Shown: piece by piece, positions 1-64,000 of the stretch
How positions within the stretch are numbered: position 1 is the first letter of the stretch
How the letters are laid out: each line of letters opens with the position of its first letter
Origin: Georgenia yuyongxinii
GTDB taxonomy: Bacteria > Actinomycetota > Actinomycetes > Actinomycetales > Actinomycetaceae
Assembly: GCF_006352065.1 (NCBI RefSeq)
Contig: NZ_CP040915.1
Span: 682,001-746,000, forward strand
Direction of reading: 5' to 3'
DNA: 64,000 nucleotides
The notes under the pieces: generated by a model
What the model was told of the DNA's origin: nothing
Databases searched by the model: none
The model's input: only the letters and a program-made list of their open reading frames with translations
Made by a program: the position numbers and the translations under genes

Positions 1-2
1 AC

Positions 3-3000
3 GGCGAGCTGCCCTCCAAGGTGCTCGGCGACCGTGCGCCCGAGGCGGAGCGCGGCGCCGGGGACCTCGACGTGGACCAGCAGCACGCCGTCGACGCCGT
101 CGCCACCGGCGCACACGTGTTCCTCGACGCCCCGCCCGGCTCCGACGTGCCCGGCACGCTGGCCGCCGTCGTCGCCGACGCCGCCGCCTGCGGGCGGCGC
201 GTCCTCTACGTGCCCGGCACCCGGCGCACCGGCCGGGCGCTGCTCGGCCGGCTCGAGGAGCTGGGCCTGGGCGACATCGTCCTTGACCTGTCCACCGACG
301 GCTCGTGGCGTACCCGCGCCGCCGCCCAGCTGCGGGCCGGCCTGAGCCCGGCCGCGGTGCAGGTGGACGACGACGCCGTGCGCGCCCTGCGTGCCGAGCT
401 CACCGACGTCCACGCCCGGCTCGCCGGATACGTCGCGGGCCTGCACCAGCAGCACCAGCCGTGGGGCGTGTCGGCCTACGACGCCCTGCAGGCCCTGGCC
501 CGGCTCACCTCCGCCCGCCCCGGTCCGCGCACCCGCGTGCGCCTGGACCCCGAGGCTCTGCGCCGGCTCGCCGACGGCGGTCTCGCCGAGGCGCGCGAGC
601 ACCTTGCCCGCGCCGCCGGGCTCGGCGCGTTCACCCTGCGCCCGAAGGACACCCCCTGGTACGGGGCGGACCTCACCGAGCCGGCCGCGGCGTCGGCCGC
701 CCTCGAGCGCACCCAGCGGCTGGGTGAGCTGAGCCTGCCCGCCCTGGCCGCGCAGATCGCGCGCGTGACCGAGCAGACCGGGCTCGAGACCGCCACCACC
801 CTGGCGGCCTGGACCGAGCAGCTGGAGATGCTCGACGGGATCGCCGAGGCGCTCGACGTCTTCCTCCCGCAGGTCTTCGAGCGTTCCGCCGCCGACATGG
901 TGGTCGCCACCGCCACCCGCGCGTGGCGCCGGGAGCACGGCGTGACGATGAAGGGTTCGGTGCGTCGCCGGCTGCGCAAGCAGGCCAGGGACCTGGTCCG
1001 GCCCGGGCGGCCGGTGGCCGACGTGCACGCCGAGCTGCTCCGCGTCCAGGAGAAACGGGAGATCTGGCGCCGGTACGAGCCGCACGGCGGCTGGCCGCGC
1101 CTGCCCGACGGCCTGGCCGAGATCCGCGCCACCGAGCGTGAGGTGCGGGCCGATGTCCAGGCTCTGCAGGCCGTCGTCGGGGCGGGCGCCGGCAAAGAGG
1201 ACCTCACGACCCTCCCGCTCGAGACCCTCACCGAGCGGATGCGCGAGCTCGGCCTGGATGCCCCCGCGCTGCGGATCCTGCCCGAGCGCACCGCCCTGCT
1301 GCGCGACCTGCGGGCCGGGGGCCTAGGGGCGCTCATCGACGACCTGACCGAGCGTGCGGTACCCGCCGCGCTGGTCGCCGCCGAGCTCGACCTGGCGTGG
1401 TGGAGCTCGGTCCTGGAGCAGATCCTGCGCACCGACCCCGCGCTCGCCGGGTACGACGGGCCCGCTCTGGCGGCGCTCGTGGGCCGGTTCCGGGAGCTGG
1501 ACGCGGCACAGGTGGCCGGCCTCGCCGGACCGGTGCGCCGCGCCGTCGCCGCCCAGCTCGCCACCGCCGTGCGTGATCGCCGCGACGAGGCCGCCGTACT
1601 CTTCGATGCGCTCGGCCGCGGCGGTGGGCACCTGCGCGAGACCTACGCCGCCCACCCGGACCTGACCGGCGCGATCCGGCCCGTCTGGCTCGTGGCCCCG
1701 GTGCTCGTCCCACAGCTGCTGCCCGAGGGGCGCGTGGTGGACCTGCTCATCCTCGACGGCGCCCAGCACATGCCCGTCGAGCAGGCCGTGGCCATGCTCG
1801 CCCGCGCACGCCAGGTGGTGCTGGTCGGTGACTCTCGCCGCGGCGGGGACGGGCTCGTGCCGACCCTGGCGCCGCTGCTGCCCGCCGTCACCCTGCCGAC
1901 CGGCCGCGCCGCCCGCGACGAGGGCATCGCCGCCTTCCTCGCCCAGCACGGCTACGGCGACGTCATCCGGTCGGTGCCGGCGCCGCCGTCGAGCACGCAC
2001 ATGCGCCTGGACCGGGTGGACGGCTTCGGCATGCCCGCGCCTGGTTCCGACGCGATCGAGAGCGTCCAGGCCGAGGTGGACCGCGTGGTCGACCTCGTCA
2101 TCGACCACGCCCTCACGGCGCCGGAGTCCTCGCTCGCCGTTGTCGCCCTCAACGCCCGCCACGCCGAGCGGGTGCGCGAGGCCGTCTCCGCCGCGGTGGC
2201 CGGCAGTCCGGCCGTGGCGGGCTTCTTCCAGGGCGAGCGGCCCGAGCCGTTCACGGTGGTCGAGGCCGACGCCGCCGCCGGGCTGGCACGTGACGTGGTC
2301 GTGCTCTCGGTCGGGTACGGCAAGACCCCGCACGGGCGTGTGCTGCACCGGTTCGGGCTGCTGGACGGCCCGGACGGCCTGGCGTGCCTGGTCGACGCGC
2401 TGGACGCGGTGCGCCACCAGCTCGTCATCGTCAGCTGCATCGGCCCCGGCGAGATCGACCGCGACCGGCTCCGCCAGCCCGGGCCGCGTCTCCTGGCGGA
2501 CCTGCTGGACCAGGCCGCCGTCGGCACACCGTCCGGTGAGACCCCGACGAGCGCGCCGGAGGAGAGCCCGGACCAGCTGCTGGTAGACCTCGCCGAGCGG
2601 CTGTGGCGGCTGGGGCTGATCGTGGTGCCGCGCTACGGTCTGGAGGGCGGGGTCCGGATCCCGCTCGCCATCGGCCACCCGGACCTGCCCGGTGAGCTGC
2701 TGCTCGCGGTGCTCACCGACGATGCGGAGTACGTGGCCGAGCCGAGCCTGCGCCGGCGTGACCGGCACTGGGTGCAGCGCCTGACCGACCGCGGCTGGCG
2801 GGTGCACATGGCGTTCTCCACCGCGGTGTTCATGGACCCGCAGGCCGAGGCCGAGCGGATCCTGGCCCAGGTGGTCGAGGTCGTGGAAGAGCGGCGGGCC
2901 AGCCACCGCGCGGTCCTGGAGGCCGCGCAGGCGCCTGCCGGGGCCGGTGTCGCGAGCTCGGAAGCAGGCGACGGCGCGCCAGCTCAGCCGGTCGATGCGA

Positions 3001-3266
3001 GCGCACCATCGGCAGAAGCGGGCAGTCCGGCCGCTCCGGCGCCCGCCCGGCCACGCGGCCCGCGCCCACCCGTGGTCGCCGGGTTGCCGCTTGCGGCCTA
3101 CGGCGACGACCAGCTCGACGACCTGGTGACCTGGCTGTCGTCCGACGGTGCGGAGCGGGACGACGCGGAGCTCGTCGAGCTGCTCCGCGGTGAGCTCGCC
3201 CTGACCCGCCGGGGCGACCAGGTCGACGCCGTCCTCGGCCACGCGGTACGCCGGCGCTCTCGATGA
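3..3266 (+). CDS. Degenerate superfamily I helicase-like protein with C-terminal restriction-nuclease-like domain (5' partial)
   Basis: The frame is open to the window edge, so the N-terminus is probably missing; an internal GTG lies at 21. The order resembles actinobacterial DUF4011-type helicases: an N-terminal NTP-binding segment, a long helical middle, a motif-III-like VVLVGD stretch, an SF1 C-terminal part with VVVLSVGYG and TPHGRVLHRFG, and a tail resembling the Vsr-like REase_MTES_1575 domain (IPLAIGHPD, then WVQRLTDRGW). The key ATPase motifs are eroded. The P-loop reads APPGSDVPGT without the usual GK, and the Walker B DEAQ equivalent reads DGAQH. It is therefore probably a non-hydrolysing paralogue, perhaps DNA-binding or structural. 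The family assignment rests on motif memory; the function is unknown. Its stop overlaps the next start. Confidence 0.6.
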   Translation, partial: GELPSKVLGDRAPEAERGAGDLDVDQQHAVDAVATGAHVFLDAPPGSDVPGTLAAVVADAAACGRRVLYVPGTRRTGRALLGRLEELGLGDIVLDLSTDGSWRTRAAAQLRAGLSPAAVQVDDDAVRALRAELTDVHARLAGYVAGLHQQHQPWGVSAYDALQALARLTSARPGPRTRVRLDPEALRRLADGGLAEAREHLARAAGLGAFTLRPKDTPWYGADLTEPAAASAALERTQRLGELSLPALAAQIARVTEQTGLETATTLAAWTEQLEMLDGIAEALDVFLPQVFERSAADMVVATATRAWRREHGVTMKGSVRRRLRKQARDLVRPGRPVADVHAELLRVQEKREIWRRYEPHGGWPRLPDGLAEIRATEREVRADVQALQAVVGAGAGKEDLTTLPLETLTERMRELGLDAPALRILPERTALLRDLRAGGLGALIDDLTERAVPAALVAAELDLAWWSSVLEQILRTDPALAGYDGPALAALVGRFRELDAAQVAGLAGPVRRAVAAQLATAVRDRRDEAAVLFDALGRGGGHLRETYAAHPDLTGAIRPVWLVAPVLVPQLLPEGRVVDLLILDGAQHMPVEQAVAMLARARQVVLVGDSRRGGDGLVPTLAPLLPAVTLPTGRAARDEGIAAFLAQHGYGDVIRSVPAPPSSTHMRLDRVDGFGMPAPGSDAIESVQAEVDRVVDLVIDHALTAPESSLAVVALNARHAERVREAVSAAVAGSPAVAGFFQGERPEPFTVVEADAAAGLARDVVVLSVGYGKTPHGRVLHRFGLLDGPDGLACLVDALDAVRHQLVIVSCIGPGEIDRDRLRQPGPRLLADLLDQAAVGTPSGETPTSAPEESPDQLLVDLAERLWRLGLIVVPRYGLEGGVRIPLAIGHPDLPGELLLAVLTDDAEYVAEPSLRRRDRHWVQRLTDRGWRVHMAFSTAVFMDPQAEAERILAQVVEVVEERRASHRAVLEAAQAPAGAGVASSEAGDGAPAQPVDASAPSAEAGSPAAPAPARPRGPRPPVVAGLPLAAYGDDQLDDLVTWLSSDGAERDDAELVELLRGELALTRRGDQVDAVLGHAVRRRSR

Positions 3267-3541
3267 ACGAGGACGCCACGCGGGAGCAGGGAGCGGCGGA
3301 TCCCGCCGCACCTCAGGCGAGCGCCGCTGGTCCGAGTGGCCGCCGGCGTCACCGCCGCGTGGTCGCCCTGTCGGAGGTGGACCGCCGGCGCCTCGCGGCC
3401 GGCGAGCTGACGAACGAGGTCGAGGCCCTTCACCAGGGCGACGCTCCGGTGGCGCGGCCGTCACCCACGTCGGAGCAGCCCGCGGGCGAGAACGACGCCA
3501 GGCTCCTGCGTGACGTGCCGCCGCACTGGGGCAAGCGGTAG
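3263..3541 (+). CDS. Small hypothetical protein, translationally coupled to the helicase-like gene
   Basis: This 92-residue protein starts at an ATG that overlaps the upstream stop (ATGA), which implies translational coupling. It is low-complexity, rich in Ala, Pro and Arg, with a basic stretch GRRRHRRVV and a C-terminal PPHWGKR. No membrane segment or enzymatic motif is visible. The short basic and acidic make-up fits a small accessory protein co-expressed with the helicase-like product. I do not recognise a family. Confidence 0.6.
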   Translation: MNEDATREQGAADPAAPQASAAGPSGRRRHRRVVALSEVDRRRLAAGELTNEVEALHQGDAPVARPSPTSEQPAGENDARLLRDVPPHWGKR

Positions 3542-3629
3542 GACACCCGTCGTGCGGGCGCCCGACGGTCGCGACCCGGCGGCCTGCCAGCCCGGGACCC
3601 CGAGTTGCGCGGCGGTCCAGGGCACACGT

Positions 3630-3660
3630 CAGGCCCGGCGCCCCGAGGGCGGCGGGCCTG
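3630..3660. terminator. Bidirectional hairpin between convergent genes
   Basis: CAGGCCCG pairs with CGGGCCTG, followed after one mismatch by CGCC pairing with GGCG around a CCGAG loop. It sits between the convergent hypothetical gene and mscL and has no T-tract, as is common in GC-rich actinobacteria. Confidence 0.5.
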
Positions 3661-3674
3661 CGCGGCTCGTCTGC

Positions 3675-4085
3675 TCAGAGCTGGCGCCCGGCGCGCTCTG
3701 CGGCGAGCAGATCGCGGATCTCGGTGAGGACGCGCACGTCCTCGGCCGGCGCCTCCGGCTCGACCTCCTCGACCTTGCGGCGGGCGGCGAGGGTGTTCAT
3801 CGGCAGCACCACGAAGAAGTACAGGGCACCGGCCACGAGCAGGAAGTTCACCAGCGCCGTCACCACGGCGAACGGAAGCACCTGAGCCGCCTGCCCGCTC
3901 ATGCCGAGCGTGATGACCCAGGTCTCGTCGAAGTTGGGGGTGCCGAAGAGCCCACCGATCAGCGGGTTGAGCACCTTCTCGACCAGGGCGTTGACCACGC
4001 CGGTGAACGCGGCACCGATGACCACACCGACGGCGAGGTCGACGGCGTTGCCGCGTGAGATGAACTCCTTGAAACCCTGGAGCAT
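3675..4085 (-). CDS. mscL: Large-conductance mechanosensitive channel MscL
   Basis: This 136-residue protein begins MLQGFKEFISRGN and has the MscL layout: a short amphipathic N-terminus, a first membrane helix (VDLAVGVVIGAAFTGVVNAL), a periplasmic loop, a second helix (LVNFLLVAGALYFFVV) and a charged C-terminal helix. Homopentamers release solutes when membrane tension rises in hypo-osmotic shock. The frame extends upstream to 4154, but the ATG at 4085 matches the family N-terminus and has AAAGG about 10 bases before it. It lies directly downstream of the SAF-domain gene on the same strand. Confidence 0.95.
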   Translation of the reverse strand: MLQGFKEFISRGNAVDLAVGVVIGAAFTGVVNALVEKVLNPLIGGLFGTPNFDETWVITLGMSGQAAQVLPFAVVTALVNFLLVAGALYFFVVLPMNTLAARRKVEEVEPEAPAEDVRVLTEIRDLLAAERAGRQL

Positions 4086-4150
4086 GAGAGAAGAACCTTT
4101 CGGACGGGGCCGGACGGCCACAGGCGGGAGGGCTCGAGCCGCGGCGGCGG

Positions 4151-4822
4151 TCACGGAGCCTCCAGCACCGCACGCAGCGGCGCCCAGGCGCTCGAGCCAA
4201 CGAGTACGGTAGCGAGCCGTTCGGGAGCGGCGACGTAGACGTACGTCATACCGGAGGTTCCTGCACCGAGCAGCCCCTCGCTCACGTCGGCATCCACCGC
4301 AAGAACGACCAGGTCACGGGCGATTACCCGTGCCTCGCCCGGCGTGCCGGTGGTGTCCGACGTCACGGCGACCAGGCTGATGTGCCGGCCCGGCTGGGCG
4401 AGACGGGCGGATGCGGCGTCGGCCACTGGGACCGCGATCACGACCGTGCCCGGTGGTGCGGCCGCGGCGAGGCCTGGCCCGGCGAGCATCCCCGGCAACA
4501 GCGGTGTCCCGGCCGGCAGCCCGACGGCGAGCGGCTGGCCCACGGCCTCGGCCAGCGTTCGCAAGGCACCGCTCGGTGCGAGACCCGCCGGGACCGGTCG
4601 GATGACGACATCGGCCGCGGCAAGCGGCGTCCCCGCCGAGACGTCCGCCCTGAGCACGACAACGTCCTCGTGCGGGGGTGGCGCGGGGCGCAGCGCGCTC
4701 ACCGCGGTCGCCGCCGCCAGACCGAGGCACACGGCCGCCAGCACATGGCGGCGCCGCCACATGCCGCGACGCAGGCGGGTCGCCGTCGAGCGAGACGGGG
4801 GAGGAGGCTGCCGGGTGCGCAT
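4151..4822 (-). CDS. SAF-domain membrane-anchored protein
   Basis: This 223-residue protein has an Arg-rich cytoplasmic N-terminus, one membrane helix at about residues 27-45, and an exported part. From about residue 54 the pattern VVVLRADVSAGTPLAAADV matches the SAF fold of CpaB/RcpC pilus-assembly proteins and flagellar P-ring chaperones. In actinobacteria such proteins are usually single-domain and of unknown role. No pilus genes are nearby; the neighbours are mscL downstream and the FmdB gene upstream, all on the minus strand. Confidence 0.75.
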   Translation of the reverse strand: MRTRQPPPPSRSTATRLRRGMWRRRHVLAAVCLGLAAATAVSALRPAPPPHEDVVVLRADVSAGTPLAAADVVIRPVPAGLAPSGALRTLAEAVGQPLAVGLPAGTPLLPGMLAGPGLAAAAPPGTVVIAVPVADAASARLAQPGRHISLVAVTSDTTGTPGEARVIARDLVVLAVDADVSEGLLGAGTSGMTYVYVAAPERLATVLVGSSAWAPLRAVLEAP

Positions 4823-4943
4823 CCGACGACGCTAGGGCGCGTGGCATTCCCGGGACTGCTGGGCCGGGCCAGGCTGTGGATGGGCTGGCACCTCACCGGC
4901 CCTGGCATCCGTAGCGAGCCGGAGTCGGTGTGGTCCGGGAAAC

Positions 4944-5270
4944 TCAGCTGGCAGCAGCGGCCGCGGGCTTCTTCGCAGCGGACGAGCTCGATGACGAACC
5001 TGAGCTCGACGACGTGCCCGAGCTCGACGACGAGCCCGAGTCCGCGGACTTCTCCTTGGCCGGCGCAGCGGGGGTCGACGACGTGCTGGACCCCGCGCGC
5101 GAGTCGGTGCGGTAGAAGCCCGAGCCCTTGAAGACCACGCCGACTGAGGAGAAGAGCTTGCGCAGCGCGCCGCCGCACTCCGAGCAGACGGTCAAGGCGT
5201 CGTCGGTGAAGGACTGCTTGACCTCGAGCTCGTTGCTGCAGACGGTGCACCGGTAGGCATAGGTAGGCAC
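4944..5270 (-). CDS. FmdB-family zinc-ribbon protein with poly-Ser tail
   Basis: The N-terminus PTYAYRCTVC with a second CSEC pair (Cys 8, 11, 29 and 32) forms the zinc ribbon of the FmdB/CxxC_CxxC_SSSS family. SSVGVVFKGSGFYRTD follows, then a low-complexity tail of Ser runs, Ala and Lys. The frame extends to 5327, but the GTG at 5270 gives the conserved family start and has GGAGG about 8 bases upstream. The family was named after a putative regulator of formamidase; its real role in actinobacteria is not established. The predicted product is a soluble protein of 108 residues. Confidence 0.85.
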   Translation of the reverse strand: MPTYAYRCTVCSNELEVKQSFTDDALTVCSECGGALRKLFSSVGVVFKGSGFYRTDSRAGSSTSSTPAAPAKEKSADSGSSSSSGTSSSSGSSSSSSAAKKPAAAAAS

Positions 5271-5388
5271 GAGAAGAACCTCCAGGACTCGCTGGCGACG
5301 TTGGCACTCCACCACATCGAGTGCCAATGGTACTCCGTGTCAACGCCGGCGACCCGGTGACCCTTCCCACGCCGATAGGCTCGCGACC

Positions 5389-8190
5389 GTGCAAGGAATG
5401 TCTGTGCTGCGCAAGGTCGCCATCGCCGTCGTCGCGATCGTGGTGGTCGCCGCCGTCGTCTCCGCCGGTCTGGCGCTCGTCCTCGTGCGCCGGCCGCTGC
5501 CCGCCCACGACGGCGCAGCGACCCTGGACGGCCTCGCCGCCGAGGTGACCGTGGTCCGTGACGAGCGCGGTATCCCGCAGATCTACGCGGCCTCGGACGC
5601 CGACCTCATGCGCGCGCAGGGCTACGTGCACGCCCAGGACCGGTTCTTCGAGATGGACTACCGCCGGCACGTCACGGCCGGGCGGCTGTCCGAGCTGGTC
5701 GGGGCGAACGAGGCCGCGCTGGCCGCCGACCAGGTGGTGCGCACCATGGGCTGGCGCCGCGTGGCCGAGCAGGAGTGGGAGCTGCTCAGTGACGAGACCC
5801 AGGCGCTGTACGCCGCCTACGCGGACGGCGTTAACGCCTACCTCGACGGGCGGGAGGCCTCGCGCCTCGGGGTGGAGTACACGGTGCTGGGCATGCAGAC
5901 CACGCTGCGCGACGTGGAGCCGTGGCAGCCCGTGGACTCCATCGCGTGGCTCAAGGCCATGGCCTGGGACCTGAGCGCGAACTACGAGGAGGAGCTCGGT
6001 CGGGCCACGGCGCTGCGCCCGCTGGGTGGGGACGTCGCCCGCGTGGAGGAGCTCTACCCGGACTACCCCTACGACCTCAACGCGCCGATCGTCCCCACCG
6101 CGCCCGAGAATCCGGCGGCCGGAACCCCCGCGGCGCCTGCCTCCGCCGGGCCGGCGTCGGCCGAGCCGGCGTCGGCCGAGCCGGCGTCGGCGGAGCCGGC
6201 GTCGGCGGAGCCGGCGTCGGCGGAGCCGGCGGCGGCCGTGATGGACGCGCGCGGCGCGGTCCAGGCGCTCGCGCGGACCGCCGACCACCTCGCCGCCGTG
6301 CCCGTCCTGGTGGGGGAGGGGCCGTACGCCGGGTCCAACTCGTTCGCCGTCGCCGCCGAGCACACCGGTACGGGTGCGCCCCTGCTCGCCAACGACCCCC
6401 ACCTCGGGCTGACCGCGCCGAGCGTGTGGTACCAGGTGGGCCTGCACTGCACCGAGCAGACGCCTCAGTGCACCTTCGACGTCTCCGGCTTCAGCTTCTC
6501 GGGCCTGCCCGGGGTGGTGATCGGCCACAACGCCGGCCTCGCGTGGGGGCTGACCAACCTCCCCGTCGACGCCATGGACCTGACCCTCGAGCGCATCTAC
6601 GAGGACGGCACGTACCTGCGCGACGGCGCCCGGGTCCCGCTGGAGATGCGTCGGGAGACCATCGAGGTGAACGACGGCGACGCCGTCACCCTGTCCGTGG
6701 CGAGCACCGAGCACGGCCCCATCGTCTCCGAGGTGCTGCCCGGCACCGGGGTGGCGGGCACGGTCCCGGTGCCCGAGGGGGCGCCGCCCGCGGGCTTCTC
6801 CGGCTACGCCGTCGCCCTGCAGTGGACCGCACTGCAGCCGGGCCGCTCCGCCGAGGCGATCTTCGCGCTGGACCGGGCCACCGGCCCCGACGACGTCGCC
6901 GCCGCGGCCGCGCTGCTCGCCGCCCCTGCGCAGAACATCCTCTACGCCACCGCCGACGGCGACATCGGGTCCCAGGCCGCCGGCCGCACGCCGGTGCGCG
7001 CCGCCGTGCCGGACACCCCGGTCCCCGCGGACGGCTCCTGGCCGCGGCCCGGCTGGGACTCGCGCTACGACTGGCAGGGCGACGTCGCGCCAGTAACCAT
7101 GCCGGCCGTGCGCAACCCCGCCGAGGGGTACCTCGTCGCCGCCAACCAGGCCGCCATGCCCGCCGGCCAGGGACCGTTCCTCACCAACGACTGGGACGCC
7201 GGGTACCGGGCAGAGCGGGTCAGGGAGCTGCTCGCCCAGCGGGTGGGGGCCGGCGACGCGGTCGACGTCGACGCCGCCAACGCCATCATGGTCGACGACG
7301 CCAGCCCGTTCGGCCCGGCGCTCGTGCCGTCGCTGCTGCAGGTCGACGTCGACGACGACTTCGTCGCCGAGGCCGTCGACGAGCTGCGCAGCTGGTCCGC
7401 CGAAGGCTTCCCGACCGCCACCGACTCGGCCGGCGCGGCGTACTTCAACGCCGTGTGGACGGCGGTGCTGCAGCTGACCTTCGCCGACGACCTGCCGTCC
7501 TCGCAGACCCCGGACGGCGGCTCCCGCTGGCTACGTGTGGTCGAGCTCCTCCTGGAGGACCCGCAGAACCCGTGGTGGGACGACCGCACCACCGTCAACA
7601 TCGTCGAGGGCCGCGACGAGATCTTGCGCCAGGCCCTCGTCACCGCCCGCCAGCAGCTGACCAACTCGATGGGCAAGAACCCCGCCGACTGGGAGTGGGG
7701 ACAGATCCACCAGCTGCGGCTCGAGCACCCGGTGCTGGGCGGTGACACGGTGCCGGACCTGGTGCGGCGCCTGGTCAACCCCGCGCCCGTGCCGGTCGCG
7801 GGCGGCAGCTCCGTGGTCAACGCCATGGGCTACGACGCCGCCGCCCGGGACGCGCTGGGCCGCACCGACTTCTCAGTCACTGCCGGACCGTCGATGCGGA
7901 TGGTGGTCGACCTGGCCGACCCGGACGCCTCCACGTGGGTGGCCGGCCCCGGCAGCTCCGGCCACCCCGGCTCACCGCACTACACCGACCAGATGCGCGC
8001 GTGGGCGCAGGGGGCGACGTTCCCCTGGCCGTTCACCCGGGCGGCGGTGGACGAGACCCGTTCCGACGCCATGACGCTGCGGCCGCCGGAGGAGGCGTCG
8101 GCTACCGCTCAGAGCTCCGGACCGTCAGCCGTCGGTGGGAACACCGCGAGCATGTCCTCCTCGCGGTCGAAGATGACGACCTCCGGGTAG
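5389..8190 (+). CDS. Penicillin acylase family (Ntn-hydrolase) protein
   Basis: This 933-residue precursor has one N-terminal membrane/signal segment (about residues 8-28). The alpha-chain region has QGYVHAQDRFFEMD and the beta chain probably starts at Ser316 in AGSNSFAV, the autocatalytic nucleophile of penicillin/acyl-homoserine-lactone acylases. NDPHL and GHNAGLAWGLTN also fit. Residues 255-279, in the expected spacer between chains, are five copies of a PASAE-type pentapeptide encoded by 15-bp repeats. A TAGGCT box (5376-5381) lies 7 bases before the GTG, so the transcript may be leaderless. The last 27 codons overlap the convergent gene on the other strand and look unlike the family C-terminus. 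Substrate unknown (an amide or acyl-lactone). Confidence 0.85.
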   Translation: MQGMSVLRKVAIAVVAIVVVAAVVSAGLALVLVRRPLPAHDGAATLDGLAAEVTVVRDERGIPQIYAASDADLMRAQGYVHAQDRFFEMDYRRHVTAGRLSELVGANEAALAADQVVRTMGWRRVAEQEWELLSDETQALYAAYADGVNAYLDGREASRLGVEYTVLGMQTTLRDVEPWQPVDSIAWLKAMAWDLSANYEEELGRATALRPLGGDVARVEELYPDYPYDLNAPIVPTAPENPAAGTPAAPASAGPASAEPASAEPASAEPASAEPASAEPAAAVMDARGAVQALARTADHLAAVPVLVGEGPYAGSNSFAVAAEHTGTGAPLLANDPHLGLTAPSVWYQVGLHCTEQTPQCTFDVSGFSFSGLPGVVIGHNAGLAWGLTNLPVDAMDLTLERIYEDGTYLRDGARVPLEMRRETIEVNDGDAVTLSVASTEHGPIVSEVLPGTGVAGTVPVPEGAPPAGFSGYAVALQWTALQPGRSAEAIFALDRATGPDDVAAAAALLAAPAQNILYATADGDIGSQAAGRTPVRAAVPDTPVPADGSWPRPGWDSRYDWQGDVAPVTMPAVRNPAEGYLVAANQAAMPAGQGPFLTNDWDAGYRAERVRELLAQRVGAGDAVDVDAANAIMVDDASPFGPALVPSLLQVDVDDDFVAEAVDELRSWSAEGFPTATDSAGAAYFNAVWTAVLQLTFADDLPSSQTPDGGSRWLRVVELLLEDPQNPWWDDRTTVNIVEGRDEILRQALVTARQQLTNSMGKNPADWEWGQIHQLRLEHPVLGGDTVPDLVRRLVNPAPVPVAGGSSVVNAMGYDAAARDALGRTDFSVTAGPSMRMVVDLADPDASTWVAGPGSSGHPGSPHYTDQMRAWAQGATFPWPFTRAAVDETRSDAMTLRPPEEASATAQSSGPSAVGGNTASMSSSRSKMTTSG
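6151..6225 (+). repeat. Five tandem 15-bp repeats in the acylase spacer
   Basis: The unit CCGGCGTCGGCCGAG, with a later C-to-G variant, is repeated five times in frame, encoding Pro-Ala-Ser-Ala-Glu units. Degenerate copies flank it. It lies just before the predicted autocleavage serine, so length changes should be tolerated. Confidence 0.9.
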
Positions 8191-8744
8191 GTCGCGCGGA
8201 CCCGGACGAGGTCAACCGCGGGGAGCTCGTCCGGTGCGAGGCTGCCGAGCAGCACGTCGCCGGCGGGGCCGGCAGGGCCGGACCCGTCGGACGGTCCGCC
8301 CGCGCCCCGTACCGCGTCCACATCCGTGCCCGTATCTGCACTCGCGGCCGGCGGCCGGAGCAGGGCGAGGACGCGTGCCTTCTCGCAGCGAAAGCCCCCG
8401 GTCCCGAGGACCACCCGGCCGTACCCCTCGACGATCCCCGAGATCCGCCGGGAACTCGCGAACGGGTCCTCCCGGTAGTACGCGTAGAAGCCGCAGGTGC
8501 AGCCCTGCAGGCCGTGTCCGGCACCGATCTCGCGGGCGGACGACCAGCTGACCCCGATGCCGCCGTCCGGCCGGCGGACCACGATGCCGCCGTCGTGCAG
8601 GCACGACGCACGGTTCTCGCCCGGGTGCCAGACCTGGCTGTAGAACAGGCCGGTGAGGTGCCCGTCGGTCGTCACGCCGAAGGACCGCCGCCCCCGCACC
8701 GAGCCCAGCACGAGGGCGGGCCCCTGGAACTCCTCGAGCTCCAT
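8109..8744 (-). CDS. Conserved actinobacterial protein of unknown function
   Basis: This 211-residue protein is cytosolic with no membrane segment. Visible elements are VRGRRSFGVTTDGHLTGL, a WHPGEN stretch, GLQGCTCGFYAYY with a Cys pair, and IVEGYGRVVLGTGGFRCEKARV. I recall similar motifs in uncharacterised actinobacterial proteins but cannot assign a function; the CTCG and H residues could bind a metal. It begins 2 bases after the stop of the upstream small acidic protein gene, so the two form an operon. Its 3' end overlaps the acylase gene tail-to-tail by 82 bp. Confidence 0.75.
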   Translation of the reverse strand: MELEEFQGPALVLGSVRGRRSFGVTTDGHLTGLFYSQVWHPGENRASCLHDGGIVVRRPDGGIGVSWSSAREIGAGHGLQGCTCGFYAYYREDPFASSRRISGIVEGYGRVVLGTGGFRCEKARVLALLRPPAASADTGTDVDAVRGAGGPSDGSGPAGPAGDVLLGSLAPDELPAVDLVRVRATYPEVVIFDREEDMLAVFPPTADGPEL

Positions 8745-8746
8745 CG

Positions 8747-8875
8747 TCAGGCCGGGACCTCTTCAGGGGCCGGCGCCGGCGACGGCTCGGGTGCCGGGAC
8801 CTCCCTGGGCAGGGGCTCCAGCTCGATCTCTTCCTCTTCCTCGCCGATGTCGCCCAGCTGCGGGTCACGTGCCAT
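8747..8875 (-). CDS. Small acidic Pro-rich protein (42 residues)
   Basis: MARDPQLGDIGEEEEEIELE is followed by repeated Pro-Ala/Pro-Glu. The frame extends upstream to 8983, but the ATG at 8875 has GAGGAGG about 7 bases before it. It is the first gene of a two-gene operon with the unknown protein downstream. The composition suggests a disordered peptide. I do not recognise it. Confidence 0.6.
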   Translation of the reverse strand: MARDPQLGDIGEEEEEIELEPLPREVPAPEPSPAPAPEEVPA

Positions 8876-9054
8876 GTCCGTCCTCCTCGTGTCGGCCGAC
8901 GGCGGTTCCGCCGGGCACCACCCGGACCGCCGGCACCGCAGCGGGCCGAGACACCTGTTGGCTGATGATGTGACCGGACGCACATTTTGACAACCCCAAA
9001 CGCCGGCGCGCCGCGGACGGATCGCGGCCGGAGCAGCGCCGTAGCGCTCAGCAC

Positions 9055-9753
9055 TCAGGGTTCGGTGCGTTCGTCCGCGAACGGGGTGAGCGCCTCAGCC
9101 TGCTCGCCCAGCGACTGCGCCTGGAAGACGGAGCCCTCCAGCAAGAACCAGTGGTCCGGTGTGATGACGGCGTCGACCGGCACGTCGTGCTCGGCGACCG
9201 GCAGGAACACGTCGCGGATCAGCTCCTCGCCGTAGACCATCCCGAACACCGGGGTGCCCGGCCGGGCGTGCTTCAGGACGCGGTCGTACCAGCCGCCGCC
9301 CTGTCCCAGCCGCGTCCCGGCGGCGTCGATGGCCAGCGCCGGTGCGACGACGGCGTCGGCCTCGCTGATGGTCTCGGCGGGCAGGACCTCGCCGCCCGGC
9401 TCCGGCGGGCGGCCCGGTGCCCGCACCTGCAGGTCCGCCGCCGACGTGTAGACCCCCCACGTGCGGGCCAGGCCGGGGCCGAGGACGGGCAGCAGCACCC
9501 TGACCCCGCGCTGGTGCAGCGCCTCGAGCAGCTCGTAGCTGCGAGGCTCGTTGCCCTGTGAGACGTACGCGGCCACGCAGCGCGCGTGCGAGACCGCCTC
9601 GAGGCCGTGCTCCGCGAACCGGGCTCCAGCCAGGAGCCGTGCCCGCTCCGACCGGTGCGCTCGGGCCGTCCGGACGAGCTGGCGCAGCATCTGCTTCGCG
9701 TCCTCCGCCTCGTAGCCGTCGGTACGGGGCAAGGAGATCTGCGGCCGTTGCAT
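9055..9753 (-). CDS. 5-formyltetrahydrofolate cyclo-ligase
   Basis: This 232-residue enzyme converts 5-formyl-THF to 5,10-methenyl-THF using ATP, recycling a folate side product in the cytosol. Family landmarks are the basic N-terminal region (LRQLVRTARAHRSERAR), VAAYVSQGNEPRSYELL, the ATP/folate-site loop LGQGGGWYDR, and PVDAVITPDHW at the end. An in-frame extension reaches 9804, but the ATG at 9753 is the natural start. It diverges from galU across about 100 bp. Confidence 0.92.
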   Translation of the reverse strand: MQRPQISLPRTDGYEAEDAKQMLRQLVRTARAHRSERARLLAGARFAEHGLEAVSHARCVAAYVSQGNEPRSYELLEALHQRGVRVLLPVLGPGLARTWGVYTSAADLQVRAPGRPPEPGGEVLPAETISEADAVVAPALAIDAAGTRLGQGGGWYDRVLKHARPGTPVFGMVYGEELIRDVFLPVAEHDVPVDAVITPDHWFLLEGSVFQAQSLGEQAEALTPFADERTEP

Positions 9754-9857
9754 GCGGCCAGTCTCCCAGCCGGCTGCGCGCACCGGCCACCGACCTGTGC
9801 GCATTCCGCCCGCGGCGGACGGTGCTTGACGGCCCGTACGCCAGATAGCCTCTGGCC

Positions 9858-10880
9858 ATGTCTGAGACTCCGACCGACACGTGGCTGCCCGCGCCCGTCC
9901 GCAAGGCCGTCATCCCCGTGGCCGGTCTGGGCACCCGGTTCGCGCCCGCGACCAAGGCCATCCCCAAGGAGATGCTGCCGGTGGTCGACAAGCCCGCCAT
10001 CCAGTACGTGGTCGAGGAGGTCGCGGCGGCCGGGCTCGACGACGCCCTGCTGGTCACCGGGCGCGGCAAGGGCGCCATCGAGGACCACTTCGACTCCGCC
10101 CCCGAGCTCGAGGCCACCCTCGAGCGCAAGGGCGACGACGCCCGCCTCGCCGCCGTCCGCGCCTCCACCGGCCTCGCGCACGTCCACTTCGTGCGGCAGG
10201 GCGAGCCCAGGGGGCTCGGCCACGCCGTCCTGCAGGGCAAGGACCACGTGGCCGGGGAGCCCTTCGCCGTCCTGCTCGGCGACGACCTCATCGACGCCCG
10301 CGACACCCTGCTCACCGACATGATCGCGGTCCGCGAGCGGCTCGGTGGGTCCGTCATCGCCCTGCTCGAGGTGGACCCCGCCCAGATCAACCTCTACGGC
10401 GCGGCCGCCGTGCAGCCCGTCGAGCACGACGGCGACTTCGGTGCGCTCGACCAGGACGACGTCGTCAAGGTCACCGAGCTGGTGGAGAAGCCCCCGGTCG
10501 ACCAGGCGCCGTCGAACCTCGCCGTCATCGGCCGCTACGTGCTCGACCCGGCCGTGTTCGCCGTCCTCGAGGAGACCCCGCCCGGCCGCGGCGGCGAGAT
10601 CCAGCTCACCGATGCGCTGCAGACGCTGGCAGGGATGGACCCGAACGAGGGCGGCGGCGTCCACGGCGTCATCTTCCGCGGGCGGCGCTACGACACCGGC
10701 GACAAGCTCGACTACCTCAAGGCCGTCGTGCGCCTGGCCCTCGACCGCGAAGACCTCGGGCCCGACTTCGGTGCCTGGCTGGACAGCTTCGTCGCCGGCC
10801 GGCGGGTCGACCTCGGGTCGGAGTCCCCGCAGCCGGGTCGCGCCGCCGCACCGCGCCCGGGCACACCGAGCGCCGGATGA
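9858..10880 (+). CDS. galU: UTP-glucose-1-phosphate uridylyltransferase
   Basis: This 340-residue enzyme makes UDP-glucose from UTP and glucose-1-phosphate for envelope glycans. The nucleotidyltransferase signature AGLGTRFAPATKAIPKEMLP, the VEE segment, the LGDD metal/substrate motif and VIGRYVL are all present. A TAGCCT box (9846-9851) lies 6 bases before the ATG, suggesting a leaderless mRNA. The stop overlaps the next ATG (ATGA), starting an operon with moeA/glp and rimJ. Confidence 0.95.
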   Translation: MSETPTDTWLPAPVRKAVIPVAGLGTRFAPATKAIPKEMLPVVDKPAIQYVVEEVAAAGLDDALLVTGRGKGAIEDHFDSAPELEATLERKGDDARLAAVRASTGLAHVHFVRQGEPRGLGHAVLQGKDHVAGEPFAVLLGDDLIDARDTLLTDMIAVRERLGGSVIALLEVDPAQINLYGAAAVQPVEHDGDFGALDQDDVVKVTELVEKPPVDQAPSNLAVIGRYVLDPAVFAVLEETPPGRGGEIQLTDALQTLAGMDPNEGGGVHGVIFRGRRYDTGDKLDYLKAVVRLALDREDLGPDFGAWLDSFVAGRRVDLGSESPQPGRAAAPRPGTPSAG

Positions 10881-12091
10881 GGAGCGTCCAGGAGCACCTG
10901 ACCGCGTGCCTGGCCGCGGTCGGGCCCCTGCCGCCGCTGGACGTGGTGCTCCACGACGCGGTCGGCTGCATCCTCGCCGAGGACGTCCTGGCCCCCGGTG
11001 ACCTCCCGGTGGCGGACCTCGCGGGCGTCGACGGCTACGCCGTCCGCGCTGTCGACGTCGTGGACGCCCGCCCCGAGAGCCCGACCGTGCTGCGCGTCAC
11101 CGACGAGGTGCGCGCCGGGCAGGTGGACCGCCTGCACCTGGTGGCCCGGGCCGCCGTCCGGATCGCCTCGGGCGCCCCGCTCCCTGGTGACGCGGACGCC
11201 GTCGTCCCGGTGGAGCAGACGGACTTCGGCAGCGCGGAGGTGGCCGTCCGCACGGCGGTGACCAGCGGGGAGAACGTCCGACGGCGCGCCGAGGACCTGC
11301 GCGCCGGCGCGATCGTGCTGCCGGCCGGCGAGCGGGTGGGGGCGCGGCAGGTGGCCCTGCTGGCGGCCACCGGCCGGGGCCGCGTCAACGTCCACCCCCG
11401 GCCCCGGGTGGTGGTCGTGTCCGTCGGGGACGAGCTGGTGGAGCCGGGGCGGCCGGCCCAGCCCGGCCAGGTCTACGACGCCAACGGGCACGCGCTGGCC
11501 ACCGCCGTGCAGGACGCGGGCGCCGCGACGTTCCGGGTCGCCGCCGTGCCCGACGAACGGCGCCAGCTCCGCGAGACCCTCGAGGACCAGCTCGTGCGCG
11601 CCGACCTCGTCATCACCACGGGCGGGCTGAGCTACGGGGCCAACGACACGGTCAAGGAGGTCCTCGCCCCGCTCGGCACGGTCCGCTTCGACAACGTCGC
11701 CATGTGGCCCGGGCGCCAGCTGGGCGTGGGCCACATCGGCGACGGCACCCCGATCTTCTGCCTGCCCGGGGACCCGGTGGCGGTGCAGGTGGCCTACGAG
11801 ACGTTCGTGCGGCCCGCGCTGCGCACCATGGCCGGCTACGCGGACCTCTACCGGCCCTCGGTGCCGGCCGCCGTGACCACCGGCTGGTACTCCCCGTACG
11901 GGCGGCGCGAGTTCGTCCGCGTGCACCTGACCGGCACGCCCACCGACGGGTACCGCGCCGAACCGACGGGCTCGCCCGCGGCGCTGCTGCTCTCCGCGCT
12001 CGCCCGCGCCAACGCGTTCGCCGTCGTCCCCGAGGACGTCACCGACGTCCGGGCGGGGGACCGGCTGCACTGCCTCCTGCTGGAGTCGTGA
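10877..12091 (+). CDS. moeA: MoeA/gephyrin-like protein, probably the cell-division protein Glp
   Basis: This 404-residue protein has the MoeA fold: VADLAGVDGYAVRA, ASGAPLPGDADAVVPVEQ, VVVVSVGDEL, the MoCF-binding signature TTGGLSYGANDTVKEVL, and LPGDPVAVQVAYETFV. The family inserts molybdenum into molybdopterin. The setting, galU-moeA-rimJ-glpR with no other Mo-cofactor genes in the window, is that of Glp, the gephyrin-like division protein of Corynebacterium, which binds FtsZ and the membrane receptor GlpR. The start overlaps the galU stop and the end overlaps the rimJ GTG. Glp versus genuine MoeA cannot be decided from sequence alone. Confidence 0.85.
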   Translation: MRSVQEHLTACLAAVGPLPPLDVVLHDAVGCILAEDVLAPGDLPVADLAGVDGYAVRAVDVVDARPESPTVLRVTDEVRAGQVDRLHLVARAAVRIASGAPLPGDADAVVPVEQTDFGSAEVAVRTAVTSGENVRRRAEDLRAGAIVLPAGERVGARQVALLAATGRGRVNVHPRPRVVVVSVGDELVEPGRPAQPGQVYDANGHALATAVQDAGAATFRVAAVPDERRQLRETLEDQLVRADLVITTGGLSYGANDTVKEVLAPLGTVRFDNVAMWPGRQLGVGHIGDGTPIFCLPGDPVAVQVAYETFVRPALRTMAGYADLYRPSVPAAVTTGWYSPYGRREFVRVHLTGTPTDGYRAEPTGSPAALLLSALARANAFAVVPEDVTDVRAGDRLHCLLLES

Positions 12092-12705
12092 CCGTGATCG
12101 AGGACCGGCCGGCGCACTGGCCGCTCACCCTCGCCGAGGGCCGGCTCGTGCTGCGCCCGTTGCGCCGCCGTGACCGCCCGGTGTGGGAGGAGCTCCGCCG
12201 GGCCAACGCCGGGTGGCTGGACAGGTGGGAGGCCACCTCGCCCACCGGGGCGCCTCCGGCGTCCTTCCAGCACTACGTCCACACCCTGAACCGACAGGCA
12301 CGGGCGGGTCAGTCGCTGCCCTGGGTGGTCGAGCTGGACGGGGAGATGGTCGGCCAGCTGACCGTCTCCTCGATCACCCGCGGATCGTTCTGCTCCGCCT
12401 CCATCGGGTACTGGGTGAGCGAGCACGTCGCCGGCCGGGGGGTGATCCCGATGGCGGTGGCGATGGCATGCGACTACTGCTGGTTCGAGGCCGGGCTGCA
12501 CCGCATCGAGATCAACATCCGCCCGGAGAACCTGCCGTCGCTGCGGGTGGTGGAGAAGCTCGGCTTCCGGGACGAGGGGCTGCGCCGGCGCATGCTGCAC
12601 ATCCAGGGCGACTGGCGCGACCACCGCTCCTTCGCGCTGACCGTGGAGGAGGTCCCGGGCGGGCTGCTGCGCCGTTGGCGGGACGGCGGGGGTGGGCTCC
12701 GGTAG
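12088..12705 (+). CDS. rimJ: RimJ/RimL-type GNAT N-acetyltransferase
   Basis: This 205-residue protein has the N-terminal LRPLRRRD pattern of ribosomal-protein alanine acetyltransferases, then IGYWVSEHVAGRGVIPMAVA (acetyl-CoA pyrophosphate loop), HRIEINIRPENLPSLRVVEKLGF and HIQGDWRDH. It probably acetylates a protein N-terminus using acetyl-CoA; the target is unknown. The GTG at 12088 overlaps the moeA stop. It is the third gene of the galU operon. Confidence 0.88.
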   Translation: MTVIEDRPAHWPLTLAEGRLVLRPLRRRDRPVWEELRRANAGWLDRWEATSPTGAPPASFQHYVHTLNRQARAGQSLPWVVELDGEMVGQLTVSSITRGSFCSASIGYWVSEHVAGRGVIPMAVAMACDYCWFEAGLHRIEINIRPENLPSLRVVEKLGFRDEGLRRRMLHIQGDWRDHRSFALTVEEVPGGLLRRWRDGGGGLR

Positions 12706-12839
12706 CGGGTGCCCGGCCGGCTGGCCGGGCCGCGTGGCAGGCTGGCTGGGCCGCTTGGCACCGGTCGTGCCCAGATCGTGAGCAGACACGCCGAAGACCC
12801 TGACGATTCCTGTGCGCGGGCGCCCCTAGCGTGGGAACC

Positions 12840-14069
12840 GTGGAGATTCAGGGATACGTGGTCATCGCGTTGACCCTGATCCTCCTGGGCTACCTGCTCC
12901 CGCACCTGGTGCGCAGCCGGCAGCTGCTGCTCGACTCACGGGTGGAGGACCGGTTCTCCGGCGACCTGCGGGTCCTGGCCACGGCCGGGCCTGGCGCGTC
13001 GGCAGGAGGGCCGTCCGCCGACCCGGGTGCGCACCACGGGCAGCCGGCTGCACGCCCGTACCTGCACGATCCTGCCCGACGACCGGAGGCCCCCGCCGTG
13101 AACAGGCCGCACGCCCGCACCGAGCGCGCGAGCGGGGACGCCCGCGCGCTGGCCGCCGCGCGAGCCGCCCGCGCGGCCCGCCTCTCCCGCCGCGCCGCGG
13201 CCGTCCGCCGGCGCCGGATCCTCACCGTCACCTTGCTCCTTCTGTCGGTGGCCGCCTGGGCAGCAGTGGGCATCGCCGCGGCTCACTGGGGCCTCGCCGT
13301 CGGCCCGACCCTGCTGCTGGGCACCGTCCTGGAGCTGGGCCGACGCACCGCGACGAAGACCCGCGCCAACGACCGCCGCGACCGTTCCGAGATGGCCCGG
13401 CTGGAAGAGCGTCTGCGCGCGGTGTCGCAGCGCAACGCCGCGGAGGTCGCGGCCCGCACGCCAGCCGCCCGGTCCGCCGCACCGCGTCCGACGGCGGCCC
13501 CTCGCACCGCTGGTGCGTCACCGGCCGCCGCCTCCACTTCTGCAACGGGTGTGTCACCCGCCGCCGCCTCGGAGGCAGCCGTCGGTGCGACGGCTGCGCC
13601 GTCCCCGGTTGCGGATGCGGATGCGGATGCGGATGCGGCAAAGGGTGCGTCCTCGCCGGCCGAAGCGCGCGATGGCGCCGTCGTTTCAGCGGGTACGGGC
13701 ACCTCTGCCGAGGCCGCGCCGGAGCGGTCGGTGTCTGGGTCTGAGGAGACCGACGGCGTAGCTGCCGTCGTGCCGAGGCGGCCGGACCATGTGCCCGCGC
13801 CGGAGGTGGCGGGGCCTGCCGTACCCGAGCCGGCGAGCACCTGGACACCCGTGCCGGTACCGGTGCCGTCCTACACGCTCAAGCCCGCCGCCCCGCGCCG
13901 CGACGTCGACCCCTACGTGTCTGACGACGCCGACTCGTCTTTGGCTGCCGTGCCGCAGCGCCCCATCTCGGCCTCGCCCGCCGCCGCTGCCGCGGCCCTG
14001 AGCGAGCCGGTCGCCGTGACGCTTGACCTCGACGCCGTCCTCGCACGGCGCCGCGCAGCCGGCGAGTAG
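12840..14069 (+). CDS. sepX: GlpR/SepX-type membrane protein of the actinobacterial divisome
   Basis: The protein has about 409 residues: an N-terminal membrane helix (YVVIALTLILLGYLLPHLVRSR), the motif DSRVEDRFSGDLRVL, an Arg/Ala-rich helix, a two-helix hairpin (about residues 122-160), then a long disordered Ala/Pro/Glu region with an (Ala-Asp)n run encoded by a GCGGAT repeat near 13,615. This layout and the position after galU-moeA-rimJ match GlpR/SepX, the partner of Glp. A GTG also exists at 12831, but a TAGCGT box at 12827-12832 is best spaced for a leaderless start at 12840. A second TM hairpin followed by a disordered tail fits a cytoplasmic interaction domain. Confidence 0.75.
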   Translation: MEIQGYVVIALTLILLGYLLPHLVRSRQLLLDSRVEDRFSGDLRVLATAGPGASAGGPSADPGAHHGQPAARPYLHDPARRPEAPAVNRPHARTERASGDARALAAARAARAARLSRRAAAVRRRRILTVTLLLLSVAAWAAVGIAAAHWGLAVGPTLLLGTVLELGRRTATKTRANDRRDRSEMARLEERLRAVSQRNAAEVAARTPAARSAAPRPTAAPRTAGASPAAASTSATGVSPAAASEAAVGATAAPSPVADADADADAAKGASSPAEARDGAVVSAGTGTSAEAAPERSVSGSEETDGVAAVVPRRPDHVPAPEVAGPAVPEPASTWTPVPVPVPSYTLKPAAPRRDVDPYVSDDADSSLAAVPQRPISASPAAAAAALSEPVAVTLDLDAVLARRRAAGE

Positions 14070-14122
14070 GGGCTCCGCGGCCGGGAGTGACTAAGGCAAC
14101 GTCGCGGCAGGGGCGTTCCGAT

Positions 14123-14153
14123 TTCACAACCGCCGGTGGGCCGATGCTAAACT
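14123..14153 (+). promoter_or_regulatory. Promoter of tRNA-Ala
   Basis: TTCACA (14123-14128) and TAAACT (14148-14153), preceded by TG as in an extended -10 element, sit about 27 bases before the mature tRNA. Spacing is 19 bp, slightly long. Confidence 0.5.
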
Positions 14154-14179
14154 CGCCATGCTCACGGTGAGTGAGTGCT

Positions 14180-14252
14180 GGGGCTATGGCGCAGTTGGTA
14201 GCGCGTCTCGTTCGCAATGAGAAGGTCGGGGGTTCGAATCCCCCTAGCTCCA
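14180..14252 (+). tRNA. tRNA-Ala (anticodon CGC)
   Basis: This is a full cloverleaf. The acceptor stem GGGGCTA/TAGCTCC has the G3-U70 pair that identifies alanine tRNA, and the D-stem is GCGC/GCGC. The anticodon loop is TTCGCAA, the T-arm GGGGG-TTCGAAT-CCCCC, and the discriminator A is at 14252. It reads GCG codons. Its 3' half is the integration site of the element that follows. Confidence 0.97.
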
Positions 14253-14253
14253 C
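14218..14253 (+). repeat. Left attachment site (attL), 36-bp core in tRNA-Ala
   Basis: The sequence starts TGAGAAGGTCGGGGG in the anticodon arm and runs through the T-arm and acceptor stem into the first C after the discriminator. It is identical to 42728-42763. Integration here leaves the tRNA gene intact. Confidence 0.9.
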
Positions 14254-14262
14254 CCGGTGAAG

Positions 14263-14296
14263 GCCGCTGAACCGCACGAAAGTGCAGGTCAGCGGC
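14263..14296 (+). terminator. Terminator-like hairpin after tRNA-Ala, supplied by the element
   Basis: GCCGCTGA pairs with TCAGCGGC, with an inner GCAC/GTGC stem around GAAA, followed by TTTCTGCTTT. A related hairpin lies at the same place after the second att copy (42770-42809). Confidence 0.65.
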
Positions 14297-14344
14297 TTTC
14301 TGCTTTCCAGCCAGGACGCCGACATGAAGGACGGTGACCTGCGA

Positions 14345-14366
14345 ATGCCACGCTTTGTGCCACGGA
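14345..14366 (+). promoter_or_regulatory. Putative integrase arm-type site pair (left end)
   Basis: Two TGCCAC hexamers stand 12 bp apart (14346 and 14358), and the second extends to TGCCACGG. The same pair recurs twice just inside the right end of the element. Confidence 0.5.
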
Positions 14367-14431
14367 ATGGTCCGCACCCAGGGCGCGTGAACGAGCATGT
14401 TCGGCCGGTGTGCCACGCACACCTGATGGGC

Positions 14432-14686
14432 ATGAGCGAGCACATCGACTCCCCAGAGCCGCTGACCTGCACCCCGTTGTGGACCCTCGACGAGCTGTGC
14501 GCCAAGCTGCACACCTCCCCGCGCACCGTCCACGGTTGGCGACGAACCGGAACGGCACCGAAGGCGTACAAGGTCGGCAAGCACCTGATGTTCGAGGAGG
14601 CCGAGATCCGCGCCTGGCTCGAGGCCAGGCAGACGGCCAGCACGACCGCCGACCTCGCCGGCCGCGAGGCCGAGACGGGGTGGTGA
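14432..14686 (+). CDS. Excisionase-like MerR-type helix-turn-helix protein (element 1)
   Basis: This small DNA-binding protein of about 84 residues contains LWTLDELCAKLHTSPRTVHGWRRTGTAPKAYKVGKHLMFEEAEIRAWLEA, the winged-HTH pattern of actinobacterial excisionases/directionality factors. The frame is open back to 14282, but that part covers the terminator and arm sites. The ATG at 14432 is the likeliest start, without a clear ribosome site. It ends 3 bases before the integrase GTG, so the two are co-transcribed. Confidence 0.8.
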   Translation: MSEHIDSPEPLTCTPLWTLDELCAKLHTSPRTVHGWRRTGTAPKAYKVGKHLMFEEAEIRAWLEARQTASTTADLAGREAETGW

Positions 14687-14689
14687 CCC

Positions 14690-16069
14690 GTGGCCCGGCA
14701 ACGGCTGAAGCCAGGAGAGCACGGGGAGATCTTCGTCTACCAGACGCCGGACCGGCGGTGGCGCGCGAAGACCCGACTGCGGCTGATGGACGGCAAGGAG
14801 GCCCAGGTCTCGCGGGTCGGCAAGTCGGCCGAGGCGGCACGGCTCAACGTCCAGGCTGCCCTGGCGGAGCGGCTGGACCTGCCCACGGGGTCCGGAGCTC
14901 TGAAGCCGGACAGCAAGGTGGGGCTCGCTGCGCGGCAGTGGATCAACGAGCTGCGCGAGCAGTCGACGTGGCCCAACCCGCCGGTCCTTCCGCAGACGGT
15001 CGATGAGTACGAGCGCCTGCTCGCCAACCACCTCGTGCCACAGCTGGGCAAGCTGCGCTTGAACGAGCTGACTCCCGCCGTCTGCCAGGACTGGATCAAC
15101 GCCCTCATCCAGAAGGGCAAGAGCGGCCCGAACGACCTGGTCGTGACCGCGACGCAGGTGCGAGGCGCATTCCGGCAGGTCCTCGACCGGGCGATCGTGC
15201 ACGACGCGATGCGATACAACCCCGCGGACAAGACCACCACGCCCCACCGGAGGAAGCCGGACCCGAAGGCCATGACGGTCAAGGACGTGTACCGGCTGCG
15301 TAAGGCGGTGCGTGACTGGGAGACGTCGCGGCAGGGACGCCCGGGCCCGGAACCGACCGGACATGTCCCCGCCGCGGTCGACGTCATGCTCGGCACCGGC
15401 CTTCGGATCGGCGAGGTGATGTCGCTGCTGTGGGGAGACGTGAACCTGACCAAGGACGGACTGCCGACGATCTCGGTCGCCGCGACGATGGTCGACATTA
15501 GGGGCCGGGGCACGGTCAGGCAGGCACACACCAAGACTGACGCAGGGCGGCGCACGATCATCATCCCGAAGTTCACCGTCGAGGCGCTGGAGTCCATTCG
15601 TCCCGCGACGACGACCCCGGACATGCCGGTGTTCCCATCGCGCCGCTTTAAGAACGGTGAAGTGCTGCTCAAACCGCAGACGACGCACAACATCCGCCGC
15701 ACGCTCCGACACGCGCTCGAGCTGGCCAAGATGACCGGTGAGGTCCACCCGCACTTGCTGCGTTCGACGGTTGCCACCGTGGTCGCCAGGAAGCAGGGCG
15801 TGGCCGATGCCGCTGCCCTCTTGGGGCACAAGATCAACGCCGGCGTCACTGGGCGGCACTACATCGAGCGCCTGCTGCTCGCTCCCGATACCTCCGCAGT
15901 ACTGCAGGAGATGATCGAGATCGGCGAGGAACAGGCCGCCCACGAGGCGATCCGAGCGGCGCAGGCTCTCGCGCAGCGCAGCACAACCGGGCGCGTTCCG
16001 GGCCGAGCCGGACCGGCGTCGGCCACCGCCAAGAAGGTGACGATGGCCGGCGAGGACTCTGGGTGGTGA
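14690..16069 (+). CDS. int: Tyrosine integrase (element 1)
   Basis: This 459-residue recombinase has an AP2-like arm-binding N-terminus (EIFVYQTPDRRWRAKTRLRL), a SAM-like core-binding domain (about residues 80-190) and a catalytic domain. Catalytic residues are visible: Arg in GTGLRIGEV, His/Arg in HPHLLRSTVAT, His in LLGHKINAGVT and the nucleophile Tyr in GRHYIE. It should recombine the 36-bp tRNA-Ala site. It is about two-thirds identical by eye to the integrase at 43,199-44,554, with the same conserved ending AGEDSGW. Confidence 0.93.
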   Translation: MARQRLKPGEHGEIFVYQTPDRRWRAKTRLRLMDGKEAQVSRVGKSAEAARLNVQAALAERLDLPTGSGALKPDSKVGLAARQWINELREQSTWPNPPVLPQTVDEYERLLANHLVPQLGKLRLNELTPAVCQDWINALIQKGKSGPNDLVVTATQVRGAFRQVLDRAIVHDAMRYNPADKTTTPHRRKPDPKAMTVKDVYRLRKAVRDWETSRQGRPGPEPTGHVPAAVDVMLGTGLRIGEVMSLLWGDVNLTKDGLPTISVAATMVDIRGRGTVRQAHTKTDAGRRTIIIPKFTVEALESIRPATTTPDMPVFPSRRFKNGEVLLKPQTTHNIRRTLRHALELAKMTGEVHPHLLRSTVATVVARKQGVADAAALLGHKINAGVTGRHYIERLLLAPDTSAVLQEMIEIGEEQAAHEAIRAAQALAQRSTTGRVPGRAGPASATAKKVTMAGEDSGW

Positions 16070-16153
16070 CGGTTGGCCAGAGAGGGCGTCGAAGCCCGCC
16101 GCTGACAGCCGATCGGTGCCGGGTTGTTCTGTGGGAGGTGCGGGGGCCTCTGT

Positions 16154-16176
16154 GGTGGGCGTGAGTCACGCCCACC
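16154..16176 (+). terminator. 23-bp palindrome after integrase 1
   Basis: GGTGGGCGTGA and TCACGCCCACC flank a single G. An identical copy follows integrase 2 at 44638-44660. It is either a terminator (loop TGAGTCA) or a protein-binding palindrome; there is no T-tract. Confidence 0.5.
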
Positions 16177-16233
16177 GTTCACTACCGACGAACGCTGCTG
16201 CCTTCGAAGCACGAGAGACTCTTCCCACGGTCG

Positions 16234-16512
16234 ATGTCTCGCTCCGGCGGGCTGCTCCTGACCGGGCGTCGGTTGCTCGGTCCGCGTCCAGAGTGTCTTG
16301 TGAGAGCGTCGCCACCCCTCTCGCGGGGACAGCGGCGGGTCGCGGCCTCGGCGGAAAATCGTGAACGAAAACTCGCCGAAGCGGCTGCCGGTGACGATGA
16401 CGACGCGCAGGCGAAGTTCACCAGCGCCGCCGGCGGCCTACCTGCGGAAGTGCTCAGAGTGTCCATGCACTCCACCATGGCGGCGGCGCGTGCCCATTTC
16501 CGTCCCCTCTGA
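16234..16512 (+). CDS. Possible small ORF with a C-terminus conserved in element 2
   Basis: The frame encodes 92 residues. The last 31 (16417-16512), including MAAARxxFRP before the stop, align with the end of a frame at 44755-44850 in the second element (17 of 31 identical by eye). The upstream half has diverged, and element 2 carries a deletion there. The function is unknown and it may be a fossil gene. Confidence 0.3.
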   Translation: MSRSGGLLLTGRRLLGPRPECLVRASPPLSRGQRRVAASAENRERKLAEAAAGDDDDAQAKFTSAAGGLPAEVLRVSMHSTMAAARAHFRPL

Positions 16513-17190
16513 CCGCGTCCCCCCAGCGTCCCCCGGGCAAGACCACAGCGAAGGTGCGGGTCACAGCCCGTCCCCCTTCTGAGTAAGCGCGTTTGCGGCG
16601 GCTGTGAGGGATCTGTGATGGCTGGCCTCGGCCACGGTGCGTTGGTGACGGTCGAGAAGTTGGCCAGGATCGACACCGTTGTCGAAAGCTGCGCGAATTT
16701 CAGAAGGACCTTGCGCGTGCCCTCCAGCCTGGGCGCATCGCGGTTCCTTCCTCGTCCACGGGTGCGTTCGAAGAGTCCGAGGTCCACGAGGACTCGTCGG
16801 TCAGCTACACGGGCAACTCCTGTCCGCGATGGCGCGCCACGATGCGGTCGGCACGCGGCGTGTGTGCGGGATCGTGGCACGCGCTCTGATGCTGAGCCAC
16901 ACGCGGGGGAAGCTGACAGTCGCGCGCTCGGTGGTTGGCAATGTGGGTTGCACCAGCGACTTGATCAGTACGTCTAGGTCGCCGCCCCCCTCACAGGCGA
17001 CGTTCGCCCGGATCTGGCTCATCGTCGTTCGGTGCGCCGTCCGCTGTCGTCTTCGACCGGCCGCGTCCCGGCTGCGGTCGCTGCCGCTGTTGCTGCCGTC
17101 TCTCAGCCGCGGTCCCGTTTCGCCGCTTCAAGGCTGGCCACACGTCTGGCACTGAGGCTGGTCGAGTCGTCGCACCTTCATGGTGGAGGT
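16513..17190. other. Non-coding interval upstream of the relaxase, partly conserved in element 2
   Basis: No convincing gene is seen on either strand. Blocks are conserved in element 2 (44851-45378), most clearly from about 16,905 to 17,056. That is where an origin of transfer would be expected for a MobF system. A bulged hairpin lies at 16932-16955. Short frames on both strands here are not preserved between the two copies. Confidence 0.5.
16932..16955. other. Candidate oriT hairpin
   Basis: TGGT-TG-GCAA and TTGC-ACCA form an 8-bp stem with a 2-nt bulge and a 6-nt loop, 236 bp before the relaxase start. The same structure, with a changed loop, is kept in element 2 at 45261-45284. Confidence 0.35.
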
Positions 17191-20100
17191 GTGCTGGTCA
17201 CGGTCTCGATGCGGGTGATGTCGGCCGGGGATGGCTATGCGTACTTGCTGCGCTCGGTCACGACCGGCGACGGCCTGGCATCCCAGAGCTCGGCGCTGAC
17301 TCGGTACTACGCCGAGGCCGGCACACCGCCGGGGAACTGGATGGGGTCGGGCGTCGGTCAGTTCGGCGAGGGCGAGCTGCAGCCAGGCATGACCGTCACC
17401 GCGGAGCAGCTGCAGGTGCTGCTGGGCGGTGGGTGCGACCCGCTGACCGGCGCTGGTCTGGGGCGCCCCTATCATCGGTACGCGACCGTGGCGGAGCGCA
17501 TCGCGGCCCGAATCACGGGGGTCGACCGCAAGCTGCCCGACGGCGACTACGACGTCGAGGTGGCCCGGATCGAGTCCGAGGAGACCGGACGGGGGCCGCG
17601 GAGCTCGGTGGCCGCGTTTGACTTGACGTTCTCGGTGCCAAAGTCCGTCTCCGTGCTGTGGGGCGTGGCCGACTCCCGCACCCAAGAGCTGATCGTTGAC
17701 GCACACCATGCCGCCGTCGCGCAGGTGCTGGACTTCCTCGAGCGGGAGGTCGCCGCCACAAGGGTCGGCGCCGGTGGTGTCGCGCAGGTCGAGGTTCTCG
17801 GGGTGGCGGCGGTGGCGTACGACCACTGGGACTCGCGCGCCAACGACCCGCAACTGCACACCCACCTGGTGGTGGCGAATAAGGCCCGGACCGCAGCTGA
17901 CGGGAAGTGGCGCACGCTGGACTCGCGGGCGGTCCACCACGCGGTCGTGGCGTGTCGGAGTACTACAACGCGGTGCTGGCCGACCGAATAGCCGGGACGT
18001 TGGGTGTCGGATGGGAGCAGCGGGCCAGGGGGCAGGATCGCAACCCGGCGTGGGAGATCGCCGGCGTCCACGATGCGCTGATCGCCGAGTTCTCCAGCCG
18101 GTCCCGGGCCATCGACATCGTCAAGGACCGCCTTGTCGCCGAGTACGTGAGCACCCGCGGGTATTCGCCGTCGGCGGCGACGGTGGTGCGGCTGCGCGCG
18201 CAGGCGACGCTGGAGACCCGCCCCGAGAAGACGATCCACCCGCTGGCCGACCTCACGGAAGGCTGGCGCGAGCGCGCCCACATAATCCTCGGATCCGACC
18301 CGGTCGACTGGGCACGGCGCCTGACCGTCTCCGCCGACGCGCGGACGCTCACAGCCGAGCAGGTCCCGACGGAGGTGATTGCCGAGGCCGGTGCTCGGGT
18401 CGTTGCAGCGGTGGGGGAGAAGCGCTCGACCTGGAAGCACTGGAACCTGTGGGCCGAGGCCTCCCGGCAGACGATGGGCTGGCGGTTCACCACGGTCGAG
18501 GACCGCGAGGCCGTGGTCGCGATGGTCACCGACGCCGCAACTCAGCAGTCCCTGCAGCTGACCCAACCGGAGCTCGCTCCGACTCCGGTGCTGTGGCAGC
18601 GCCCAGACGGGACCAGCATGTTCCGTCCCCGGCACGGGGCGTACTTCACCTCCGAGGACCTCCTTGCCGCCGAGGCTCGGCTGCTCGACCGCGCCGATGA
18701 CCGCACGGCACCGCGGCTGCCCGCCGCTGTGGTCGCGCGGGCAGCCGCCGCAGGACACATTGGCACCATGCTCACCGCCGGGCAGGCCGGGGCGCTTGAA
18801 GCTGTGGCGACGTCCGGGCGCCGGGTGGACGTCCTCGTCGGCCCCGCAGGAGCCGGCAAGACCACCGCGATGCGCGCTCTCCTGGCCGCCTGGACGGCCC
18901 GCCACGGCACCAGCTCGGTGATCGGGCTCGCGCCATCTGCCGCCGCGGCCGCGGTGCTGGCGGGCGACCTGGGTATCGGTTGTGACAACACGGCCAAGTG
19001 GCTGTTCGAGCACGCCCGTGGTCGCGCCACGTTCCGGGCCGGGCAGCTCGTCATCGTCGACGAGGCCACCCTGGCCAGCACCCGCACCCTGGACTGCATC
19101 ACCGCCCTGGCCCAAGCCGCCGGGGCCAAGGTGGTGCTGGTGGGGGACTGGGCACAGCTGCAGTCCGTCGACGCCGGCGGTGCCTTCGACCTCCTCGTCC
19201 ACGCGCGCGGTGACGACGTCCCCGAACTTGGAGAGGTGCACCGCTTCACCCACGACTGGGAGAAGCGCGCGTCGCTGGGGCTGCGTCGCGGCGAGGTCGA
19301 CGTGATCGGCACCTACGCGGCCCACGACCGGCTGCCGGAGGGCACCACCGCCCAGATGATCGACGCCGCCTACGAAGCATGGCGCACCGACCTGGCCGCA
19401 GGGCGCAGCAGCATCCTGGTCACGGACTCGGCCGAGTCGGTACGCCGGCTCAATGAGCGGGCACGCGCCGAGCGCATCCAGACCGGCGAAACGTCGCCCC
19501 GCCGCGACGTCGCCCTCGACGATGACGCGCGGGCCTCGGCCGGCGACCTCGTCATCACCCGCCGCAACAACCGCATACTGCGTACCGGCCGCACGGGATG
19601 GGGCCGCAACGGTGACCGGTGGAAGATCGTAGACGTGCGCCGCGACGGATCGATCCAAGTGCGCCGCGCCGGGCGGCGGCTCGGAGCCAGCGTTGTCCTG
19701 CCTGCCGACTACGTCGCCGAGCACGTCGACCTCGGCTACGCCGTCACCGCCCACCGCGCCCAGGGACTCACCGTGGACACCTCGCACGTCGTCGTCGCCG
19801 GGTCCACCACGCGGGAGAACCGGTACGTGGCCATGACCCGCGGCCGGGACGCCAACATCGCCTACGTCGCCCTCGACAAGCCCGACGACTCCCACGCCAC
19901 CCCGCAGCCCGCCGACGTCACGGCACAGACAGTGCTGTACGGAGTGCTCAAGCACTCCGGCATTGAACTGTCCGCACACCAGACCATCAGCGCCGAGCAC
20001 GACCGGTGGGCCGGCATCGCGCAGCTCGCGGCCGAGTACGACCTCATCGCAGCCAGTGTCGAACGCGATCGGTGGCGGGAGCTCGTGGCCAATGCGCTCA

Positions 20101-20726
20101 CCGGCGTGGGCCGCATGAGCGCGGCCGAGGCGGAGAGCGCGATCACCTCCGACGGGTTCGGCGCGCTCGTGGCAGAGTTGCGCCGAGCCGATGCCAACCA
20201 CCACGACCTGCGGGTGCTTGTGTCCCAGGTGGTTGCCGACCGCAGCCTGATCGACGCCGAGGACATCACCGCGGTGCTGTCCCACCGGGTGGCCAAGGCC
20301 GCCGCAAAGCCGAACGGCACGCACGTGCCCGACCTCATCGCCGGTCTCGTCCCCGAAGTTCGCGGGCCCGTGCCCGACGACGTGCGCACAGCACTCGACG
20401 AACGCCGCGACTCGATCGAAGCGCGCGCCCGAGGGCTCGCCCAGACCGCCGTCCGCGAGCGCGCCGCTTGGGTGCTGCGGATCGGCGAACCACCGCTCGA
20501 CGGCGTGGCAAGGCAGCGGTGGCTGCACGACCTGACGGTCATCGCGGCATACCGGAACCGGTACAGCATCACGAGCCGCGACCCGCTCGGTCCGTCGGGC
20601 ACGTCCTTGGCCCAGCGCCGCGATGCCGACTTCGCTGCATCTGCGCTTCGAAGTGCGCGCGCCGTCTCGGGCGTGAGCACGCCAAGAAGCACCGGCCCGC
20701 TCGGTGCTGCTATTGCACTCGGATAA
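17191..20726 (+). pseudogene. MobF (TrwC/TraA-like) relaxase-helicase with one frameshift
   Basis: Read through the shift, this is a relaxase-helicase of about 1,178 residues that would nick oriT and unwind DNA for conjugative mobilisation. The N-terminus SMRVMSAGDGYAYLL, the RYY tyrosines, and DPQLHTHLVVAN with the HxH metal site (17857-17865) define the TrwC relaxase. The helicase half has GPAGAGKTTA (about 18,842), LVIVDEATL and YAVTAHRAQGLTVD. At 17951/17952 one base is missing: frame 1 ends ...HHAVVA and the next frame resumes VSEYYNAVLADR. The GTG at 17191 follows GGAGG too closely, so the start is uncertain. A sequencing error is possible; as written the protein is split. Confidence 0.85.
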
Positions 20727-21089
20727 CGCTCACCTTGCCGCGTCGAAGGCTGTCACAGCGCGACTGTGACACCACGAGCCACGCCCAGGCGACCGAGCCG
20801 TCCTGAGGCATGGATGCCGATCGACCACCTCGTGCGATGGCTACACCGATCGAGATTTCTCGTGGGGACTGCGGGCCACCACACTCTTGGTGCCGGTCAA
20901 CTTCCAGCTCGGCCACATCTTGCAGCGTCGCATCGAGCACGGCGCGTCCGGATGGTGGTTGTCGACGGCGCGTGAAGACTGGACAGCCAAGAATCCCGCT
21001 TGATGCGTAGTCGTAGGGGCGCCTCGCGGCTGCAAGGTCCTCCCGCAGCCAACTCCCCTCCCGCTCGCGAGCCATTGCCCAGGGTGGGG
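20727..21089. other. Intergenic interval between relaxase and molybdoenzyme
   Basis: This marks the boundary between transfer backbone and cargo. One plus-strand frame (about 20,880-21,002) reads VPVNFQLGHILQRRIEHGA and may be a fragment of a lost gene. No promoter or RNA is evident. Confidence 0.4.
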
Positions 21090-23402
21090 TCAGCGCCGAC
21101 TCCTCCCCTCGGGGCTTGAGGTCGTCACCCGCACGGGAGGGAGGGGGCCGTCGTATCGCACGACGGTCACCCGGGCGAGCTGGCCGCTACATCCCTGGGT
21201 CAGTGCCGACGTCCCGACATCGACGGTCACCGCATTTGGGTTCCCGTGGACGCAAGTCGGCCCGTCTTCGAGCCACTCCGGCTGGAACCATGCTCCCGTC
21301 GCGAGCTGGACCACGCCAGGCCGGACGGCCTCGGTCACCACGGCTCCCGCCAGACACGCGCCTTGGGGGCTCGCGACCCTGACCACGTTGCCGTCCGTGA
21401 TGCCGCGGAGTCGGGCGTCTGCGGGATGCATCCGCAGCGGTTCACGCCCCTGCACCTTGGACCGCTGACTCACAGCCCCGACGTCCAATTGGCTGTGCAG
21501 GCGGGTCGGTGGGTTATTGGCCACGAGCTGCAGGAAGCCCTCTCTAACTTCGCGGTCGTCCACCCGTTGGCTCGGTTCTGACCAGTACGCGTGCCCAGGA
21601 CACGAGGGGACCCCGGCGGCAGCGATCTGCTGCGAGAACAGTTCGATCTTGCCCGACGGTGTCGTCAGCGCGTTGCGCTCGGGATCGGCACGGAACCGCG
21701 CGAACCTTGGCTCGTAGTCTTGTCCCGGGGGGATGTCCACACCGCCCAGTTGCCAGAACTCTTCGCTCGTCGGGGCCTGGAAGCCGGTCGCGGTGAAGTT
21801 CTCGAGGAGGTTCCGGAGGAGGTGGTCCACCCACTCCTCGCCGGTCCTGCCCTCGGTGAACTCGTCGCGGAGGCCGAGACGCTCCGACAATCCCGCGAAG
21901 ATGTCGTAGTCGTCGCGTGCCTGCCCGTACGGGGCGATCAGCTTCTCCATCGCGACGACTCTCGAGTCGAGCTTGCCGGCGCTGAAGTCACGGCGCTCGA
22001 GCGTCGTCGTCGCGGGCAGGACGATGTCCGCGCGGCGGGCCGTCGCTGTCCAGTACTGCTCGTGGACTATGACGGTCTCGGGCACCTCGAACGCGCGCAT
22101 GAGGCGAAACAGATCCTGGTGGTGGTGGAACGGGTTCCCGCCCACCCAGTAGACCAACCTGATGTCCGGGTAGGTGCGGGTCTCACCGCGGAACCGGTAG
22201 GTCCCGCCAGGATCGAGCAGCATGTCCGCGATCCGTGCGACGGGTATCCGCGCGTCCACCGCGTTGGGCGGCTGGGGGAGCGAGGGCACTTTGACGGCGC
22301 CCGGCCGTTCGCCGCTGTTGGCCATCGAGCCGAGCGGGTAGGACACGCCGCACCCTGGCTCGCCGATCTGGCCCAGGAGGGCCGCGAGCGTGAGGGCCGC
22401 CCACAGGGGCTGCTCCCCGTTCTCGGCGCGCTGCAGGGAGTGGGTGAGATTGATCAGCGTCCTCGAGGATGCGGCGCGGCGCGCGAGCTCCTCGATTGTC
22501 TGCGGTGGGACCCCGCAAAGGTTGGCCGCCCACGCCGGGGTCTTGGCAACGCCGTCGGCGGTGCCGAGGATGTATGCAATTACCTTCTCGGCGCCCACGG
22601 TGTAGTGCGACAGGAAGTGCTCGTCGTGCAGACCTTCGACGACGAGCACGTAGCACATCGCGAGGATCATCGGGACGTCTCCGAACGGGCGCATCGATAC
22701 CCACTGCGCCGGCACGTTCGCGGGCGCGTCGTCGCGGATCGGGCTGATCGACACGATCGTGCCACCCCGTTCATGAAGCGCCTGGAGGTGCTCGCCCGCG
22801 CGGTGCCGGGCGATCCCTCCGGAGGAGACGAACATGTTCTTGCGGGGGAGCCCACCGAACGCCAGGAGCAGCTCGGTGTTCTCCGATATCTCCTGCCAGC
22901 TGTGCCACGAGTAGGGATCGCGGCCGGCCTCCCCGAGGACCAGCGGCCAGAAGGTCTCCGCGCAGCCCGCGCTGTAGGTCCCGATCGCGGACACGTGCCC
23001 ACCGATGACGTTGAGGAAGCGGTGCACCTGGCTCTGGGCATGGTGGAACCTTCCCGCCGAGCCCCAGCCGTAGGACTTCCCGTAGATCGCGCTGTTGCCG
23101 TGCTCGCCGCGCACGCGCGCCAGCTCCTGGGCGGCCAGGTCCAGCGCCTGCTGCCACGAGACCTCGACGAAGTCCTCGTCACTGCGATCCCGGCGCCCTG
23201 GCCCTTCCTCCAACCAGCTGCGCCGGATCATCGGCCGGCCCACGCGCGTCGCGTGGTGGGCGGCTTCCGGGATGTTGCCGAGCAGCGGTGACGGGTCCGG
23301 GTCCACCGGATGCGGGGCCACCTCCAGGTCGCCACCCCGCAGGCGCCCGGTGAAGGCGCCCCAGTGCGAATGATGGACTCGCGGATCCGTGTCGCTGGAC
23401 AT
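21090..23402 (-). CDS. Cytoplasmic molybdopterin oxidoreductase of the DMSO/TMAO/biotin-sulfoxide reductase family
   Basis: This 770-residue protein starts with SHWGAF and ends in a dinucleotide-binding domain, as in BisC/TorZ/DMSO reductases. The order is an N-terminal SHWGAFTGRLRGGDL, ATRVGRPMIRRSWLE, YGWGSAGRFHHAQSQVHRFLN, then TYSAGCAE with the Ser expected to ligate Mo, VYWVGGNPFHHHQDL, and a C-terminal NPPTRLHSQLD. There is no 4Fe-4S Cys cluster motif and no Tat signal, so it should act in the cytosol on an S-oxide or N-oxide. It is the last gene of the long minus-strand operon, 67 bp after the MFS gene. Its link to the rest of the pathway is unclear. Confidence 0.85.
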   Translation of the reverse strand: MSSDTDPRVHHSHWGAFTGRLRGGDLEVAPHPVDPDPSPLLGNIPEAAHHATRVGRPMIRRSWLEEGPGRRDRSDEDFVEVSWQQALDLAAQELARVRGEHGNSAIYGKSYGWGSAGRFHHAQSQVHRFLNVIGGHVSAIGTYSAGCAETFWPLVLGEAGRDPYSWHSWQEISENTELLLAFGGLPRKNMFVSSGGIARHRAGEHLQALHERGGTIVSISPIRDDAPANVPAQWVSMRPFGDVPMILAMCYVLVVEGLHDEHFLSHYTVGAEKVIAYILGTADGVAKTPAWAANLCGVPPQTIEELARRAASSRTLINLTHSLQRAENGEQPLWAALTLAALLGQIGEPGCGVSYPLGSMANSGERPGAVKVPSLPQPPNAVDARIPVARIADMLLDPGGTYRFRGETRTYPDIRLVYWVGGNPFHHHQDLFRLMRAFEVPETVIVHEQYWTATARRADIVLPATTTLERRDFSAGKLDSRVVAMEKLIAPYGQARDDYDIFAGLSERLGLRDEFTEGRTGEEWVDHLLRNLLENFTATGFQAPTSEEFWQLGGVDIPPGQDYEPRFARFRADPERNALTTPSGKIELFSQQIAAAGVPSCPGHAYWSEPSQRVDDREVREGFLQLVANNPPTRLHSQLDVGAVSQRSKVQGREPLRMHPADARLRGITDGNVVRVASPQGACLAGAVVTEAVRPGVVQLATGAWFQPEWLEDGPTCVHGNPNAVTVDVGTSALTQGCSGQLARVTVVRYDGPLPPVRVTTSSPEGRSRR

Positions 23403-23469
23403 GACTGCCTCTCGATCGTGAGCTGCGGGCCACGCGCGTCCATCGCACGCGGCCCAGGAGAGCTGCGGG

Positions 23470-24678
23470 TCAGTACGTCACCCAGTGGGCCTTGTTCATC
23501 CGCGCCGAGACGAGGACACCGATGCCCGCGCCCATGAGGACCACCGCGCCGGCGATCCAGGCCGGGGTGTGCCCGAGCTGCCCGATGAGCACGCCCATGG
23601 TCATCGGCCCCACCACGCCGCCCACCCAGGACCCTGCCTGGAGGTAGCTCGAGGACTTCGCCGGCGCACCGGGATGGCGGCGGACAACCGTCACGATGAG
23701 CAGTCCTGGCCAGCCCCACCCTGCCCCGTAGGCGAGGACCACAAGGACGACGAGGACGGCCGGGGTGCTGGCAACCGAGAGCCCGAACAGCGCCAGACCA
23801 CCGACCACCATCAGCCCGGCAGTCAACGGCATCGCGGCACCCGGACGCCGGTCCAGGAAGCCCCCGCCCGCGATCCGCAAGACGATCGAGGCGAGTGCCC
23901 CGACGACGACGAGCCCGCCGGCCAGCATGGTGTCCGCCGTGCGCGCGACCACGAGCTCGACGAGGAAGGCGGCCATCCCCGTGGCGACGGCCGCCCCGCA
24001 GGCCGCGGCGATGCTCAGCGCCACCAGAGGGGCACGCCGAAACCCGCGAGCACGGACCTGGCTCGAAGACCGGTCGGATTTTCCTGCGCGCCGGCGTCGG
24101 GCGACGACCGACACCGACACCGAGACCGCTGCCGCACCGAGCGCGACGGCCAGGTAGGTGTACCGCCAGCCCACAATCACGGCGGCGACGGGCACCGCGG
24201 CACCGGCTAGCAGCATGGCCGCGGGAGTTGCGGCCTGCTTGACACCGAAGGCCAGACCTTGGCGGTCCGGCTCGATCGCGTCGGCGAGGAACTGCGCCGC
24301 CGCCAACTGGCCCACCGCACCCGCAGCACCGCTGAGGACCATCCCCAGGCCGAACACCCACGCGGTGGGCGCCACTGCCATCAACGCCAGGGCGAGAGCC
24401 GCAAGCCCCGCCGCGAGAGCCAGCGCTCGGCGGCTGTCGACACGACGGAGCCGGGCACCGACGGGCATGGCGGCCACCGCGGAGGCCGCCCAGTAGAGCG
24501 AGACGAGGATGCCCAGGCCTGCGGTGGTCAGGCCCAGGTCCGGCCGGACGAAGACGCTCAGCGCCCCGACGAGGAACACCGGGGCGAGTCCGGTGACGCT
24601 CACGGCCGTCGCGGTAACGATCCGTCCCAGACTTCCCACCGCCACCGAGGTCACCGCCGTCGGACCCGCCCTGGTCAC
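23470..24678 (-). CDS. MFS transporter
   Basis: This 402-residue polytopic protein has about 12 hydrophobic helices and a central basic loop (ARRRRAGKSDRSSSQVRARG) between the two halves. The loop VGARLRRVDSRRAL after helix 2 corresponds to MFS motif A. Its start overlaps the gntR stop by 4 bases, so it belongs to the operon. It is a second transporter beside the TRAP system, perhaps for export or for the molybdoenzyme substrate; the substrate cannot be read from sequence. Confidence 0.85.
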   Translation of the reverse strand: MTRAGPTAVTSVAVGSLGRIVTATAVSVTGLAPVFLVGALSVFVRPDLGLTTAGLGILVSLYWAASAVAAMPVGARLRRVDSRRALALAAGLAALALALMAVAPTAWVFGLGMVLSGAAGAVGQLAAAQFLADAIEPDRQGLAFGVKQAATPAAMLLAGAAVPVAAVIVGWRYTYLAVALGAAAVSVSVSVVARRRRAGKSDRSSSQVRARGFRRAPLVALSIAAACGAAVATGMAAFLVELVVARTADTMLAGGLVVVGALASIVLRIAGGGFLDRRPGAAMPLTAGLMVVGGLALFGLSVASTPAVLVVLVVLAYGAGWGWPGLLIVTVVRRHPGAPAKSSSYLQAGSWVGGVVGPMTMGVLIGQLGHTPAWIAGAVVLMGAGIGVLVSARMNKAHWVTY

Positions 24679-25457
24679 TGGCCTGTGCGTCTCAGATCGG
24701 TCCGATAGGAGTATCGGTCGGGGTTATAGAACGAGTCGGTGAGCATCGGGTAGCGCCCCAAGTCGTCGTAGTAGAGCGTCACGACGTTGAGGACGGGATC
24801 TCCGGCTGCGCATTCGATCTGCTCGCACACTTCCCGGTCGCGCATGACGACCGGGATGATCTCCTGGATGCCGCCCGCGATCCGCTCCGAGAGCACCTGC
24901 TCCACACGGCCGACGACCGTGTCGATCTCGCTCTCGTGCGGTCCCAGACCGTCGAGACGCTCGGCGACTTCCGGAGCGACGAAGTGCGTGGAAATGGCGA
25001 AGGGCTGGTCGGCATGCAGGCGCCGCGTCACCGCCCGGCCGACGAACTCACCCGGGATCTGCAGCCGACCGGCGGCACCGACGTCGCGGACGACCTCCAT
25101 TTCCGACAGCACCTCGACCCGGGTGCCTGGCCACGTGATCATCGCGTTCAGCGTGCCGACCACCCGGGAGAACTGGCCGGCCGGCCGGCTGGTGACGAAT
25201 GTTCCGTTGCCCTGAATCCGGATGATGAGGCCGGCGGCGACGAGGATCTGCAGCGCTTCCCGTACGGTGTGCCGGCTAGCGGCGAACCGTCGGCCCAGCG
25301 CGGCCTCGGTCGGAAGCCGCCGGTCCTCGTCGTAGCGGCCGTCTCCGATTTCCTGCTCCAGGACATCGGCGATCTGCTGATACCGCGGCGGCGACTTCTG
25401 CTCCATCGCTTCAGCATCGGTCCTCACCTGCGACGACGCCACCTTGGTCCCGCTCAC
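24675..25457 (-). CDS. GntR-family regulator with UTRA domain (HutC type)
   Basis: This 260-residue protein has a winged helix at about residues 24-90 (RYQQIADVLEQEI, LPTEAALGRRF, SRHTVREALQIL, GNGTFV) and a C-terminal UTRA effector domain (PFAISTHFVAPEV, LNVVTLYYDD, DSFYNPDRY). It probably senses the pathway substrate or a CoA-free intermediate. It is embedded in the operon by 4-bp overlaps on both sides. The probable targets are two 15-bp copies around GTCCGGAC in the divergent control region 6.5 kb upstream (31999-32013 and 32264-32278). Confidence 0.88.
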   Translation of the reverse strand: MSGTKVASSQVRTDAEAMEQKSPPRYQQIADVLEQEIGDGRYDEDRRLPTEAALGRRFAASRHTVREALQILVAAGLIIRIQGNGTFVTSRPAGQFSRVVGTLNAMITWPGTRVEVLSEMEVVRDVGAAGRLQIPGEFVGRAVTRRLHADQPFAISTHFVAPEVAERLDGLGPHESEIDTVVGRVEQVLSERIAGGIQEIIPVVMRDREVCEQIECAAGDPVLNVVTLYYDDLGRYPMLTDSFYNPDRYSYRTDLRRTGQ

Positions 25458-25879
25458 GCCTGGCCTCCGTCAGCACCGTCCACGTCGGCAAGAGTCGCGG
25501 TGAGGACCCTCATCGCCGTGAGCGCGGCGGGAAATCCGCAGTAGACGGCGGCATGGACCACCACCTCACCGAGTTCGCTCGGCTCGAGACCATTACGGAC
25601 TCCTCCCCGAACGTGTACTGCAAGCTCCTCGTGACGACCAAGCGCGACCAGCATGGCTACCGTGACCAGGCTGCGCTCCCTGCGGGGCAGTTCATCACGT
25701 GCCCACACCTCGCCCCAGGCGAAGCTGCTGACCATTTCTTGCAGATCCGACTCCCAGGGCTGGACCGCGCCGGCGAACGCGCGGTCGACGTGGTCCTCGC
25801 CGAGCACCTGCGTGCGGACGGTGAGCCCCCGATCGTGTGAGTCGGCCCGAGCCTGCGCCACCGGCGGCCGGGCGGTCAT
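25454..25879 (-). CDS. Carboxymuconolactone decarboxylase family (PcaC-like) protein
   Basis: This 141-residue all-helical protein has LVTVAMLVALGRHEELAVHVRGGVRNG and VVVHAAVYCGFPAALTAM, the PcaC pattern. It lacks the CxxC pair of AhpD-type peroxidases. PcaC decarboxylates 4-carboxymuconolactone, but no other protocatechuate genes are present. A decarboxylase or isomerase step on a pathway acid or lactone is more likely. It overlaps its neighbours by 4 bases on both sides. Confidence 0.8.
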   Translation of the reverse strand: MTARPPVAQARADSHDRGLTVRTQVLGEDHVDRAFAGAVQPWESDLQEMVSSFAWGEVWARDELPRRERSLVTVAMLVALGRHEELAVHVRGGVRNGLEPSELGEVVVHAAVYCGFPAALTAMRVLTATLADVDGADGGQA

Positions 25880-27084
25880 GAGGCGCCCACCGCCGAGTGC
25901 TCGGCCAGCGAGTCCTCGCGGTTGCTCGCGGGGATGCCGAGTTCCGCGAGGATCTCCGCGCCGTGCTCGCCGAGGCTCGGCGGGACCCGTGTCGTCGCTG
26001 GGCGGGCACCGTCAAGGCTGAAGGCGGAGCCGACCACCCGGTAGCCGTCGATCTCGGCATGGTCGACGGCGCGGATGAGCCCGAGGGCCTCTGCCTGCGG
26101 GTCGACGGCGAGTTGCGCCATGTCCTGGATTGGTGCCACGGGGACGCCCACCGCGTCGAAGGTATCGACGAGCTCCGCAACGCTCCATCCGGCGAACGCC
26201 GCGTTGAGCTCGTCGCGCAGCTGTGCACGGTGCCTGACGCGGTCGGGGTTGCTCGTGAACCTCTCGTCTTGGAGGAGCGCGTCCAGGCCCACCGCCCGGC
26301 ACGCCTTGGTGAACAAGGAGTCGTTGTTGGCCGCCAGCATGAAGAACCCGTCCCTGGCCCGGAACGCCTCGTACGGCGCGATCATCGCCGTGCCGGAGCC
26401 AGACCGCTCGGGCACCTGACCATTGGCGAAGTAGCTCGTGAGGGAGTGCGACATCCACGTGACGGCGGTCTCGTACAGGGACGTCTCGACCCGACGGACC
26501 GGCGTCCCGCGCTGACGCGAGAGCAACGCGGCCAGCACCCCGATGACCGACCAGAACCCGGTGCCCATGTCGATGATCGAGGTCCCCACCCGGACGGGCG
26601 GCGCACCCGGCTCGCCCGTCACGCTCATGAGACCACCACGGGCCTGGAGCAAGGAGTCGTACCCCGGCGCTCGCTCCAACGGACCGGTTGCGCCGTACGC
26701 CGTGATCGAGCAGTAGATGATCTCGGCGTTGAGGGCCTCCACCTGCTCGAACGTCAGTCCCAGCGACTCCCGTTTGTGCGTGAGGCCGTTGTGCACCAGC
26801 ACGTCGGCCGAGCGCACGAGCTCGGTGAGTACGTCTTTGCCGTCGTCCGACTTCAGGTCGAGCTCGATGCTGCGCTTGTTGCGGTTGAAGGCCAGGAAGG
26901 CCGTGCTGGTGCCGTCCCAGAACGGCGGCCCCCAGGCGCGCGTGTCGTCACCCGCGCCGGCCCGTTCGACCTTGATGACATCCGCCCCGAGGTCCGCGAG
27001 CAGCATCGTCGTGAATGGACCGGCGACGCTATGCGTCACATCCAGCACCCGGATACCTGCCAATGGCAGCGTCTGGCTAGTCAT
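25876..27084 (-). CDS. CaiB/BaiF-family (class III) CoA-transferase 1
   Basis: This 402-residue protein has LAGIRVLDVTHSVAGPFTTMLLADLGADVIKVE at the N-terminus. The catalytic Asp lies in TSIIDMGTG and ETSLYETAVTWM follows. It transfers CoA from an acyl-CoA such as succinyl-CoA to a carboxylic acid. Next to MmgE/PrpD, it fits the role of itaconate/mesaconate CoA-transferase, like the CaiB-type Ict next to an MmgE/PrpD gene in the Pseudomonas aeruginosa itaconate cluster. The ATG at 27084 has GGAGGAG 6 bases upstream; a TTG at 27090 overlaps the mmgE stop. Confidence 0.85.
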   Translation of the reverse strand: MTSQTLPLAGIRVLDVTHSVAGPFTTMLLADLGADVIKVERAGAGDDTRAWGPPFWDGTSTAFLAFNRNKRSIELDLKSDDGKDVLTELVRSADVLVHNGLTHKRESLGLTFEQVEALNAEIIYCSITAYGATGPLERAPGYDSLLQARGGLMSVTGEPGAPPVRVGTSIIDMGTGFWSVIGVLAALLSRQRGTPVRRVETSLYETAVTWMSHSLTSYFANGQVPERSGSGTAMIAPYEAFRARDGFFMLAANNDSLFTKACRAVGLDALLQDERFTSNPDRVRHRAQLRDELNAAFAGWSVAELVDTFDAVGVPVAPIQDMAQLAVDPQAEALGLIRAVDHAEIDGYRVVGSAFSLDGARPATTRVPPSLGEHGAEILAELGIPASNREDSLAEHSAVGAS

Positions 27085-27086
27085 GA

Positions 27087-28526
27087 TCAACTCCTCCCCG
27101 CCGGGACGAGGCCCTCACGGGCGCCGTCTCCGACCATCTGCGTCAACGCCATCAGCTCTGCGATGGACCCGACGTCCTCCAGCCCCAGCACGGCAGTCCG
27201 CAGCTCGAGCGCCCGGTCGGGCCCGAGTGCTGGTCCCGCGTTCGCGGCGTACTTCTCCATCAGCTCGGCCGACTCGTCGACGGCCGCCGCGACGGTCTCG
27301 CCCACGAGACGTCGACCGTCCTTCAGCACGATCTCGACGTCCCCGCAGAAATCGTCGACGGATGCCCCGTCGCCGGCGTCGGCGCGATGGACACGCGCGG
27401 CCAGGTCGCGTATCCGCGGGTCCTTCAGCACCTCGTCCTCGATCTCACCGAGGGTGAAATTGCCACCCTGCACGATGCTGGCGGCGAGCACGTACGGGAG
27501 GCTGAACTGGGCACCGTACGCGGTCGTCACGGTGCGCTTGTCCTCGATCGGCTCCATGACGATCGCGGCTGCCACGTCGGAGACCGTGGTGTGGATCTCG
27601 GCGACCTCATCGGCCGTGAAGGAGCCCGCATCCATCATCCGCCGGACGGTGCGGATGTAGGCGTGGGTGAAGTGGCACGCCGGATACGGCTTGGTCGTCA
27701 CCTCCAGCAGCTTCCACTGCGAGCCCAGGCTCGCCACGTCTGGGATGTGCGGCCCCGCCTGGCGGTCCGCGTGCGTGGCGTAAAGGCCGTGCTTGCCCTC
27801 GTAAACCTCGAGGGGGGCCGCGAAGCCGGAGCGTGCATAGGCTGCCGCCGTGATGCCGCATACGGCCGCCCAGCCCGCGTGGCTGCGCTTGGTCCAGGTG
27901 CCGTCCGTCAGGAACTGCAAGGTGCCGGCAGCCATGGTGCCGACGAGCCCCTGGGCATCCGCCACCGTCGCCGCCGATCCGCCCTTGAGTCGAGCGGCGA
28001 CCATGGCGGCGCCGAACGCCCCGACGACGCCGGTCGGATGGAAGCCGTGCGCGTGGAACTCTCCGGAGGCCGCCTCACCCAGGCGTGCCAGCACTTCGAC
28101 TCCGGCGACGTACGCGACCAGGAGCTCCTTCCCCGACGACCCCATCTCCTCGCCCAGCGGAAGAGCAGCGGCGAGGAGGGGAGCAGATGGGTGGAGGATG
28201 GCCCCGAGGTGCGTGTCGTCGAAGTCCAGCCCATGCAGCAGGATGCCGTTGAGGTGGGCAGCGTCCCGCAGCAGGTGGCGCCGGCTCAGCCCGATGACCG
28301 AGCTTCCCCCCGCCGAACCAGACTCCAGTTCGGCGACGGCTCGCTGCGCCCGCCGGAAGAATTTTTGCGGGACCGCTGCCACCGCCACCCCGAACGAGTC
28401 GAGGATGAGCTCCTTCGCACGTGAGATCACGGGCTCAGGGATCTCCTCGTACTCGAGAAGGGTGATGAACTCTGCGAAAGCCTGCGAGTACGACTTACCG
28501 CGAGGCGCGATATTTCGCGTCTGCAT
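27087..28526 (-). CDS. MmgE/PrpD family protein
   Basis: This protein of about 479 residues belongs to the 2-methylcitrate dehydratase/cis-aconitate decarboxylase fold. Landmarks are ILDSFGVAVAA, LNGILLHGLDFDDTH, GFHPTGVVGAFGAAMVAARL, KPYPACHFTHAYI and the C-terminal beta domain (VDDFCGDVEIVLKDGR). Family members dehydrate, decarboxylate or isomerise branched tricarboxylates and dicarboxylates, and one is a fixed member of itaconate clusters. The frame runs to a TTG at 28541; the ATG at 28526, with GGATG 8 bases upstream, is preferred. It lies between the TRAP permease and CoA-transferase 1. Confidence 0.85.
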   Translation of the reverse strand: MQTRNIAPRGKSYSQAFAEFITLLEYEEIPEPVISRAKELILDSFGVAVAAVPQKFFRRAQRAVAELESGSAGGSSVIGLSRRHLLRDAAHLNGILLHGLDFDDTHLGAILHPSAPLLAAALPLGEEMGSSGKELLVAYVAGVEVLARLGEAASGEFHAHGFHPTGVVGAFGAAMVAARLKGGSAATVADAQGLVGTMAAGTLQFLTDGTWTKRSHAGWAAVCGITAAAYARSGFAAPLEVYEGKHGLYATHADRQAGPHIPDVASLGSQWKLLEVTTKPYPACHFTHAYIRTVRRMMDAGSFTADEVAEIHTTVSDVAAAIVMEPIEDKRTVTTAYGAQFSLPYVLAASIVQGGNFTLGEIEDEVLKDPRIRDLAARVHRADAGDGASVDDFCGDVEIVLKDGRRLVGETVAAAVDESAELMEKYAANAGPALGPDRALELRTAVLGLEDVGSIAELMALTQMVGDGAREGLVPAGRS

Positions 28527-28573
28527 TGTTGATTCATCCAATCTGAGACGAAGCTCCGGTGTGTGACCTGACG

Positions 28574-30088
28574 TCAGCCGTCGACGTTGAAGAATCCGAC
28601 GAGATCAGGGAAGAAGATCAGCAAGAGGATGACGAAGAGTGCCACCGGAATGATTCCGAGCGCTGCCTTGAAGACGTCGCCCAGACTGATCCGGTTACCC
28701 AGCCGGACGTCGTCGTCCTGGACGATCCGGTGTAGGACGTAGGAGAGGATCCCCACCGGCGGCGTCACCATGCCCACCTCGCAGAGGATGACCACAAACA
28801 CGCCGAACCAGATCGGTGAGATTTCGTACACGCTGAGGATGGGGACCATCACCGGCACGGTGAGCAGGATCATGGCTATCGGGTCAAGGAACATGCCGAG
28901 GACGATGTAGACGGCGATGAGGAGCAGCAGGAGCGAGACCCGCGAGAGGTTCATGTCGCTGACAAGCTCGACCAGCCAGCCCGGGACCCCGCTCAGCGCC
29001 ATGAATTGACTCATCACGGCAGTGCCGAACAGGAGGAACATGATCTGCCCGACGCTCGAAGCAGTGCCGACCAGAGCCGATCCCGCGGCCTTCACGAACT
29101 TCTTGCGTCCGAGGTAGACCGCCCCGATGATCAGCGCGCCGAAGGCGCCGAACGCGCCCGCCTCCGTCGCGGTGAAGACGCCGAGCAGCATGCCTCCGAT
29201 GACGACGATCGACAGCAGCGGGATGGGGAGCATCGCGCCGGTGATCCGTACGCGTTCCCGCATCGTGACCCGCGGGATCTCTACCTTGGGTGCCAGCCGG
29301 GGCTGGAGGGTCGCCCGGATGACGAGGTAGGTTGCGTAGGAAGCCGCGAGCAGCAGTCCCGGCACGATGCCCGCGGCGAGCTGCTGGCCGATCCCGACCT
29401 CGGCGACGCCGGCGTAGACCACGAGCAAGACGCTCGGCGGGATCAGCTGTCCGCTCATCCCGGACATCAGCACTGAGCTGAGGACGTACTTCTTGTCGTA
29501 CCCGGCGCGGAGCATCTCGGGAACACCGATCCGGGCGAGCGCGTAGGTGATTCCCACCGTCGAGCCGCTCGCTGCCGCCAGGCCCGCGCCCGCGAGGTTC
29601 GTCGTCACGGCGAGCCCCCCGGGGAGCCGGCCGAGGTAGAGCTGGGAACCGCGGTAGAGCCGCTCGGTGGCGCCAGAGCTCCACAGGATGAGGCCCATGA
29701 GCACGAACATCGGCAGCACGCTGAGCGTCCAGCTCGCCATGCTCCCGAACGGCACATCCATGAGTACGCGGATGACCGCGGTGTTCCCGACGATCGCGTG
29801 GATCCCGACGAGCCCGACGGCGAGCATGCATAGTGCGACCGGGACGCCGGAGACGAGCAGCAGGATGAGGAGGGCCGCGCCCCACCCGCCCTTGCTGAGG
29901 TTGCTGTCCGCCGAGTAGATCGACAGGACCACGGCGGCGACCATGAGGGCCCACACCACCGTGGCGGCGCCCCATCGCAGGAGGTGTGGCCGACGCCCGC
30001 GGGCTCCTGCCGGGCTGGGCCGCTCCATTGTCGCGGCTCCGTCGCCCACCGGCGGCGTCGGCAGGGTCTCAATTGAACTGGTCATCAC
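28574..30088 (-). CDS. dctM: TRAP transporter large permease (DctM type)
   Basis: This 504-residue membrane protein has the many hydrophobic helices of the TRAP DctM subunit. Markers are MASWTLSVLPMFVLMG, LAGAGLAAASGSTVGIT, SGMSGQLIPPSVLLVVY, FTATEAGAFGAFGALI and MVTPPVGILSYVLHRI. It imports an organic acid using the sodium gradient with DctP and DctQ. The first codons overlap the dctQ end by 20 bp. A charged N-terminal extension of about 38 residues precedes the first helix. Confidence 0.93.
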   Translation of the reverse strand: MMTSSIETLPTPPVGDGAATMERPSPAGARGRRPHLLRWGAATVVWALMVAAVVLSIYSADSNLSKGGWGAALLILLLVSGVPVALCMLAVGLVGIHAIVGNTAVIRVLMDVPFGSMASWTLSVLPMFVLMGLILWSSGATERLYRGSQLYLGRLPGGLAVTTNLAGAGLAAASGSTVGITYALARIGVPEMLRAGYDKKYVLSSVLMSGMSGQLIPPSVLLVVYAGVAEVGIGQQLAAGIVPGLLLAASYATYLVIRATLQPRLAPKVEIPRVTMRERVRITGAMLPIPLLSIVVIGGMLLGVFTATEAGAFGAFGALIIGAVYLGRKKFVKAAGSALVGTASSVGQIMFLLFGTAVMSQFMALSGVPGWLVELVSDMNLSRVSLLLLLIAVYIVLGMFLDPIAMILLTVPVMVPILSVYEISPIWFGVFVVILCEVGMVTPPVGILSYVLHRIVQDDDVRLGNRISLGDVFKAALGIIPVALFVILLLIFFPDLVGFFNVDG

Positions 30089-30584
30089 GAATCTCCTCGT
30101 CCACGCCGTCGGGCACCTGCGGTGCCAGCAGGTCCAGCACCAGCTGGATCACGAGCAGTGCCATGGCAACCGGGACCATCCACCGCCAGGGAGCGATGTT
30201 CAGATCTCCGGTGCTGGTCATCTCACCGGTGGCCATGCGCTCAAACGCTGCCTCGTACCCGAACCACATGAATGCGAGCGCGGCGACGAGGAAGACCGTC
30301 AGCGACAGCCGAGAGATGATTGAGCGCAGCGGCTCGGGCAGTCGGCTCGTGAGGATCGGGACGTCGATGTGCTCTTTGCGGTGCTGCGCAACCACGATGC
30401 CGAAGAGCGACATCCCGGGCATGAACACGTACGTGACGTAGTCGAGGGTCCCCGCGATGGGGCTGTTCACGACGTAGCGCATGGTGACGTCGGCGACGAC
30501 CCACAGCATGAGCGCGACGGCCGCGGCGCCTGACACTGCCGCGGCAATCCTGTGCGGCGTGTCGACGTTGAGAACTCTGTTCAT
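30069..30584 (-). CDS. dctQ: TRAP transporter small permease (DctQ type)
   Basis: This 171-residue protein has four predicted helices: VSGAAAVALMLWVVADVTMRY, LDYVTYVFMPGMSLFGIVVA, LSLTVFLVAALAFMWFGYEA and MVPVAMALLVIQLVLDLLA. Between helices 2 and 3, AQHRKEHIDVPIL is the typical DctQ segment. It is the scaffold between DctP and DctM. It starts 48 bp after the dctP stop. Confidence 0.9.
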   Translation of the reverse strand: MNRVLNVDTPHRIAAAVSGAAAVALMLWVVADVTMRYVVNSPIAGTLDYVTYVFMPGMSLFGIVVAQHRKEHIDVPILTSRLPEPLRSIISRLSLTVFLVAALAFMWFGYEAAFERMATGEMTSTGDLNIAPWRWMVPVAMALLVIQLVLDLLAPQVPDGVDEEIRDDQFN

Positions 30585-30632
30585 CAGCTAATTCACCTCC
30601 TGGCGTTGGGCAGTGCGGAGCGGTCCGTCGGA

Positions 30633-31874
30633 CTACTTGGGCCGATGGGGAGCAAGAATGTCCTCGGTGAGGTGGTCGGCCCACGCCGCGAGGTCGACGT
30701 CGCCGTCGGTGGACTGGGCCCACTCGACCCATGTGGTGTACCCGGTGTCGTAGCCCAGGTCGTCCTTGATCACAGGCAGCCAGGTGTCGTAGGCGGCCTC
30801 GAATCGCTCGATCGCGTCGGCCGGGTCGCTCACCGTCGCGGGGGCTGTGTCGATGGCCTCCGCTAGCTGGCGCTGCTGGTGGGAATCGAGGGCGTCGAGG
30901 AGATCGTCGTCGGCTTCGTGGAACGTAAGGCCACGGTCTTCGACGAACCAGTCGTGTTTGATGTCGATGTAGCCGGCGTGCCAGGTGGTCAGGAACACTG
31001 GCGACTCGTCCCAGAGGATCTGCTTGGCCTCGAGCGGGAGGCGGTCCCAGGTGGTCTGCGACATCATTAGGCCGAGGCTGCTCACACCGGACATGCCGAC
31101 GGTCGTGTAGTGCTTGCCGACCTCGTCCAGGCTTGACCCCACCATGTCGGGGGCCGAGCCGGCATAGCAGTCGATGACGCCCCGCTGGAAGCCCTCGTAG
31201 ATCTCGGCACCGGCGAGCGAGACGCCCACCATCCCGAAGGATTCGATCTCGTCCTGCCAGACCTGGCCACCGACGCGCGCCCTCTGCCCTTGCGCGCTCG
31301 CCAGGTCGGTCACCGGGGTCTTGCACAGGAGGTGATAGCTCTCATGCCCGTAGAACCGCGGGATCAGGGGCACGATGCCGAGTTTGTCGTACTCGGCCAT
31401 TTGGTCGGGATCGTTGATCGACCAGTCGAGGATGGCAGACGTGGCCTGCAAGGAGCTGACGACCGGGTCGGTGGTCTGGAGGAACGCCAACCTCGTGGTC
31501 CACTGGTCGATCGGGAAGTCCGACGGCGAGTACACCGGCACCGACAACGCGATGTCCACGACGCCGTCGCGTAGCGCGTTGATCGTGTCCGCGGGCTTGA
31601 CGAGGCTGTCCCCGTAGAAGAACTCCATGGTGATGCTACCGTCCGACGCTTCCTTCACGGCGTCGGCATAGGCCGCCATCGCCTTGGTCTGGAAGTGGTC
31701 TGGCCCGTAGAGGGTGGGCACTCGGAGCTTGATCGCTTCCAGGTCCCCGGAGTCGGCGTCGCTGCCACCCGGCGCGCCACCTGCGTTGGTGCAGGCGGCG
31801 AGGAGCAGGATCGAGGTCGCGCCGAGGGCGGCCATCCGTGTCCGAAGAGTTTTCGTTGTGTTGTGCGTGTGCAT
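30633..31874 (-). CDS. dctP: TRAP solute-binding lipoprotein (DctP type)
   Basis: This 413-residue protein has a lipoprotein signal: basic TLRTRMAALG, a hydrophobic core and the lipobox LLAAC. The mature part has HFQTKAMAAYADAVKEASDGSITMEFFYGDSL, RVGGQVWQDEIESFG and YEGFQRGVIDCYAG, the DctP carboxylate-binding core. It captures the substrate outside the membrane for DctQ/M. The frame is open far upstream, but the ATG at 31874 gives a proper signal peptide. It is the first gene of the minus-strand operon, behind a strong promoter at 32020-32048. Confidence 0.92.
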   Translation of the reverse strand: MHTHNTTKTLRTRMAALGATSILLLAACTNAGGAPGGSDADSGDLEAIKLRVPTLYGPDHFQTKAMAAYADAVKEASDGSITMEFFYGDSLVKPADTINALRDGVVDIALSVPVYSPSDFPIDQWTTRLAFLQTTDPVVSSLQATSAILDWSINDPDQMAEYDKLGIVPLIPRFYGHESYHLLCKTPVTDLASAQGQRARVGGQVWQDEIESFGMVGVSLAGAEIYEGFQRGVIDCYAGSAPDMVGSSLDEVGKHYTTVGMSGVSSLGLMMSQTTWDRLPLEAKQILWDESPVFLTTWHAGYIDIKHDWFVEDRGLTFHEADDDLLDALDSHQQRQLAEAIDTAPATVSDPADAIERFEAAYDTWLPVIKDDLGYDTGYTTWVEWAQSTDGDVDLAAWADHLTEDILAPHRPK

Positions 31875-31998
31875 CGCTCTTTGAGTCTCCTGTCGTGTGT
31901 GGCGCTCCATCGCGCACCGCCAGAACCGCGACCTCACGGAGTCTCGGGAGGCCACCTCGTCCGGTTGACCAATCAAGGGACCGCGTCGTAACCATGAA

Positions 31999-32013
31999 GA
32001 AAGGTCCGGACAA
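31999..32013 (-). promoter_or_regulatory. Putative GntR operator at the dctP promoter
   Basis: The minus strand reads TTGTCCGGACCTTTC with palindromic core GTCCGGAC. It begins where transcription from the TTGACG/TACTCT promoter should start, a repressor position. It is identical to 32264-32278. Confidence 0.65.
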
Positions 32014-32019
32014 ATGAGG

Positions 32020-32048
32020 AGAGTAGGGCGCCCAGTCAGCCCCGTCAA
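32020..32048 (-). promoter_or_regulatory. Promoter of the dctP-led operon
   Basis: The minus strand reads TTGACG (32048-32043), a 17-bp spacer, then TACTCT (32025-32020). It is the best sigma-70-like promoter noticed in the window. Confidence 0.7.
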
Positions 32049-32229
32049 GGACTCCGCCTCGACATGTCCCAAACAGTCGACGGCTGGCCGTCCAGGTGCT
32101 GCCGTTGCGCGACCTGACTGGAATCTACGGAATCCCGCGCCCAGCGGTCGTTTGCGACGGGGGGCGTGCCCGCCGGGCTTCAGGGCCCGAGCGAAACCCC
32201 ACCTTTCGCGACGTGACCCTTTGGACCGC

Positions 32230-32258
32230 TTTACGCAGCGACGGCGGTCCGTTAGGGT
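32230..32258 (+). promoter_or_regulatory. Promoter of the aldehyde dehydrogenase-led unit
   Basis: TTTACG (32230-32235), a 17-bp spacer and TAGGGT (32253-32258) lie in mirror position to the dctP promoter, relative to the second operator copy. Confidence 0.55.
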
Positions 32259-32263
32259 GTTGG

Positions 32264-32278
32264 TTGTCCGGACCTTTC
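32264..32278 (+). promoter_or_regulatory. Putative GntR operator at the aldehyde dehydrogenase promoter
   Basis: TTGTCCGGACCTTTC, the same 15 bases as at 31999-32013 but on the other strand. It starts 5 bp after the -10 box, so bound protein would block initiation. Confidence 0.65.
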
Positions 32279-32347
32279 CCGCACCGCAGCGGGGAGCGCG
32301 ACAGGGGTCGCGCGTCGGTCTGTCGAGAACCAATGGAGGTTGATCGA

Positions 32348-33856
32348 GTGAGTGTGGGAGAGGTCACCACGATGCGGTCTGATCTGGCAGAACTACGGAT
32401 GTTCGTCGGTGGTCGATGGGAGGAAGCGGCCACCGGGGACCGCTTCGCCACGGTCAACCCGTTCACCGGCACCGCATGGGCCACGGCTCCGGTCGCCGGC
32501 CAGGGCGACGTCGACCGGGCGGTAGAGGCAGCACAGGCAGCCCTCGCCGGCCCTTGGGGAACGATGTCCGCCTCCGACCGCGGGCGCCTGGTCTATCGCC
32601 TGGCGGACCTGATCGAGCAGAACGTGGACCGGCTCGCCGAGCTCGAGACGAAGGACAACGGCAAGGTCCTGCGGGAGACCCGGGGCCAGGTGGCCAGCCT
32701 CGTGGCCACCTACCGGTACTTCGCGGGCGCGGCGGACAAGATCCAGGGAAATACCATCCCAGCTCCCCAGACGAACTTCTTCACCTTCACCCAACGCGTC
32801 CCGATCGGGGTCGTCGCAGCGATCCTCCCCTGGAACAGCCCGCTGTACCTGTTGGCCAACAAGCTCGCCCCTGCCCTCGCGGCAGGTTGCACCTTCATCG
32901 CCAAGCCTGCCGAGCAAACGCCGGCGACAACGTTGGAGATCGCCCGGCTGGCTCAGGAGGCCGGTATCCCCGACGGGGTCTTCAACGTCATCACGGGCCT
33001 CGGGGACACCGGAGCAAAGCTCGCGTCGCACCCCGGCGTGGACAAGGTGACGTTCACCGGCTCGGCGACCACCGGCACCAAGGTCATGCGGTCCGCCGCC
33101 GAGAACATCACGGCCGTCACGATGGAGCTGGGCGGGAAGTCTCCCAACATCGTCTTCGACGACGCCGAGCTCGAACGCACCCTCAACGGTGTCGTTGCCG
33201 GCATCTACGCGGCAACCGGGCAGACCTGCGTGGCGGGTAGCCGCCTGCTGGTCCAGAGCGGCGTCCACGACGAGGTCGTCGAGCGCATCGCCCAGCGGGC
33301 CTGCGAGATACACCTCGGCGACCCCCTCGACCCAGCTACCGAGATGGGACCCATCGCCTTCCCCGAGCAGCTCGAGAAGGTCGAGCACTATGTCGCGCTC
33401 GGTCTCGCCGAGGGCGGGACCCTGGTCGCCGGCGGCCGCCGCCCCGACGACGAGCGGCTCCAGCATGGGTACTTCTTCGAGCCGACCGTCCTGACGAACA
33501 TCACGAACTCGATGCGCATCGCCCGCGAGGAGATCTTCGGCCCTGTGCTCTCGGTCATCCCATTCGACACCGAGGAGGAGGCGGTGGAGATCGCCAACGA
33601 CTCCGAGTACGGCCTCGCAGCCGGGATCTGGACCGAGAGCGTCCACCGGGCGCACCGCATGGCTCGCGCGCTGCGCGCCGGGACGATCTGGGTCAACGCC
33701 TATCGAACCCTCGCCTACAACGTCCCGTACGGCGGCTTCGGGCTGAGCGGCGTGGGGCGCGAGAACGGACTGGACGGCCTCGACGAGTACCTGAGCACGA
33801 AGTCCGTCTGGATCGAGACCTCCGGCGGCACACGCGATCCCTTCCAGATCGGCTAG
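32348..33856 (+). CDS. NAD(P)-dependent aldehyde dehydrogenase
   Basis: This 502-residue enzyme of the ALDH superfamily oxidises an aldehyde to an acid. PWNSPLYLLANKLAPALAAG and KPAEQTPATT bind the cofactor, the catalytic Glu is in TMELGGKSPN and the Cys in GQTCVAGSRL. EEIFGPVLSV and NAYRTLAYNVPYGGFGLSGVGRENG complete the family pattern. Two starts are good: GTG 32348 (GGAGG 8 bases upstream) and ATG 32372 (GGGAGAGG, same spacing). It is first in the plus-strand unit; with the following alcohol dehydrogenase it may oxidise an alcohol precursor to the acid. Confidence 0.92.
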   Translation: MSVGEVTTMRSDLAELRMFVGGRWEEAATGDRFATVNPFTGTAWATAPVAGQGDVDRAVEAAQAALAGPWGTMSASDRGRLVYRLADLIEQNVDRLAELETKDNGKVLRETRGQVASLVATYRYFAGAADKIQGNTIPAPQTNFFTFTQRVPIGVVAAILPWNSPLYLLANKLAPALAAGCTFIAKPAEQTPATTLEIARLAQEAGIPDGVFNVITGLGDTGAKLASHPGVDKVTFTGSATTGTKVMRSAAENITAVTMELGGKSPNIVFDDAELERTLNGVVAGIYAATGQTCVAGSRLLVQSGVHDEVVERIAQRACEIHLGDPLDPATEMGPIAFPEQLEKVEHYVALGLAEGGTLVAGGRRPDDERLQHGYFFEPTVLTNITNSMRIAREEIFGPVLSVIPFDTEEEAVEIANDSEYGLAAGIWTESVHRAHRMARALRAGTIWVNAYRTLAYNVPYGGFGLSGVGRENGLDGLDEYLSTKSVWIETSGGTRDPFQIG

Positions 33857-33886
33857 ACACACACCCACACTCGAGAGGAACCCGCA

Positions 33887-35026
33887 ATGAAGCGAACCGA
33901 CTACCCGTCCGTCAGCCGTGCAGCCGTACTGGAAGCGCACCGCGAGCCGCTGGTCATCAAGGAGTTGCCCGTCCCGCAGGAGCTGCCCCACGGCGCCTTG
34001 CTCGTCAAGATCGAAGAGTCCACGATCTGTGGTTCGGACGTCCACCTCTGGGACGGTGTGCTGGCCGGCAGCCAGCCGATCGACCTTCCGGTAGTTCCCG
34101 GCCACGAGATGGTCGGGCGCATCGTCGCCTTCGGTGACGGCGCTGAGCACGACAGCTTCGGCACACCGCTGGCGCTCGACGACCGCATCGTCTTCTCGCA
34201 CAGCTCGTGCGGGGAGTGCCGGGCCTGCACCCTGCTCCACCAGCCGACGCTGTGCGAACGCCGTGACTATTACATGTTCTCGAACGTCAGCCGGAGTCCC
34301 TACCTGCTCGGCGGCTTCTCGGAGTACTGCTACGTCTTCCCGAACTCGGGGAGGGTGAAGGTCCCGGACAACGTCAAGACCTCGTGGGCGTCCGCCGCCA
34401 GCTGCGCCTTCCGGACCGTCATCCACACCTTCGACCTGCTCGGCCGCATCGAGCCCTGGGAGACCGTCGTCATCCAGGGTGCCGGCCCTCTCGGGCTCTT
34501 TGCCACGGCGCTCGCCAGTCAGAGCGGTGCCGGCCAGGTCATCACCATCGGTGCACCCGACGAGCGCCTCGAGATCGCCAAGTCTTACGGCGCCACCGAG
34601 ACGGTCTCGGTCGACACGCACGCTACCGAGGAGGCCCGCGTCGACGCAGTGCGACGCCTACTCGGCGGTAAGGGCTCGGACATCGTTATGGAGTTCTCCG
34701 GAGCCCGAACGGCGGTCACCGAGGGACTCAAGATGATCCGGCCGGGCGCCCGGTACACGGTGACCGGTCAGGTCGGCACCGGCACCGTGGAGATTGCGCC
34801 CGGCCTCATCACCCGGCAGCAGGTCAACATCATCGGCTCATGGTCCGGGCACATCGCCGAGTACTGGAAGGCGATGCAGTTCATGAGTCAGACCCAGGGG
34901 CGCTTCGACTTCGACAAGATCACCTCGAAGCGGTACACGCTCGACCAGGCCAACGACGCGCTCATGAGCATGCACGCCCGCGCGGAGATCAAGCCGGTCG
35001 TCGTTCCCCACGCCGAGTTCGTCTGA
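33887..35026 (+). CDS. Zinc-dependent medium-chain alcohol dehydrogenase
   Basis: This 379-residue MDR enzyme has the catalytic zinc residues Cys in STICGSDVH and His in VPGHEMVG. The structural zinc Cys are in SSCGECRACTLLHQPTLCE, and the Rossmann motif is VVIQGAGPLGLFATA. It starts 30 bp after the aldehyde dehydrogenase with AGGAA upstream of the ATG. The likely role is oxidation of an alcohol or polyol feeding the aldehyde dehydrogenase; the substrate is unknown. A perfect hairpin follows. Confidence 0.92.
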   Translation: MKRTDYPSVSRAAVLEAHREPLVIKELPVPQELPHGALLVKIEESTICGSDVHLWDGVLAGSQPIDLPVVPGHEMVGRIVAFGDGAEHDSFGTPLALDDRIVFSHSSCGECRACTLLHQPTLCERRDYYMFSNVSRSPYLLGGFSEYCYVFPNSGRVKVPDNVKTSWASAASCAFRTVIHTFDLLGRIEPWETVVIQGAGPLGLFATALASQSGAGQVITIGAPDERLEIAKSYGATETVSVDTHATEEARVDAVRRLLGGKGSDIVMEFSGARTAVTEGLKMIRPGARYTVTGQVGTGTVEIAPGLITRQQVNIIGSWSGHIAEYWKAMQFMSQTQGRFDFDKITSKRYTLDQANDALMSMHARAEIKPVVVPHAEFV

Positions 35027-35032
35027 GCCGGC

Positions 35033-35065
35033 CCGGTGGCGGCTCGCCTGACGAGCCGCCACCGG
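35033..35065 (+). terminator. 14-bp perfect hairpin after the alcohol dehydrogenase
   Basis: CCGGTGGCGGCTCG and CGAGCCGCCACCGG enclose a CCTGA loop. There is no T-tract. It separates the two dehydrogenase genes from the CoA-pathway genes and could lower read-through. Confidence 0.6.
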
Positions 35066-35127
35066 ATAGCACCAAGCGGCCACGACCACATATGGCCGCC
35101 ACGACCCCATCTGCATGGAGCCCACCC

Positions 35128-35940
35128 GTGAGTACGTCAACCGATCTCGTCACCACCTCCCTGTCACCAGACAACGTCGCCACCGTCGTGCTGAACCGTC
35201 CGGACGTGAACAACGCCTACAACACCGCACTGGTCGAGCAACTCGAGGCGGCCTTCGAGTGGTGCGCGACGAACCCCGAGGTCCGGGTCGTGTGGATCCG
35301 CGGCGCCGGCAGGCACTTCCAGGCCGGCGCCGACCTGGCGTGGCTTCAGGAGGTCCGGGCCCAGAGCGAGGAAGACAACCTCGCCGTGTCCATGCGGACC
35401 ACCAACCTCCTGCGCTCGCTCAACGAGTTCCCGAAGCCCACCGTGGCGCTGGTCCACGGTGGGTGCTTCGGGGGCGGCGTCGGGATCATCGCCGCCTGCG
35501 ACGTCGTCGTCGCCGAGAGCACGGCACAGTTCGGGATCACCGAATCGCGCTGGGGAATGGTCGGAGCCCCCCTGGTCCGGCAGGTTGCCGGTCGTATCGG
35601 TCCTGCGCGCCTGCGCCGGTACGCCATGTCGTCGGAGCGGTTCGACGCCGCGCGTGCCTTTGGCATGGGCCTCGTCGACGAGCTCACCGAACCGGGCGGG
35701 CTCGACGAGGGCGCCCAGCGGATCACCGACGAGATCCTCAGCTCCGGGCCGGAGGCCATCGCGGCGACCAAACGCAGCATCCTCCGCATCACTGGACAGC
35801 TGATCGACGACGACGAGGCTCTCGAGATGTCCCAAGAGCATGCCGCGCGCCGGCTGAGCGCGGAGGCCGGGGCGGGCCTCCAGAGCTACCTCGACCGCAC
35901 CCCGCCACCCTGGAAGCCCGCAACCGCGAGCGTCCGATGA
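35128..35940 (+). CDS. Enoyl-CoA hydratase/isomerase family protein
   Basis: This 270-residue crotonase-fold protein has VATVVLNRPDVNNAYNTAL, GAGRHFQAGADLAWLQ for the first oxyanion-hole segment, and HGGCFGGGVGIIAACDVVVAE for the second, followed by FGITESRWGMV. The acid/base positions cannot be assigned with certainty. It may hydrate or isomerise an unsaturated CoA ester such as itaconyl-CoA. GTG 35128 has GGAG 7 bases upstream and is preferred to ATG 35092. Its stop overlaps the next ATG. Confidence 0.88.
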   Translation: MSTSTDLVTTSLSPDNVATVVLNRPDVNNAYNTALVEQLEAAFEWCATNPEVRVVWIRGAGRHFQAGADLAWLQEVRAQSEEDNLAVSMRTTNLLRSLNEFPKPTVALVHGGCFGGGVGIIAACDVVVAESTAQFGITESRWGMVGAPLVRQVAGRIGPARLRRYAMSSERFDAARAFGMGLVDELTEPGGLDEGAQRITDEILSSGPEAIAATKRSILRITGQLIDDDEALEMSQEHAARRLSAEAGAGLQSYLDRTPPPWKPATASVR

Positions 35941-36827
35941 GCCCACACGCCATGGACGCCCCGGTCAACTCGCTCGACGTCGACGCGCTCCGATCCTGGA
36001 TGGGCCGGACCGTGGTGACGACTGACGTCCTCACCACGGGTGCTGTCGAGCGGTTTAACGCGACGACTCGGGGCAGTGTGACCTCCAGCGGTGCGGGCTC
36101 GGTCAACCCGCTTCTGGTCTGGGCCCTCGCGCCAGAGGCAGTGGCGCACCACGAGCTGGGCGAGGACGGCCACCCTCTGCGAGGGGAGTTCTTGCCTCCG
36201 GTGCCCCTGCCGCGCCGGATGTGGGCCGCCAGTTCACTTTCGTTCTACCGGGCGCTCGCCGTGGGGGAGCCAGCTCGGACGGCCTCGACGGTGCGCGACG
36301 TGACCCTCAAGCACGGGTCCACCGGTCCGTTGGTCTTCGTGACGGTCGAGCGCGCAACGACCAGCGCCGGCGAGCTTGCAGTTCACGAGGAGCAGACGAT
36401 CGTCTACCGCGACACTCCGGCAGCGGCACGCCCCGCTGGCGCCGTCGCCACTGGCGGCACTCCGCTGGCGGACACGTCGGACGTGTTGGACACCGTCGTA
36501 CCCGATCCTGTGCTGCTCATGCGGTACTCGGCACTAACCTTCAACTCGCACCGGATCCACTACGACCGGCCGTACGCCATGCAAACCGAGGGCTACCCGG
36601 GACTGGTCGTGCACGGTCCCCTGATCGCGACCCTCCTGCTCGACCGCTACATGGCGCACCATCCAGGGACGGACATCAGCACGTTCTCGTTCCGGGCACG
36701 CAAGCCGCTGTTCGACACGGCTCCCTTCACCATTCGCGGGCGGACCGACATCCGCGGGAACCTGAGCCTGAGCGCCGTCGACGCCTGCGGGGAGGTCTGC
36801 ATGACGGCGGAGGTCACGCCCCGATGA
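35937..36827 (+). CDS. Hot-dog-fold hydratase of the HTD2/mesaconyl-C4-CoA hydratase type
   Basis: This 296-residue protein has two hot-dog modules. The N-terminal FAS1-like part contains PLPRRMWAASSLSFYRAL. The C-terminal MaoC-like part has TFNSHRIHYDRPYAMQTEGYPGLVVHGPLIATLL with the catalytic Asp/His. This layout is that of mesaconyl-C4-CoA hydratase (Meh) of the 3-hydroxypropionate bicycle and of itaconyl-CoA hydratases, which form citramalyl-CoA. It overlaps the hydratase before it and the lyase after it by 4 bases each, supporting consecutive steps. Confidence 0.85.
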   Translation: MSPHAMDAPVNSLDVDALRSWMGRTVVTTDVLTTGAVERFNATTRGSVTSSGAGSVNPLLVWALAPEAVAHHELGEDGHPLRGEFLPPVPLPRRMWAASSLSFYRALAVGEPARTASTVRDVTLKHGSTGPLVFVTVERATTSAGELAVHEEQTIVYRDTPAAARPAGAVATGGTPLADTSDVLDTVVPDPVLLMRYSALTFNSHRIHYDRPYAMQTEGYPGLVVHGPLIATLLLDRYMAHHPGTDISTFSFRARKPLFDTAPFTIRGRTDIRGNLSLSAVDACGEVCMTAEVTPR

Positions 36828-37729
36828 GCGCCGCGAACCGCTCCCGCGGCCTGCATGCCTGGCTCTTCGTGCCCGCCGACGACGAGCGCAAGGTGAGTCG
36901 GATGGGCACGCGGGGCGCCAACGTCGTCATCCTCGACCTGGAGGATGCGGTGCCCGAGGGGCGGAAGGCTGCCGCCCGTCGCTTGGCGGCCGAGGCCATC
37001 GCAGGGCGCACGGGCGGCGGCCCTGCGCTTGCCGTCCGGATCAATGCCACGGACATGGCCGAGGCCGACCTCGACGCCACTGTTGCGGAGGGACTCGACT
37101 TCGTGATCTGGCCCCACTGCGAGTCGGGCGCTGCCCTTGTCGAGCTGGACGAGCAACTCACGCGCCTTGAGCGCAGCCGCGGCCTGCCGCCGCGCGCCGT
37201 CGGCGTCGTGGCGCTGATCGAGAGCCCGAGAGGCGTGCTCGAACTGACTGAGATCGCTGAGGCACCTCGGGTCGTCGGTCTCGCGCTCGGCTCGGAGGAC
37301 CTCGCGCTCGAGCTCGGCGTGGCGGCGACCCGACAGAGCCTGGACCTCCCGGTGCGCCAGCTCGCGCTCGTCGCTGCCGCCGCCGGGCACATGGGCATCG
37401 GCCTCGACACATCGTTGGGCAACTACGTCGACCTGGACGCGCTGACCGCATCTGCTAAGAGGTCCCGAGACGCCGGGCTCACCGGTGCGTTGTGCATCCA
37501 CCCACGGCAGGTCGGCGTCATCAACGCCGTCTTCGGCGAGGGTGACATCGAATGGGCACGGGCAGTGATAGCAGCATGGGACGCGAACGGGCGCCAGGGG
37601 GTGACCTCGGCGGACGGGAGGATGGTCGACCGCCCGGTGGCCGAACGAGCGGCCGCCATCCTGGCCGCCGCCGCCGCGGTCGGGCCCGACGCGGCGCTGG
37701 TTGCATCTCGCGACGGGGGAGTGTCGTGA
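36824..37729 (+). CDS. CitE-like lyase, probable citramalyl-CoA lyase
   Basis: This 301-residue TIM-barrel enzyme of the HpcH/HpaI-CitE family has LFVPADDERKVSRMGTRGANVVILDLEDAVPEGRK, AVRINATD, LIESPRGVLELTEIA, LGSEDLALELG and a C-terminal ALCIHPRQVGVINAVF. Glu and Asp in the IES and LGSEDL segments bind Mg. With the hydratase before it, the predicted reaction is citramalyl-CoA to acetyl-CoA plus pyruvate; malyl-CoA-type substrates cannot be excluded. It is joined to both neighbours by 4-bp overlaps. Confidence 0.87.
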   Translation: MSAANRSRGLHAWLFVPADDERKVSRMGTRGANVVILDLEDAVPEGRKAAARRLAAEAIAGRTGGGPALAVRINATDMAEADLDATVAEGLDFVIWPHCESGAALVELDEQLTRLERSRGLPPRAVGVVALIESPRGVLELTEIAEAPRVVGLALGSEDLALELGVAATRQSLDLPVRQLALVAAAAGHMGIGLDTSLGNYVDLDALTASAKRSRDAGLTGALCIHPRQVGVINAVFGEGDIEWARAVIAAWDANGRQGVTSADGRMVDRPVAERAAAILAAAAAVGPDAALVASRDGGVS

Positions 37730-38922
37730 CCGCGAAAGGCGTTACTGAGACCGTAGCCGGCTCCGGCGGCCCGCTGGCCGGGTTGCGCATCGTCGAGGTG
37801 TCGGCGTTCGTGGCCGCTCCGCTGGCGGGTCTCACGCTCGCGCAACTGGGCGCCGAAGTGATTCGGATCGACCCGCTGGACGGGCAGATGGACTTCACAC
37901 GGTGGCCGGTGACCGACTCTGGCGAGAGCCTGTTCTGGTCGGGACTCAACAAGGGCAAAAAGTCTGTCACCCTCGATCTCCGCTCACCCGAGGGGCGCAA
38001 GCGCGCTCTGCGCCTCATGACCGCCCCTGGCGACGGCACCGGCATCGTCCTCACCAATCTCTCGGTCGACGGCTGGATGTCCTACGAGACACTCCGTGCC
38101 CTCCGTGAGGACGTCATCCTCGTCCACCTCACCGGGAACGCCGACGGTTCCAATGCCGTCGACTACACGGTCAACCCTGCGAGCGGATTCGCGACCGCGA
38201 CCGGCGAGGGCGAGGTCCCGGTGAACCACCTCTTGCCGGCGTGGGACGTCACGTCCGGCCTGCACTTGGCCACCGCGATCCTCGCGGCGGAGCGGGTACG
38301 CAAAGAGTCCGGCCAGGGGCAGCAGGTGACCGTGGCGCTGTCCGACGTCATGCTCTCGGTGGTGTCTGCCCTCGGCTACATCGCCGACGTGCAGGTCAAC
38401 GGCGTGTCGCGCCCGGCTCAGGGGAACTATCTATACGGCGGCTTCGGCAAGGACTTCGTCACCGACGACGGTCGCCGAATCATGGTCGTTGCCATCACCG
38501 ATCGCCAGTGGCGCAACCTGACGACTGCGACGGGGCTGGCAGCACAGATCGACGCCGTCGCCGGCGTGATCGGCGCAGACCTGTCTGACGAAGGCGGACG
38601 CTACGAAGCCCGGGAGATCATCGCGGCCGTGGTGGGTCGGTGGGTGGCGGCACGGTCGTACGCCGAGGTCGCGACAGCTCTCGACGGATCCGGTGTGCTG
38701 TGGGGCACCTACCGGACGTTCGGCGAACTGGTGCGCGACGACCCACGGTGCAGCCTTGAGAATCCCTTGTTCACGGAAGTCGCTCACCCCGGCATCGGAA
38801 CCATCCTCACTCCCCGCAGCCCTTTGAGGTTCAGCAGGACATCGGTCCCGCCGGCGGCGCCCTCACCGGTGCTGGGCCAGCACACGGCCGAGGTCGAAGG
38901 CGCTCTGCGAGGGCAGTCCTGA
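37726..38922 (+). CDS. mct: CaiB/BaiF CoA-transferase 2, resembling mesaconyl-CoA C1-C4 CoA-transferase (Mct)
   Basis: This 398-residue class III CoA-transferase is clearly different from CoA-transferase 1. Motifs are LAGLRIVEVSAFVAAPLAGLTLAQLGAEVIR, NAVDYTVNPASGFA, then PVNHLLPAWDVTSGLHLA with the probable catalytic Asp, and GNYLYGGFGKDFVT. I recognise the last three as typical of 2-methylfumaryl-CoA isomerase (Mct), which moves CoA within mesaconate from C1 to C4. It is coupled by a GTGA overlap to the lyase, so Meh-, lyase- and Mct-type enzymes are contiguous. The specific name is inferred from motifs. Confidence 0.72.
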   Translation: MTAKGVTETVAGSGGPLAGLRIVEVSAFVAAPLAGLTLAQLGAEVIRIDPLDGQMDFTRWPVTDSGESLFWSGLNKGKKSVTLDLRSPEGRKRALRLMTAPGDGTGIVLTNLSVDGWMSYETLRALREDVILVHLTGNADGSNAVDYTVNPASGFATATGEGEVPVNHLLPAWDVTSGLHLATAILAAERVRKESGQGQQVTVALSDVMLSVVSALGYIADVQVNGVSRPAQGNYLYGGFGKDFVTDDGRRIMVVAITDRQWRNLTTATGLAAQIDAVAGVIGADLSDEGGRYEAREIIAAVVGRWVAARSYAEVATALDGSGVLWGTYRTFGELVRDDPRCSLENPLFTEVAHPGIGTILTPRSPLRFSRTSVPPAAPSPVLGQHTAEVEGALRGQS

Positions 38923-39038
38923 TCCCGCACGATTGAAGGCCGACCCAACTGGCGTAACCGTGGGGCGGCGTCGGCGTGTAGCCGCGACATCTTCCCTCCG
39001 CTCCGACGGGTCGAGAGGGTCCCGCAACGAGGAGGACG

Positions 39039-42000
39039 ATGTTCCGCAAGATCCTGGTGTCCAACAGAGGCGAGATCGCGATCCGCGCGTTCCGGGCCGC
39101 TGTCGAGCTCGGTGCCCGTACCGTCGCGGTCTTTCCCTACGAGGATCGCGGGTCGCTGCATCGGCAAAAGGCGGACGAGGCGTACGAGATCGGCACCCGC
39201 GGACAGCCTGTGGCGGCCTACCTCGATGTCGCCGAGATCGTGCGGGTCGCCGTCGACTCCGGGGCCGAGGCGATCTACCCCGGCTATGGCTTCCTCTCCG
39301 AGAATCCGGCGTTCGCCCGCGCCGCCAGCGCGGCGGGGCTGACGTTCATCGGACCGTCGGCAGACGTGCTGGAACGCACCGGGCACAAGGTCGCCGCCAA
39401 GGAGCAGGCAGTCGCGGCGGGCGTGCCGGTGCTGCGCTCGACACCCGCGTCGGCAGACCTCGACGAGCTTGTAAGCGCGACCGAGGAGCTGGACTTCCCC
39501 GTCTTCGCCAAGGCCGTTGCGGGTGGCGGTGGTCGCGGAATGCGGCGCATTGAGACCCGCGAGGAGGTGCGCCAGGCCCTCGAGCACGCTATGCGCGAGG
39601 CCGCGGCGGCCTTCGGCGACCCGACGATGTTCCTGGAAGAGGCGGTCTTGCGGCCGCGCCACATCGAGGTGCAGATCCTTGCCGACCATCACGGCGACGT
39701 CGTGCATCTCTTCACCCGGGACTGCTCGCTCCAGCGGCGGCATCAGAAGGTGGTCGAGATCGCGCCTGCGCCCAACCTCGACGACGCCGTGCGAGAGCGC
39801 CTGCACGCCGACGCCGTCGCCTTCGCCAGGGCAGTGGGGTACGTCAATGCCGGCACGGTGGAGTTCCTCGTCGAGACCGAGGGGCCACGGGCCGGGCAGC
39901 ACGTGTTCATCGAGATGAACCCGCGCATCCAGGTCGAGCACACGGTCACCGAGGAGGTTACCGACGCCGACCTGGTCCAGGCCCAGATGCGCATCGCGGC
40001 CGGGGAGTCGCTCGCCCAGCTCGGGCTGCGCCAGGAAACCATCCGGCTGCGCGGGGCCGCGCTGCAGTGCCGCATCACCACCGAGGACCCCGCCGCCGAC
40101 TTCCGCCCCGACACCGGTCGCATCACCACCTACCGGTCCCCGGGCGGGGCGGGCATCCGCATCGACGGCGGGACCGTGCACACCGGGACGCAGGTCAGCC
40201 CGTACTTCGACTCCATGCTCACCAAGCTCACCTGCCGCGGCCGGGACTTCCCGACGGCGGTTGCCCGCTCGCGGCGGGCGCTGGCCGAGTTCCGCATCCG
40301 CGGCGTGGCGACGAACATCCCGTTCCTCCAGGCCGTCCTGGACGAGCCGGCCCTGGTCTCCGGTGACCTGAGCACCCGGTTCATCGAGGAACGCCCGGAA
40401 CTGCTGACCTCCCGCAAGCCGCAGGACCGCGCTACGAAGGTCCTGGCGTGGCTGGCCGACGTGACCGTCAACGCCCCGCACGGCCCGCGCCCGGCGGTGG
40501 CGAGTCCGCGCGAGAAGCTCCCGGCGACGGTGGACCTGCACACCGAGGCCCCGGCCGGTTCCCGGCAGCGGCTGGCTGACCTGGGGCCGGCGGGCTTCGC
40601 CCGCGAGCTGCGGGCCCAGCGGGCGCTGGCGGTGACGGACACGACGTTCCGGGACGCCCACCAGTCCCTGCTCGCCACCCGGGTGCGCACCCGGGACCTG
40701 GTCGCGATCGCGCCGCACGTCGCCCGGTTGACCCCCCAGCTGCTCTCTGTCGAGGCGTGGGGCGGGGCGACCTACGACGTCGCCCTGCGCTTCCTGGCCG
40801 AGGACCCGTGGGAGCGGCTCGCCGCGCTGCGGGAGGCGATGCCCAACATCGCGCTGCAGATGCTGCTCCGGGGACGCAACACGGTCGGGTACACCCCCTA
40901 CCCGGCGCAGGTGACCGGCGCGTTCGTCGAGGAGGCCGCCGCCACCGGGATCGACATCTTCCGCATCTTCGACGCGCTCAACGATGTCGGCCAGATGCGC
41001 CCCGCGATCGACGCCGTCCTCGGCACCGGCACCACGGTCGCCGAGGTGGCACTGTGCTACACCGGCAACCTCCTCGATCCCGCCGAGCGGTTGTACACCC
41101 TGGACTACTACCTGCGCCTGGCCGAGGACATCGTCAAGGCGGGGGCGCACGTGCTGGCCATCAAGGACATGGCCGGCCTGCTGCGCCCGGGAGCGGCCAC
41201 CGTACTCGTCCGCGCCTTGCGCGAGCGCTTCGATCTGCCCGTGCACCTGCACACGCACGACACCGCCGGCGGGCAGCTCGCCACCCTGCTGGCCGCCAGC
41301 GCCGCGGGCGTCGACGCCGTCGACGTCGCCAGCGCACCCCTGGCCGGCACCACCAGCCAGCCCGCCGCCTCCGCCCTGGTCGCCGCTCTGGCCCACACCG
41401 AGCGGGACACCGGCTTGTCGCTCGTGGCCGTGGGCGACCTCGAGCCGTACTGGGAGGCCGTGCGCCAGGCGTACCGCCCGTTTGAATCCGGGCTGCCGGC
41501 CCCGACCGGGCGTGTCTACGCCCACGAGATCCCGGGCGGTCAGTTGTCCAACCTCCGCCAGCAGGCCAGCGCGCTGGGCCTGGCAGAGGACTTCGAGCTC
41601 ATCGAGGAGATGTACGCCGCCGCCGACCGGGTCCTGGGTAGGATCCCGAAAGTCACGCCGTCGTCAAAGGTGGTCGGCGACCTCGCCCTCCAGCTCGCCG
41701 CCACCCGCGCCGACCCGCGTCACTTCGCCGAGAACCCCGGCGACTACGACGTGCCCGACTCCGTCATCCGGTTCATGGCCGGCGAGCTCGGCGAGCTCCC
41801 GGGCGGATGGCCCGAGCCGTTCCGCACCAAGGTCCTCGCCGGCCGGCAGCCAGACCTGACCGAACGGCCCCTGACCCCTGAGCAGGAGGCGGTCATAGCC
41901 GTCCCGGGCACCGAGCGCCGCGCGACGCTCAACCACCTCCTCTTCCCCAAACCGGCCTGCACCTTCGCCGAGAATCAAGACCGCTACGGGGACGTCTCCG

Positions 42001-42494
42001 TCATCGACACCCTCGACTACCTCTACGGCCTGCAGGTCGATCACGAGCACGTCGTCGAGATCGAGCGGGGCGTGCAGCTGCACATCGGGCTCGAGGCGGT
42101 GGGGGACCCGGACGAGCACGGCATGCGCACCGTCATGACCACGCTGCACGGACAGCTGCGGCCGGTCTACGTGCGCGACCGCAGCGTCGAGCCCACCACG
42201 CTCTCCGCCGAGAAGGCCGACCCCGCCGCCCCCGGGCACATCGCCGCCCCCTACGCCGGCGCCGTTACCATGCGCGTGAATGCCGGTGACGCCGTCGAGC
42301 GCGGCCAGCAGGTGGCCACGATCGAGGCCATGAAGATGGAGGCCGCCATCACCGCCCCGGCAGCCGGCAGGGTGCAACGCCTCGCCATTGCCGCCACGCA
42401 GAGCGTCGAGGCCGGTGACCTCCTGTGCGTCCTCGACATCGCAGCGACATCGCCAGCACCGGCCTCACCGGCGGGAACGATGACCGTAGCCTGA
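39039..42494 (+). CDS. pyc: Pyruvate carboxylase
   Basis: This 1,151-residue biotin enzyme converts pyruvate, bicarbonate and ATP to oxaloacetate. The biotin carboxylase domain occupies about residues 1-450 (GGGGRGM near 163, FIEMNPRIQVEHT). The carboxyltransferase domain follows (about 530-805; TDTTFRDAHQSLLATR, FDALNDVGQM, HTHDTAG). The BCCP domain is at the C-terminus, with biotinyl Lys1099 in AMKMEA. The ATG has GAGGAGG just upstream. It lies inside the element, 116 bp after mct. There it would turn pyruvate from citramalyl-CoA cleavage into an anaplerotic C4 acid. Confidence 0.96.
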   Translation: MFRKILVSNRGEIAIRAFRAAVELGARTVAVFPYEDRGSLHRQKADEAYEIGTRGQPVAAYLDVAEIVRVAVDSGAEAIYPGYGFLSENPAFARAASAAGLTFIGPSADVLERTGHKVAAKEQAVAAGVPVLRSTPASADLDELVSATEELDFPVFAKAVAGGGGRGMRRIETREEVRQALEHAMREAAAAFGDPTMFLEEAVLRPRHIEVQILADHHGDVVHLFTRDCSLQRRHQKVVEIAPAPNLDDAVRERLHADAVAFARAVGYVNAGTVEFLVETEGPRAGQHVFIEMNPRIQVEHTVTEEVTDADLVQAQMRIAAGESLAQLGLRQETIRLRGAALQCRITTEDPAADFRPDTGRITTYRSPGGAGIRIDGGTVHTGTQVSPYFDSMLTKLTCRGRDFPTAVARSRRALAEFRIRGVATNIPFLQAVLDEPALVSGDLSTRFIEERPELLTSRKPQDRATKVLAWLADVTVNAPHGPRPAVASPREKLPATVDLHTEAPAGSRQRLADLGPAGFARELRAQRALAVTDTTFRDAHQSLLATRVRTRDLVAIAPHVARLTPQLLSVEAWGGATYDVALRFLAEDPWERLAALREAMPNIALQMLLRGRNTVGYTPYPAQVTGAFVEEAAATGIDIFRIFDALNDVGQMRPAIDAVLGTGTTVAEVALCYTGNLLDPAERLYTLDYYLRLAEDIVKAGAHVLAIKDMAGLLRPGAATVLVRALRERFDLPVHLHTHDTAGGQLATLLAASAAGVDAVDVASAPLAGTTSQPAASALVAALAHTERDTGLSLVAVGDLEPYWEAVRQAYRPFESGLPAPTGRVYAHEIPGGQLSNLRQQASALGLAEDFELIEEMYAAADRVLGRIPKVTPSSKVVGDLALQLAATRADPRHFAENPGDYDVPDSVIRFMAGELGELPGGWPEPFRTKVLAGRQPDLTERPLTPEQEAVIAVPGTERRATLNHLLFPKPACTFAENQDRYGDVSVIDTLDYLYGLQVDHEHVVEIERGVQLHIGLEAVGDPDEHGMRTVMTTLHGQLRPVYVRDRSVEPTTLSAEKADPAAPGHIAAPYAGAVTMRVNAGDAVERGQQVATIEAMKMEAAITAPAAGRVQRLAIAATQSVEAGDLLCVLDIAATSPAPASPAGTMTVA

Positions 42495-42522
42495 GGGGAA
42501 GCCTCTGTCGGGGGACGAGTTC

Positions 42523-42571
42523 GTGCCACGGTTGTGCCACGGATTGGGCGCGTGCCACGGTTCTGCCACGG
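42523..42571 (+). promoter_or_regulatory. Putative integrase arm-type sites (right end)
   Basis: Two pairs of TGCCACGG lie 11 bp apart within each pair (42524/42535 and 42553/42564), 157-204 bp inside the right att copy. They match the pair near the left end. Confidence 0.5.
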
Positions 42572-42727
42572 GTTGAGCGAGCGTGTATGCGTGCGATTGC
42601 GCGTCATCGCGAAGGTCTGCAAAACTCATCCCAGAGCCTCGAGATCCCCGGGATTCTGGGGACTTCTGGGAGCGCGGTAAGACTGATCAGCCGTCTTGGC
42701 TGGCCGGGGCGGGAGATTCTCCGACCG

Positions 42728-42763
42728 TGAGAAGGTCGGGGGTTCGAATCCCCCTAGCTCCAC
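42728..42763 (+). repeat. Right attachment site (attR of element 1, also left junction of element 2)
   Basis: An identical 36-bp copy of 14218-14253, containing only the 3' half of tRNA-Ala. The bases to its left are element sequence, not tRNA. The bases to its right resemble the left end of element 1, with a related hairpin (42770-42809) and then xis-int. Confidence 0.9.
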
Positions 42764-42854
42764 TCCTTGAAGGCCGTTGGTATGGGTGAAAGCCCAGATC
42801 AGCGGCCTTCGGCATTCCCGGGAGTCCTCGACTGAGAGGACGTCGAGACCCGTG

Positions 42855-42877
42855 ATTCCACGCGAGATTCCACGCGT
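42855..42877 (+). promoter_or_regulatory. Putative arm-type sites of element 2
   Basis: ATTCCACGCG is repeated with a 12-bp period, at the same relative place as the TGCCAC pair of element 1 but with a different sequence. The diverged integrase N-terminus may use a different arm code. Confidence 0.4.
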
Positions 42878-42989
42878 ACGCGTATCACCGCTGCTCACCG
42901 ATGCCCACGAACGACCACGGTCGGTGGTGGTCGGCGCGCACCTGAGGGGCAGGAGCGAGAAGAAGGAACCCCCACTCAACCGCACCCCG

Positions 42990-43193
42990 ATGTGGACGCT
43001 CGACGAACTCTGCGCGAAGCTCCACACCACGCCCGCGACCGTGCACACCTGGCGCAAACGCGGCACCGGCCCCAAGGCGTACCGCATCGGCCGGCACCTC
43101 CTCTTCGAGGAGGCCGACGTCCGCGCCTGGCTGGAGGCCCGAGCCACGACGGCCGACCACAACTCACGGTCCGGCAACCGTTCGGGGTGGTGA
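42990..43193 (+). CDS. Excisionase-like helix-turn-helix protein (element 2)
   Basis: MWTLDELCAKLHTTPATVHTWRKRGTGPKAYRIGRHLLFEEADVRAWLEA is a close homologue of the element 1 excisionase. The frame is open to 42777, but upstream codons cover the hairpin and arm sites. ATG 42990 gives a minimal domain of 67 residues; a GTG near 42,927 is an alternative. It ends 5 bases before the integrase ATG. Confidence 0.7.
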   Translation: MWTLDELCAKLHTTPATVHTWRKRGTGPKAYRIGRHLLFEEADVRAWLEARATTADHNSRSGNRSGW

Positions 43194-43198
43194 CCGCC

Positions 43199-44554
43199 AT
43201 GGCTCACGACAAGCTTGGGCCGGGCGAGCATGGCGAGATCTTCATCAAGCGGCACAAGAGCGGCAAGTTCCAGGCCCGTGTGCGCGTCCGGCTGTTCAAC
43301 GGCGAGGAGACGCAAGTCTCCCGGAACCGCAAGACCGGTGCGGCGGCGCGGCTGGCGGTACAGGCCGAGATCGACACCTTGCTCAACGCGCCCAGGGGCT
43401 CGGCTCAGCTCAAGCCGGACAGCAGGGTCGGCCTGGCTGCCCGCCAGTGGATCGACGACCTGCGGCTGCAATCGACTTGGCCCAATCCGCCTCGGCGCCC
43501 ACAGACGGTCGACGAGTACGAGCGGCTGTTGGGTACGCAACTGATCCCGAAGCTGAGCAAGTATCGGCTGAACGAGCTGACGACGGCGGTCTGCCAGGAC
43601 TGGGTCAACTCGATCATCGAGGCGGGCAAGTCGGGCCCGTACGACATGGTCGTGACGGCAGCACAGGCACGTGGCGCGTTCAAGGCCGTGATTGATCGCG
43701 CGATCGTGCACGACGCGCTGCGGTACAACCCCATGGACAAGACCACCACCCCGAAGCGCAAGGTGCCTGATCCGAAGGCCATGACGGTGACCGACGTCTA
43801 TCGCCTCCGGAAGGCGGTCCGTGACTGGGAGTGCGCGCGAGTCGGCCGACCCGGTCCGCCTCCCACCGGCCACGTTCCGGCGGCGATCGACGTGATGCTT
43901 GGCACCGGCTTGCGAATCGGTGAGGTGCTCGCACTCAACTGGGGGAAGGTCAACCTGAGCCGTGACGGGCTGCCGACCATCGCCGTGGACGCGACCCTCG
44001 TGGACATCAAAGGCCACGGCACGGTCCGCCAGGAGATGCCGAAGACCGACGCCGGCAAGCGGACCATCATCATCCCGAAGTTCACGGTCGAGTCGCTGGA
44101 GGCGATCCGGCCGCCCATCACCCGGCCGGATATGCCGCTGTTCCCCTCCCGGCGGTTCAGGGATGGTCGCGCATCGTTGAAGCCACAGACACCGCACAAC
44201 GTTCGCCGGACGCTCCGTGCCGCGCTCGAGTTCGCGAACATGACGGGCGAGGTCCATCCGCACCTGCTGCGATCGACGGTCGCGACCTTCGTCGCGCGAG
44301 AGCGAGGGATGGCGGACGCCGCCGCCCTGCTCGGGCACAAGGTCAACGGTGGGGTCACGGTCCGGCACTACATCGAGCGGCTTCGGCTCGCACCCGACGC
44401 CTCGACCGTGCTGCAGGCCATGGTCGAGATTGGTGAGGAGGAAGCAGCCAAAGCGACCCACCAACGGACTACGGGTGCGGACGCCGCTCGTGCCGATGCG
44501 CCGGCAGTCACCGCCGCGAAGGTGGCGGTGGCCGGCGAGGACTCAGGTTGGTGA
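43199..44554 (+). CDS. int: Tyrosine integrase (element 2)
   Basis: This 451-residue recombinase is collinear with integrase 1. It has an AP2-like N-terminus (EIFIKRHKSGKFQARVRVRL), a core-binding domain with TWPNPPRRPQTVDEYERLL, and catalytic Arg (GTGLRIGEVL), His/Arg (HPHLLRSTVATF), His (LLGHKVNGGVT) and Tyr (VRHYIE). It appears intact and should recognise the same tRNA-Ala core. Its arm-binding N-terminus is the most diverged part relative to integrase 1, matching the different arm repeats. Confidence 0.92.
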   Translation: MAHDKLGPGEHGEIFIKRHKSGKFQARVRVRLFNGEETQVSRNRKTGAAARLAVQAEIDTLLNAPRGSAQLKPDSRVGLAARQWIDDLRLQSTWPNPPRRPQTVDEYERLLGTQLIPKLSKYRLNELTTAVCQDWVNSIIEAGKSGPYDMVVTAAQARGAFKAVIDRAIVHDALRYNPMDKTTTPKRKVPDPKAMTVTDVYRLRKAVRDWECARVGRPGPPPTGHVPAAIDVMLGTGLRIGEVLALNWGKVNLSRDGLPTIAVDATLVDIKGHGTVRQEMPKTDAGKRTIIIPKFTVESLEAIRPPITRPDMPLFPSRRFRDGRASLKPQTPHNVRRTLRAALEFANMTGEVHPHLLRSTVATFVARERGMADAAALLGHKVNGGVTVRHYIERLRLAPDASTVLQAMVEIGEEEAAKATHQRTTGADAARADAPAVTAAKVAVAGEDSGW

Positions 44555-44637
44555 CGAGTGATCAGGAGAGCTCCGAAGCCCGGCCGCTGACTGCCGGTCG
44601 GTGACGGGCTGTTCTGTGGGAGGTCCGGAGTCTCTGC

Positions 44638-44660
44638 GGTGGGCGTGAGTCACGCCCACC
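44638..44660 (+). terminator. 23-bp palindrome after integrase 2
   Basis: GGTGGGCGTGA-G-TCACGCCCACC, identical to 16154-16176 and also about 85 bp after its integrase. Confidence 0.5.
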
Positions 44661-44754
44661 GTTCAGTGCTCCCCCGCGCGTGCGCCATACACCGACGGGA
44701 AGGGCAGGAACGCAACGTCGCTGCGGCGGCCACAAGTCGCGCGCACCGGCGAAG

Positions 44755-44850
44755 TTGACGGCGCCTGCCAACGCCCTACCTCTGGAAATGGTCAAACTCT
44801 CCATGCGCTCCACTATGGCGGCCGCGCGTACCTGTTTCCGTCCCCCCTGA
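44755..44850 (+). pseudogene. 3' remnant of the small ORF shared with element 1
   Basis: 31 codons ending MAAARTCFRPP-stop align with the end of the 16234-16512 frame. Upstream the frame is lost through a deletion. Function unknown. Confidence 0.3.
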
Positions 44851-45378
44851 CCGCGTTCTCCCAGCGTCCCCCCGAGGGGAGACGCAGCAACAGTGCAGGT
44901 CGCAGAGCGTCCCCCACATCATGAAACGTATTGCGGCCGCGGTAAGGGATCTGCGCTGGGCTGCCCTCGGCCAAGCATTCGTAGGTGGTGACGGTCGAGA
45001 AGCTGAACACGAGCGACACGGTCGGACGGAGCGCGAAGCCGGACCGACTCGTGCGCGCGTTCCTCCAGAACCGTGCGCACGCGGCTAGGTTCACGTGAGC
45101 GTTCGAAAAGTTCGAGGTCGACGAGGACGTCGTCGGCCATGTGCACGGCCAACGCCTGTCCGCTTTGGCGCGCCACGCTGTGATCGGCACGCCGTGTGCT
45201 GGTGTGCTGCGCGCTTTGCGGCCGAGCCGCACGCGGGGAAGCTGATGGTCGCGCGGGCGGCGGTTGGCAATGCCGGTTGCACCACCGACTTGTCGGTCAT
45301 GGCCGCCACGCCCCCTCACAGGCGAAGTTCGCCCGGGCCGGCTCATCGTCGTTCAGTGCGCCGTCCGCTGTCGTCGTC
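44851..45378. other. Non-coding interval homologous to the oriT region of element 1
   Basis: It corresponds to 16513-17056 of element 1, with scattered substitutions and indels. The candidate oriT hairpin is at 45261-45284. No open frame is preserved between the two copies. Confidence 0.45.
45261..45284. other. Candidate oriT hairpin, element 2 copy
   Basis: GGT-TG-GCAA and TTGC-ACC keep the stem and bulge of 16932-16955 with a different loop (TGCCGG). Confidence 0.3.
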
Positions 45379-45782
45379 GCGAGCCCGACCTCATCGCCGG
45401 CCTCATCTCCGAAGCCCGCGGGCCGGTGCCCGACGACGTCCGCGCCGCGCTCGACGAACGACGCGACCTCATCGAAGCGCGCGCCCAGGCACTCGCCGAG
45501 TCCGCCGTCCGCCACCGTGCGCCCTGGGTCCTGCGGATCGGTGAGCCACCGCTTGACGGCACTGAACGGGCACGGTGGGTGCGGCAGTTGGCGGTCGTCG
45601 CCGCGTACCGCGACAGATACGGCGTCACCAGCCAGGACCCTCTCGGACCGGAAGCCGAGACCCTGGCTCAGCGACGCGATGCCGAGCGCGCTGCGGCGGC
45701 ATTGCGCGGCGCCCGAGCCATCGCAGACACGAACACACCGAGAGGCATGAGCCCGTTGAGTGCGGGTCGCAAGATCGGGTAG
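45379..45782 (+). pseudogene. C-terminal remnant of a MobF relaxase (element 2)
   Basis: From EPDLIAGLISEARGPVPDDVRAALDERRD to the stop it is homologous to the last 130 or so residues of the element 1 relaxase. The upstream DNA matches element 1 up to 17056 and then jumps to the equivalent of about 20,330. An internal deletion of about 3.3 kb has removed the catalytic and helicase parts. Confidence 0.8.
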
Positions 45783-45989
45783 CTGCTGACATACGTCGAT
45801 TCGGACCAGTGCCCGATTCGACCGCCTTCCACTTACCCTCCACTTTGACTTCTCTGGCGCGGTTGCGGCGGCTCGGCCGTGCGACGCGCAGCGATCGGTG
45901 CCGGAGAGTCACGGCTGTCGCGGTGTGCGTCGCACACTACGCGAGCGGTGAACGTCGCCTGCAGCGTTGAGTGGGCTCGACCCGCTCCT

Positions 45990-46178
45990 GTGCGTCCACG
46001 AGTCGCCGAGTACCTCGGAGTGCCCGTCCGGACGATCTACGACTGGCGCCAGAGCGGGCACGGCGCGCGGGGCATCCGGGTCGGCCGGCACCTGAAGTTC
46101 GCCGTCTCCGACGTGGCCGCGTGGATCGACGCGCAGCGCGAGGCCACGCAGGACGGCCGCGATCGCGCTAAGGGGTGA
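45990..46178 (+). CDS. Excisionase-like helix-turn-helix protein (element 3, possibly 5'-truncated)
   Basis: VAEYLGVPVRTIYDWRQSGHGARGIRVGRHLKFAVSDVAAWIDAQREAT is a typical MerR-like excisionase of about 62 residues, from a different subfamily than the other two. The usual few N-terminal residues are absent and the GTG has no clear ribosome site. It precedes a broken integrase by 6 bp. Confidence 0.65.
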   Translation: MRPRVAEYLGVPVRTIYDWRQSGHGARGIRVGRHLKFAVSDVAAWIDAQREATQDGRDRAKG

Positions 46179-46184
46179 TCTGAG

Positions 46185-46540
46185 GTGGCGCGGCCCCGTA
46201 CGCCGATCGCCACGTTCGGCGACATCGACTTCACCACCCTGGCGAACGGTCTGGTCCACGGCCCGGGGTGCCCTTCCGGGACCTTGACGGTCGGCTCCGC
46301 CGCGTCGAGGCCAGCGGCACGACCCGGAAGATGGCGGAGCACGCCTGAAGGAGGAGCTCGCCCGGTTGACGTCTGGCTCGAGGATCTCGATCCCGAGGGC
46401 AAGCTCGCGCCGAGCCACCAGAGCGCTCTACGAGCGGAACATGCGGCAACTGGTGCTGCCCGCCTTCCAGAACTACACGCTGCGGGAGATCAGCGTCCGT
46501 AAGGTCGAGAAGGTTCCTCAAGAGCATCGCCGTCCTGACC
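46185..46540 (+). pseudogene. Decayed tyrosine integrase fragment (element 3)
   Basis: Pieces of an integrase N-terminal half appear in three frames: MARPRTPIATFGDIDFTTL, then DLDGRLRRVEASGTTRKMAEHA, then WLEDLDPEGKLAPS, then RALYERNMRQLVLPAFQNYTLREISVRKVE, then FLKSIAVLT. At least three frameshifts are needed and the whole catalytic domain is missing after about 46,540. Confidence 0.8.
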
Positions 46541-46549
46541 GTTGTCCTT

Positions 46550-46870
46550 TCAGCAAAGTGGCCAAAGTGGGCATAGATGGAGCAGGACAAGCTCAACGGT
46601 GTCAGGCTGTACCACCGCTGCCGGCGGCTCTGCTTCTTCGTCGCGTGCCGTGTCGGCCTCGGCGCTTGGCGGGGCAATCGATTCGGCGAGGGTTTCGGCC
46701 AGTTCGCGGACGGCGATGACGAACCGTGCGGGTTCCTGTCGTTCTTCTGTGATGGTGTGGCCGACGTTTAGGAGGTCGTCCAACATGGTGATGGTTTCGG
46801 GGCCCAGGTCCGCGTCGCTTCGTGCCCTCAGCACAGCGGCAATGTGGCCCAGGGCCTGCTCAGGTGTCAT
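46550..46870 (-). CDS. Hypothetical acidic protein
   Basis: This 106-residue protein begins MTPEQALGHIAAVLRARSDADLGPETITMLDDLLNVGHTI and is helical and acidic with no recognised domain. ATG 46870 has GGGAG 8 bases upstream. It runs antisense to, and just past, the broken integrase, so it may be cargo of a lost element. The Cys/Leu-rich ending (LHLCPLWPLC) may be an artefact of a shifted stop. Confidence 0.4.
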   Translation of the reverse strand: MTPEQALGHIAAVLRARSDADLGPETITMLDDLLNVGHTITEERQEPARFVIAVRELAETLAESIAPPSAEADTARDEEAEPPAAVVQPDTVELVLLHLCPLWPLC

Positions 46871-47169
46871 GAGAAGTCTCCCTGCCTTCGGTTTCCATTG
46901 CGGTGTCGGCGGCGACAAGGTGATCGCCTGGTGATTACTCGTCCGGGCATGAAGTCCGCGGTGGCGACGGTGGCGACGGTGGCGTAGCGGAGCAGGGCCG
47001 CCTGGCCTTGTACTACACCGATCCCGGCCCCACGGCAGTCGTCCCGGTCCGACATGCTGGAGCGCTTCAGGCTCACCGCCAACGTTGTCGACGTGGTCGC
47101 CCCCCGGAGCGTGACCGACGTGCGCCCGCGAAGCGCGCTAGCGCGCTGCGGCTTGCTCGTGCCTCTCGG
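46871..47169. other. Right margin of the integration hotspot, no gene seen
   Basis: About 300 bp with three tandem GGTGGCGAC units near 46,960. No further copy of the tRNA-Ala core is found here, so the far att site of elements 2 and 3 is gone or outside recognisable sequence. Confidence 0.45.
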
Positions 47170-47177
47170 CTTAGATC

Positions 47178-49802
47178 TCACCGCGGTGCTCCAGACCTCG
47201 GAGAGCCAGCCAGCCGAGGGGTACGGGTGCCCAGAAGGTCAGCTAGCCGGAAAAGCAGGGTGGTGGACAGGGCGGTGCCGTAGGGCATGCCGGCCACGGT
47301 TAGGCCACCCGTGAGTGCGAGCTCGATGGGGCCGATCCCGCCGGGGGAGGGGATGAGCGACCCGGCGGCGCTCGCGCCGAGATAGGTGATGGCGAGGGTC
47401 ACCAGCGGCAGCGTGTCCCCGAACGCGGCGAGTGATGCGCCGAAGGCGGCGATATATCCGGCGCTCAGCAGCAGCCCACCGAGCGCTCCCAGAGCGACGC
47501 GGCTCGGGTGGCCGGTGAGCCACGAGAGCCGCGGCCCGAGCTGCGCCAGCGTGGGCCGGACCTTGGCCAGCGCCCACCGGCGGACCGGGGGCAGGGCGAG
47601 GGCGGCCATCAGTGCCATGGCCGCGCCGAGCACGACGATGACTAGCACCGGCGACGGCGCGGTCAGGGTTCCCACGGAGCCGGTGAGGAGCGCGGTGCTG
47701 ACGAGCAGCAGCATGGTCATTAGGAACTGCATGAGCTGCGTTAGCCCGACCGTGGCAATTGCGACGGGCAGAGCGACTTGCCGGCGTTGGAGGAATCGAA
47801 GGTTCAGGCCCGCGGGTCCCACACCCGCTGGGACCACGAGAGCCAGCAGCGAGGCGGCGAGCTGGACCAGCGTGGTGCGCACCAGGCCCAGGCGCTCGGG
47901 GGAGAAGGCGACGAGGCCGAGGCTCGAGCCGAGGTAGGTGACCATTCCGAGCAGGAAGGCCGCGACCATCCAGCCGGGCCGGGCGCCGGAAATGGCGGAG
48001 GCAACGTCCTCGGAGCCGAGGCTGCCCATGAGCACCCAGGCCGCGACGCCGCCGACCACGACGAGCACGACTGTGCGTGGGCTGAACCGGTTGATGCGCG
48101 CCGGTTCGGTGGACGCGGTTGGGACCAGTTGCGCGGGGTTCCGGCGCAGGTCCTCCAGCAAGTGGCGACGAGGCCGGAGGGCAACCCTGGTGCTCGCGGG
48201 GAGCGCGACGGGCTGGACGAGCGGCGCCACAGCGGCGAGGTTCGCCCGGCCCAGGGAGCGGGTGGCGGAGGCGATAGCGCGGTCGGGGCCGGCGTGCACG
48301 GCGAGGAGGACGAGGGCCTGGGCGAGGTCGATGCGTTGCGCGAGTTCGGAAGCCAGGGTGTCGCCGTGGTCCCAGTGCGCGAGCCGCACGCGGCGGCCGG
48401 CGTCGACCAGGACCGACCGGGCGTCGAGGTCGTTGTGGCTCAGGCCGCGCCCGTGGGCCGCCCGCAGCTGCTGCCACACGTCGTCCAGCACGGTGTCGTC
48501 GAGCTCCTCGGCCGGCAGGTCGGCGAGGGGGCGCAGGCCAGGTATGTGCGCCGTGATCATGATGACCGAGTTGCGCGCTGCGGCGACGCCCACGAGCGGC
48601 GGTGTGCGCACCCCGGCGTGCTGTGCCCAGAGGATCATGAGGATGGTGTGGCCGGCATTCTCGCGCAGGTTCGATCCGCCGCGGCGGCGGAGTCCGCGGA
48701 TGCGCAGCGTGTCCCAGAGCCCGCCGAGGTAGTCCAGGACCTGCCGGTCCCCATCGAGCACGGATATGTCGTAGCGCCGCTCCTCGGTGTCCCACGCGGC
48801 GTAGTGGCGGGCCCCGTCGCGGGCCCCGTCCTGGTCGGCGGCATCGGCCATCCCCGCGCGAGCTGCCACGGCGTCGGTGATCTCGTCCACGGTGATGCTG
48901 TCGCCCGGCGGACTCGTGCCCGCGCCGACGTCCTCGGGGATCGGCCGCGCCAAGCCGAACGGGCGGGGCTCGGGGTACCCGACCGGGGCCGAGGTCCGGA
49001 CCCTCCACGCGACGGCGCGCACGCCGTCGGCGGGGACGTCCCGACGGAGGATCCGCACGGGGTCCAGGCCCGCCCGGCGGACGGCGCGCACCAGCGCCGG
49101 GCCGGATGCCCGGTCGGAGCCTGCGCCCAGGAGGTAGCGCAGCAACAGGCCGACGGCGTGCCCGAGCAGCACGAAGACCGCCGCGCCGGCCATCGTCTGC
49201 CTGCCCTGGATCACGGACACGCCGAGGACCACCCACAGCAGCGTCCAGGGCACCGCCCGGTGGCGCATGTCGCTGGCTGCCACGGTCAGCAACGCGGTCA
49301 ACCCGGCTACGTAGGGGCTGGCTCCCACCAGCTCACTGCCTGCCGGGGCAGCCGGATCGAGGACGCCTTCGACGACGGTGAGGTGTCCGCCCAGCCGCAG
49401 GAGGACCACGGCCGCCAGCACGGAGGCGGCCGCGGCGAGAACCATCCCGGCTGCGGTGCGGAGGGCACGCCGGGAGACGGCGGCCACGAGGACGGCGGCC
49501 GGGACGAGGTACGCCGCGACACCCTCGAGGGCGGTCAGTGGGGCCAGGAGGAGGGAACGGACCACGGCCAGCGCCGTCGCGACATCTCCGCTCACCGCAC
49601 GGGTGGTGCGGGGCGCATAGACGGCGAGCACCAGCACCGCGGCGATCCCCGCAAGGCTGAGTGTCAGGCCGACGAGGTCGCCCGGGCGGCGCAGCGGCAC
49701 GGCTGGGACGTCGACCAGGAGGATGTCATGTGTCGGCGGGACCGGGGGCTCGGGCGGCCGGCGGTCCGTGCCGACGGCCGCGTCCGGAGTCATCAGGGTC
49801 AT
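47178..49802 (-). CDS. Membrane protein fusing a kinase-like domain to a lysyl-PG-synthase-type flippase domain (C-terminus frameshifted)
   Basis: 874 residues. An N-terminal block of helices (about 40-260) is followed by a kinase-like core (about 340-560) with the catalytic loop GRGLSHNDLDARSVLVD and a WDHGD metal-site equivalent. The C-terminal multi-helix UPF0104/LPG_synthase_TM domain ends in GASAAGSLIPSPGGIGPIELALTGGL. It probably moves or modifies a lipid. The last 23 residues look wrong. One extra base at about 47,241-47,246 shifts the frame, and the other frame reads LTFWAPVPLGWLALRGLEHRGEI to a stop at 47170, the normal family ending. It starts overlapping the PCuAC-like gene stop. 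Confidence 0.8.
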   Translation of the reverse strand: MTLMTPDAAVGTDRRPPEPPVPPTHDILLVDVPAVPLRRPGDLVGLTLSLAGIAAVLVLAVYAPRTTRAVSGDVATALAVVRSLLLAPLTALEGVAAYLVPAAVLVAAVSRRALRTAAGMVLAAAASVLAAVVLLRLGGHLTVVEGVLDPAAPAGSELVGASPYVAGLTALLTVAASDMRHRAVPWTLLWVVLGVSVIQGRQTMAGAAVFVLLGHAVGLLLRYLLGAGSDRASGPALVRAVRRAGLDPVRILRRDVPADGVRAVAWRVRTSAPVGYPEPRPFGLARPIPEDVGAGTSPPGDSITVDEITDAVAARAGMADAADQDGARDGARHYAAWDTEERRYDISVLDGDRQVLDYLGGLWDTLRIRGLRRRGGSNLRENAGHTILMILWAQHAGVRTPPLVGVAAARNSVIMITAHIPGLRPLADLPAEELDDTVLDDVWQQLRAAHGRGLSHNDLDARSVLVDAGRRVRLAHWDHGDTLASELAQRIDLAQALVLLAVHAGPDRAIASATRSLGRANLAAVAPLVQPVALPASTRVALRPRRHLLEDLRRNPAQLVPTASTEPARINRFSPRTVVLVVVGGVAAWVLMGSLGSEDVASAISGARPGWMVAAFLLGMVTYLGSSLGLVAFSPERLGLVRTTLVQLAASLLALVVPAGVGPAGLNLRFLQRRQVALPVAIATVGLTQLMQFLMTMLLLVSTALLTGSVGTLTAPSPVLVIVVLGAAMALMAALALPPVRRWALAKVRPTLAQLGPRLSWLTGHPSRVALGALGGLLLSAGYIAAFGASLAAFGDTLPLVTLAITYLGASAAGSLIPSPGGIGPIELALTGGLTVAGMPYGTALSTTLLFRLADLLGTRTPRLAGSPRSGAPR

Positions 49803-50440
49803 CCCGCGCCGCCTGCGGTGGCGGCGTCGCTGGGACCCGCTGCGGAGACCAGGACTGGGACCGAGACGTGCACGTCGCCGCGGTGGGCGAAGGTGAGCGT
49901 GACGGGGACGACGGTCCCAGCCCGCAAGGCCGGATCAGCGACGGTGACCCGCGCGTCCCCGGCGGCCAGGCCGACGGGCGTGGGCCGCTCCGTCGTGACG
50001 GTGACGGCGCCTGGAGTGCCCGCTCCGGCGGTGACCGTCGCCTGGCGGCCGTCGATCTTCGCGCCGACGAGCCGGTCCTCGGAGCCGTGGGTAATCACCA
50101 GGGCGCCGGCGAGTTCCCACGACGCCGGCGCCGGAGTACCGCTGGCTGCGGCCGTGGGCACGATGTACAGGTCGAGCATCTGAAGCCCGTGCGCCTGCCG
50201 CTGCACGCCGACGGCGACGACCTGGTGCAGGCCGACGAGGGACTCGGCGCCGTTGTGGAACCATGACAGCCCGACGGCGAAGACGACGCCGGCGAAGGCG
50301 GCCATCACCACGGCCGGCCATTTCTGGCGGGGCACCGGCGGGTGCTGGGCTCGCGTGGCCCCGCGGCCGAGTCGGCGGGGCGGCCGTGTGGCACGGTCCG
50401 GGACGTCGGGGCGGGCAGCGGTCAGGTCGTGCTGGTTCAT
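49799..50440 (-). CDS. Membrane-anchored PCu(A)C-like protein lacking copper ligands
   Basis: 213 residues: a cytoplasmic basic N-terminus, one helix (about 42-60), and an exported beta domain. LDLYIVPTAA, LVITHGSEDRLVGAKI and LRAGTVVPVTLTFAHRGDVHVSVPVLV follow the PCu(A)C copper-chaperone fold. The expected His/Met ligand segment before that last strand reads GDARVTVADP, without His or Met. Copper delivery is therefore doubtful; it may be a structural paralogue. It is in an operon with the kinase/flippase fusion. Confidence 0.6.
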   Translation of the reverse strand: MNQHDLTAARPDVPDRATRPPRRLGRGATRAQHPPVPRQKWPAVVMAAFAGVVFAVGLSWFHNGAESLVGLHQVVAVGVQRQAHGLQMLDLYIVPTAAASGTPAPASWELAGALVITHGSEDRLVGAKIDGRQATVTAGAGTPGAVTVTTERPTPVGLAAGDARVTVADPALRAGTVVPVTLTFAHRGDVHVSVPVLVSAAGPSDAATAGGAG

Positions 50441-50554
50441 CGCAAACCTCCGGAAGGTGATCCTTGTGCGGATGCTGCTGCGTCCGGCGATCGGCAGGTC
50501 GCCCGCCGCTGCTGTATGGACGTCCGGCGCTCTCGGTCACGACCTGGACGTCGG

Positions 50555-52531
50555 CTAGGGGCTCGCGTGGCGGGCCGCAAGTAGCAGCAGCGAGTCGCGG
50601 TCCCCGGTGTCGGGGCGGTGCGCGCGGTCGGTGGCCGAGCGCAGCTGATAAGGCACCGAGGTGACCACCACGCCGGGCTGGAACAGCAAGCGGCTCTTGA
50701 TCCGCAGCGAGCTGTGGTTGTGCAGGGGCTGTTCCCACCACCGGCCGGCGACGCGCTGCGCGATCACGACGGTGATCACATCGCGGGGGCTGGTGCGGGG
50801 GTACGTCCTGACGTAGTCGACGACCGGTCGGGTGATCTCGCGGTAGGGGGAGTACAGGACGACCAGCGGGACGTCGACGTCGAGGTGATGGTCCGCCCAG
50901 GCTCGTTTGAGCTCTTCGGTCTCGTCCTGCTCGACCTCGACGGTGAGCGCCTCGAGGCTGGCTGGGTGGATCGCCCTGGCATAGGCCACCGCCTGGGCGG
51001 TCGGCAGGTTCAGCCCGGACACCAGCACGATGGCGTGGTTCCTCGCCGGGAGCGTGGGCTCCTCGTGCAGCGCGGTCTCCTCGCGCACCTTCTCGTAGTA
51101 CCGGCTGATGTGGCGCATGAGCAGGAACAGTGCGGGCATGGCGACGCACACGATCCAGGCGCCGTGGCTGAACTTGGTCACCACGACGATGACCAGGACC
51201 AGGCCCGTGGTGACGGCGCCGAGGGCGTTGATCACCTGGCCCCGCCGGATGCGCTGGCGTTGCCGGTCGGTGGCGCGCGCCCGGTCCCGTTGCCAGCGTC
51301 GGACCATCCCGGCCTGAGCCAGGGTGAAGGACACGAAGACGCCGACAATGTAGAGCTGGATGAGCCGGGAGATGTCGGCGTCGAAGACGACGACCAGGAG
51401 ACCGGCGGCCAGCGCCAGGACGATGATGCCGTTGCTGAAGACCAGCCGGTCCCTGCGGTGGTGCAGCTGGCGCGGCAGGTAGCCGTCGCGGGCGAGGAGA
51501 GAGGTCAGGACGGGGAACCCGTTGAAGGCGGTGTTGGCGGCGAGCACGAGGATGCCGGCCGTGGCCGCTTGGATGAATGCGAAGAGCGGCCCCGGGCCGA
51601 ACACGGCGTCGGCGATCTGGGCGAGAGCGGTGGGCTCCACGTAGCCGGCGGGCGCGCCCAGGAGCCGTCCCGGTTCGTCGACCATCTGCACATGGGTGAG
51701 CAGGGCCAGCAGGGTGATGCCGCCGAACATGGTGGCCGAGAGGACGCCCATCACGGCGAGGGTGGTGGCAGCGTTGCGCGACTTGGGCGGCCGGAAGGCG
51801 GGGATGCCGTTGCTGACCGCCTCGACGCCGGTCAGGGCGGTGCATCCGGAGGCGAACGCGCGCAGCACGAGCACCACGAGGAGCAGACCTGGGAGGTGAG
51901 GCGCCGGCTGTACGTGGAAGTCGGCGCTGACGGCGTGCAGGTGCTGCCCGGTCATCACCCGCCAGGCCGCGACAGCAAACATCAAGAAGATGCCGGCGAT
52001 GAACGCGTAGGTAGGAGCGGCGAAGCCGCGACCGGACTCCTTCAGCCCGCGGAGGTTGACCAGCATCAACAACAGCACGAACCCGAGCGAGAGGGCGACC
52101 GCGTGGCGGTTGAGTGCTGGGGCGTACGAGGTGATCGCGTCCACGCCGGCCACCATCGACACCGCCACGGTCAGCACGTAGTCGACCAGGAGCGCGGCGG
52201 CGGCGACCAGGCTGGCGCGCTCGCCGAGGGTGTCGCGGCTGACGATGTACGCCCCGCCCCCGCTTGGATAGGCGAAGCAGATCTGCCGGTACGAAGCGAC
52301 GACGATGCCCAGGAGCACCAGGATCGCCAGGCCCACACCCCGGGTTAGGTGCAGCAGCATCGATCCGCCAAGCGCCAGCACGAGCAGGATCTCCTGGGTC
52401 GCGTACGCCACCGAGGAGATCGGGTCGCTGCAGAAGACGGGCAGCGCCAGCCTCTTGGGGAGCAGCTGCTGACCGAGGTTTTCGGTCCGCAGCGGCTGAC
52501 CTACCAGCAGCCGTTTGGCCTCATTGGTCAT
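50555..52531 (-). CDS. kimA: KimA-type potassium transporter (APC superfamily)
   Basis: This 658-residue protein has about 12 membrane helices and a cytosolic C-terminal domain of about 150 residues. The N-terminal RLLVGQPLRTENLGQQLL, DPISSVAYATQEILLVLA, SYRQICFAYPSGGGAYIVSRDTLGE and LLVDYVLTVAVSMVAGVDAITS match KimA/YdaO of Bacillus, a proton-coupled high-affinity K+ importer inhibited by c-di-AMP. ATG 52531 has GAGG 9 bases upstream; a longer frame to 52567 is unlikely. TGAGA repeat site A ends 23 bp upstream. It follows the GH15 gene by 4 bp. Confidence 0.85.
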   Translation of the reverse strand: MTNEAKRLLVGQPLRTENLGQQLLPKRLALPVFCSDPISSVAYATQEILLVLALGGSMLLHLTRGVGLAILVLLGIVVASYRQICFAYPSGGGAYIVSRDTLGERASLVAAAALLVDYVLTVAVSMVAGVDAITSYAPALNRHAVALSLGFVLLLMLVNLRGLKESGRGFAAPTYAFIAGIFLMFAVAAWRVMTGQHLHAVSADFHVQPAPHLPGLLLVVLVLRAFASGCTALTGVEAVSNGIPAFRPPKSRNAATTLAVMGVLSATMFGGITLLALLTHVQMVDEPGRLLGAPAGYVEPTALAQIADAVFGPGPLFAFIQAATAGILVLAANTAFNGFPVLTSLLARDGYLPRQLHHRRDRLVFSNGIIVLALAAGLLVVVFDADISRLIQLYIVGVFVSFTLAQAGMVRRWQRDRARATDRQRQRIRRGQVINALGAVTTGLVLVIVVVTKFSHGAWIVCVAMPALFLLMRHISRYYEKVREETALHEEPTLPARNHAIVLVSGLNLPTAQAVAYARAIHPASLEALTVEVEQDETEELKRAWADHHLDVDVPLVVLYSPYREITRPVVDYVRTYPRTSPRDVITVVIAQRVAGRWWEQPLHNHSSLRIKSRLLFQPGVVVTSVPYQLRSATDRAHRPDTGDRDSLLLLAARHASP

Positions 52532-52535
52532 GTGA

Positions 52536-54446
52536 TCAACCTCGCAAACCGCGCATGAGAGGCCCATGAGAGATGGGCCCGGCCTGATGCTGGCGCCGGT
52601 ACCCGGCAGGGTGCCTCTCGCTGGAGGCGTTCACCGGCTGGAGCTCGCGGGGGAGGGCGGCGCTCATGGGCTGGTCGCTGTGGCGGGGGCGGCGCTGCGC
52701 GAGCTGAAGTGCGCTGACCACCAGGGGGAAGTGGCTGAAGGCCTGCGGAGTGTTTCCAAGCTGGCGGCCCATCCGGGGGTCCCATTCCTCGCTGAGCAGC
52801 CCGACGTCGTTGCGCACGGCGAGCAGCCGTTCGAACAGCGCGATGGCGTCGTTCTCGCGGCCGGCATAGTGCAGGGCGTCGACCAGCCAGAAGGAGCACG
52901 CGAGGAAGACCCCCTCGCCCGCGGGCAGCCCGTCGTCAGCGGTCTCGGTGCGGTATCGCAGCACGAGCCCGTCCTGGGTCAGCTCGCGCTGGATCGCATC
53001 GATGGTGCCGAGCACGCGAGGGTCCGTGCCGGGCAGGAAGCCCACGCGCGGGATCAGCAGGAGGCTGGCGTCCAGTTCGGTGCCGCCGTAGGACTGCACG
53101 AACGTGCCACGTTCGTCGTTGTAGCCGTGGCTCAGGACGTCGGCGTGGATGTCGTCGCGAAGGTCTTGCCAGCGGCGCAGGGGGCCGGGGAGCCCGCTCT
53201 CGCGCACGGCGCGTGCCATGCGGTCGGCGGCGACCCAGGCCATGACCTTGGAGTGGGTGAAGTGGCGCCGCGGCCCGCGCATTTCCCACAGGCCGTTGTC
53301 GGGGTCCCGCCAGTGACCTTCCAGGTGGTCCATCAGTGCGACCTGCAGGTCCCAGGCGTCGTCATCGGCCGCCATGTTGGCCTGCCGGGCCAGGTGGAGC
53401 CCGTCGAGAACCTCGCCCCACACGTCTAGCTGGAACTGGCCTGCTGCGGCGTTGCCGGTGCGGACGGGGGTGGAGCCCTCGTAGCCGGCCAGCCACGGCA
53501 GGGGCGTCTCCGGCAGGCGGCGCGTGCCGTCGAGGCCGTACATGATCTGCAAGGTGCCGGGATCGCCGGCCACGGCACGGAGCAGCCACTCGCGCCAGGC
53601 GGTCGCCTCCTCGGCGTAGCCGGCCGCGAGCAGCGCCTGCAGGGTGAAGGTGGCATCGCGCAGCCAGCTGTAGCGGTAGTCCCAGTTGCGCGGCCCGCCG
53701 GGCTGTTCGGGCAACGATGTGGTGACCGCGGCGACGATGCCGCCGGTGGGCGCGTAAGTGAGTGCCTTGAGCACAATGAGGGAGCGTTGGACCGCGTCGC
53801 GCCAGCGGCCGGTGGCCGAGGAGCGTGCGGACCACCGTTCCCAGAAGTCGACGGTGTCGCGCAGTGCCTGCTCGGGGTCGAGGGGGTCGGGCGTGGCCAG
53901 GTGGCTCGGCGCCCAGGTCAGCACGAACGGGACGGTCTGGCCGGAGCGAACGACGAACTCGGAGACGGTGCGGTTGTCCTGCCCGCGCAGCGGCGCCGGG
54001 GTGCGCAGCCAGGCCGCGTCCGGACCCGCCACCGCCTCGATCGCGCCGCCGATGTTGCGCACCCACGGGACGACGTGGCCGTAGTCGAAGCGCAGACGCA
54101 GTTCCCCGGACATCGGGACGGTGCCGCGCACGCCCTGCACCAGGCGCACGACGTGGGGCGTTTCACCCCTGGGTGGCATGAAGTCGACGACCCGGACGCT
54201 TCCCGTGGGGGTGTCCCACTCGGTTTCCAACACCAGGGTGTCGCCGCGGTAGCGCCGCCGGCTGCAAGGCCCGCCGGCGGCGGGGGCAAGCAGCCACCGG
54301 CCCGCCTCGGCGGTGTCGAGCAGCGCGGCGAAACAGGCGCCGGAGTCGAACCGGGGCACGCACATCCAGTCGATCGAGCCCTCCCGGCTGACCAGGGCAG
54401 CGGTGTGCAGGTCGCCTAGGAGGGCGTAGTCCTCAATCCCGGTCAT
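52536..54446 (-). CDS. Glycoside hydrolase family 15 protein (glucoamylase/trehalase-like)
   Basis: This 636-residue cytosolic protein has the N-terminal IEDYALLGDLHTAALVSREGSIDWMCVPRFDSGACFAALL beta-sandwich entry of bacterial GH15. The (alpha/alpha)6 barrel has NWDYRYSWLRDATFTLQALL, TGNAAAGQFQLDVWGEVLDGL and SEEWDPRMGRQLGNTPQAFSHFPLV, with the catalytic Glu residues expected in the last two. It may hydrolyse trehalose or an alpha-glucan, linking sugar and osmotic stress. The C-terminal 50 or so residues are low-complexity and carry repeat site A of kimA. Site B lies 65 bp upstream of its ATG. Confidence 0.92.
   Translation of the reverse strand: MTGIEDYALLGDLHTAALVSREGSIDWMCVPRFDSGACFAALLDTAEAGRWLLAPAAGGPCSRRRYRGDTLVLETEWDTPTGSVRVVDFMPPRGETPHVVRLVQGVRGTVPMSGELRLRFDYGHVVPWVRNIGGAIEAVAGPDAAWLRTPAPLRGQDNRTVSEFVVRSGQTVPFVLTWAPSHLATPDPLDPEQALRDTVDFWERWSARSSATGRWRDAVQRSLIVLKALTYAPTGGIVAAVTTSLPEQPGGPRNWDYRYSWLRDATFTLQALLAAGYAEEATAWREWLLRAVAGDPGTLQIMYGLDGTRRLPETPLPWLAGYEGSTPVRTGNAAAGQFQLDVWGEVLDGLHLARQANMAADDDAWDLQVALMDHLEGHWRDPDNGLWEMRGPRRHFTHSKVMAWVAADRMARAVRESGLPGPLRRWQDLRDDIHADVLSHGYNDERGTFVQSYGGTELDASLLLIPRVGFLPGTDPRVLGTIDAIQRELTQDGLVLRYRTETADDGLPAGEGVFLACSFWLVDALHYAGRENDAIALFERLLAVRNDVGLLSEEWDPRMGRQLGNTPQAFSHFPLVVSALQLAQRRPRHSDQPMSAALPRELQPVNASSERHPAGYRRQHQAGPISHGPLMRGLRG
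52554..52572 (-). promoter_or_regulatory. TGAGA direct-repeat site A (kimA)
   Basis: ATGAGA at 52555 and 52566, period 11 (plus-strand reading; TCTCAT toward kimA). It lies inside the 3' end of the GH15 gene. Confidence 0.6.
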
Positions 54447-54510
54447 GGTTTCGGCTCCATCGGCTCTGGGCGGCGAGCTGCCCTGACGGAGCCAGCGTGC
54501 GACGCGGCGG

Positions 54511-54527
54511 ATGAGAGCCCCGTGAGA
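54511..54527 (-). promoter_or_regulatory. TGAGA direct-repeat site B (GH15)
   Basis: ATGAGA at 54511 and GTGAGA at 54522, period 11, 65 bp upstream of the GH15 start. Confidence 0.6.
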
Positions 54528-54575
54528 AGCAGGGACGTCCGCGTCTTCCGGTTCTGATGGCGGTGCGTCCGCACG

Positions 54576-55174
54576 TCACCATGGCGTCAGGCGTCGGCCC
54601 ATGTGGTGTGCCCCGGCCATGGCTGCGAGCAGGACCAGGAGCGCGAGGATCATCCCGGCCAGTCCTAGGCTCTGCTCGGCCTGGGCGCAGCGCGGCGAGA
54701 TACCCGATGCCCGCAACTGCGACGCCCCACAGCGCCCCTCCCAAGACGTTGAAGACGACGAATCGCCGGTAGGGCAGCCCGCTGGCGCCGGCGACACAGG
54801 GGACCACGGCGCGCAGCAACGCTGCCCAGCGGCCAATCAGCACCGCCGGCGCGCCCCACCTCTGGACGACGGCTTCGGCGGCGGCCAGGTGCCGTCGTGC
54901 GCGGTCCGGGGCGCGAGCGTCCAGCTTCGGCTCCAGCCGGGCCCCGACGGCGTAGCCGATGTTGTCCCCGACGACCGCGCCCAGCACCGCGGCGGCCATC
55001 ACGACGACCAAGGGCACCTTGCCGAGGTGGGCCAGCACGCCACCGAGCAAAACGGCGATCTCGCCCGGGACCAGCAGGCCGAGCGTGTCGAGGCTTCCAG
55101 CGCCGGAAGGGCAAAACGATCAGGAGCAGCACCCACGGGGGCACCGCCGCGAGCTCGTGGACCAGTGCGGTCAT
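54576..55174 (-). pseudogene. DedA-family membrane protein with three frameshifts
   Basis: Pieces of one DedA (SNARE-associated, undecaprenyl-phosphate/PE flippase family) protein lie in successive frames: MTALVHELAAVPPWVLLLIV, then LPALEAST, then LGLLVPGEIAVLLGGVLAHLG through VVFNVLGGALWGVAVAGIGYLA, then QAEQSLGLAGMILALLVLL to the stop. Single-base losses fit near 55,112 and 55,090, with another shift near 54,695. The conserved LVPGE motif and the GRW/PFVR-like region (IGRWAALLRAVVPCVAGAS) are still present. Decay is recent, or these are assembly errors. Confidence 0.8.
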
Positions 55175-55378
55175 GGGAAACCATCCAAGGGGTGACCAGT
55201 CAGCAGGGCGCATCTCATGGCGGCTCGTTCCCGTGGGGGCCACCAGCGCTCACGCCGATGCCCGGTGGTACTACGGGCACGAGGTCCGCGGCGGCCCTGG
55301 AGTAGTTGTCATGCCTGCCTCGCTTCTCGCTTCTCAATGAGGTGGGTGCCATCGTCGGGGTTAGCGTGCCGCGGAGGT

Positions 55379-55395
55379 ATGAGATCGCGGTGAGA
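55379..55395 (-). promoter_or_regulatory. TGAGA direct-repeat site C (dedA)
   Basis: ATGAGA at 55379 and GTGAGA at 55390, period 11, about 205 bp upstream of the dedA ATG and just after the DUF1345-like gene. Confidence 0.5.
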
Positions 55396-55408
55396 GCCGG
55401 CCCTGGGG

Positions 55409-56050
55409 TCAGGCGAGGATGTTCACCGCCCGGGCCACCACGAGGCCCACCGTGACGAAGGACAGCAGCTCTTGGGCGAGCATCGCCATCTTCACCCGCC
55501 TGGACAGCGGCAGGGTGTCGGTGGGGCTGAACGCGGTGGAGTTGGTGAAGCTGATGTAAAGGTAGTCGGCGAAGGTCGGCGTCCAGTCGGTCTGCCCCAT
55601 GCTCATCTGCGGGAAGAGGAGCTCCGGTGGGCGGTCACGGCCCACGCTGCGGGCGTGCGGGCCGCCCTGGTCGATCTCCCAGAGCACGAGCGCGAAGACG
55701 ACGACGTTGGTCAGCCACACGCCGACTGCGGCGACGATGAGCTCGCGCCCGTTGGCTCGGCCGCCGGCAAGGAGCAGCCGGGTGATGGCGACGAGGGAGA
55801 CGGCGTTGGCCGCGGCGATCACGCCGACCAGGGCCAGGGACAACGCTCGTGCGTCGCGCGACTCCCGGGTCAGCCGCGTCGGGTTGGCCAGCAGCAGCCC
55901 GACGAGCAGCGCCACCTCCAGGGCCGGAACGATCCAGCGGGGTCCGGACGTGAGGCGGTCGGGCAGGGCCAGGTGCAGGCCGGCCGCGGCGGCCACGGCG
56001 GCCGCGGCGCCCCACCGTGACTCTCCCTCGGTCCGGCGCCCTCGGTGCAC
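55409..56050 (-). CDS. DUF1345-like integral membrane protein
   Basis: 213 residues with about five hydrophobic helices. The C-terminal FADYLYISFTNSTAFSPTDTLPLSRRVKMAMLAQELLSFVTVGLVVARAVNIL matches the DUF1345/ion-channel-like family, where the conserved loop resembles a pore segment. Function unknown; it may be a two-TM-channel-like protein. It begins at a GTG 11 bp after the response regulator stop, so it is the third gene of the DUF1003-regulator-DUF1345 operon. Confidence 0.7.
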   Translation of the reverse strand: MHRGRRTEGESRWGAAAAVAAAAGLHLALPDRLTSGPRWIVPALEVALLVGLLLANPTRLTRESRDARALSLALVGVIAAANAVSLVAITRLLLAGGRANGRELIVAAVGVWLTNVVVFALVLWEIDQGGPHARSVGRDRPPELLFPQMSMGQTDWTPTFADYLYISFTNSTAFSPTDTLPLSRRVKMAMLAQELLSFVTVGLVVARAVNILA

Positions 56051-56061
56051 GTCGCCGCCGC

Positions 56062-56742
56062 TCAGCCTTCGGGGTCGAGCCGGTAGCCCGCGCCCCGGAT
56101 GGTGCGGATGGTGTCTCGGCCGAAGGGACGGTCCACCTTGTCGCGCAGGTAGCGCACGTAGACGTCGACGACGTTGGAGGCGCCGTCGTAGGCGAAGTCC
56201 CAGACGTGGTCGATCAGGGCGGTGCGGCTGTGCACCTCGCCGGGGCGGCGCATCAGCTCGTGCAGGAGCGCGAACTCCTTCGGCGACAAGGCGATGTCCA
56301 CATCCCCGCGGCGAACGAGCCGTGATGCGGGGTCGAGCATCAGGTCACCGACCTGAAGCACCGCCGGTCGTTCCAGCGGGTCGCGCCGGGTGAGCGCGCG
56401 GATCCGGGCGTAGAGCTCGGCAAGGGCGAACGGCTTGGTCAGGTAGTCGTCGGCGCCGGCATCGAGGCCTCGGACGCGGTCCGGTACGGCGTCGCGGGCG
56501 GTCAGCATGAGCACCGGCACCCAGCGACCCTCGGCGCGGATGCGGCGACACACCTCGAAGCCGTCGGGCGGGGGGATCATGGCGTCGAGCACTACCGCGT
56601 CGTAGGCGTTCTCCGACACGCTCCACAGAGCCTCGTCGCCGGTGGCGGCCACGTCCACCGCGTATCCCTCGCGCTGGAGGCTGCGCGCCAGCAGGGACCT
56701 CATGCTCGGCTCGTCCTCGACGACCAGCAGCCGCATGGTCAT
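56062..56742 (-). CDS. OmpR/PhoB-family response regulator
   Basis: 226 residues. The receiver domain has LLVVEDEPSMRSLLARSL, the phospho-acceptor Asp in AVVLDAMIPPPDG, LTARD and DDYLTKPF. The winged-helix effector has LSPKEFALLHELM, then VHSRTALIDHVWDFAYDGASNVVDVYVRYLRDKV and TIRGAGYRL. Such regulators bind direct repeats with an 11-bp period, the arrangement found five times in this cluster. ATG 56742 or 56736 could be the start. It lies 22 bp after DUF1003 and is likely autoregulated through site D. Confidence 0.95.
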   Translation of the reverse strand: MTMRLLVVEDEPSMRSLLARSLQREGYAVDVAATGDEALWSVSENAYDAVVLDAMIPPPDGFEVCRRIRAEGRWVPVLMLTARDAVPDRVRGLDAGADDYLTKPFALAELYARIRALTRRDPLERPAVLQVGDLMLDPASRLVRRGDVDIALSPKEFALLHELMRRPGEVHSRTALIDHVWDFAYDGASNVVDVYVRYLRDKVDRPFGRDTIRTIRGAGYRLDPEG

Positions 56743-56764
56743 GAGCCTAGACACCTTCGCGCCC

Positions 56765-57283
56765 TCACGTTCGGCCTCGGCCTCCGCCGCTGCTGGGCGG
56801 TCCCACATGTTCTTCGGAGCGCTCCGTCTCGACGTCGCGCCGGCCGCCGTCTCCTCGCGTCGCCTGTGGCGTCCTGGTGGTTTCCACGAGGGCGGACAGC
56901 CGGGCGAGGTCCGCGTGCAGCCGGCCCATGTCGTCGCGGAGCTCATCGACCGCTGCTGCTCGTCGCCGGTCCCACTCCAGGTCGTACAGCGCTACCTGCG
57001 CGGCCATGCGGTTGGCGCGACGGGCCTGAAGGAGCACCAGCTGCAGGTCGCAGACCATCAGCCCGGACAGGCCGAGGGTGAGCAGGGCCACCGGGCCCTG
57101 GGCACGGTCGTGCCAGACGGCCACCGCGATGCCCAGGGCGACCAGGATGGGCAGTGACGCCACGAGCACCCACGAGCCGAGGACATCACCGGCCCGCTCG
57201 ATCGCGCGTTCACCGGCGCTTCTCCGCTCTGCCCGCACCGCGGGGTGGAGCTCCCAGCCATGCCGATGTCGCAGACTGCCCAT
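56765..57283 (-). CDS. DUF1003-like membrane protein
   Basis: 172 residues: cytosolic N-terminus, two membrane helices (WVLVASLPILVALGIAVAVW and VALLTLGLSGLMVCDLQLVLL), then the basic ARRANRMAAQVALYDLEWDRR and a coiled segment ELRDDMGRLHADLARLSALVE. This is the DUF1003/low-affinity iron-permease-like layout; function unknown. ATG 57283 has GAAAGG 6 bases upstream. It is the first gene of an operon with the response regulator, and site D sits 84 bp upstream. Confidence 0.7.
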   Translation of the reverse strand: MGSLRHRHGWELHPAVRAERRSAGERAIERAGDVLGSWVLVASLPILVALGIAVAVWHDRAQGPVALLTLGLSGLMVCDLQLVLLQARRANRMAAQVALYDLEWDRRRAAAVDELRDDMGRLHADLARLSALVETTRTPQATRGDGGRRDVETERSEEHVGPPSSGGGRGRT

Positions 57284-57366
57284 CTTGGCCTTTCGATCAA
57301 CGCGGCGGCGCCGCGGCCCTCCGAGACAGCTGCTGTTCGTCATGGCGCAACGGTGCCGCGCCGAGC

Positions 57367-57383
57367 ATGAGGGGACCATGAGA
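57367..57383. promoter_or_regulatory. TGAGA direct-repeat site D (between DUF1003 operon and histidine kinase)
   Basis: ATGAGG at 57367 and ATGAGA at 57378, period 11. It lies in the divergent gap and could act on both directions. Confidence 0.6.
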
Positions 57384-57561
57384 GGCTCCTGGCAAGAGCG
57401 CTGGGGACGGCCGTGTGGGCCGTCGCCGACGGACCTGAGTTTGCTCACGGCGGGCCGGTTCGGTCACGTCCGTTTCCCACACGAGGGTCCGGGTGTTCAG
57501 GGGACGCCTCCGTCGTGATCCTGGAGGTCCGGAAGGCCCGTCGAAGCGGGGGTGAGGTGCC

Positions 57562-58902
57562 GTGCGACTGATGCCGCACTCCCTGGGTGCGCGGGTGACG
57601 TTGGTGTTCGCGGTGGGGGCGGCAGCGGCTCTGGTGCTGTGCCTGGCCCTGCTGTACCTGATCCTGAGCCGGCAGCTGGTCACGGCGCTCGATGACGACT
57701 TGCGTGCCCGCAGCGCGGACCTGGTCGCGGCCGTCGCCGCCGGTGACGTGGAGGTCGTGGTCCGGGATCCCCTGGCGCAACTCTACGGCCCGGAGGGCGC
57801 GGTGATCGCCGGGTCCGCAGCACTGGGGGACAGCCGGCTCCTGTCACCGGACGGGGTGCACCGCGTCCGGGCTGAGGAGCTGCGGACCCGGCTCCTGGCG
57901 CGCGGGGAGGAGGCGCCCACTGCGGTGCGGGTGCTCTCGCAGCGGGTCGGCGGCGACGGGGTGCTCAGCGTGGCGGTGTCGGTGGAACCGCTGCACGAGG
58001 CCCGCAGACGGTTGCTCGAGGTCCTTGTCCTCGCCGCCCCGCTGCTGGTCGCCGTCCTCGCGGTTGCCGGCTGGCTGGTGGTCCGGGCGGCGCTGCGGCC
58101 GGTGGACGTCCTGACCCGCGAGGCGGCCGCGATCTCCACCTTCGAGGCCGCCCGCGGCCTGCCGCCGGTGCCCGGCGACGATGAGATCGCCCGCCTGGCC
58201 CGCACCCTCGACGCCATGCTCCGCCGGCTGCGGGTCGCCTTTGAACGCGAGCGGGCCTTCGTCGACGACGCCAGTCACGAGCTGCGTACCCCGATCGCCG
58301 TGGTGCTCGGCGAGCTGGAGCTGGCGCTGTCCGCGGTCGACGACCCCGAAGAGGTCGAACGGTCCCTGCGGGCGGCACTGGGCGAGGCCCAGCGGCTCTC
58401 CCGGCTGGCCGAGGACCTCCTGCTGTTGGCCCGCGCGCAGGCCGGGTCCCTGGTCATCCGCCGCGAGCCGGCCGACCTGCTCGATCTTGCCGTCACCGAG
58501 GCCGGGCGCCTGGCACCGGTGCTGGGGGCGCGCATCCAGGTGTCCGGCGAGCCGGCCACCGTGGTCGGGGACCCCGACCGGCTCCGGCAGGTGCTCACCA
58601 ACCTGGCGCGCAACAGCGCCGCCGCAGGGGCGACCACGGTGCGCGTGCGCGTGGCCCGCGACCAGGCCCGGGCCATCCTCGAGGTTGCCGATGACGGACC
58701 CGGCTTCCCGCCGGGCGCCCGTGACCAGGCCTTCGAACGGTTCGTCCGCGGCACCGGCCCACGCACCCCGGGCGGCTCGGGAGCGGGACTGGGCCTGTCG
58801 ATCGTGCGGGCCATCGTCACCGCCCACGGTGGCACCGTCGAAGCGAGGAACGGGGACCCGCTCGGCGGGGCGGTGGTCACCGCACGGTTGCCCCTCGCCT
58901 GA
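57562..58902 (+). CDS. Sensor histidine kinase
   Basis: 446 residues. Helix 1 (about 10-34), an extracytoplasmic sensor of about 110 residues, helix 2 (LEVLVLAAPLLVAVLAVAGWLVV), and a HAMP segment. HisKA has the phospho-His in FVDDASHELRTPIAVVLGELELAL. HATPase_c has N-box LTNLARNSAAAGA, G1 VADDGPGFPPG, F-box FERFVRG and G2 GSGAGLGLSIV. It is the probable partner of the regulator at 56,062-56,742, although the two genes are on opposite strands with DUF1003 between. The start is a GTG with GAGGTG nearby. Confidence 0.93.
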   Translation: MRLMPHSLGARVTLVFAVGAAAALVLCLALLYLILSRQLVTALDDDLRARSADLVAAVAAGDVEVVVRDPLAQLYGPEGAVIAGSAALGDSRLLSPDGVHRVRAEELRTRLLARGEEAPTAVRVLSQRVGGDGVLSVAVSVEPLHEARRRLLEVLVLAAPLLVAVLAVAGWLVVRAALRPVDVLTREAAAISTFEAARGLPPVPGDDEIARLARTLDAMLRRLRVAFERERAFVDDASHELRTPIAVVLGELELALSAVDDPEEVERSLRAALGEAQRLSRLAEDLLLLARAQAGSLVIRREPADLLDLAVTEAGRLAPVLGARIQVSGEPATVVGDPDRLRQVLTNLARNSAAAGATTVRVRVARDQARAILEVADDGPGFPPGARDQAFERFVRGTGPRTPGGSGAGLGLSIVRAIVTAHGGTVEARNGDPLGGAVVTARLPLA

Positions 58903-58905
58903 CCA

Positions 58906-58948
58906 GAGACCGGCCCCTGGCGCATCACGTGGCGCCTGGGCCGGTCTC
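58906..58948. terminator. Bidirectional terminator hairpin
   Basis: GAGACCGGCCC pairs with GGGCCGGTCTC, with an inner GGCGC/GCGCC stem, between the convergent histidine kinase and PrsW-like genes. No T-tract is present. Confidence 0.7.
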
Positions 58949-58972
58949 GACCGCGGTCGTGCGCTCGGGCAC

Positions 58973-59905
58973 TTACGGACCGGCGCTGGTGACGGGAGCG
59001 CCGGCGAGGGTTCCGGAGGTCGACGGGGGCCCGCCCGGGGCAGCGCCGGGTCGGATCCAGCCGGTGGGCGGGCGGTTCGCCGCCTTTGGTGATTCCGCGG
59101 AGCGGCGGGCGGCTCGGTGCAGCCACCAGGTGAGTGCCATCAGGGCGGTGAAGCTGAGCAGGCCGATCGCGAGGTCGCCGTGTCCGATGGCTGCGGCGCT
59201 GTCCCATCCGGCGTGCAGGCAGATGGCGGCGACTAGGACGGCGAGGAAGCGCAGTGAGGCGAGGCCGCGGCGGCGGGCGTCGGGCACGGCGAACAGCGCG
59301 GCGCAGGCCAAGCCGGTCCAGGCGGCATGGCCGCCGAGGCTGCCCAGGCCTCGCAGCGCCAGCAGGTGGTCGACCGGCTGCAGGTTGCCGCCGGTGCGCA
59401 GCAGCACGGTGAAGGCGTATCCCATCGTCTCGACGGCGGCGAACGCGCTGCCCACGGCGACGCCGAGGACCAGCCCGTCCACGGCGCGCGGCCGGGTGTG
59501 CCGCCAGGCCAGCCAGGCCAGGAATACCGCCGGCACGGCGAGCTTCGCGCACTCCTCGATGAGGGCCACGATCGCGAACGGCAGCCAGCCCAGGGTGCGG
59601 GCGGCGTCGAACTCCAGGGTCCCGGCGAGGATGCCGCCGAGAACACCGCCCAGCACGGCAGCGGTGAGGATGTTCGGCAACGACAGGTGGGTGTGCGCGA
59701 CCGCGGTGACGAAGGTGGTCAGCGTCACCGGGACGATGGCGGCGCCCAGGAGCAGCAGGCACGGAAGGAAGATCGGGTCACCCGTGTCCAGCGTGACGGC
59801 GCCGACGGCGCCGAAGAGCACGAGCCCGGTGACCAGGACGGCGAGCCAGCCCAGGCGGGGCCAGGATGCCGGTGTGGTGGAAGTGCGATGCGCGAGGGCG
59901 TTCAC
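58973..59905 (-). CDS. PrsW-family intramembrane metalloprotease-like protein
   Basis: 310 residues with about eight hydrophobic helices. PrsW/CPBP motifs are present: IEECAK (EExxK), GSAFAAVETMGY, LGGHAAWTGL and CLHAGWD, giving the Glu and His residues of the active site. PrsW proteins cut membrane substrates such as anti-sigma factors during envelope stress. The GTG overlaps the FtsH stop (GTGA), so both proteases are co-expressed. The tail is Pro-rich and disordered. Confidence 0.88.
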   Translation of the reverse strand: MNALAHRTSTTPASWPRLGWLAVLVTGLVLFGAVGAVTLDTGDPIFLPCLLLLGAAIVPVTLTTFVTAVAHTHLSLPNILTAAVLGGVLGGILAGTLEFDAARTLGWLPFAIVALIEECAKLAVPAVFLAWLAWRHTRPRAVDGLVLGVAVGSAFAAVETMGYAFTVLLRTGGNLQPVDHLLALRGLGSLGGHAAWTGLACAALFAVPDARRRGLASLRFLAVLVAAICLHAGWDSAAAIGHGDLAIGLLSFTALMALTWWLHRAARRSAESPKAANRPPTGWIRPGAAPGGPPSTSGTLAGAPVTSAGP

Positions 59906-61899
59906 TGGATTCTCCTAGAGGTGGTGTCTCGGAATGGATGCGTGTCGGAGGACGGGTCGGCGAGCCATGCAGCGAAGCCGGAGGGCACAGGCCCCTCGGG
60001 CGACCCCGTGGCGACCCTGTGGAGGATGTCGTAGACGATGGCCCCGTCGACCGTCTCCGTCTCGAGCAGCAGGTGGGTGACCTTGTCCAGCGCGCTGCGG
60101 TGTCCGGCCAGCAGGGCGGCGGCACGTTCGTCGGCCTCGTTGAGGAGCCGGGTAACCTCGGCGTCGACCCGCCGTTGCGTGTCGTCCGCGTACGGGCGAT
60201 CGGGTCCGCCGTCCAGGCGGCTTGTCGGCGAGGGCGGATATGCCACCGGGCCCAGCCGGGACAGGCCGTACTCGAGGACCATGCGCTGGGCCAGCTGGGT
60301 GGCTCCGGCGAGGTCGTCGGCCGCCCCGGTCGAGGCCTGCCCGAGGACCACCAGCTCGGCGGCCCGTCCGGCCAGCCGGACGGTCAGCAGGTCCGTGAGG
60401 TACTGCTCGGAGTAGAGGCGCCGCTCGTCCACCGGCAGCTGGTGGGTGGCGCCCAGTGCCGTCCCCGCGGGCAGGATGGTGATCTTCGCGACCGGGTCGG
60501 CGGTCGGGGACAGTGCCGCCACGACGGCATGGCCCGACTCGTGCACGGCGACCCGGCGCCGCTCGTCCGGCAGCAGGGCGCTGGTCTCGGGACGGCCCAG
60601 GATCAGCCGGTCGCGGGCGGCATCAAAGTCGGCGGCGCGAATCGTCCTCCTGTTCGCCCGCGCCGCGCGCAGCGCCGCTTCGTTGACCAGGTTGGCTAGG
60701 TCGGCGCCACTAAACCCCGGGGTTCCGCGGGCAAGGGCGTGCAGGTCCACGTCCGCGCTGAGGTGCTTGTCGCGGGTGTGGACGGCCAGGATGCGTTCCC
60801 GATCGGCCAGGGCGGGCAGCGGAACCGTGACCTGGCGGTCGAAGCGCCCGGGCCGCAGCAGCGCGGGGTCCAGGATCTCGGGGCGGTTGGTGTTCGCCAG
60901 CACGACGACCGAGGTGTTCTGAGTGAACCCGTCCATCTCCGCGAGGAGTTGGTTGAGGGTCTGCTCGCGCTCGTCGTTCCCGGCGATGCCGGCCACGCCG
61001 CGGCGACCGCCGATCGCGTCGATCTCGTCGATGAAGACGATCGCGGGCGCGCTGGCGCGGGCCTGGGCGAAGAGGTCCCGCACGCGGGATGCGCCCAGCC
61101 CGGCGAAGATCTCGACGAAGCTGCTGCCGGTGGCCGCGTAGAAGGGCACGTTGGCCTCGCCGGCGACCGCGCGCGCCAGCAGGGTCTTGCCGGTGCCCGG
61201 CGGTCCCACGAGCAGCACGCCGCGCGGGCCCCTGGCGCCGGTCTCGAGGTAGCGGTCCGGGTGCTGGAGGAAGTCCACGACCTCCCGCACCTCCTCCTTG
61301 GCCCCGTCGTAGCCCGCGACGTCATCGAACGTGGTGTGCGGCCGCTCGGCGTCGGAGACCTTGGCCTTCGTGCGGAAGGTGCTGGCCAGCCCACGGCGCC
61401 CCATCCAGACCATGGCGCCGATCAGCAGCAGCATGGGCAGGAACGACGCCACCACCTGGGCGAGTGAGCCGCCCTGCTGGAAGAGTGAGCCGCCCTGCTG
61501 GAAGGCCGACACGTGCACCCCCGCCTGCTCAAGCTGGTGGGACAGGTCGGTCGTGGTCAGCGCCCACACCGGTGCCTGAGTGACGAAGTCCTTGCCGCTG
61601 GTCAGCACGCCGGTGACCTGCCCCTGGCTGCCCACCGCGACCGAGGACACGTCATGGTGCCGTACGTCCGACAGGAACGTGCTGTAGGACAGGTGCTCCG
61701 TGCCCTGTGAGCCGAGGAGCCCGGGACCGAAGGACAGCAAGAGAAGCAGCACCACGCCGAACGGCAGCGCCCACCGTGGCCACATCGGCTGCCACCTGGG
61801 AGAGCCGCCGGGTCCGGGCCGACGATCATGGCCCGTCCCGGACCGAGCGGTCGGACGGTCCGTCCGCTGTTGGCTCGATGGTGCTTGGAACGTTGGCAT
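59902..61899 (-). CDS. ftsH: FtsH-type ATP-dependent membrane metalloprotease (accessory copy)
   Basis: 665 residues. Two membrane helices (about 44-62 and 150-168) flank a periplasmic domain. The AAA module has GPPGTGKTLLARAVAGEA, IVFIDEIDAI and LLRPGRFDRQ, then the zinc site HESGH and a third ligand region. It degrades misfolded membrane proteins. ATG 61899 has AAGGAG 6 bases upstream. A 21-bp tandem duplication (61462-61503) doubles FQQGGSL before the second helix. Its co-transcription with PrsW and its place beside the two-component genes suggest an inducible extra copy rather than the housekeeping FtsH. Confidence 0.95.
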   Translation of the reverse strand: MPTFQAPSSQQRTDRPTARSGTGHDRRPGPGGSPRWQPMWPRWALPFGVVLLLLLSFGPGLLGSQGTEHLSYSTFLSDVRHHDVSSVAVGSQGQVTGVLTSGKDFVTQAPVWALTTTDLSHQLEQAGVHVSAFQQGGSLFQQGGSLAQVVASFLPMLLLIGAMVWMGRRGLASTFRTKAKVSDAERPHTTFDDVAGYDGAKEEVREVVDFLQHPDRYLETGARGPRGVLLVGPPGTGKTLLARAVAGEANVPFYAATGSSFVEIFAGLGASRVRDLFAQARASAPAIVFIDEIDAIGGRRGVAGIAGNDEREQTLNQLLAEMDGFTQNTSVVVLANTNRPEILDPALLRPGRFDRQVTVPLPALADRERILAVHTRDKHLSADVDLHALARGTPGFSGADLANLVNEAALRAARANRRTIRAADFDAARDRLILGRPETSALLPDERRRVAVHESGHAVVAALSPTADPVAKITILPAGTALGATHQLPVDERRLYSEQYLTDLLTVRLAGRAAELVVLGQASTGAADDLAGATQLAQRMVLEYGLSRLGPVAYPPSPTSRLDGGPDRPYADDTQRRVDAEVTRLLNEADERAAALLAGHRSALDKVTHLLLETETVDGAIVYDILHRVATGSPEGPVPSGFAAWLADPSSDTHPFRDTTSRRIQ
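61462..61503 (-). repeat. Exact 21-bp tandem duplication in ftsH
   Basis: GAGTGAGCCGCCCTGCTGGAA occurs twice in a row and adds seven residues in frame. It looks recent. Confidence 0.9.
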
Positions 61900-61948
61900 G
61901 GTGGGCTCCTTCGGGTGCGTCGTCGCGATCCACCCTGCTAAGCCACCG

Positions 61949-61965
61949 ATGAGAAGCCGATGAGA
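61949..61965 (-). promoter_or_regulatory. TGAGA direct-repeat site E (ftsH)
   Basis: ATGAGA at 61949 and 61960, period 11, the most perfect copy. On the minus strand it reads CTTCTCATCGG twice, 50 bp upstream of the ftsH ATG. Confidence 0.65.
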
Positions 61966-62205
61966 AGCGGGGGCGGCCGCCAACAGCGCGACGGCGCTGC
62001 CGGGAAGTGCCCGCCCAGACGCCAGTTCTCCTCAGGCCGACAGCAGTCGGCGGGCCGCAGCGGCGATGTGCGCCGCGTCGATCCCTGCCCACGCCGGCAA
62101 TTCCTGTCCCGAGCCGGAGCCTGGCATGTCGCGCATGGCCGGGTCTCGAGGTGGCCTAAACCAAGCCGGCGGACAGCAACTGCCACGGCGGCCGCGAGGG
62201 GAGCA
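61966..62205. other. Intergenic interval, no gene seen
   Basis: About 240 bp between the ftsH control region and the end of the MprF-like gene. No convincing frame, RNA or repeat is visible. Confidence 0.5.
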
Positions 62206-63924
62206 TCATCGTGGGGCCCGACCCACCATGCGCCCGACGAGCGGGAGCTCCGTGAGCCCTTCGGCGTCGGCCATCGCCAAGCCCTGCCCGGCAAGAAGGT
62301 CGAGGGTCCCTACGGCGGCGAAGCGCGGCACCCAGCGTGGGCCGTACTTGGCGTTGAAGCGCCACAGCGACTCGATCTGCATGTTGTTCGACGCCCGCCG
62401 GAGCAACTGGCGCGCGAGCCGCGCCGTGGCGGTTACGCCGTTGTCGCCGGCGACGATGCGGCGTCCGACCGCGAAGTTGAGGCCGAGCGCGGTGCCACCG
62501 GCCTGTCGAACCCACCAGATCGTCTCGACGATAAGGAAGTCCATGATCCCGTTGGGAAGGTCCGGCGCCATGCTGCGGCGCATGACGTCGAGCGACCACC
62601 CGGGCAGCTTCGTGGCGGGCACCCACTGGCTGAATGCCTGGGCCCGCCCGGCGGCGTCGCGCGCGACGGCCACCACAACGCCAGTGTCGGCGGGGTCGAA
62701 CAGGCGCGAGAGGGTCATCGAGAACCCACGTTCGCCTTCTCCCCTCCGGCTCTGCCCCGCCAGGCCCAGCAGCTCGGCGCGTGTGGCGGGATCGAGGTCG
62801 GCGGTGCCGTGGAACGCAATGGTGTAGCCCGCCGCACGGACCCGCCGGTGCGCCCGGCGCACGCTCTGCATCGCGTGCCCCTCGAGCTTGAAGGTGATGC
62901 AGTCGACCACCGCCTCGTCGCCCAGATACACGGGGCGCAGACCGCTGGCCTCGTAGATACCGAGCCAATCTTCTGCGGCCCCCAGAACCGCGACGGACCA
63001 GCCCGACCGCTCGGCGTGCGCGGTGAAGTCCGCCCAAGTCTCCCTCGCCTCCTCCGCGGGCCCGATGGGGTCAGGGGAGACGAGGCAGATGCTTCCGCGC
63101 ACCGAGTGGGCGACGACGCTGCTCCCGGTGAAGAACCACTGCTTGTCGTCCCGCAGCGCGAAGTAGTCCAGCGTCCCACCGCCGTAGCGCAGCACCACCG
63201 ACCGTGCCCGCTCCCGTTCGCGACGGTGATCTTCCCCCACGAGCGGCTCCGGGACGCGCGGGCTGAACAGCAGCCATGCGACGCTGCCGAGCAGGGCCAA
63301 ACCCATCGCGGCGAGAACCACGGCCGCGAACCTACCGGTGAAGGGCGGGGGTACGCGTCCAGCCCCGCCCAGATCCCTGAGGACGAGACCGACGAAGTCA
63401 TCCACCTCGCCCACACCACGGGCCATCTGGGCGAGAACGAGCGAGACCACCACCACCGCGACCGTGCCGCAAACGCCGACCACGACCGCCCGTGCCGCGG
63501 CGGCCTGGGAGGGGAGCACGGGGAACGCGCGGCGGCGAAGGCCCAGCCAGATCACGGCCGCGGCCGCCATGGCAGCCTCCTCCACGTCGAGCCCTTTCGT
63601 GACATGGAGCATGACCGAGGCAAACAGCAGCAGCTCCGCCACGACCCACGCCAACCGGTGGCCCCGGCGCAGCCCCAGCGCGGTTAGCAGCAGTGCGAAG
63701 GACACGAAGACCAGAGTCAGGACCGCTGTCGTGGGCACCACCACGGGCACGACGTCGAGCACCGCGGCGAGCCGCCCGCGCAACGGCCGGGACAGCGCTG
63801 ACAGCAGCCCCACGGCACCGATCGCCGCCGCGACGTAGGCCGCCCGCCGGCGCGATCGGTCCCGGCGCAACCACGGGTCCGCACCAGCGGGTATTCGACG
63901 GGGGGATGGGGCGACAGCGCCCAT
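62206..63924 (-). CDS. Phosphatidylglycerol lysyltransferase-like membrane protein (MprF C-terminal/DUF2156 type)
   Basis: 572 residues. About six N-terminal helices precede a cytosolic tandem-GNAT (DUF2156) domain with LRYGGGTLDYFALRDDKQWFF, VSPDPIGPAEEA, AVVDCITFKLEGHAMQSVRRAHRRV, PGWSLDVMRRS and ESLWRFNAKYGPRWVPRFA. MprF/LysX domains move an aminoacyl group from tRNA to phosphatidylglycerol, reducing membrane negative charge. No separate lysyl-tRNA synthetase domain is fused. ATG 63924 has GAGGG 6 bases upstream and overlaps the stop of the preceding partial gene (TGATG). Confidence 0.88.
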   Translation of the reverse strand: MGAVAPSPRRIPAGADPWLRRDRSRRRAAYVAAAIGAVGLLSALSRPLRGRLAAVLDVVPVVVPTTAVLTLVFVSFALLLTALGLRRGHRLAWVVAELLLFASVMLHVTKGLDVEEAAMAAAAVIWLGLRRRAFPVLPSQAAAARAVVVGVCGTVAVVVVSLVLAQMARGVGEVDDFVGLVLRDLGGAGRVPPPFTGRFAAVVLAAMGLALLGSVAWLLFSPRVPEPLVGEDHRRERERARSVVLRYGGGTLDYFALRDDKQWFFTGSSVVAHSVRGSICLVSPDPIGPAEEARETWADFTAHAERSGWSVAVLGAAEDWLGIYEASGLRPVYLGDEAVVDCITFKLEGHAMQSVRRAHRRVRAAGYTIAFHGTADLDPATRAELLGLAGQSRRGEGERGFSMTLSRLFDPADTGVVVAVARDAAGRAQAFSQWVPATKLPGWSLDVMRRSMAPDLPNGIMDFLIVETIWWVRQAGGTALGLNFAVGRRIVAGDNGVTATARLARQLLRRASNNMQIESLWRFNAKYGPRWVPRFAAVGTLDLLAGQGLAMADAEGLTELPLVGRMVGRAPR

Positions 63925-64000
63925 CACGCCCTCGGGTGGGCGTCGCGACGGATGAGTATGCGGAAGTTCTCCCACGTCATCTCGTAGGCGCCATCAACGA
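63924..64000 (-). CDS. C-terminal end of an upstream gene (partial)
   Basis: The open frame reads VDGAYEMTWENFRILIRRD and stops at 63924-63926, overlapping the start of the lysyltransferase-like gene. Only 24 codons are in the window, so the product cannot be named; the overlap implies an operon. Confidence 0.5.
   Translation of the reverse strand, partial: VDGAYEMTWENFRILIRRDAHPRA

Follow-up and report, generated by a model that had tools for sequence, protein, structure and literature searches.

An integrative element with a split MobF relaxase and catabolic-looking cargo in a tRNA-Ala gene of Georgenia yuyongxinii

The presence of sixteen catabolic-looking genes in a unit inserted at a tRNA-Ala(CGC) gene of Georgenia yuyongxinii leads to the question of how they came to this place and whether they can still leave it. 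The 64,000-nucleotide stretch that was analysed (the window) holds at this gene a unit, hereafter E1, which an earlier note made from the letters alone had described as a mobilizable element with a complete acid-catabolism island. We consider it probable that E1 belongs to a tandem array, would itself be excised by Int and Xis, was formerly transferred by means of a MobF relaxase and carries a cargo for the use of C5 dicarboxylates (Table 1).

Table 1. Features of E1 and of the start of E2 in window coordinates; gene limits rest on family searches and start positions are approximate.
Feature	Position	Strand	Basis or remark
tRNA-Ala(CGC), integration target	14179..14255	+	ARAGORN
att core, 36 bp, left copy, within tRNA 3' end	14218..14253	+	exact repeat
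TGCCACGS repeats, left end, 3 copies, putative integrase arm sites	14346..14418	+	motif scan
xis-like, HTH_17 / phrog_66 excisionase family	14426..14686	+	family search; upstream start at 14282 possible
int1, tyrosine integrase, 459 aa	14690..16069	+	Pfam PF00589, PF14659, PF22022
int-relaxase spacer, candidate oriT region	16404..17055	+	75.6% identical to E2 spacer
TrwC/MobF relaxase, N-terminal part	17032..17991	+	family search; profile 1-191
TrwC/MobF relaxase, C-terminal part and helicase, other frame	17907..20726	+	family search; profile 189-284
Molybdopterin S/N-oxide reductase (bisC/TorA/DMSO reductase family)	21090..23402	-	family search; under cut-off
MFS transporter	23470..24603	-	family search
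GntR-UTRA regulator	24675..25457	-	family search
Carboxymuconolactone decarboxylase (CMD)-family protein	25454..25879	-	family search
CaiB-family CoA transferase, candidate acid-activating step	25876..27006	-	family search
MmgE/PrpD protein	27087..28526	-	PDB matches led by iminodisuccinate epimerase, with cis-aconitate decarboxylase second
TRAP transporter DctM, DctQ, DctP	28574-29959, 30069-30584, 30633-31835 (28574..31835)	-	family search
Aldehyde dehydrogenase (ALDH)	32399..33856	+	family search
Zinc alcohol dehydrogenase (ADH)	33887..35026	+	family search
Enoyl-CoA hydratase (crotonase, ECH)	35128..35940	+	family search
Itaconyl-CoA hydratase-like protein, MaoC type	35952..36827	+	PDB 8khg, 201 bits
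HpcH/HpaI-CitE family lyase, RipC/Ccl candidate	36824..37729	+	family search
2-methylfumaryl(mesaconyl)-CoA isomerase family CoA transferase	37726..38922	+	family search
Pyruvate carboxylase, 1151 aa	39039..42494	+	only full-length copy found in genome
TGCCACGG repeats, 4 copies, inside ~220-bp right end	42524..42571	+	motif scan
att core, 36 bp, right copy, also left end of E2	42728..42763	+	exact repeat
E2 xis2 (42924-43193) and int2 (43187-44554)	42924..44554	+	family search
E2 relaxase remnant	45384..45779	+	family search; only C-terminal residues 793-924 matched

The frame of E1 and its neighbours at the tRNA gene

The perfect 36-bp repeat of the tRNA 3' end that the earlier note had reported is confirmed: the two cores are identical and E1 is the 28.5 kb between them. 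The description of an att-framed, integrase-encoding unit in tRNA-Ala likewise stands on the cores, xis, int and the end repeats. E1 thus combines its own integrase with matching att repeats, as expected of an integrative and mobilizable element (IME). The gene int1 encodes a full-length protein with integrase domains, in which HLLRS and a later HYIE were read by eye as catalytic residues, and this rules out a CIME, which keeps its att sites after loss of the integrase; a stretch outside the window, E3, would fit that description better. At the ends, the motif TGCCACGS has 7 of its 18 window matches within 73 bases on the left and 48 bases on the right, all on the plus strand, although the total of 18 is itself unremarkable (shuffle mean 11.8; 6 of 100 shuffles reach 18). 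The exact 36-mer together with this clustering at both ends is more than chance, and the clusters look like arm sites to which the integrase may bind. The left end of E1 could be aligned with the left ends of other elements, and its right end of about 220 bp also precedes other att copies, both in the same genome (86.7% and 74.4%) and in the congeners G004 (83.6%, 78.0% and 73.4%) and G005 (72.2%); it was not seen beyond the core at the second core of G006 or at a degenerate own-genome copy at 115967. The G+C content falls below that of the chromosome in the E1 backbone (69.6%) and in the cargo (68.8%), against 74.8% in the left flank.

The earlier anatomy was right about the framed unit and overlooked that the right core also opens a second xis/int element, E2, so that E1 is located between the tRNA and E2. 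A third core copy with one mismatch occurs at window coordinate 66249, just outside the window, where there are more att copies or remnants, among them the copy at 115967; the E3 stretch has right-end-like sequence, and no integrase match was found in it. E1 is therefore no lone element but a member of a series of related integrative elements arranged in tandem. When ten E2 proteins were compared with a defence library, the IetA and TRIP13 models matched an FtsH-type AAA protein and two weak matches fell on a response regulator; no defence system is claimed.

The whole genomes of relatives were searched for the tRNA locus, the lyase, the hydratase, the integrase and the PYC_OADA domain, and the remaining cargo genes were compared with the fetched stretches only. 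The upstream flank of the tRNA gene is matched in all nine genus genomes, that of G. yuyongxinii included, and integrase matches at E 1e-60 occur in five of the nine. The congener G001, which has none, is naturally empty at the site where G006 holds an 11.4-kb xis-int-relaxase sibling, framed by the 36-bp core on one side and on the other by a copy that differs from it at one position; the flanks of the two genomes match at 85.6% on the left and 92.7% on the right, and these matches overlap by exactly 35 bp of core. The empty site that the earlier note proposed to look for was therefore seen for a sibling and not for E1 itself, for which no relative was found to show presence and absence, and the comparison supports real integration at tRNA-Ala. 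In G008, an element sits directly on the tRNA with a start 90.9% identical to that of E2 over 1832 bp, and differs from E2 past its first 1.8 kb; this E2-type start fits E1 being an interposed piece, which would have arrived after E2 by integration at the tRNA-proximal core. Int and Xis would recombine the two 36-bp cores, release a 28.5-kb circle and restore the tRNA.

Transfer genes and present mobility

Xis, int, a MobF region and sixteen cargo genes (16 of the 22 listed E1 genes) are present as first described; what had escaped notice is that the relaxase gene is split between two frames near 17950-17990. Its siblings are uninterrupted, with single open frames of 1181 codons in G006 and 1159 codons in G002. 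No T4SS (mating pore) family appeared in the Pfam scans of the E1 genes, and the coupling protein TraG-D_C (PF12696, the sole family searched) was not found in the genome, an absence that says little because the family was found in just 4 of 14 control genomes. The nearest integrases and relaxases sit on actinobacterial phages and plasmids; among 409 relaxase records, of which one was opened, the closest plasmid relaxase found is that of the Paenarthrobacter MobF plasmid pYJND-3, with 57% over its C-terminal portion. Since the relaxase is split, the present mobilizability of E1, as far as reading frames can tell, is doubtful, and "mobilizable" as a present property was not borne out. The MobF relaxase would formerly have acted with a helper mating pore; at present E1 can probably be excised, but if it can be mobilized at all, this would be in trans only.

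How much activity is left separates this reading from a decayed genomic island, once mobilizable and now fixed, with little or no excision, no transfer and a cargo kept by selection. The two share the same anatomy, and we give the decayed island a chance only just short of even. The broken relaxase beside intact ones in G006 and G002, the E2 relaxase reduced to a fragment, the E3 stretch with its right-end-like sequence and no integrase match and the lack of TraG-D_C all speak for it, the last with the reservation already made about the control genomes. Against it, no damage is apparent in int1, xis, the two cores or the arm-like repeats, and the change of frame may stem from an error in sequencing. 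Relaxases can act in trans, and a candidate exists at 982 kb of the genome, where another TrwC has an uninterrupted frame of 970 codons near an integrase at 978 kb. An actinomycete ICE (AICE), a type of element that an FtsK/TraB-type protein transfers in double-stranded form, is very improbable: integration at a tRNA 3' end with int and xis is typical of AICEs as far as the portion of PMC3218068 consulted goes, but no FtsK/SpoIIIE or replication-initiator family was found among the E1 genes scanned, which hold a TrwC relaxase instead. The idea of a chance repeat, in which a tRNA fragment of other origin provides the second core and the cargo is ordinary chromosome, can draw on a diverged core match at 2.58 Mb (2 mismatches in 30), but it is next to inconceivable and is refuted by the exact 36-mer, the arm repeats and matched right ends, the tandem int genes, the empty site in a congener, the low G+C and the failure to find the lyase in any other genome of the family.

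The cargo and its putative substrate

The sixteen cargo genes lie between 21090 and 42494. It seems rather likely, from the families to which the proteins belong, that they convert an itaconate- or mesaconate-type C5 dicarboxylate via citramalyl-CoA to pyruvate and acetyl-CoA. The acid would be taken up by the TRAP transporter and activated by the CaiB CoA transferase, the MaoC-type hydratase, the RipC/CitE-type lyase and the mesaconyl-CoA-isomerase-type protein would carry the C5 conversion, and pyruvate carboxylase would turn pyruvate into oxaloacetate. The hydratase keeps the HRIHYD and GYPGLVVHGPLIATL segments of the itaconyl-CoA hydratase of PDB 8khg, of which it is a homologue, and has no NCBIfam match. 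The lyase scores best with RipC_Ccl (141 bits against a cut-off of 375), citE being nearly equal at 139 bits. The isomerase-type protein, which also matches PDB 7xkg/8apq, reaches 440 bits with TIGR04253, whose cut-off of 725 rules it out as an Mct equivalog and leaves it in a related family, and the CaiB protein (PDB 4ed9 at 251 bits, then SUGCT 9br6/9br7 at 249 bits) has a best NCBIfam score of 318 bits against 750. Because these three stay below cut-off, the substrates are uncertain. That the island is "complete", as had been claimed, is unproven, and TRAP uptake with CoA-dependent C5 breakdown is the best reading.

No acyl-CoA dehydrogenase family occurs among the sixteen genes, so the (RS)-methylsuccinyl-CoA dehydrogenase is missing and methylsuccinate utilisation as such was rejected. 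In alignments inspected by eye, the MmgE/PrpD protein is without a tyrosine at the fourth position ahead of the conserved histidine of FHP; this says little about methylsuccinate, as the alignments included no methylsuccinate isomerase. The acid-binding residues that it has in common with cis-aconitate decarboxylase are for the most part found in iminodisuccinate epimerase too and do not decide for the former. The C5 route offers no role for ALDH, ADH, ECH, CMD, MFS and the Mo reductase.

It is possible, though on balance not what we expect, that the cargo is meant for a different substrate, for example an acid that is longer or cyclic, or an alcohol entering through ADH and ALDH, with the hydratase-lyase-isomerase trio as the last part of that route or acting on other CoA esters. 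ALDH, ADH, the crotonase and the CMD-family protein would then have a place, the solved structure closest to the MmgE/PrpD protein is that of iminodisuccinate epimerase, and the diagnostic proteins reach no NCBIfam cut-off, the lyase hardly telling citE from RipC. The C5 reading gains in turn from the recurrence of C5-type genes as neighbours elsewhere and from a TRAP, CaiB and MmgE set that resembles published itaconate clusters. The hydratase and isomerase-type genes are neighbours in 17 of 35 loci (all of L075-L109; one further hydratase match has no locus), 15 of the 17 from one genus. In 14 wider stretches chosen by hand from the 35 loci, eight have the isomerase-type gene and/or the lyase no more than about 10 kb from the hydratase, the hydratase comes without any other cargo homologue in four and with a CaiB-type gene only in two, and the whole cargo set is absent from all. 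An isomerase-type match occurs in 24 plasmid records, three of which were opened: one has hydratase, lyase and isomerase-type gene within about 9 kb, the other two the isomerase-type gene alone.

Of 213 genomes of the family, a single one gave a match to the cargo lyase, that of G. yuyongxinii itself (E 1e-40; at most 11 first-look candidates scored per genome, among the results shown). The hydratase at E 1e-25 was found in no other sampled family member, in searches of 396-genome samples with at most six candidates per genome, again among the results shown; 367 of the 396 genomes, 20 of them named, did not match. The six hydratase loci from the scan for relatives all belong to metagenome-assembled genomes (39-44% identity), and the lyase was not found in them at E 1e-8, some of these loci being short. 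The outcomes that the earlier note held to be fatal, cargo at the locus without xis/int or cargo conserved vertically, were not seen for the lyase and the hydratase searched. Two congeners have copies of pyruvate carboxylase with 88% and 82% identity to that of E1, and in the stretches compared the DNA match is confined to this gene; since its close relatives thus occur elsewhere in the genus, the cargo is of mosaic origin. The proposal that the cargo travels as a unit keeps its att frame, and is weakened as to one old unit by this separate, genus-internal history.

Relation to known systems and meaning for the genus

The portion of the IME review consulted (PMC5704250) describes tandem accretion with decayed elements, and its IMEs share with E1 an own integrase and excisionase, insertion at the 3' end of a tRNA gene, a relaxase that is not accompanied by mating-pore genes and stacking on one att with decayed neighbours; E1 differs by its MobF-type relaxase with a broken frame and its 16-gene catabolic-looking cargo. 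The tandem AICEs of Frankia and Streptomyces (PMC3218068, in the part available) resemble E1-E2 as two elements serially inserted in one tRNA gene, and independent and joint excision was reported for the Frankia pair; they carry FtsK-type tra and rep genes, none of which was found in E1. Plasmid pYJND-3 has a related MobF relaxase, metabolic genes and a tyrosine recombinase, but is a 25.7-kb plasmid record, marked linear, and not tRNA-integrated. As for the cargo, the accessible text of PMC12290011 pairs ich, ict and ccl with an MmgE/PrpD protein, and that of PMC12599236 adds the IctPQM TRAP transporter to itaconate clusters. E1 has homologues of the hydratase, CoA transferase, lyase, MmgE/PrpD and TRAP proteins of these pseudomonad and Cupriavidus itaconate/methylsuccinate clusters; it differs from the cluster of PMC12290011 by the lack of an acyl-CoA dehydrogenase, by the additional isomerase-type CoA transferase, pyruvate carboxylase, ALDH, ADH and crotonase, and by its two divergent blocks with a GntR regulator. 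Serratia entomophila 626 has an itaconate operon on a predicted genomic island, a species-specific gain of the itaconate lyase pathway read, as in E1, as horizontal transfer; the part of PMC9615192 consulted argues from G+C and absence in relatives and mentions no integrase-att unit. No published description of E1 was among the literature matches listed, which cover titles and abstract openings and few subscription journals.

It is tempting, if only tentatively, to imagine a genus-wide family of tRNA-Ala-specific MobF elements that swaps whole nutrient or stress modules at one slot, the stacked elements sharing relaxases in trans as copies decay. The modules would be C5-dicarboxylate use with an anaplerotic pyruvate carboxylase in E1, membrane stress in E2, an ABC transporter with an isocitrate-dehydrogenase-family protein in G002 and a Na/H antiporter in G006. 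If the reading of E1 given above is right, Georgenia, with its empty, single and stacked tRNA sites, would offer a genus-level system in which to follow how modules are assembled and decay. The variant itaconate/C5-dicarboxylate pathway proposed here could be tested by growth and, if the reading holds, a food source with its uptake, activation, cleavage and anaplerosis would have been gained in one site-specific insertion.

An att-framed element within a tandem array

The window (682001-746000 of a single 4.17-Mb contig) contains a tRNA-Ala(CGC) gene, 36 bases of whose last part recur as an exact second copy downstream. These two cores frame an excisionase-like gene (xis), an integrase gene (int), TrwC relaxase domains and 16 cargo genes (table), which bears out the position, the att repeats and the number of genes that an earlier note had attributed to a 28.5-kb element, here E1.

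Features of E1 and of the adjoining element E2 (window coordinates)
Feature	Position	Strand	Content
tRNA-Ala(CGC)	14179-14255
E1	14218-42763		att-framed element in tRNA-Ala(CGC)
Excisionase-like gene	between the E1 cores		HTH protein
Tyrosine integrase	between the E1 cores		459 aa
Relaxase	between the E1 cores		TrwC domains
Cargo	between the E1 cores		16 genes
Minus-strand block, first part		-	Mo S/N-oxide reductase, MFS, GntR regulator, CMD-family protein
Minus-strand block, remainder		-	CaiB CoA transferase, MmgE/PrpD protein, TRAP transporter M, Q, P
Plus-strand block, first part		+	ALDH, ADH, crotonase, MaoC-type hydratase
Plus-strand block, remainder		+	lyase, isomerase-type CoA transferase, pyruvate carboxylase
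Pyruvate carboxylase	39039-42494
Second core of E1	42728-42763		exact 36-base copy
E2	42764-64000, on to about 66284		att-framed, own xis/int
E2 xis and int2	42924-44554		beyond the E1 right core
E2 relaxase remnant	45384-45779		C-terminal part only

Short direct repeats at both ends are expected for a lambda-type integrase. TGCCACGS occurs three times in 73 bases at the left end of E1 (14346-14418), and its right end has four copies in the 48 bases of 42524-42571. All are on the plus strand and are putative sites to which the integrase would bind; the total of 18 matches in the window is unremarkable, because 6 of 100 shuffles (mean 11.8) reach at least 18. Directly after the tRNA, an inverted repeat GCCGCTGA...TCAGCGGC with a T-rich run behind it was seen by eye at 14254-14303 and may provide tRNA-Ala with a new terminator; similar sequences also trail several other att copies.

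E1 is one member of an array and not a lone element. The integrases of E1 and E2 share 68-71% identity and their spacers between int and relaxase are 75.6% alike. Beyond the window (in window coordinates), the core recurs a third time at 66249 (one mismatch; genome 748249), in part at 78319 (genome 760319) and in degenerate form, with 6 mismatches, at 115967 (genome 797967); from this last copy 327 bp align with the left end of E1 at 85.6%, and no integrase match was found near it. The stretch preceding the right core of E1 also precedes the copies at 66249 (86.7%) and 78319 (74.4%) and recurs before att copies of two congeners, three times in G004 (83.6, 78.0 and 73.4%) and once in G005 (72.2%); no match extends beyond the core at the 115967 copy or at the second core copy of G006. 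Since sequence common to congeners G001 and G006 resumes only near 152477, about 138 kb separate the tRNA from the common right-hand chromosome, and pieces of it near 118.6-119.6 kb are also present in G003-G005. The lower G+C of the array (E1 backbone 69.6%, E1 cargo 68.8%, E2 part inside the window 71.3%, against 74.8% in the left flank and 74.2% in the right chromosome) is consistent with a foreign origin. E2 has a membrane-stress-like cargo: the products of ten genes scanned include two proteins of the LPG synthase family, one resembling GH15/trehalase, an amino-acid permease, a response regulator with a kinase, a PrsW protease and an FtsH-like protein. Further att-like tRNA-Ala fragments were observed in congeners (G008 C21, C24 and C31; G007 C1, with an 82-bp perfect match, and C9; G004 C34), some on other contigs, which suggests that arrays or secondary sites are spread through the genus. 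Integrative elements arranged in tandem in tRNA genes of actinobacteria, excised singly or jointly, are described in Frankia (PMC3218068), and the accretion of IMEs together with decayed elements has been reviewed (PMC5704250).

Insertion history and mobility

The tRNA locus query matched in all nine genus genomes searched, own included. The empty site that the earlier note had proposed to seek in relatives was found for a sibling element, not for E1 itself: an 11.4-kb stretch in G006, bounded by two cores of which the second has one mismatch, encodes xis, integrase, relaxase, transposase and a Na/H antiporter, and G001 is empty. As the flanks of these two genomes match (left 85.6%, right 92.7%) and the two flank matches have exactly 35 core bases in common, the sibling is a precise insertion absent from G001. 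G002 holds an E1-type tRNA-xis-int stretch (85.6% over 2104 bp) plus a relaxase, followed by cargo unlike that of E1 (ABC transporters, an isocitrate-dehydrogenase-family gene), and the 40 kb retrieved contained no second core. G008 has an E2-type start directly on the tRNA (90.9% over 1832 bp), and the sequence beyond is unlike E2. The simplest reading of these arrangements is that E1 would have inserted at the tRNA core ahead of E2. Integrase matches at E 1e-60 were obtained in five of the nine genus genomes, none in G001, and G004 has a shorter int2-like fragment; outside the genus, identity reached at most 34% in 96 phage records and 33% in 2 plasmid records.

E1 belongs to the integrative elements of MobF type, and its transfer gene looks damaged. 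Positions 1-191 of the TrwC profile lie in one frame and 189-284 in another, either because the gene is broken or through a sequencing error; the relatives in G006 and G002 read through without interruption for 1181 and 1159 codons. A search for one coupling-protein family, PF12696, gave no match in the own genome, but matched just 4 of 14 control genomes. Given the split relaxase and no PF12696, the word mobilizable used in the earlier note describes ancestry rather than a demonstrated present ability. A second TrwC with an open 970-codon frame was observed at 982 kb of the own genome, close to an integrase at 978 kb, and this pair (978-983 kb) is a possible second MobF element, which could supply relaxase in trans. 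Plasmid relaxases matching that of E1 at E 1e-40 comprise 409 records, all below 60% identity; the best (57%) sits on the 25.7-kb Paenarthrobacter plasmid pYJND-3, which also encodes an amidase, an FAD oxidoreductase, an aminotransferase and a tyrosine recombinase. In a set of 67 relaxase genes from predicted plasmids of Mycolicibacterium, 63 are of MobF type (PMC8190616).

Origin and predicted function of the cargo

The question arises as to whether the cargo travels as one unit, as the earlier note inferred. The lyase was found at E 1e-40 or better in one of 213 family genomes, the own one. For the hydratase, a search of 396 genomes from the order at 1e-25 gave 29 with a match (own included; best identity 46%), none of the other 28 belonging to the window's family, and a phylum sample gave 7 of 396, own included. 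Against a single old unit, pyruvate carboxylase has relatives within the genus: the E1 protein shares 88% identity with that of G002 and 82% with that of G004, and the DNA match is limited to this gene in the stretches compared (18.2 and 20 kb against 180 kb of the own genome). Both copies were seen among neighbours other than those in E1. The gene is patchy across the genus (PYC_OADA matches in 5 of 9 genomes, covering the whole domain in 3), and the E1 copy is the sole full-length one among three own-genome matches, the other two spanning only residues 3-448 and 2-477. Since pyruvate carboxylase is close to congeners while lyase and hydratase are unmatched in the other family genomes searched, the cargo looks like a mosaic, with pyruvate carboxylase from the genus pool and these two C5 enzymes from outside the family.

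The hydratase scores 201 bits against the solved itaconyl-CoA hydratase 8khg. The best NCBIfam match of the lyase is RipC/Ccl (141 bits, cut-off 375), followed by citE (139 bits), and the isomerase-type protein scores 440 bits against TIGR04253 (cut-off 725) and 434 and 410 bits against PDB 7xkg and 8apq; as the family scores lie under the cut-offs, they indicate relatedness rather than proven identity for both. Hydratase and isomerase-type genes lie as neighbours in 17 of 35 loci, 15 of them from a single genus. Among 14 chosen wider stretches, the isomerase-type gene and/or lyase lies near the hydratase in eight, only a CaiB-type gene accompanies it in two, four have no other cargo homologue and none has the full set. 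Six further hydratase loci gave no lyase match at E 1e-8, and four have a CaiB-type gene downstream of the hydratase. Of three plasmids examined, one from Paraburkholderia has the genes for hydratase, lyase and the isomerase-type protein in a stretch of about 9 kb; the other two have the isomerase-type gene alone. At loci L081-L086, from six genomes in a different family, the stretch matching the hydratase is reported with one internal TAG, which may reflect an alignment that runs too far upstream or a genuine break in the gene.

An itaconate operon lies on a predicted island in Serratia (PMC9615192); no description of E1 or its cargo combination was found in the literature searched. Published itaconate clusters combine ich, ict and ccl with genes for an MmgE/PrpD isomerase and an acyl-CoA dehydrogenase (PMC12290011), and P. 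aeruginosa takes up itaconate via the TRAP transporter IctPQM (PMC12599236). Set against these descriptions at family level, E1 lacks only the acyl-CoA dehydrogenase, hence the itaconate/mesaconate-type reading. ALDH, ADH, crotonase, CMD, MFS and the Mo enzyme fall outside it. The cargo probably encodes a variant of the pathway for C5 dicarboxylates, and on balance we favour, from gene content, that it would enable the uptake of an itaconate/mesaconate-type acid and its CoA-dependent cleavage to pyruvate and acetyl-CoA.
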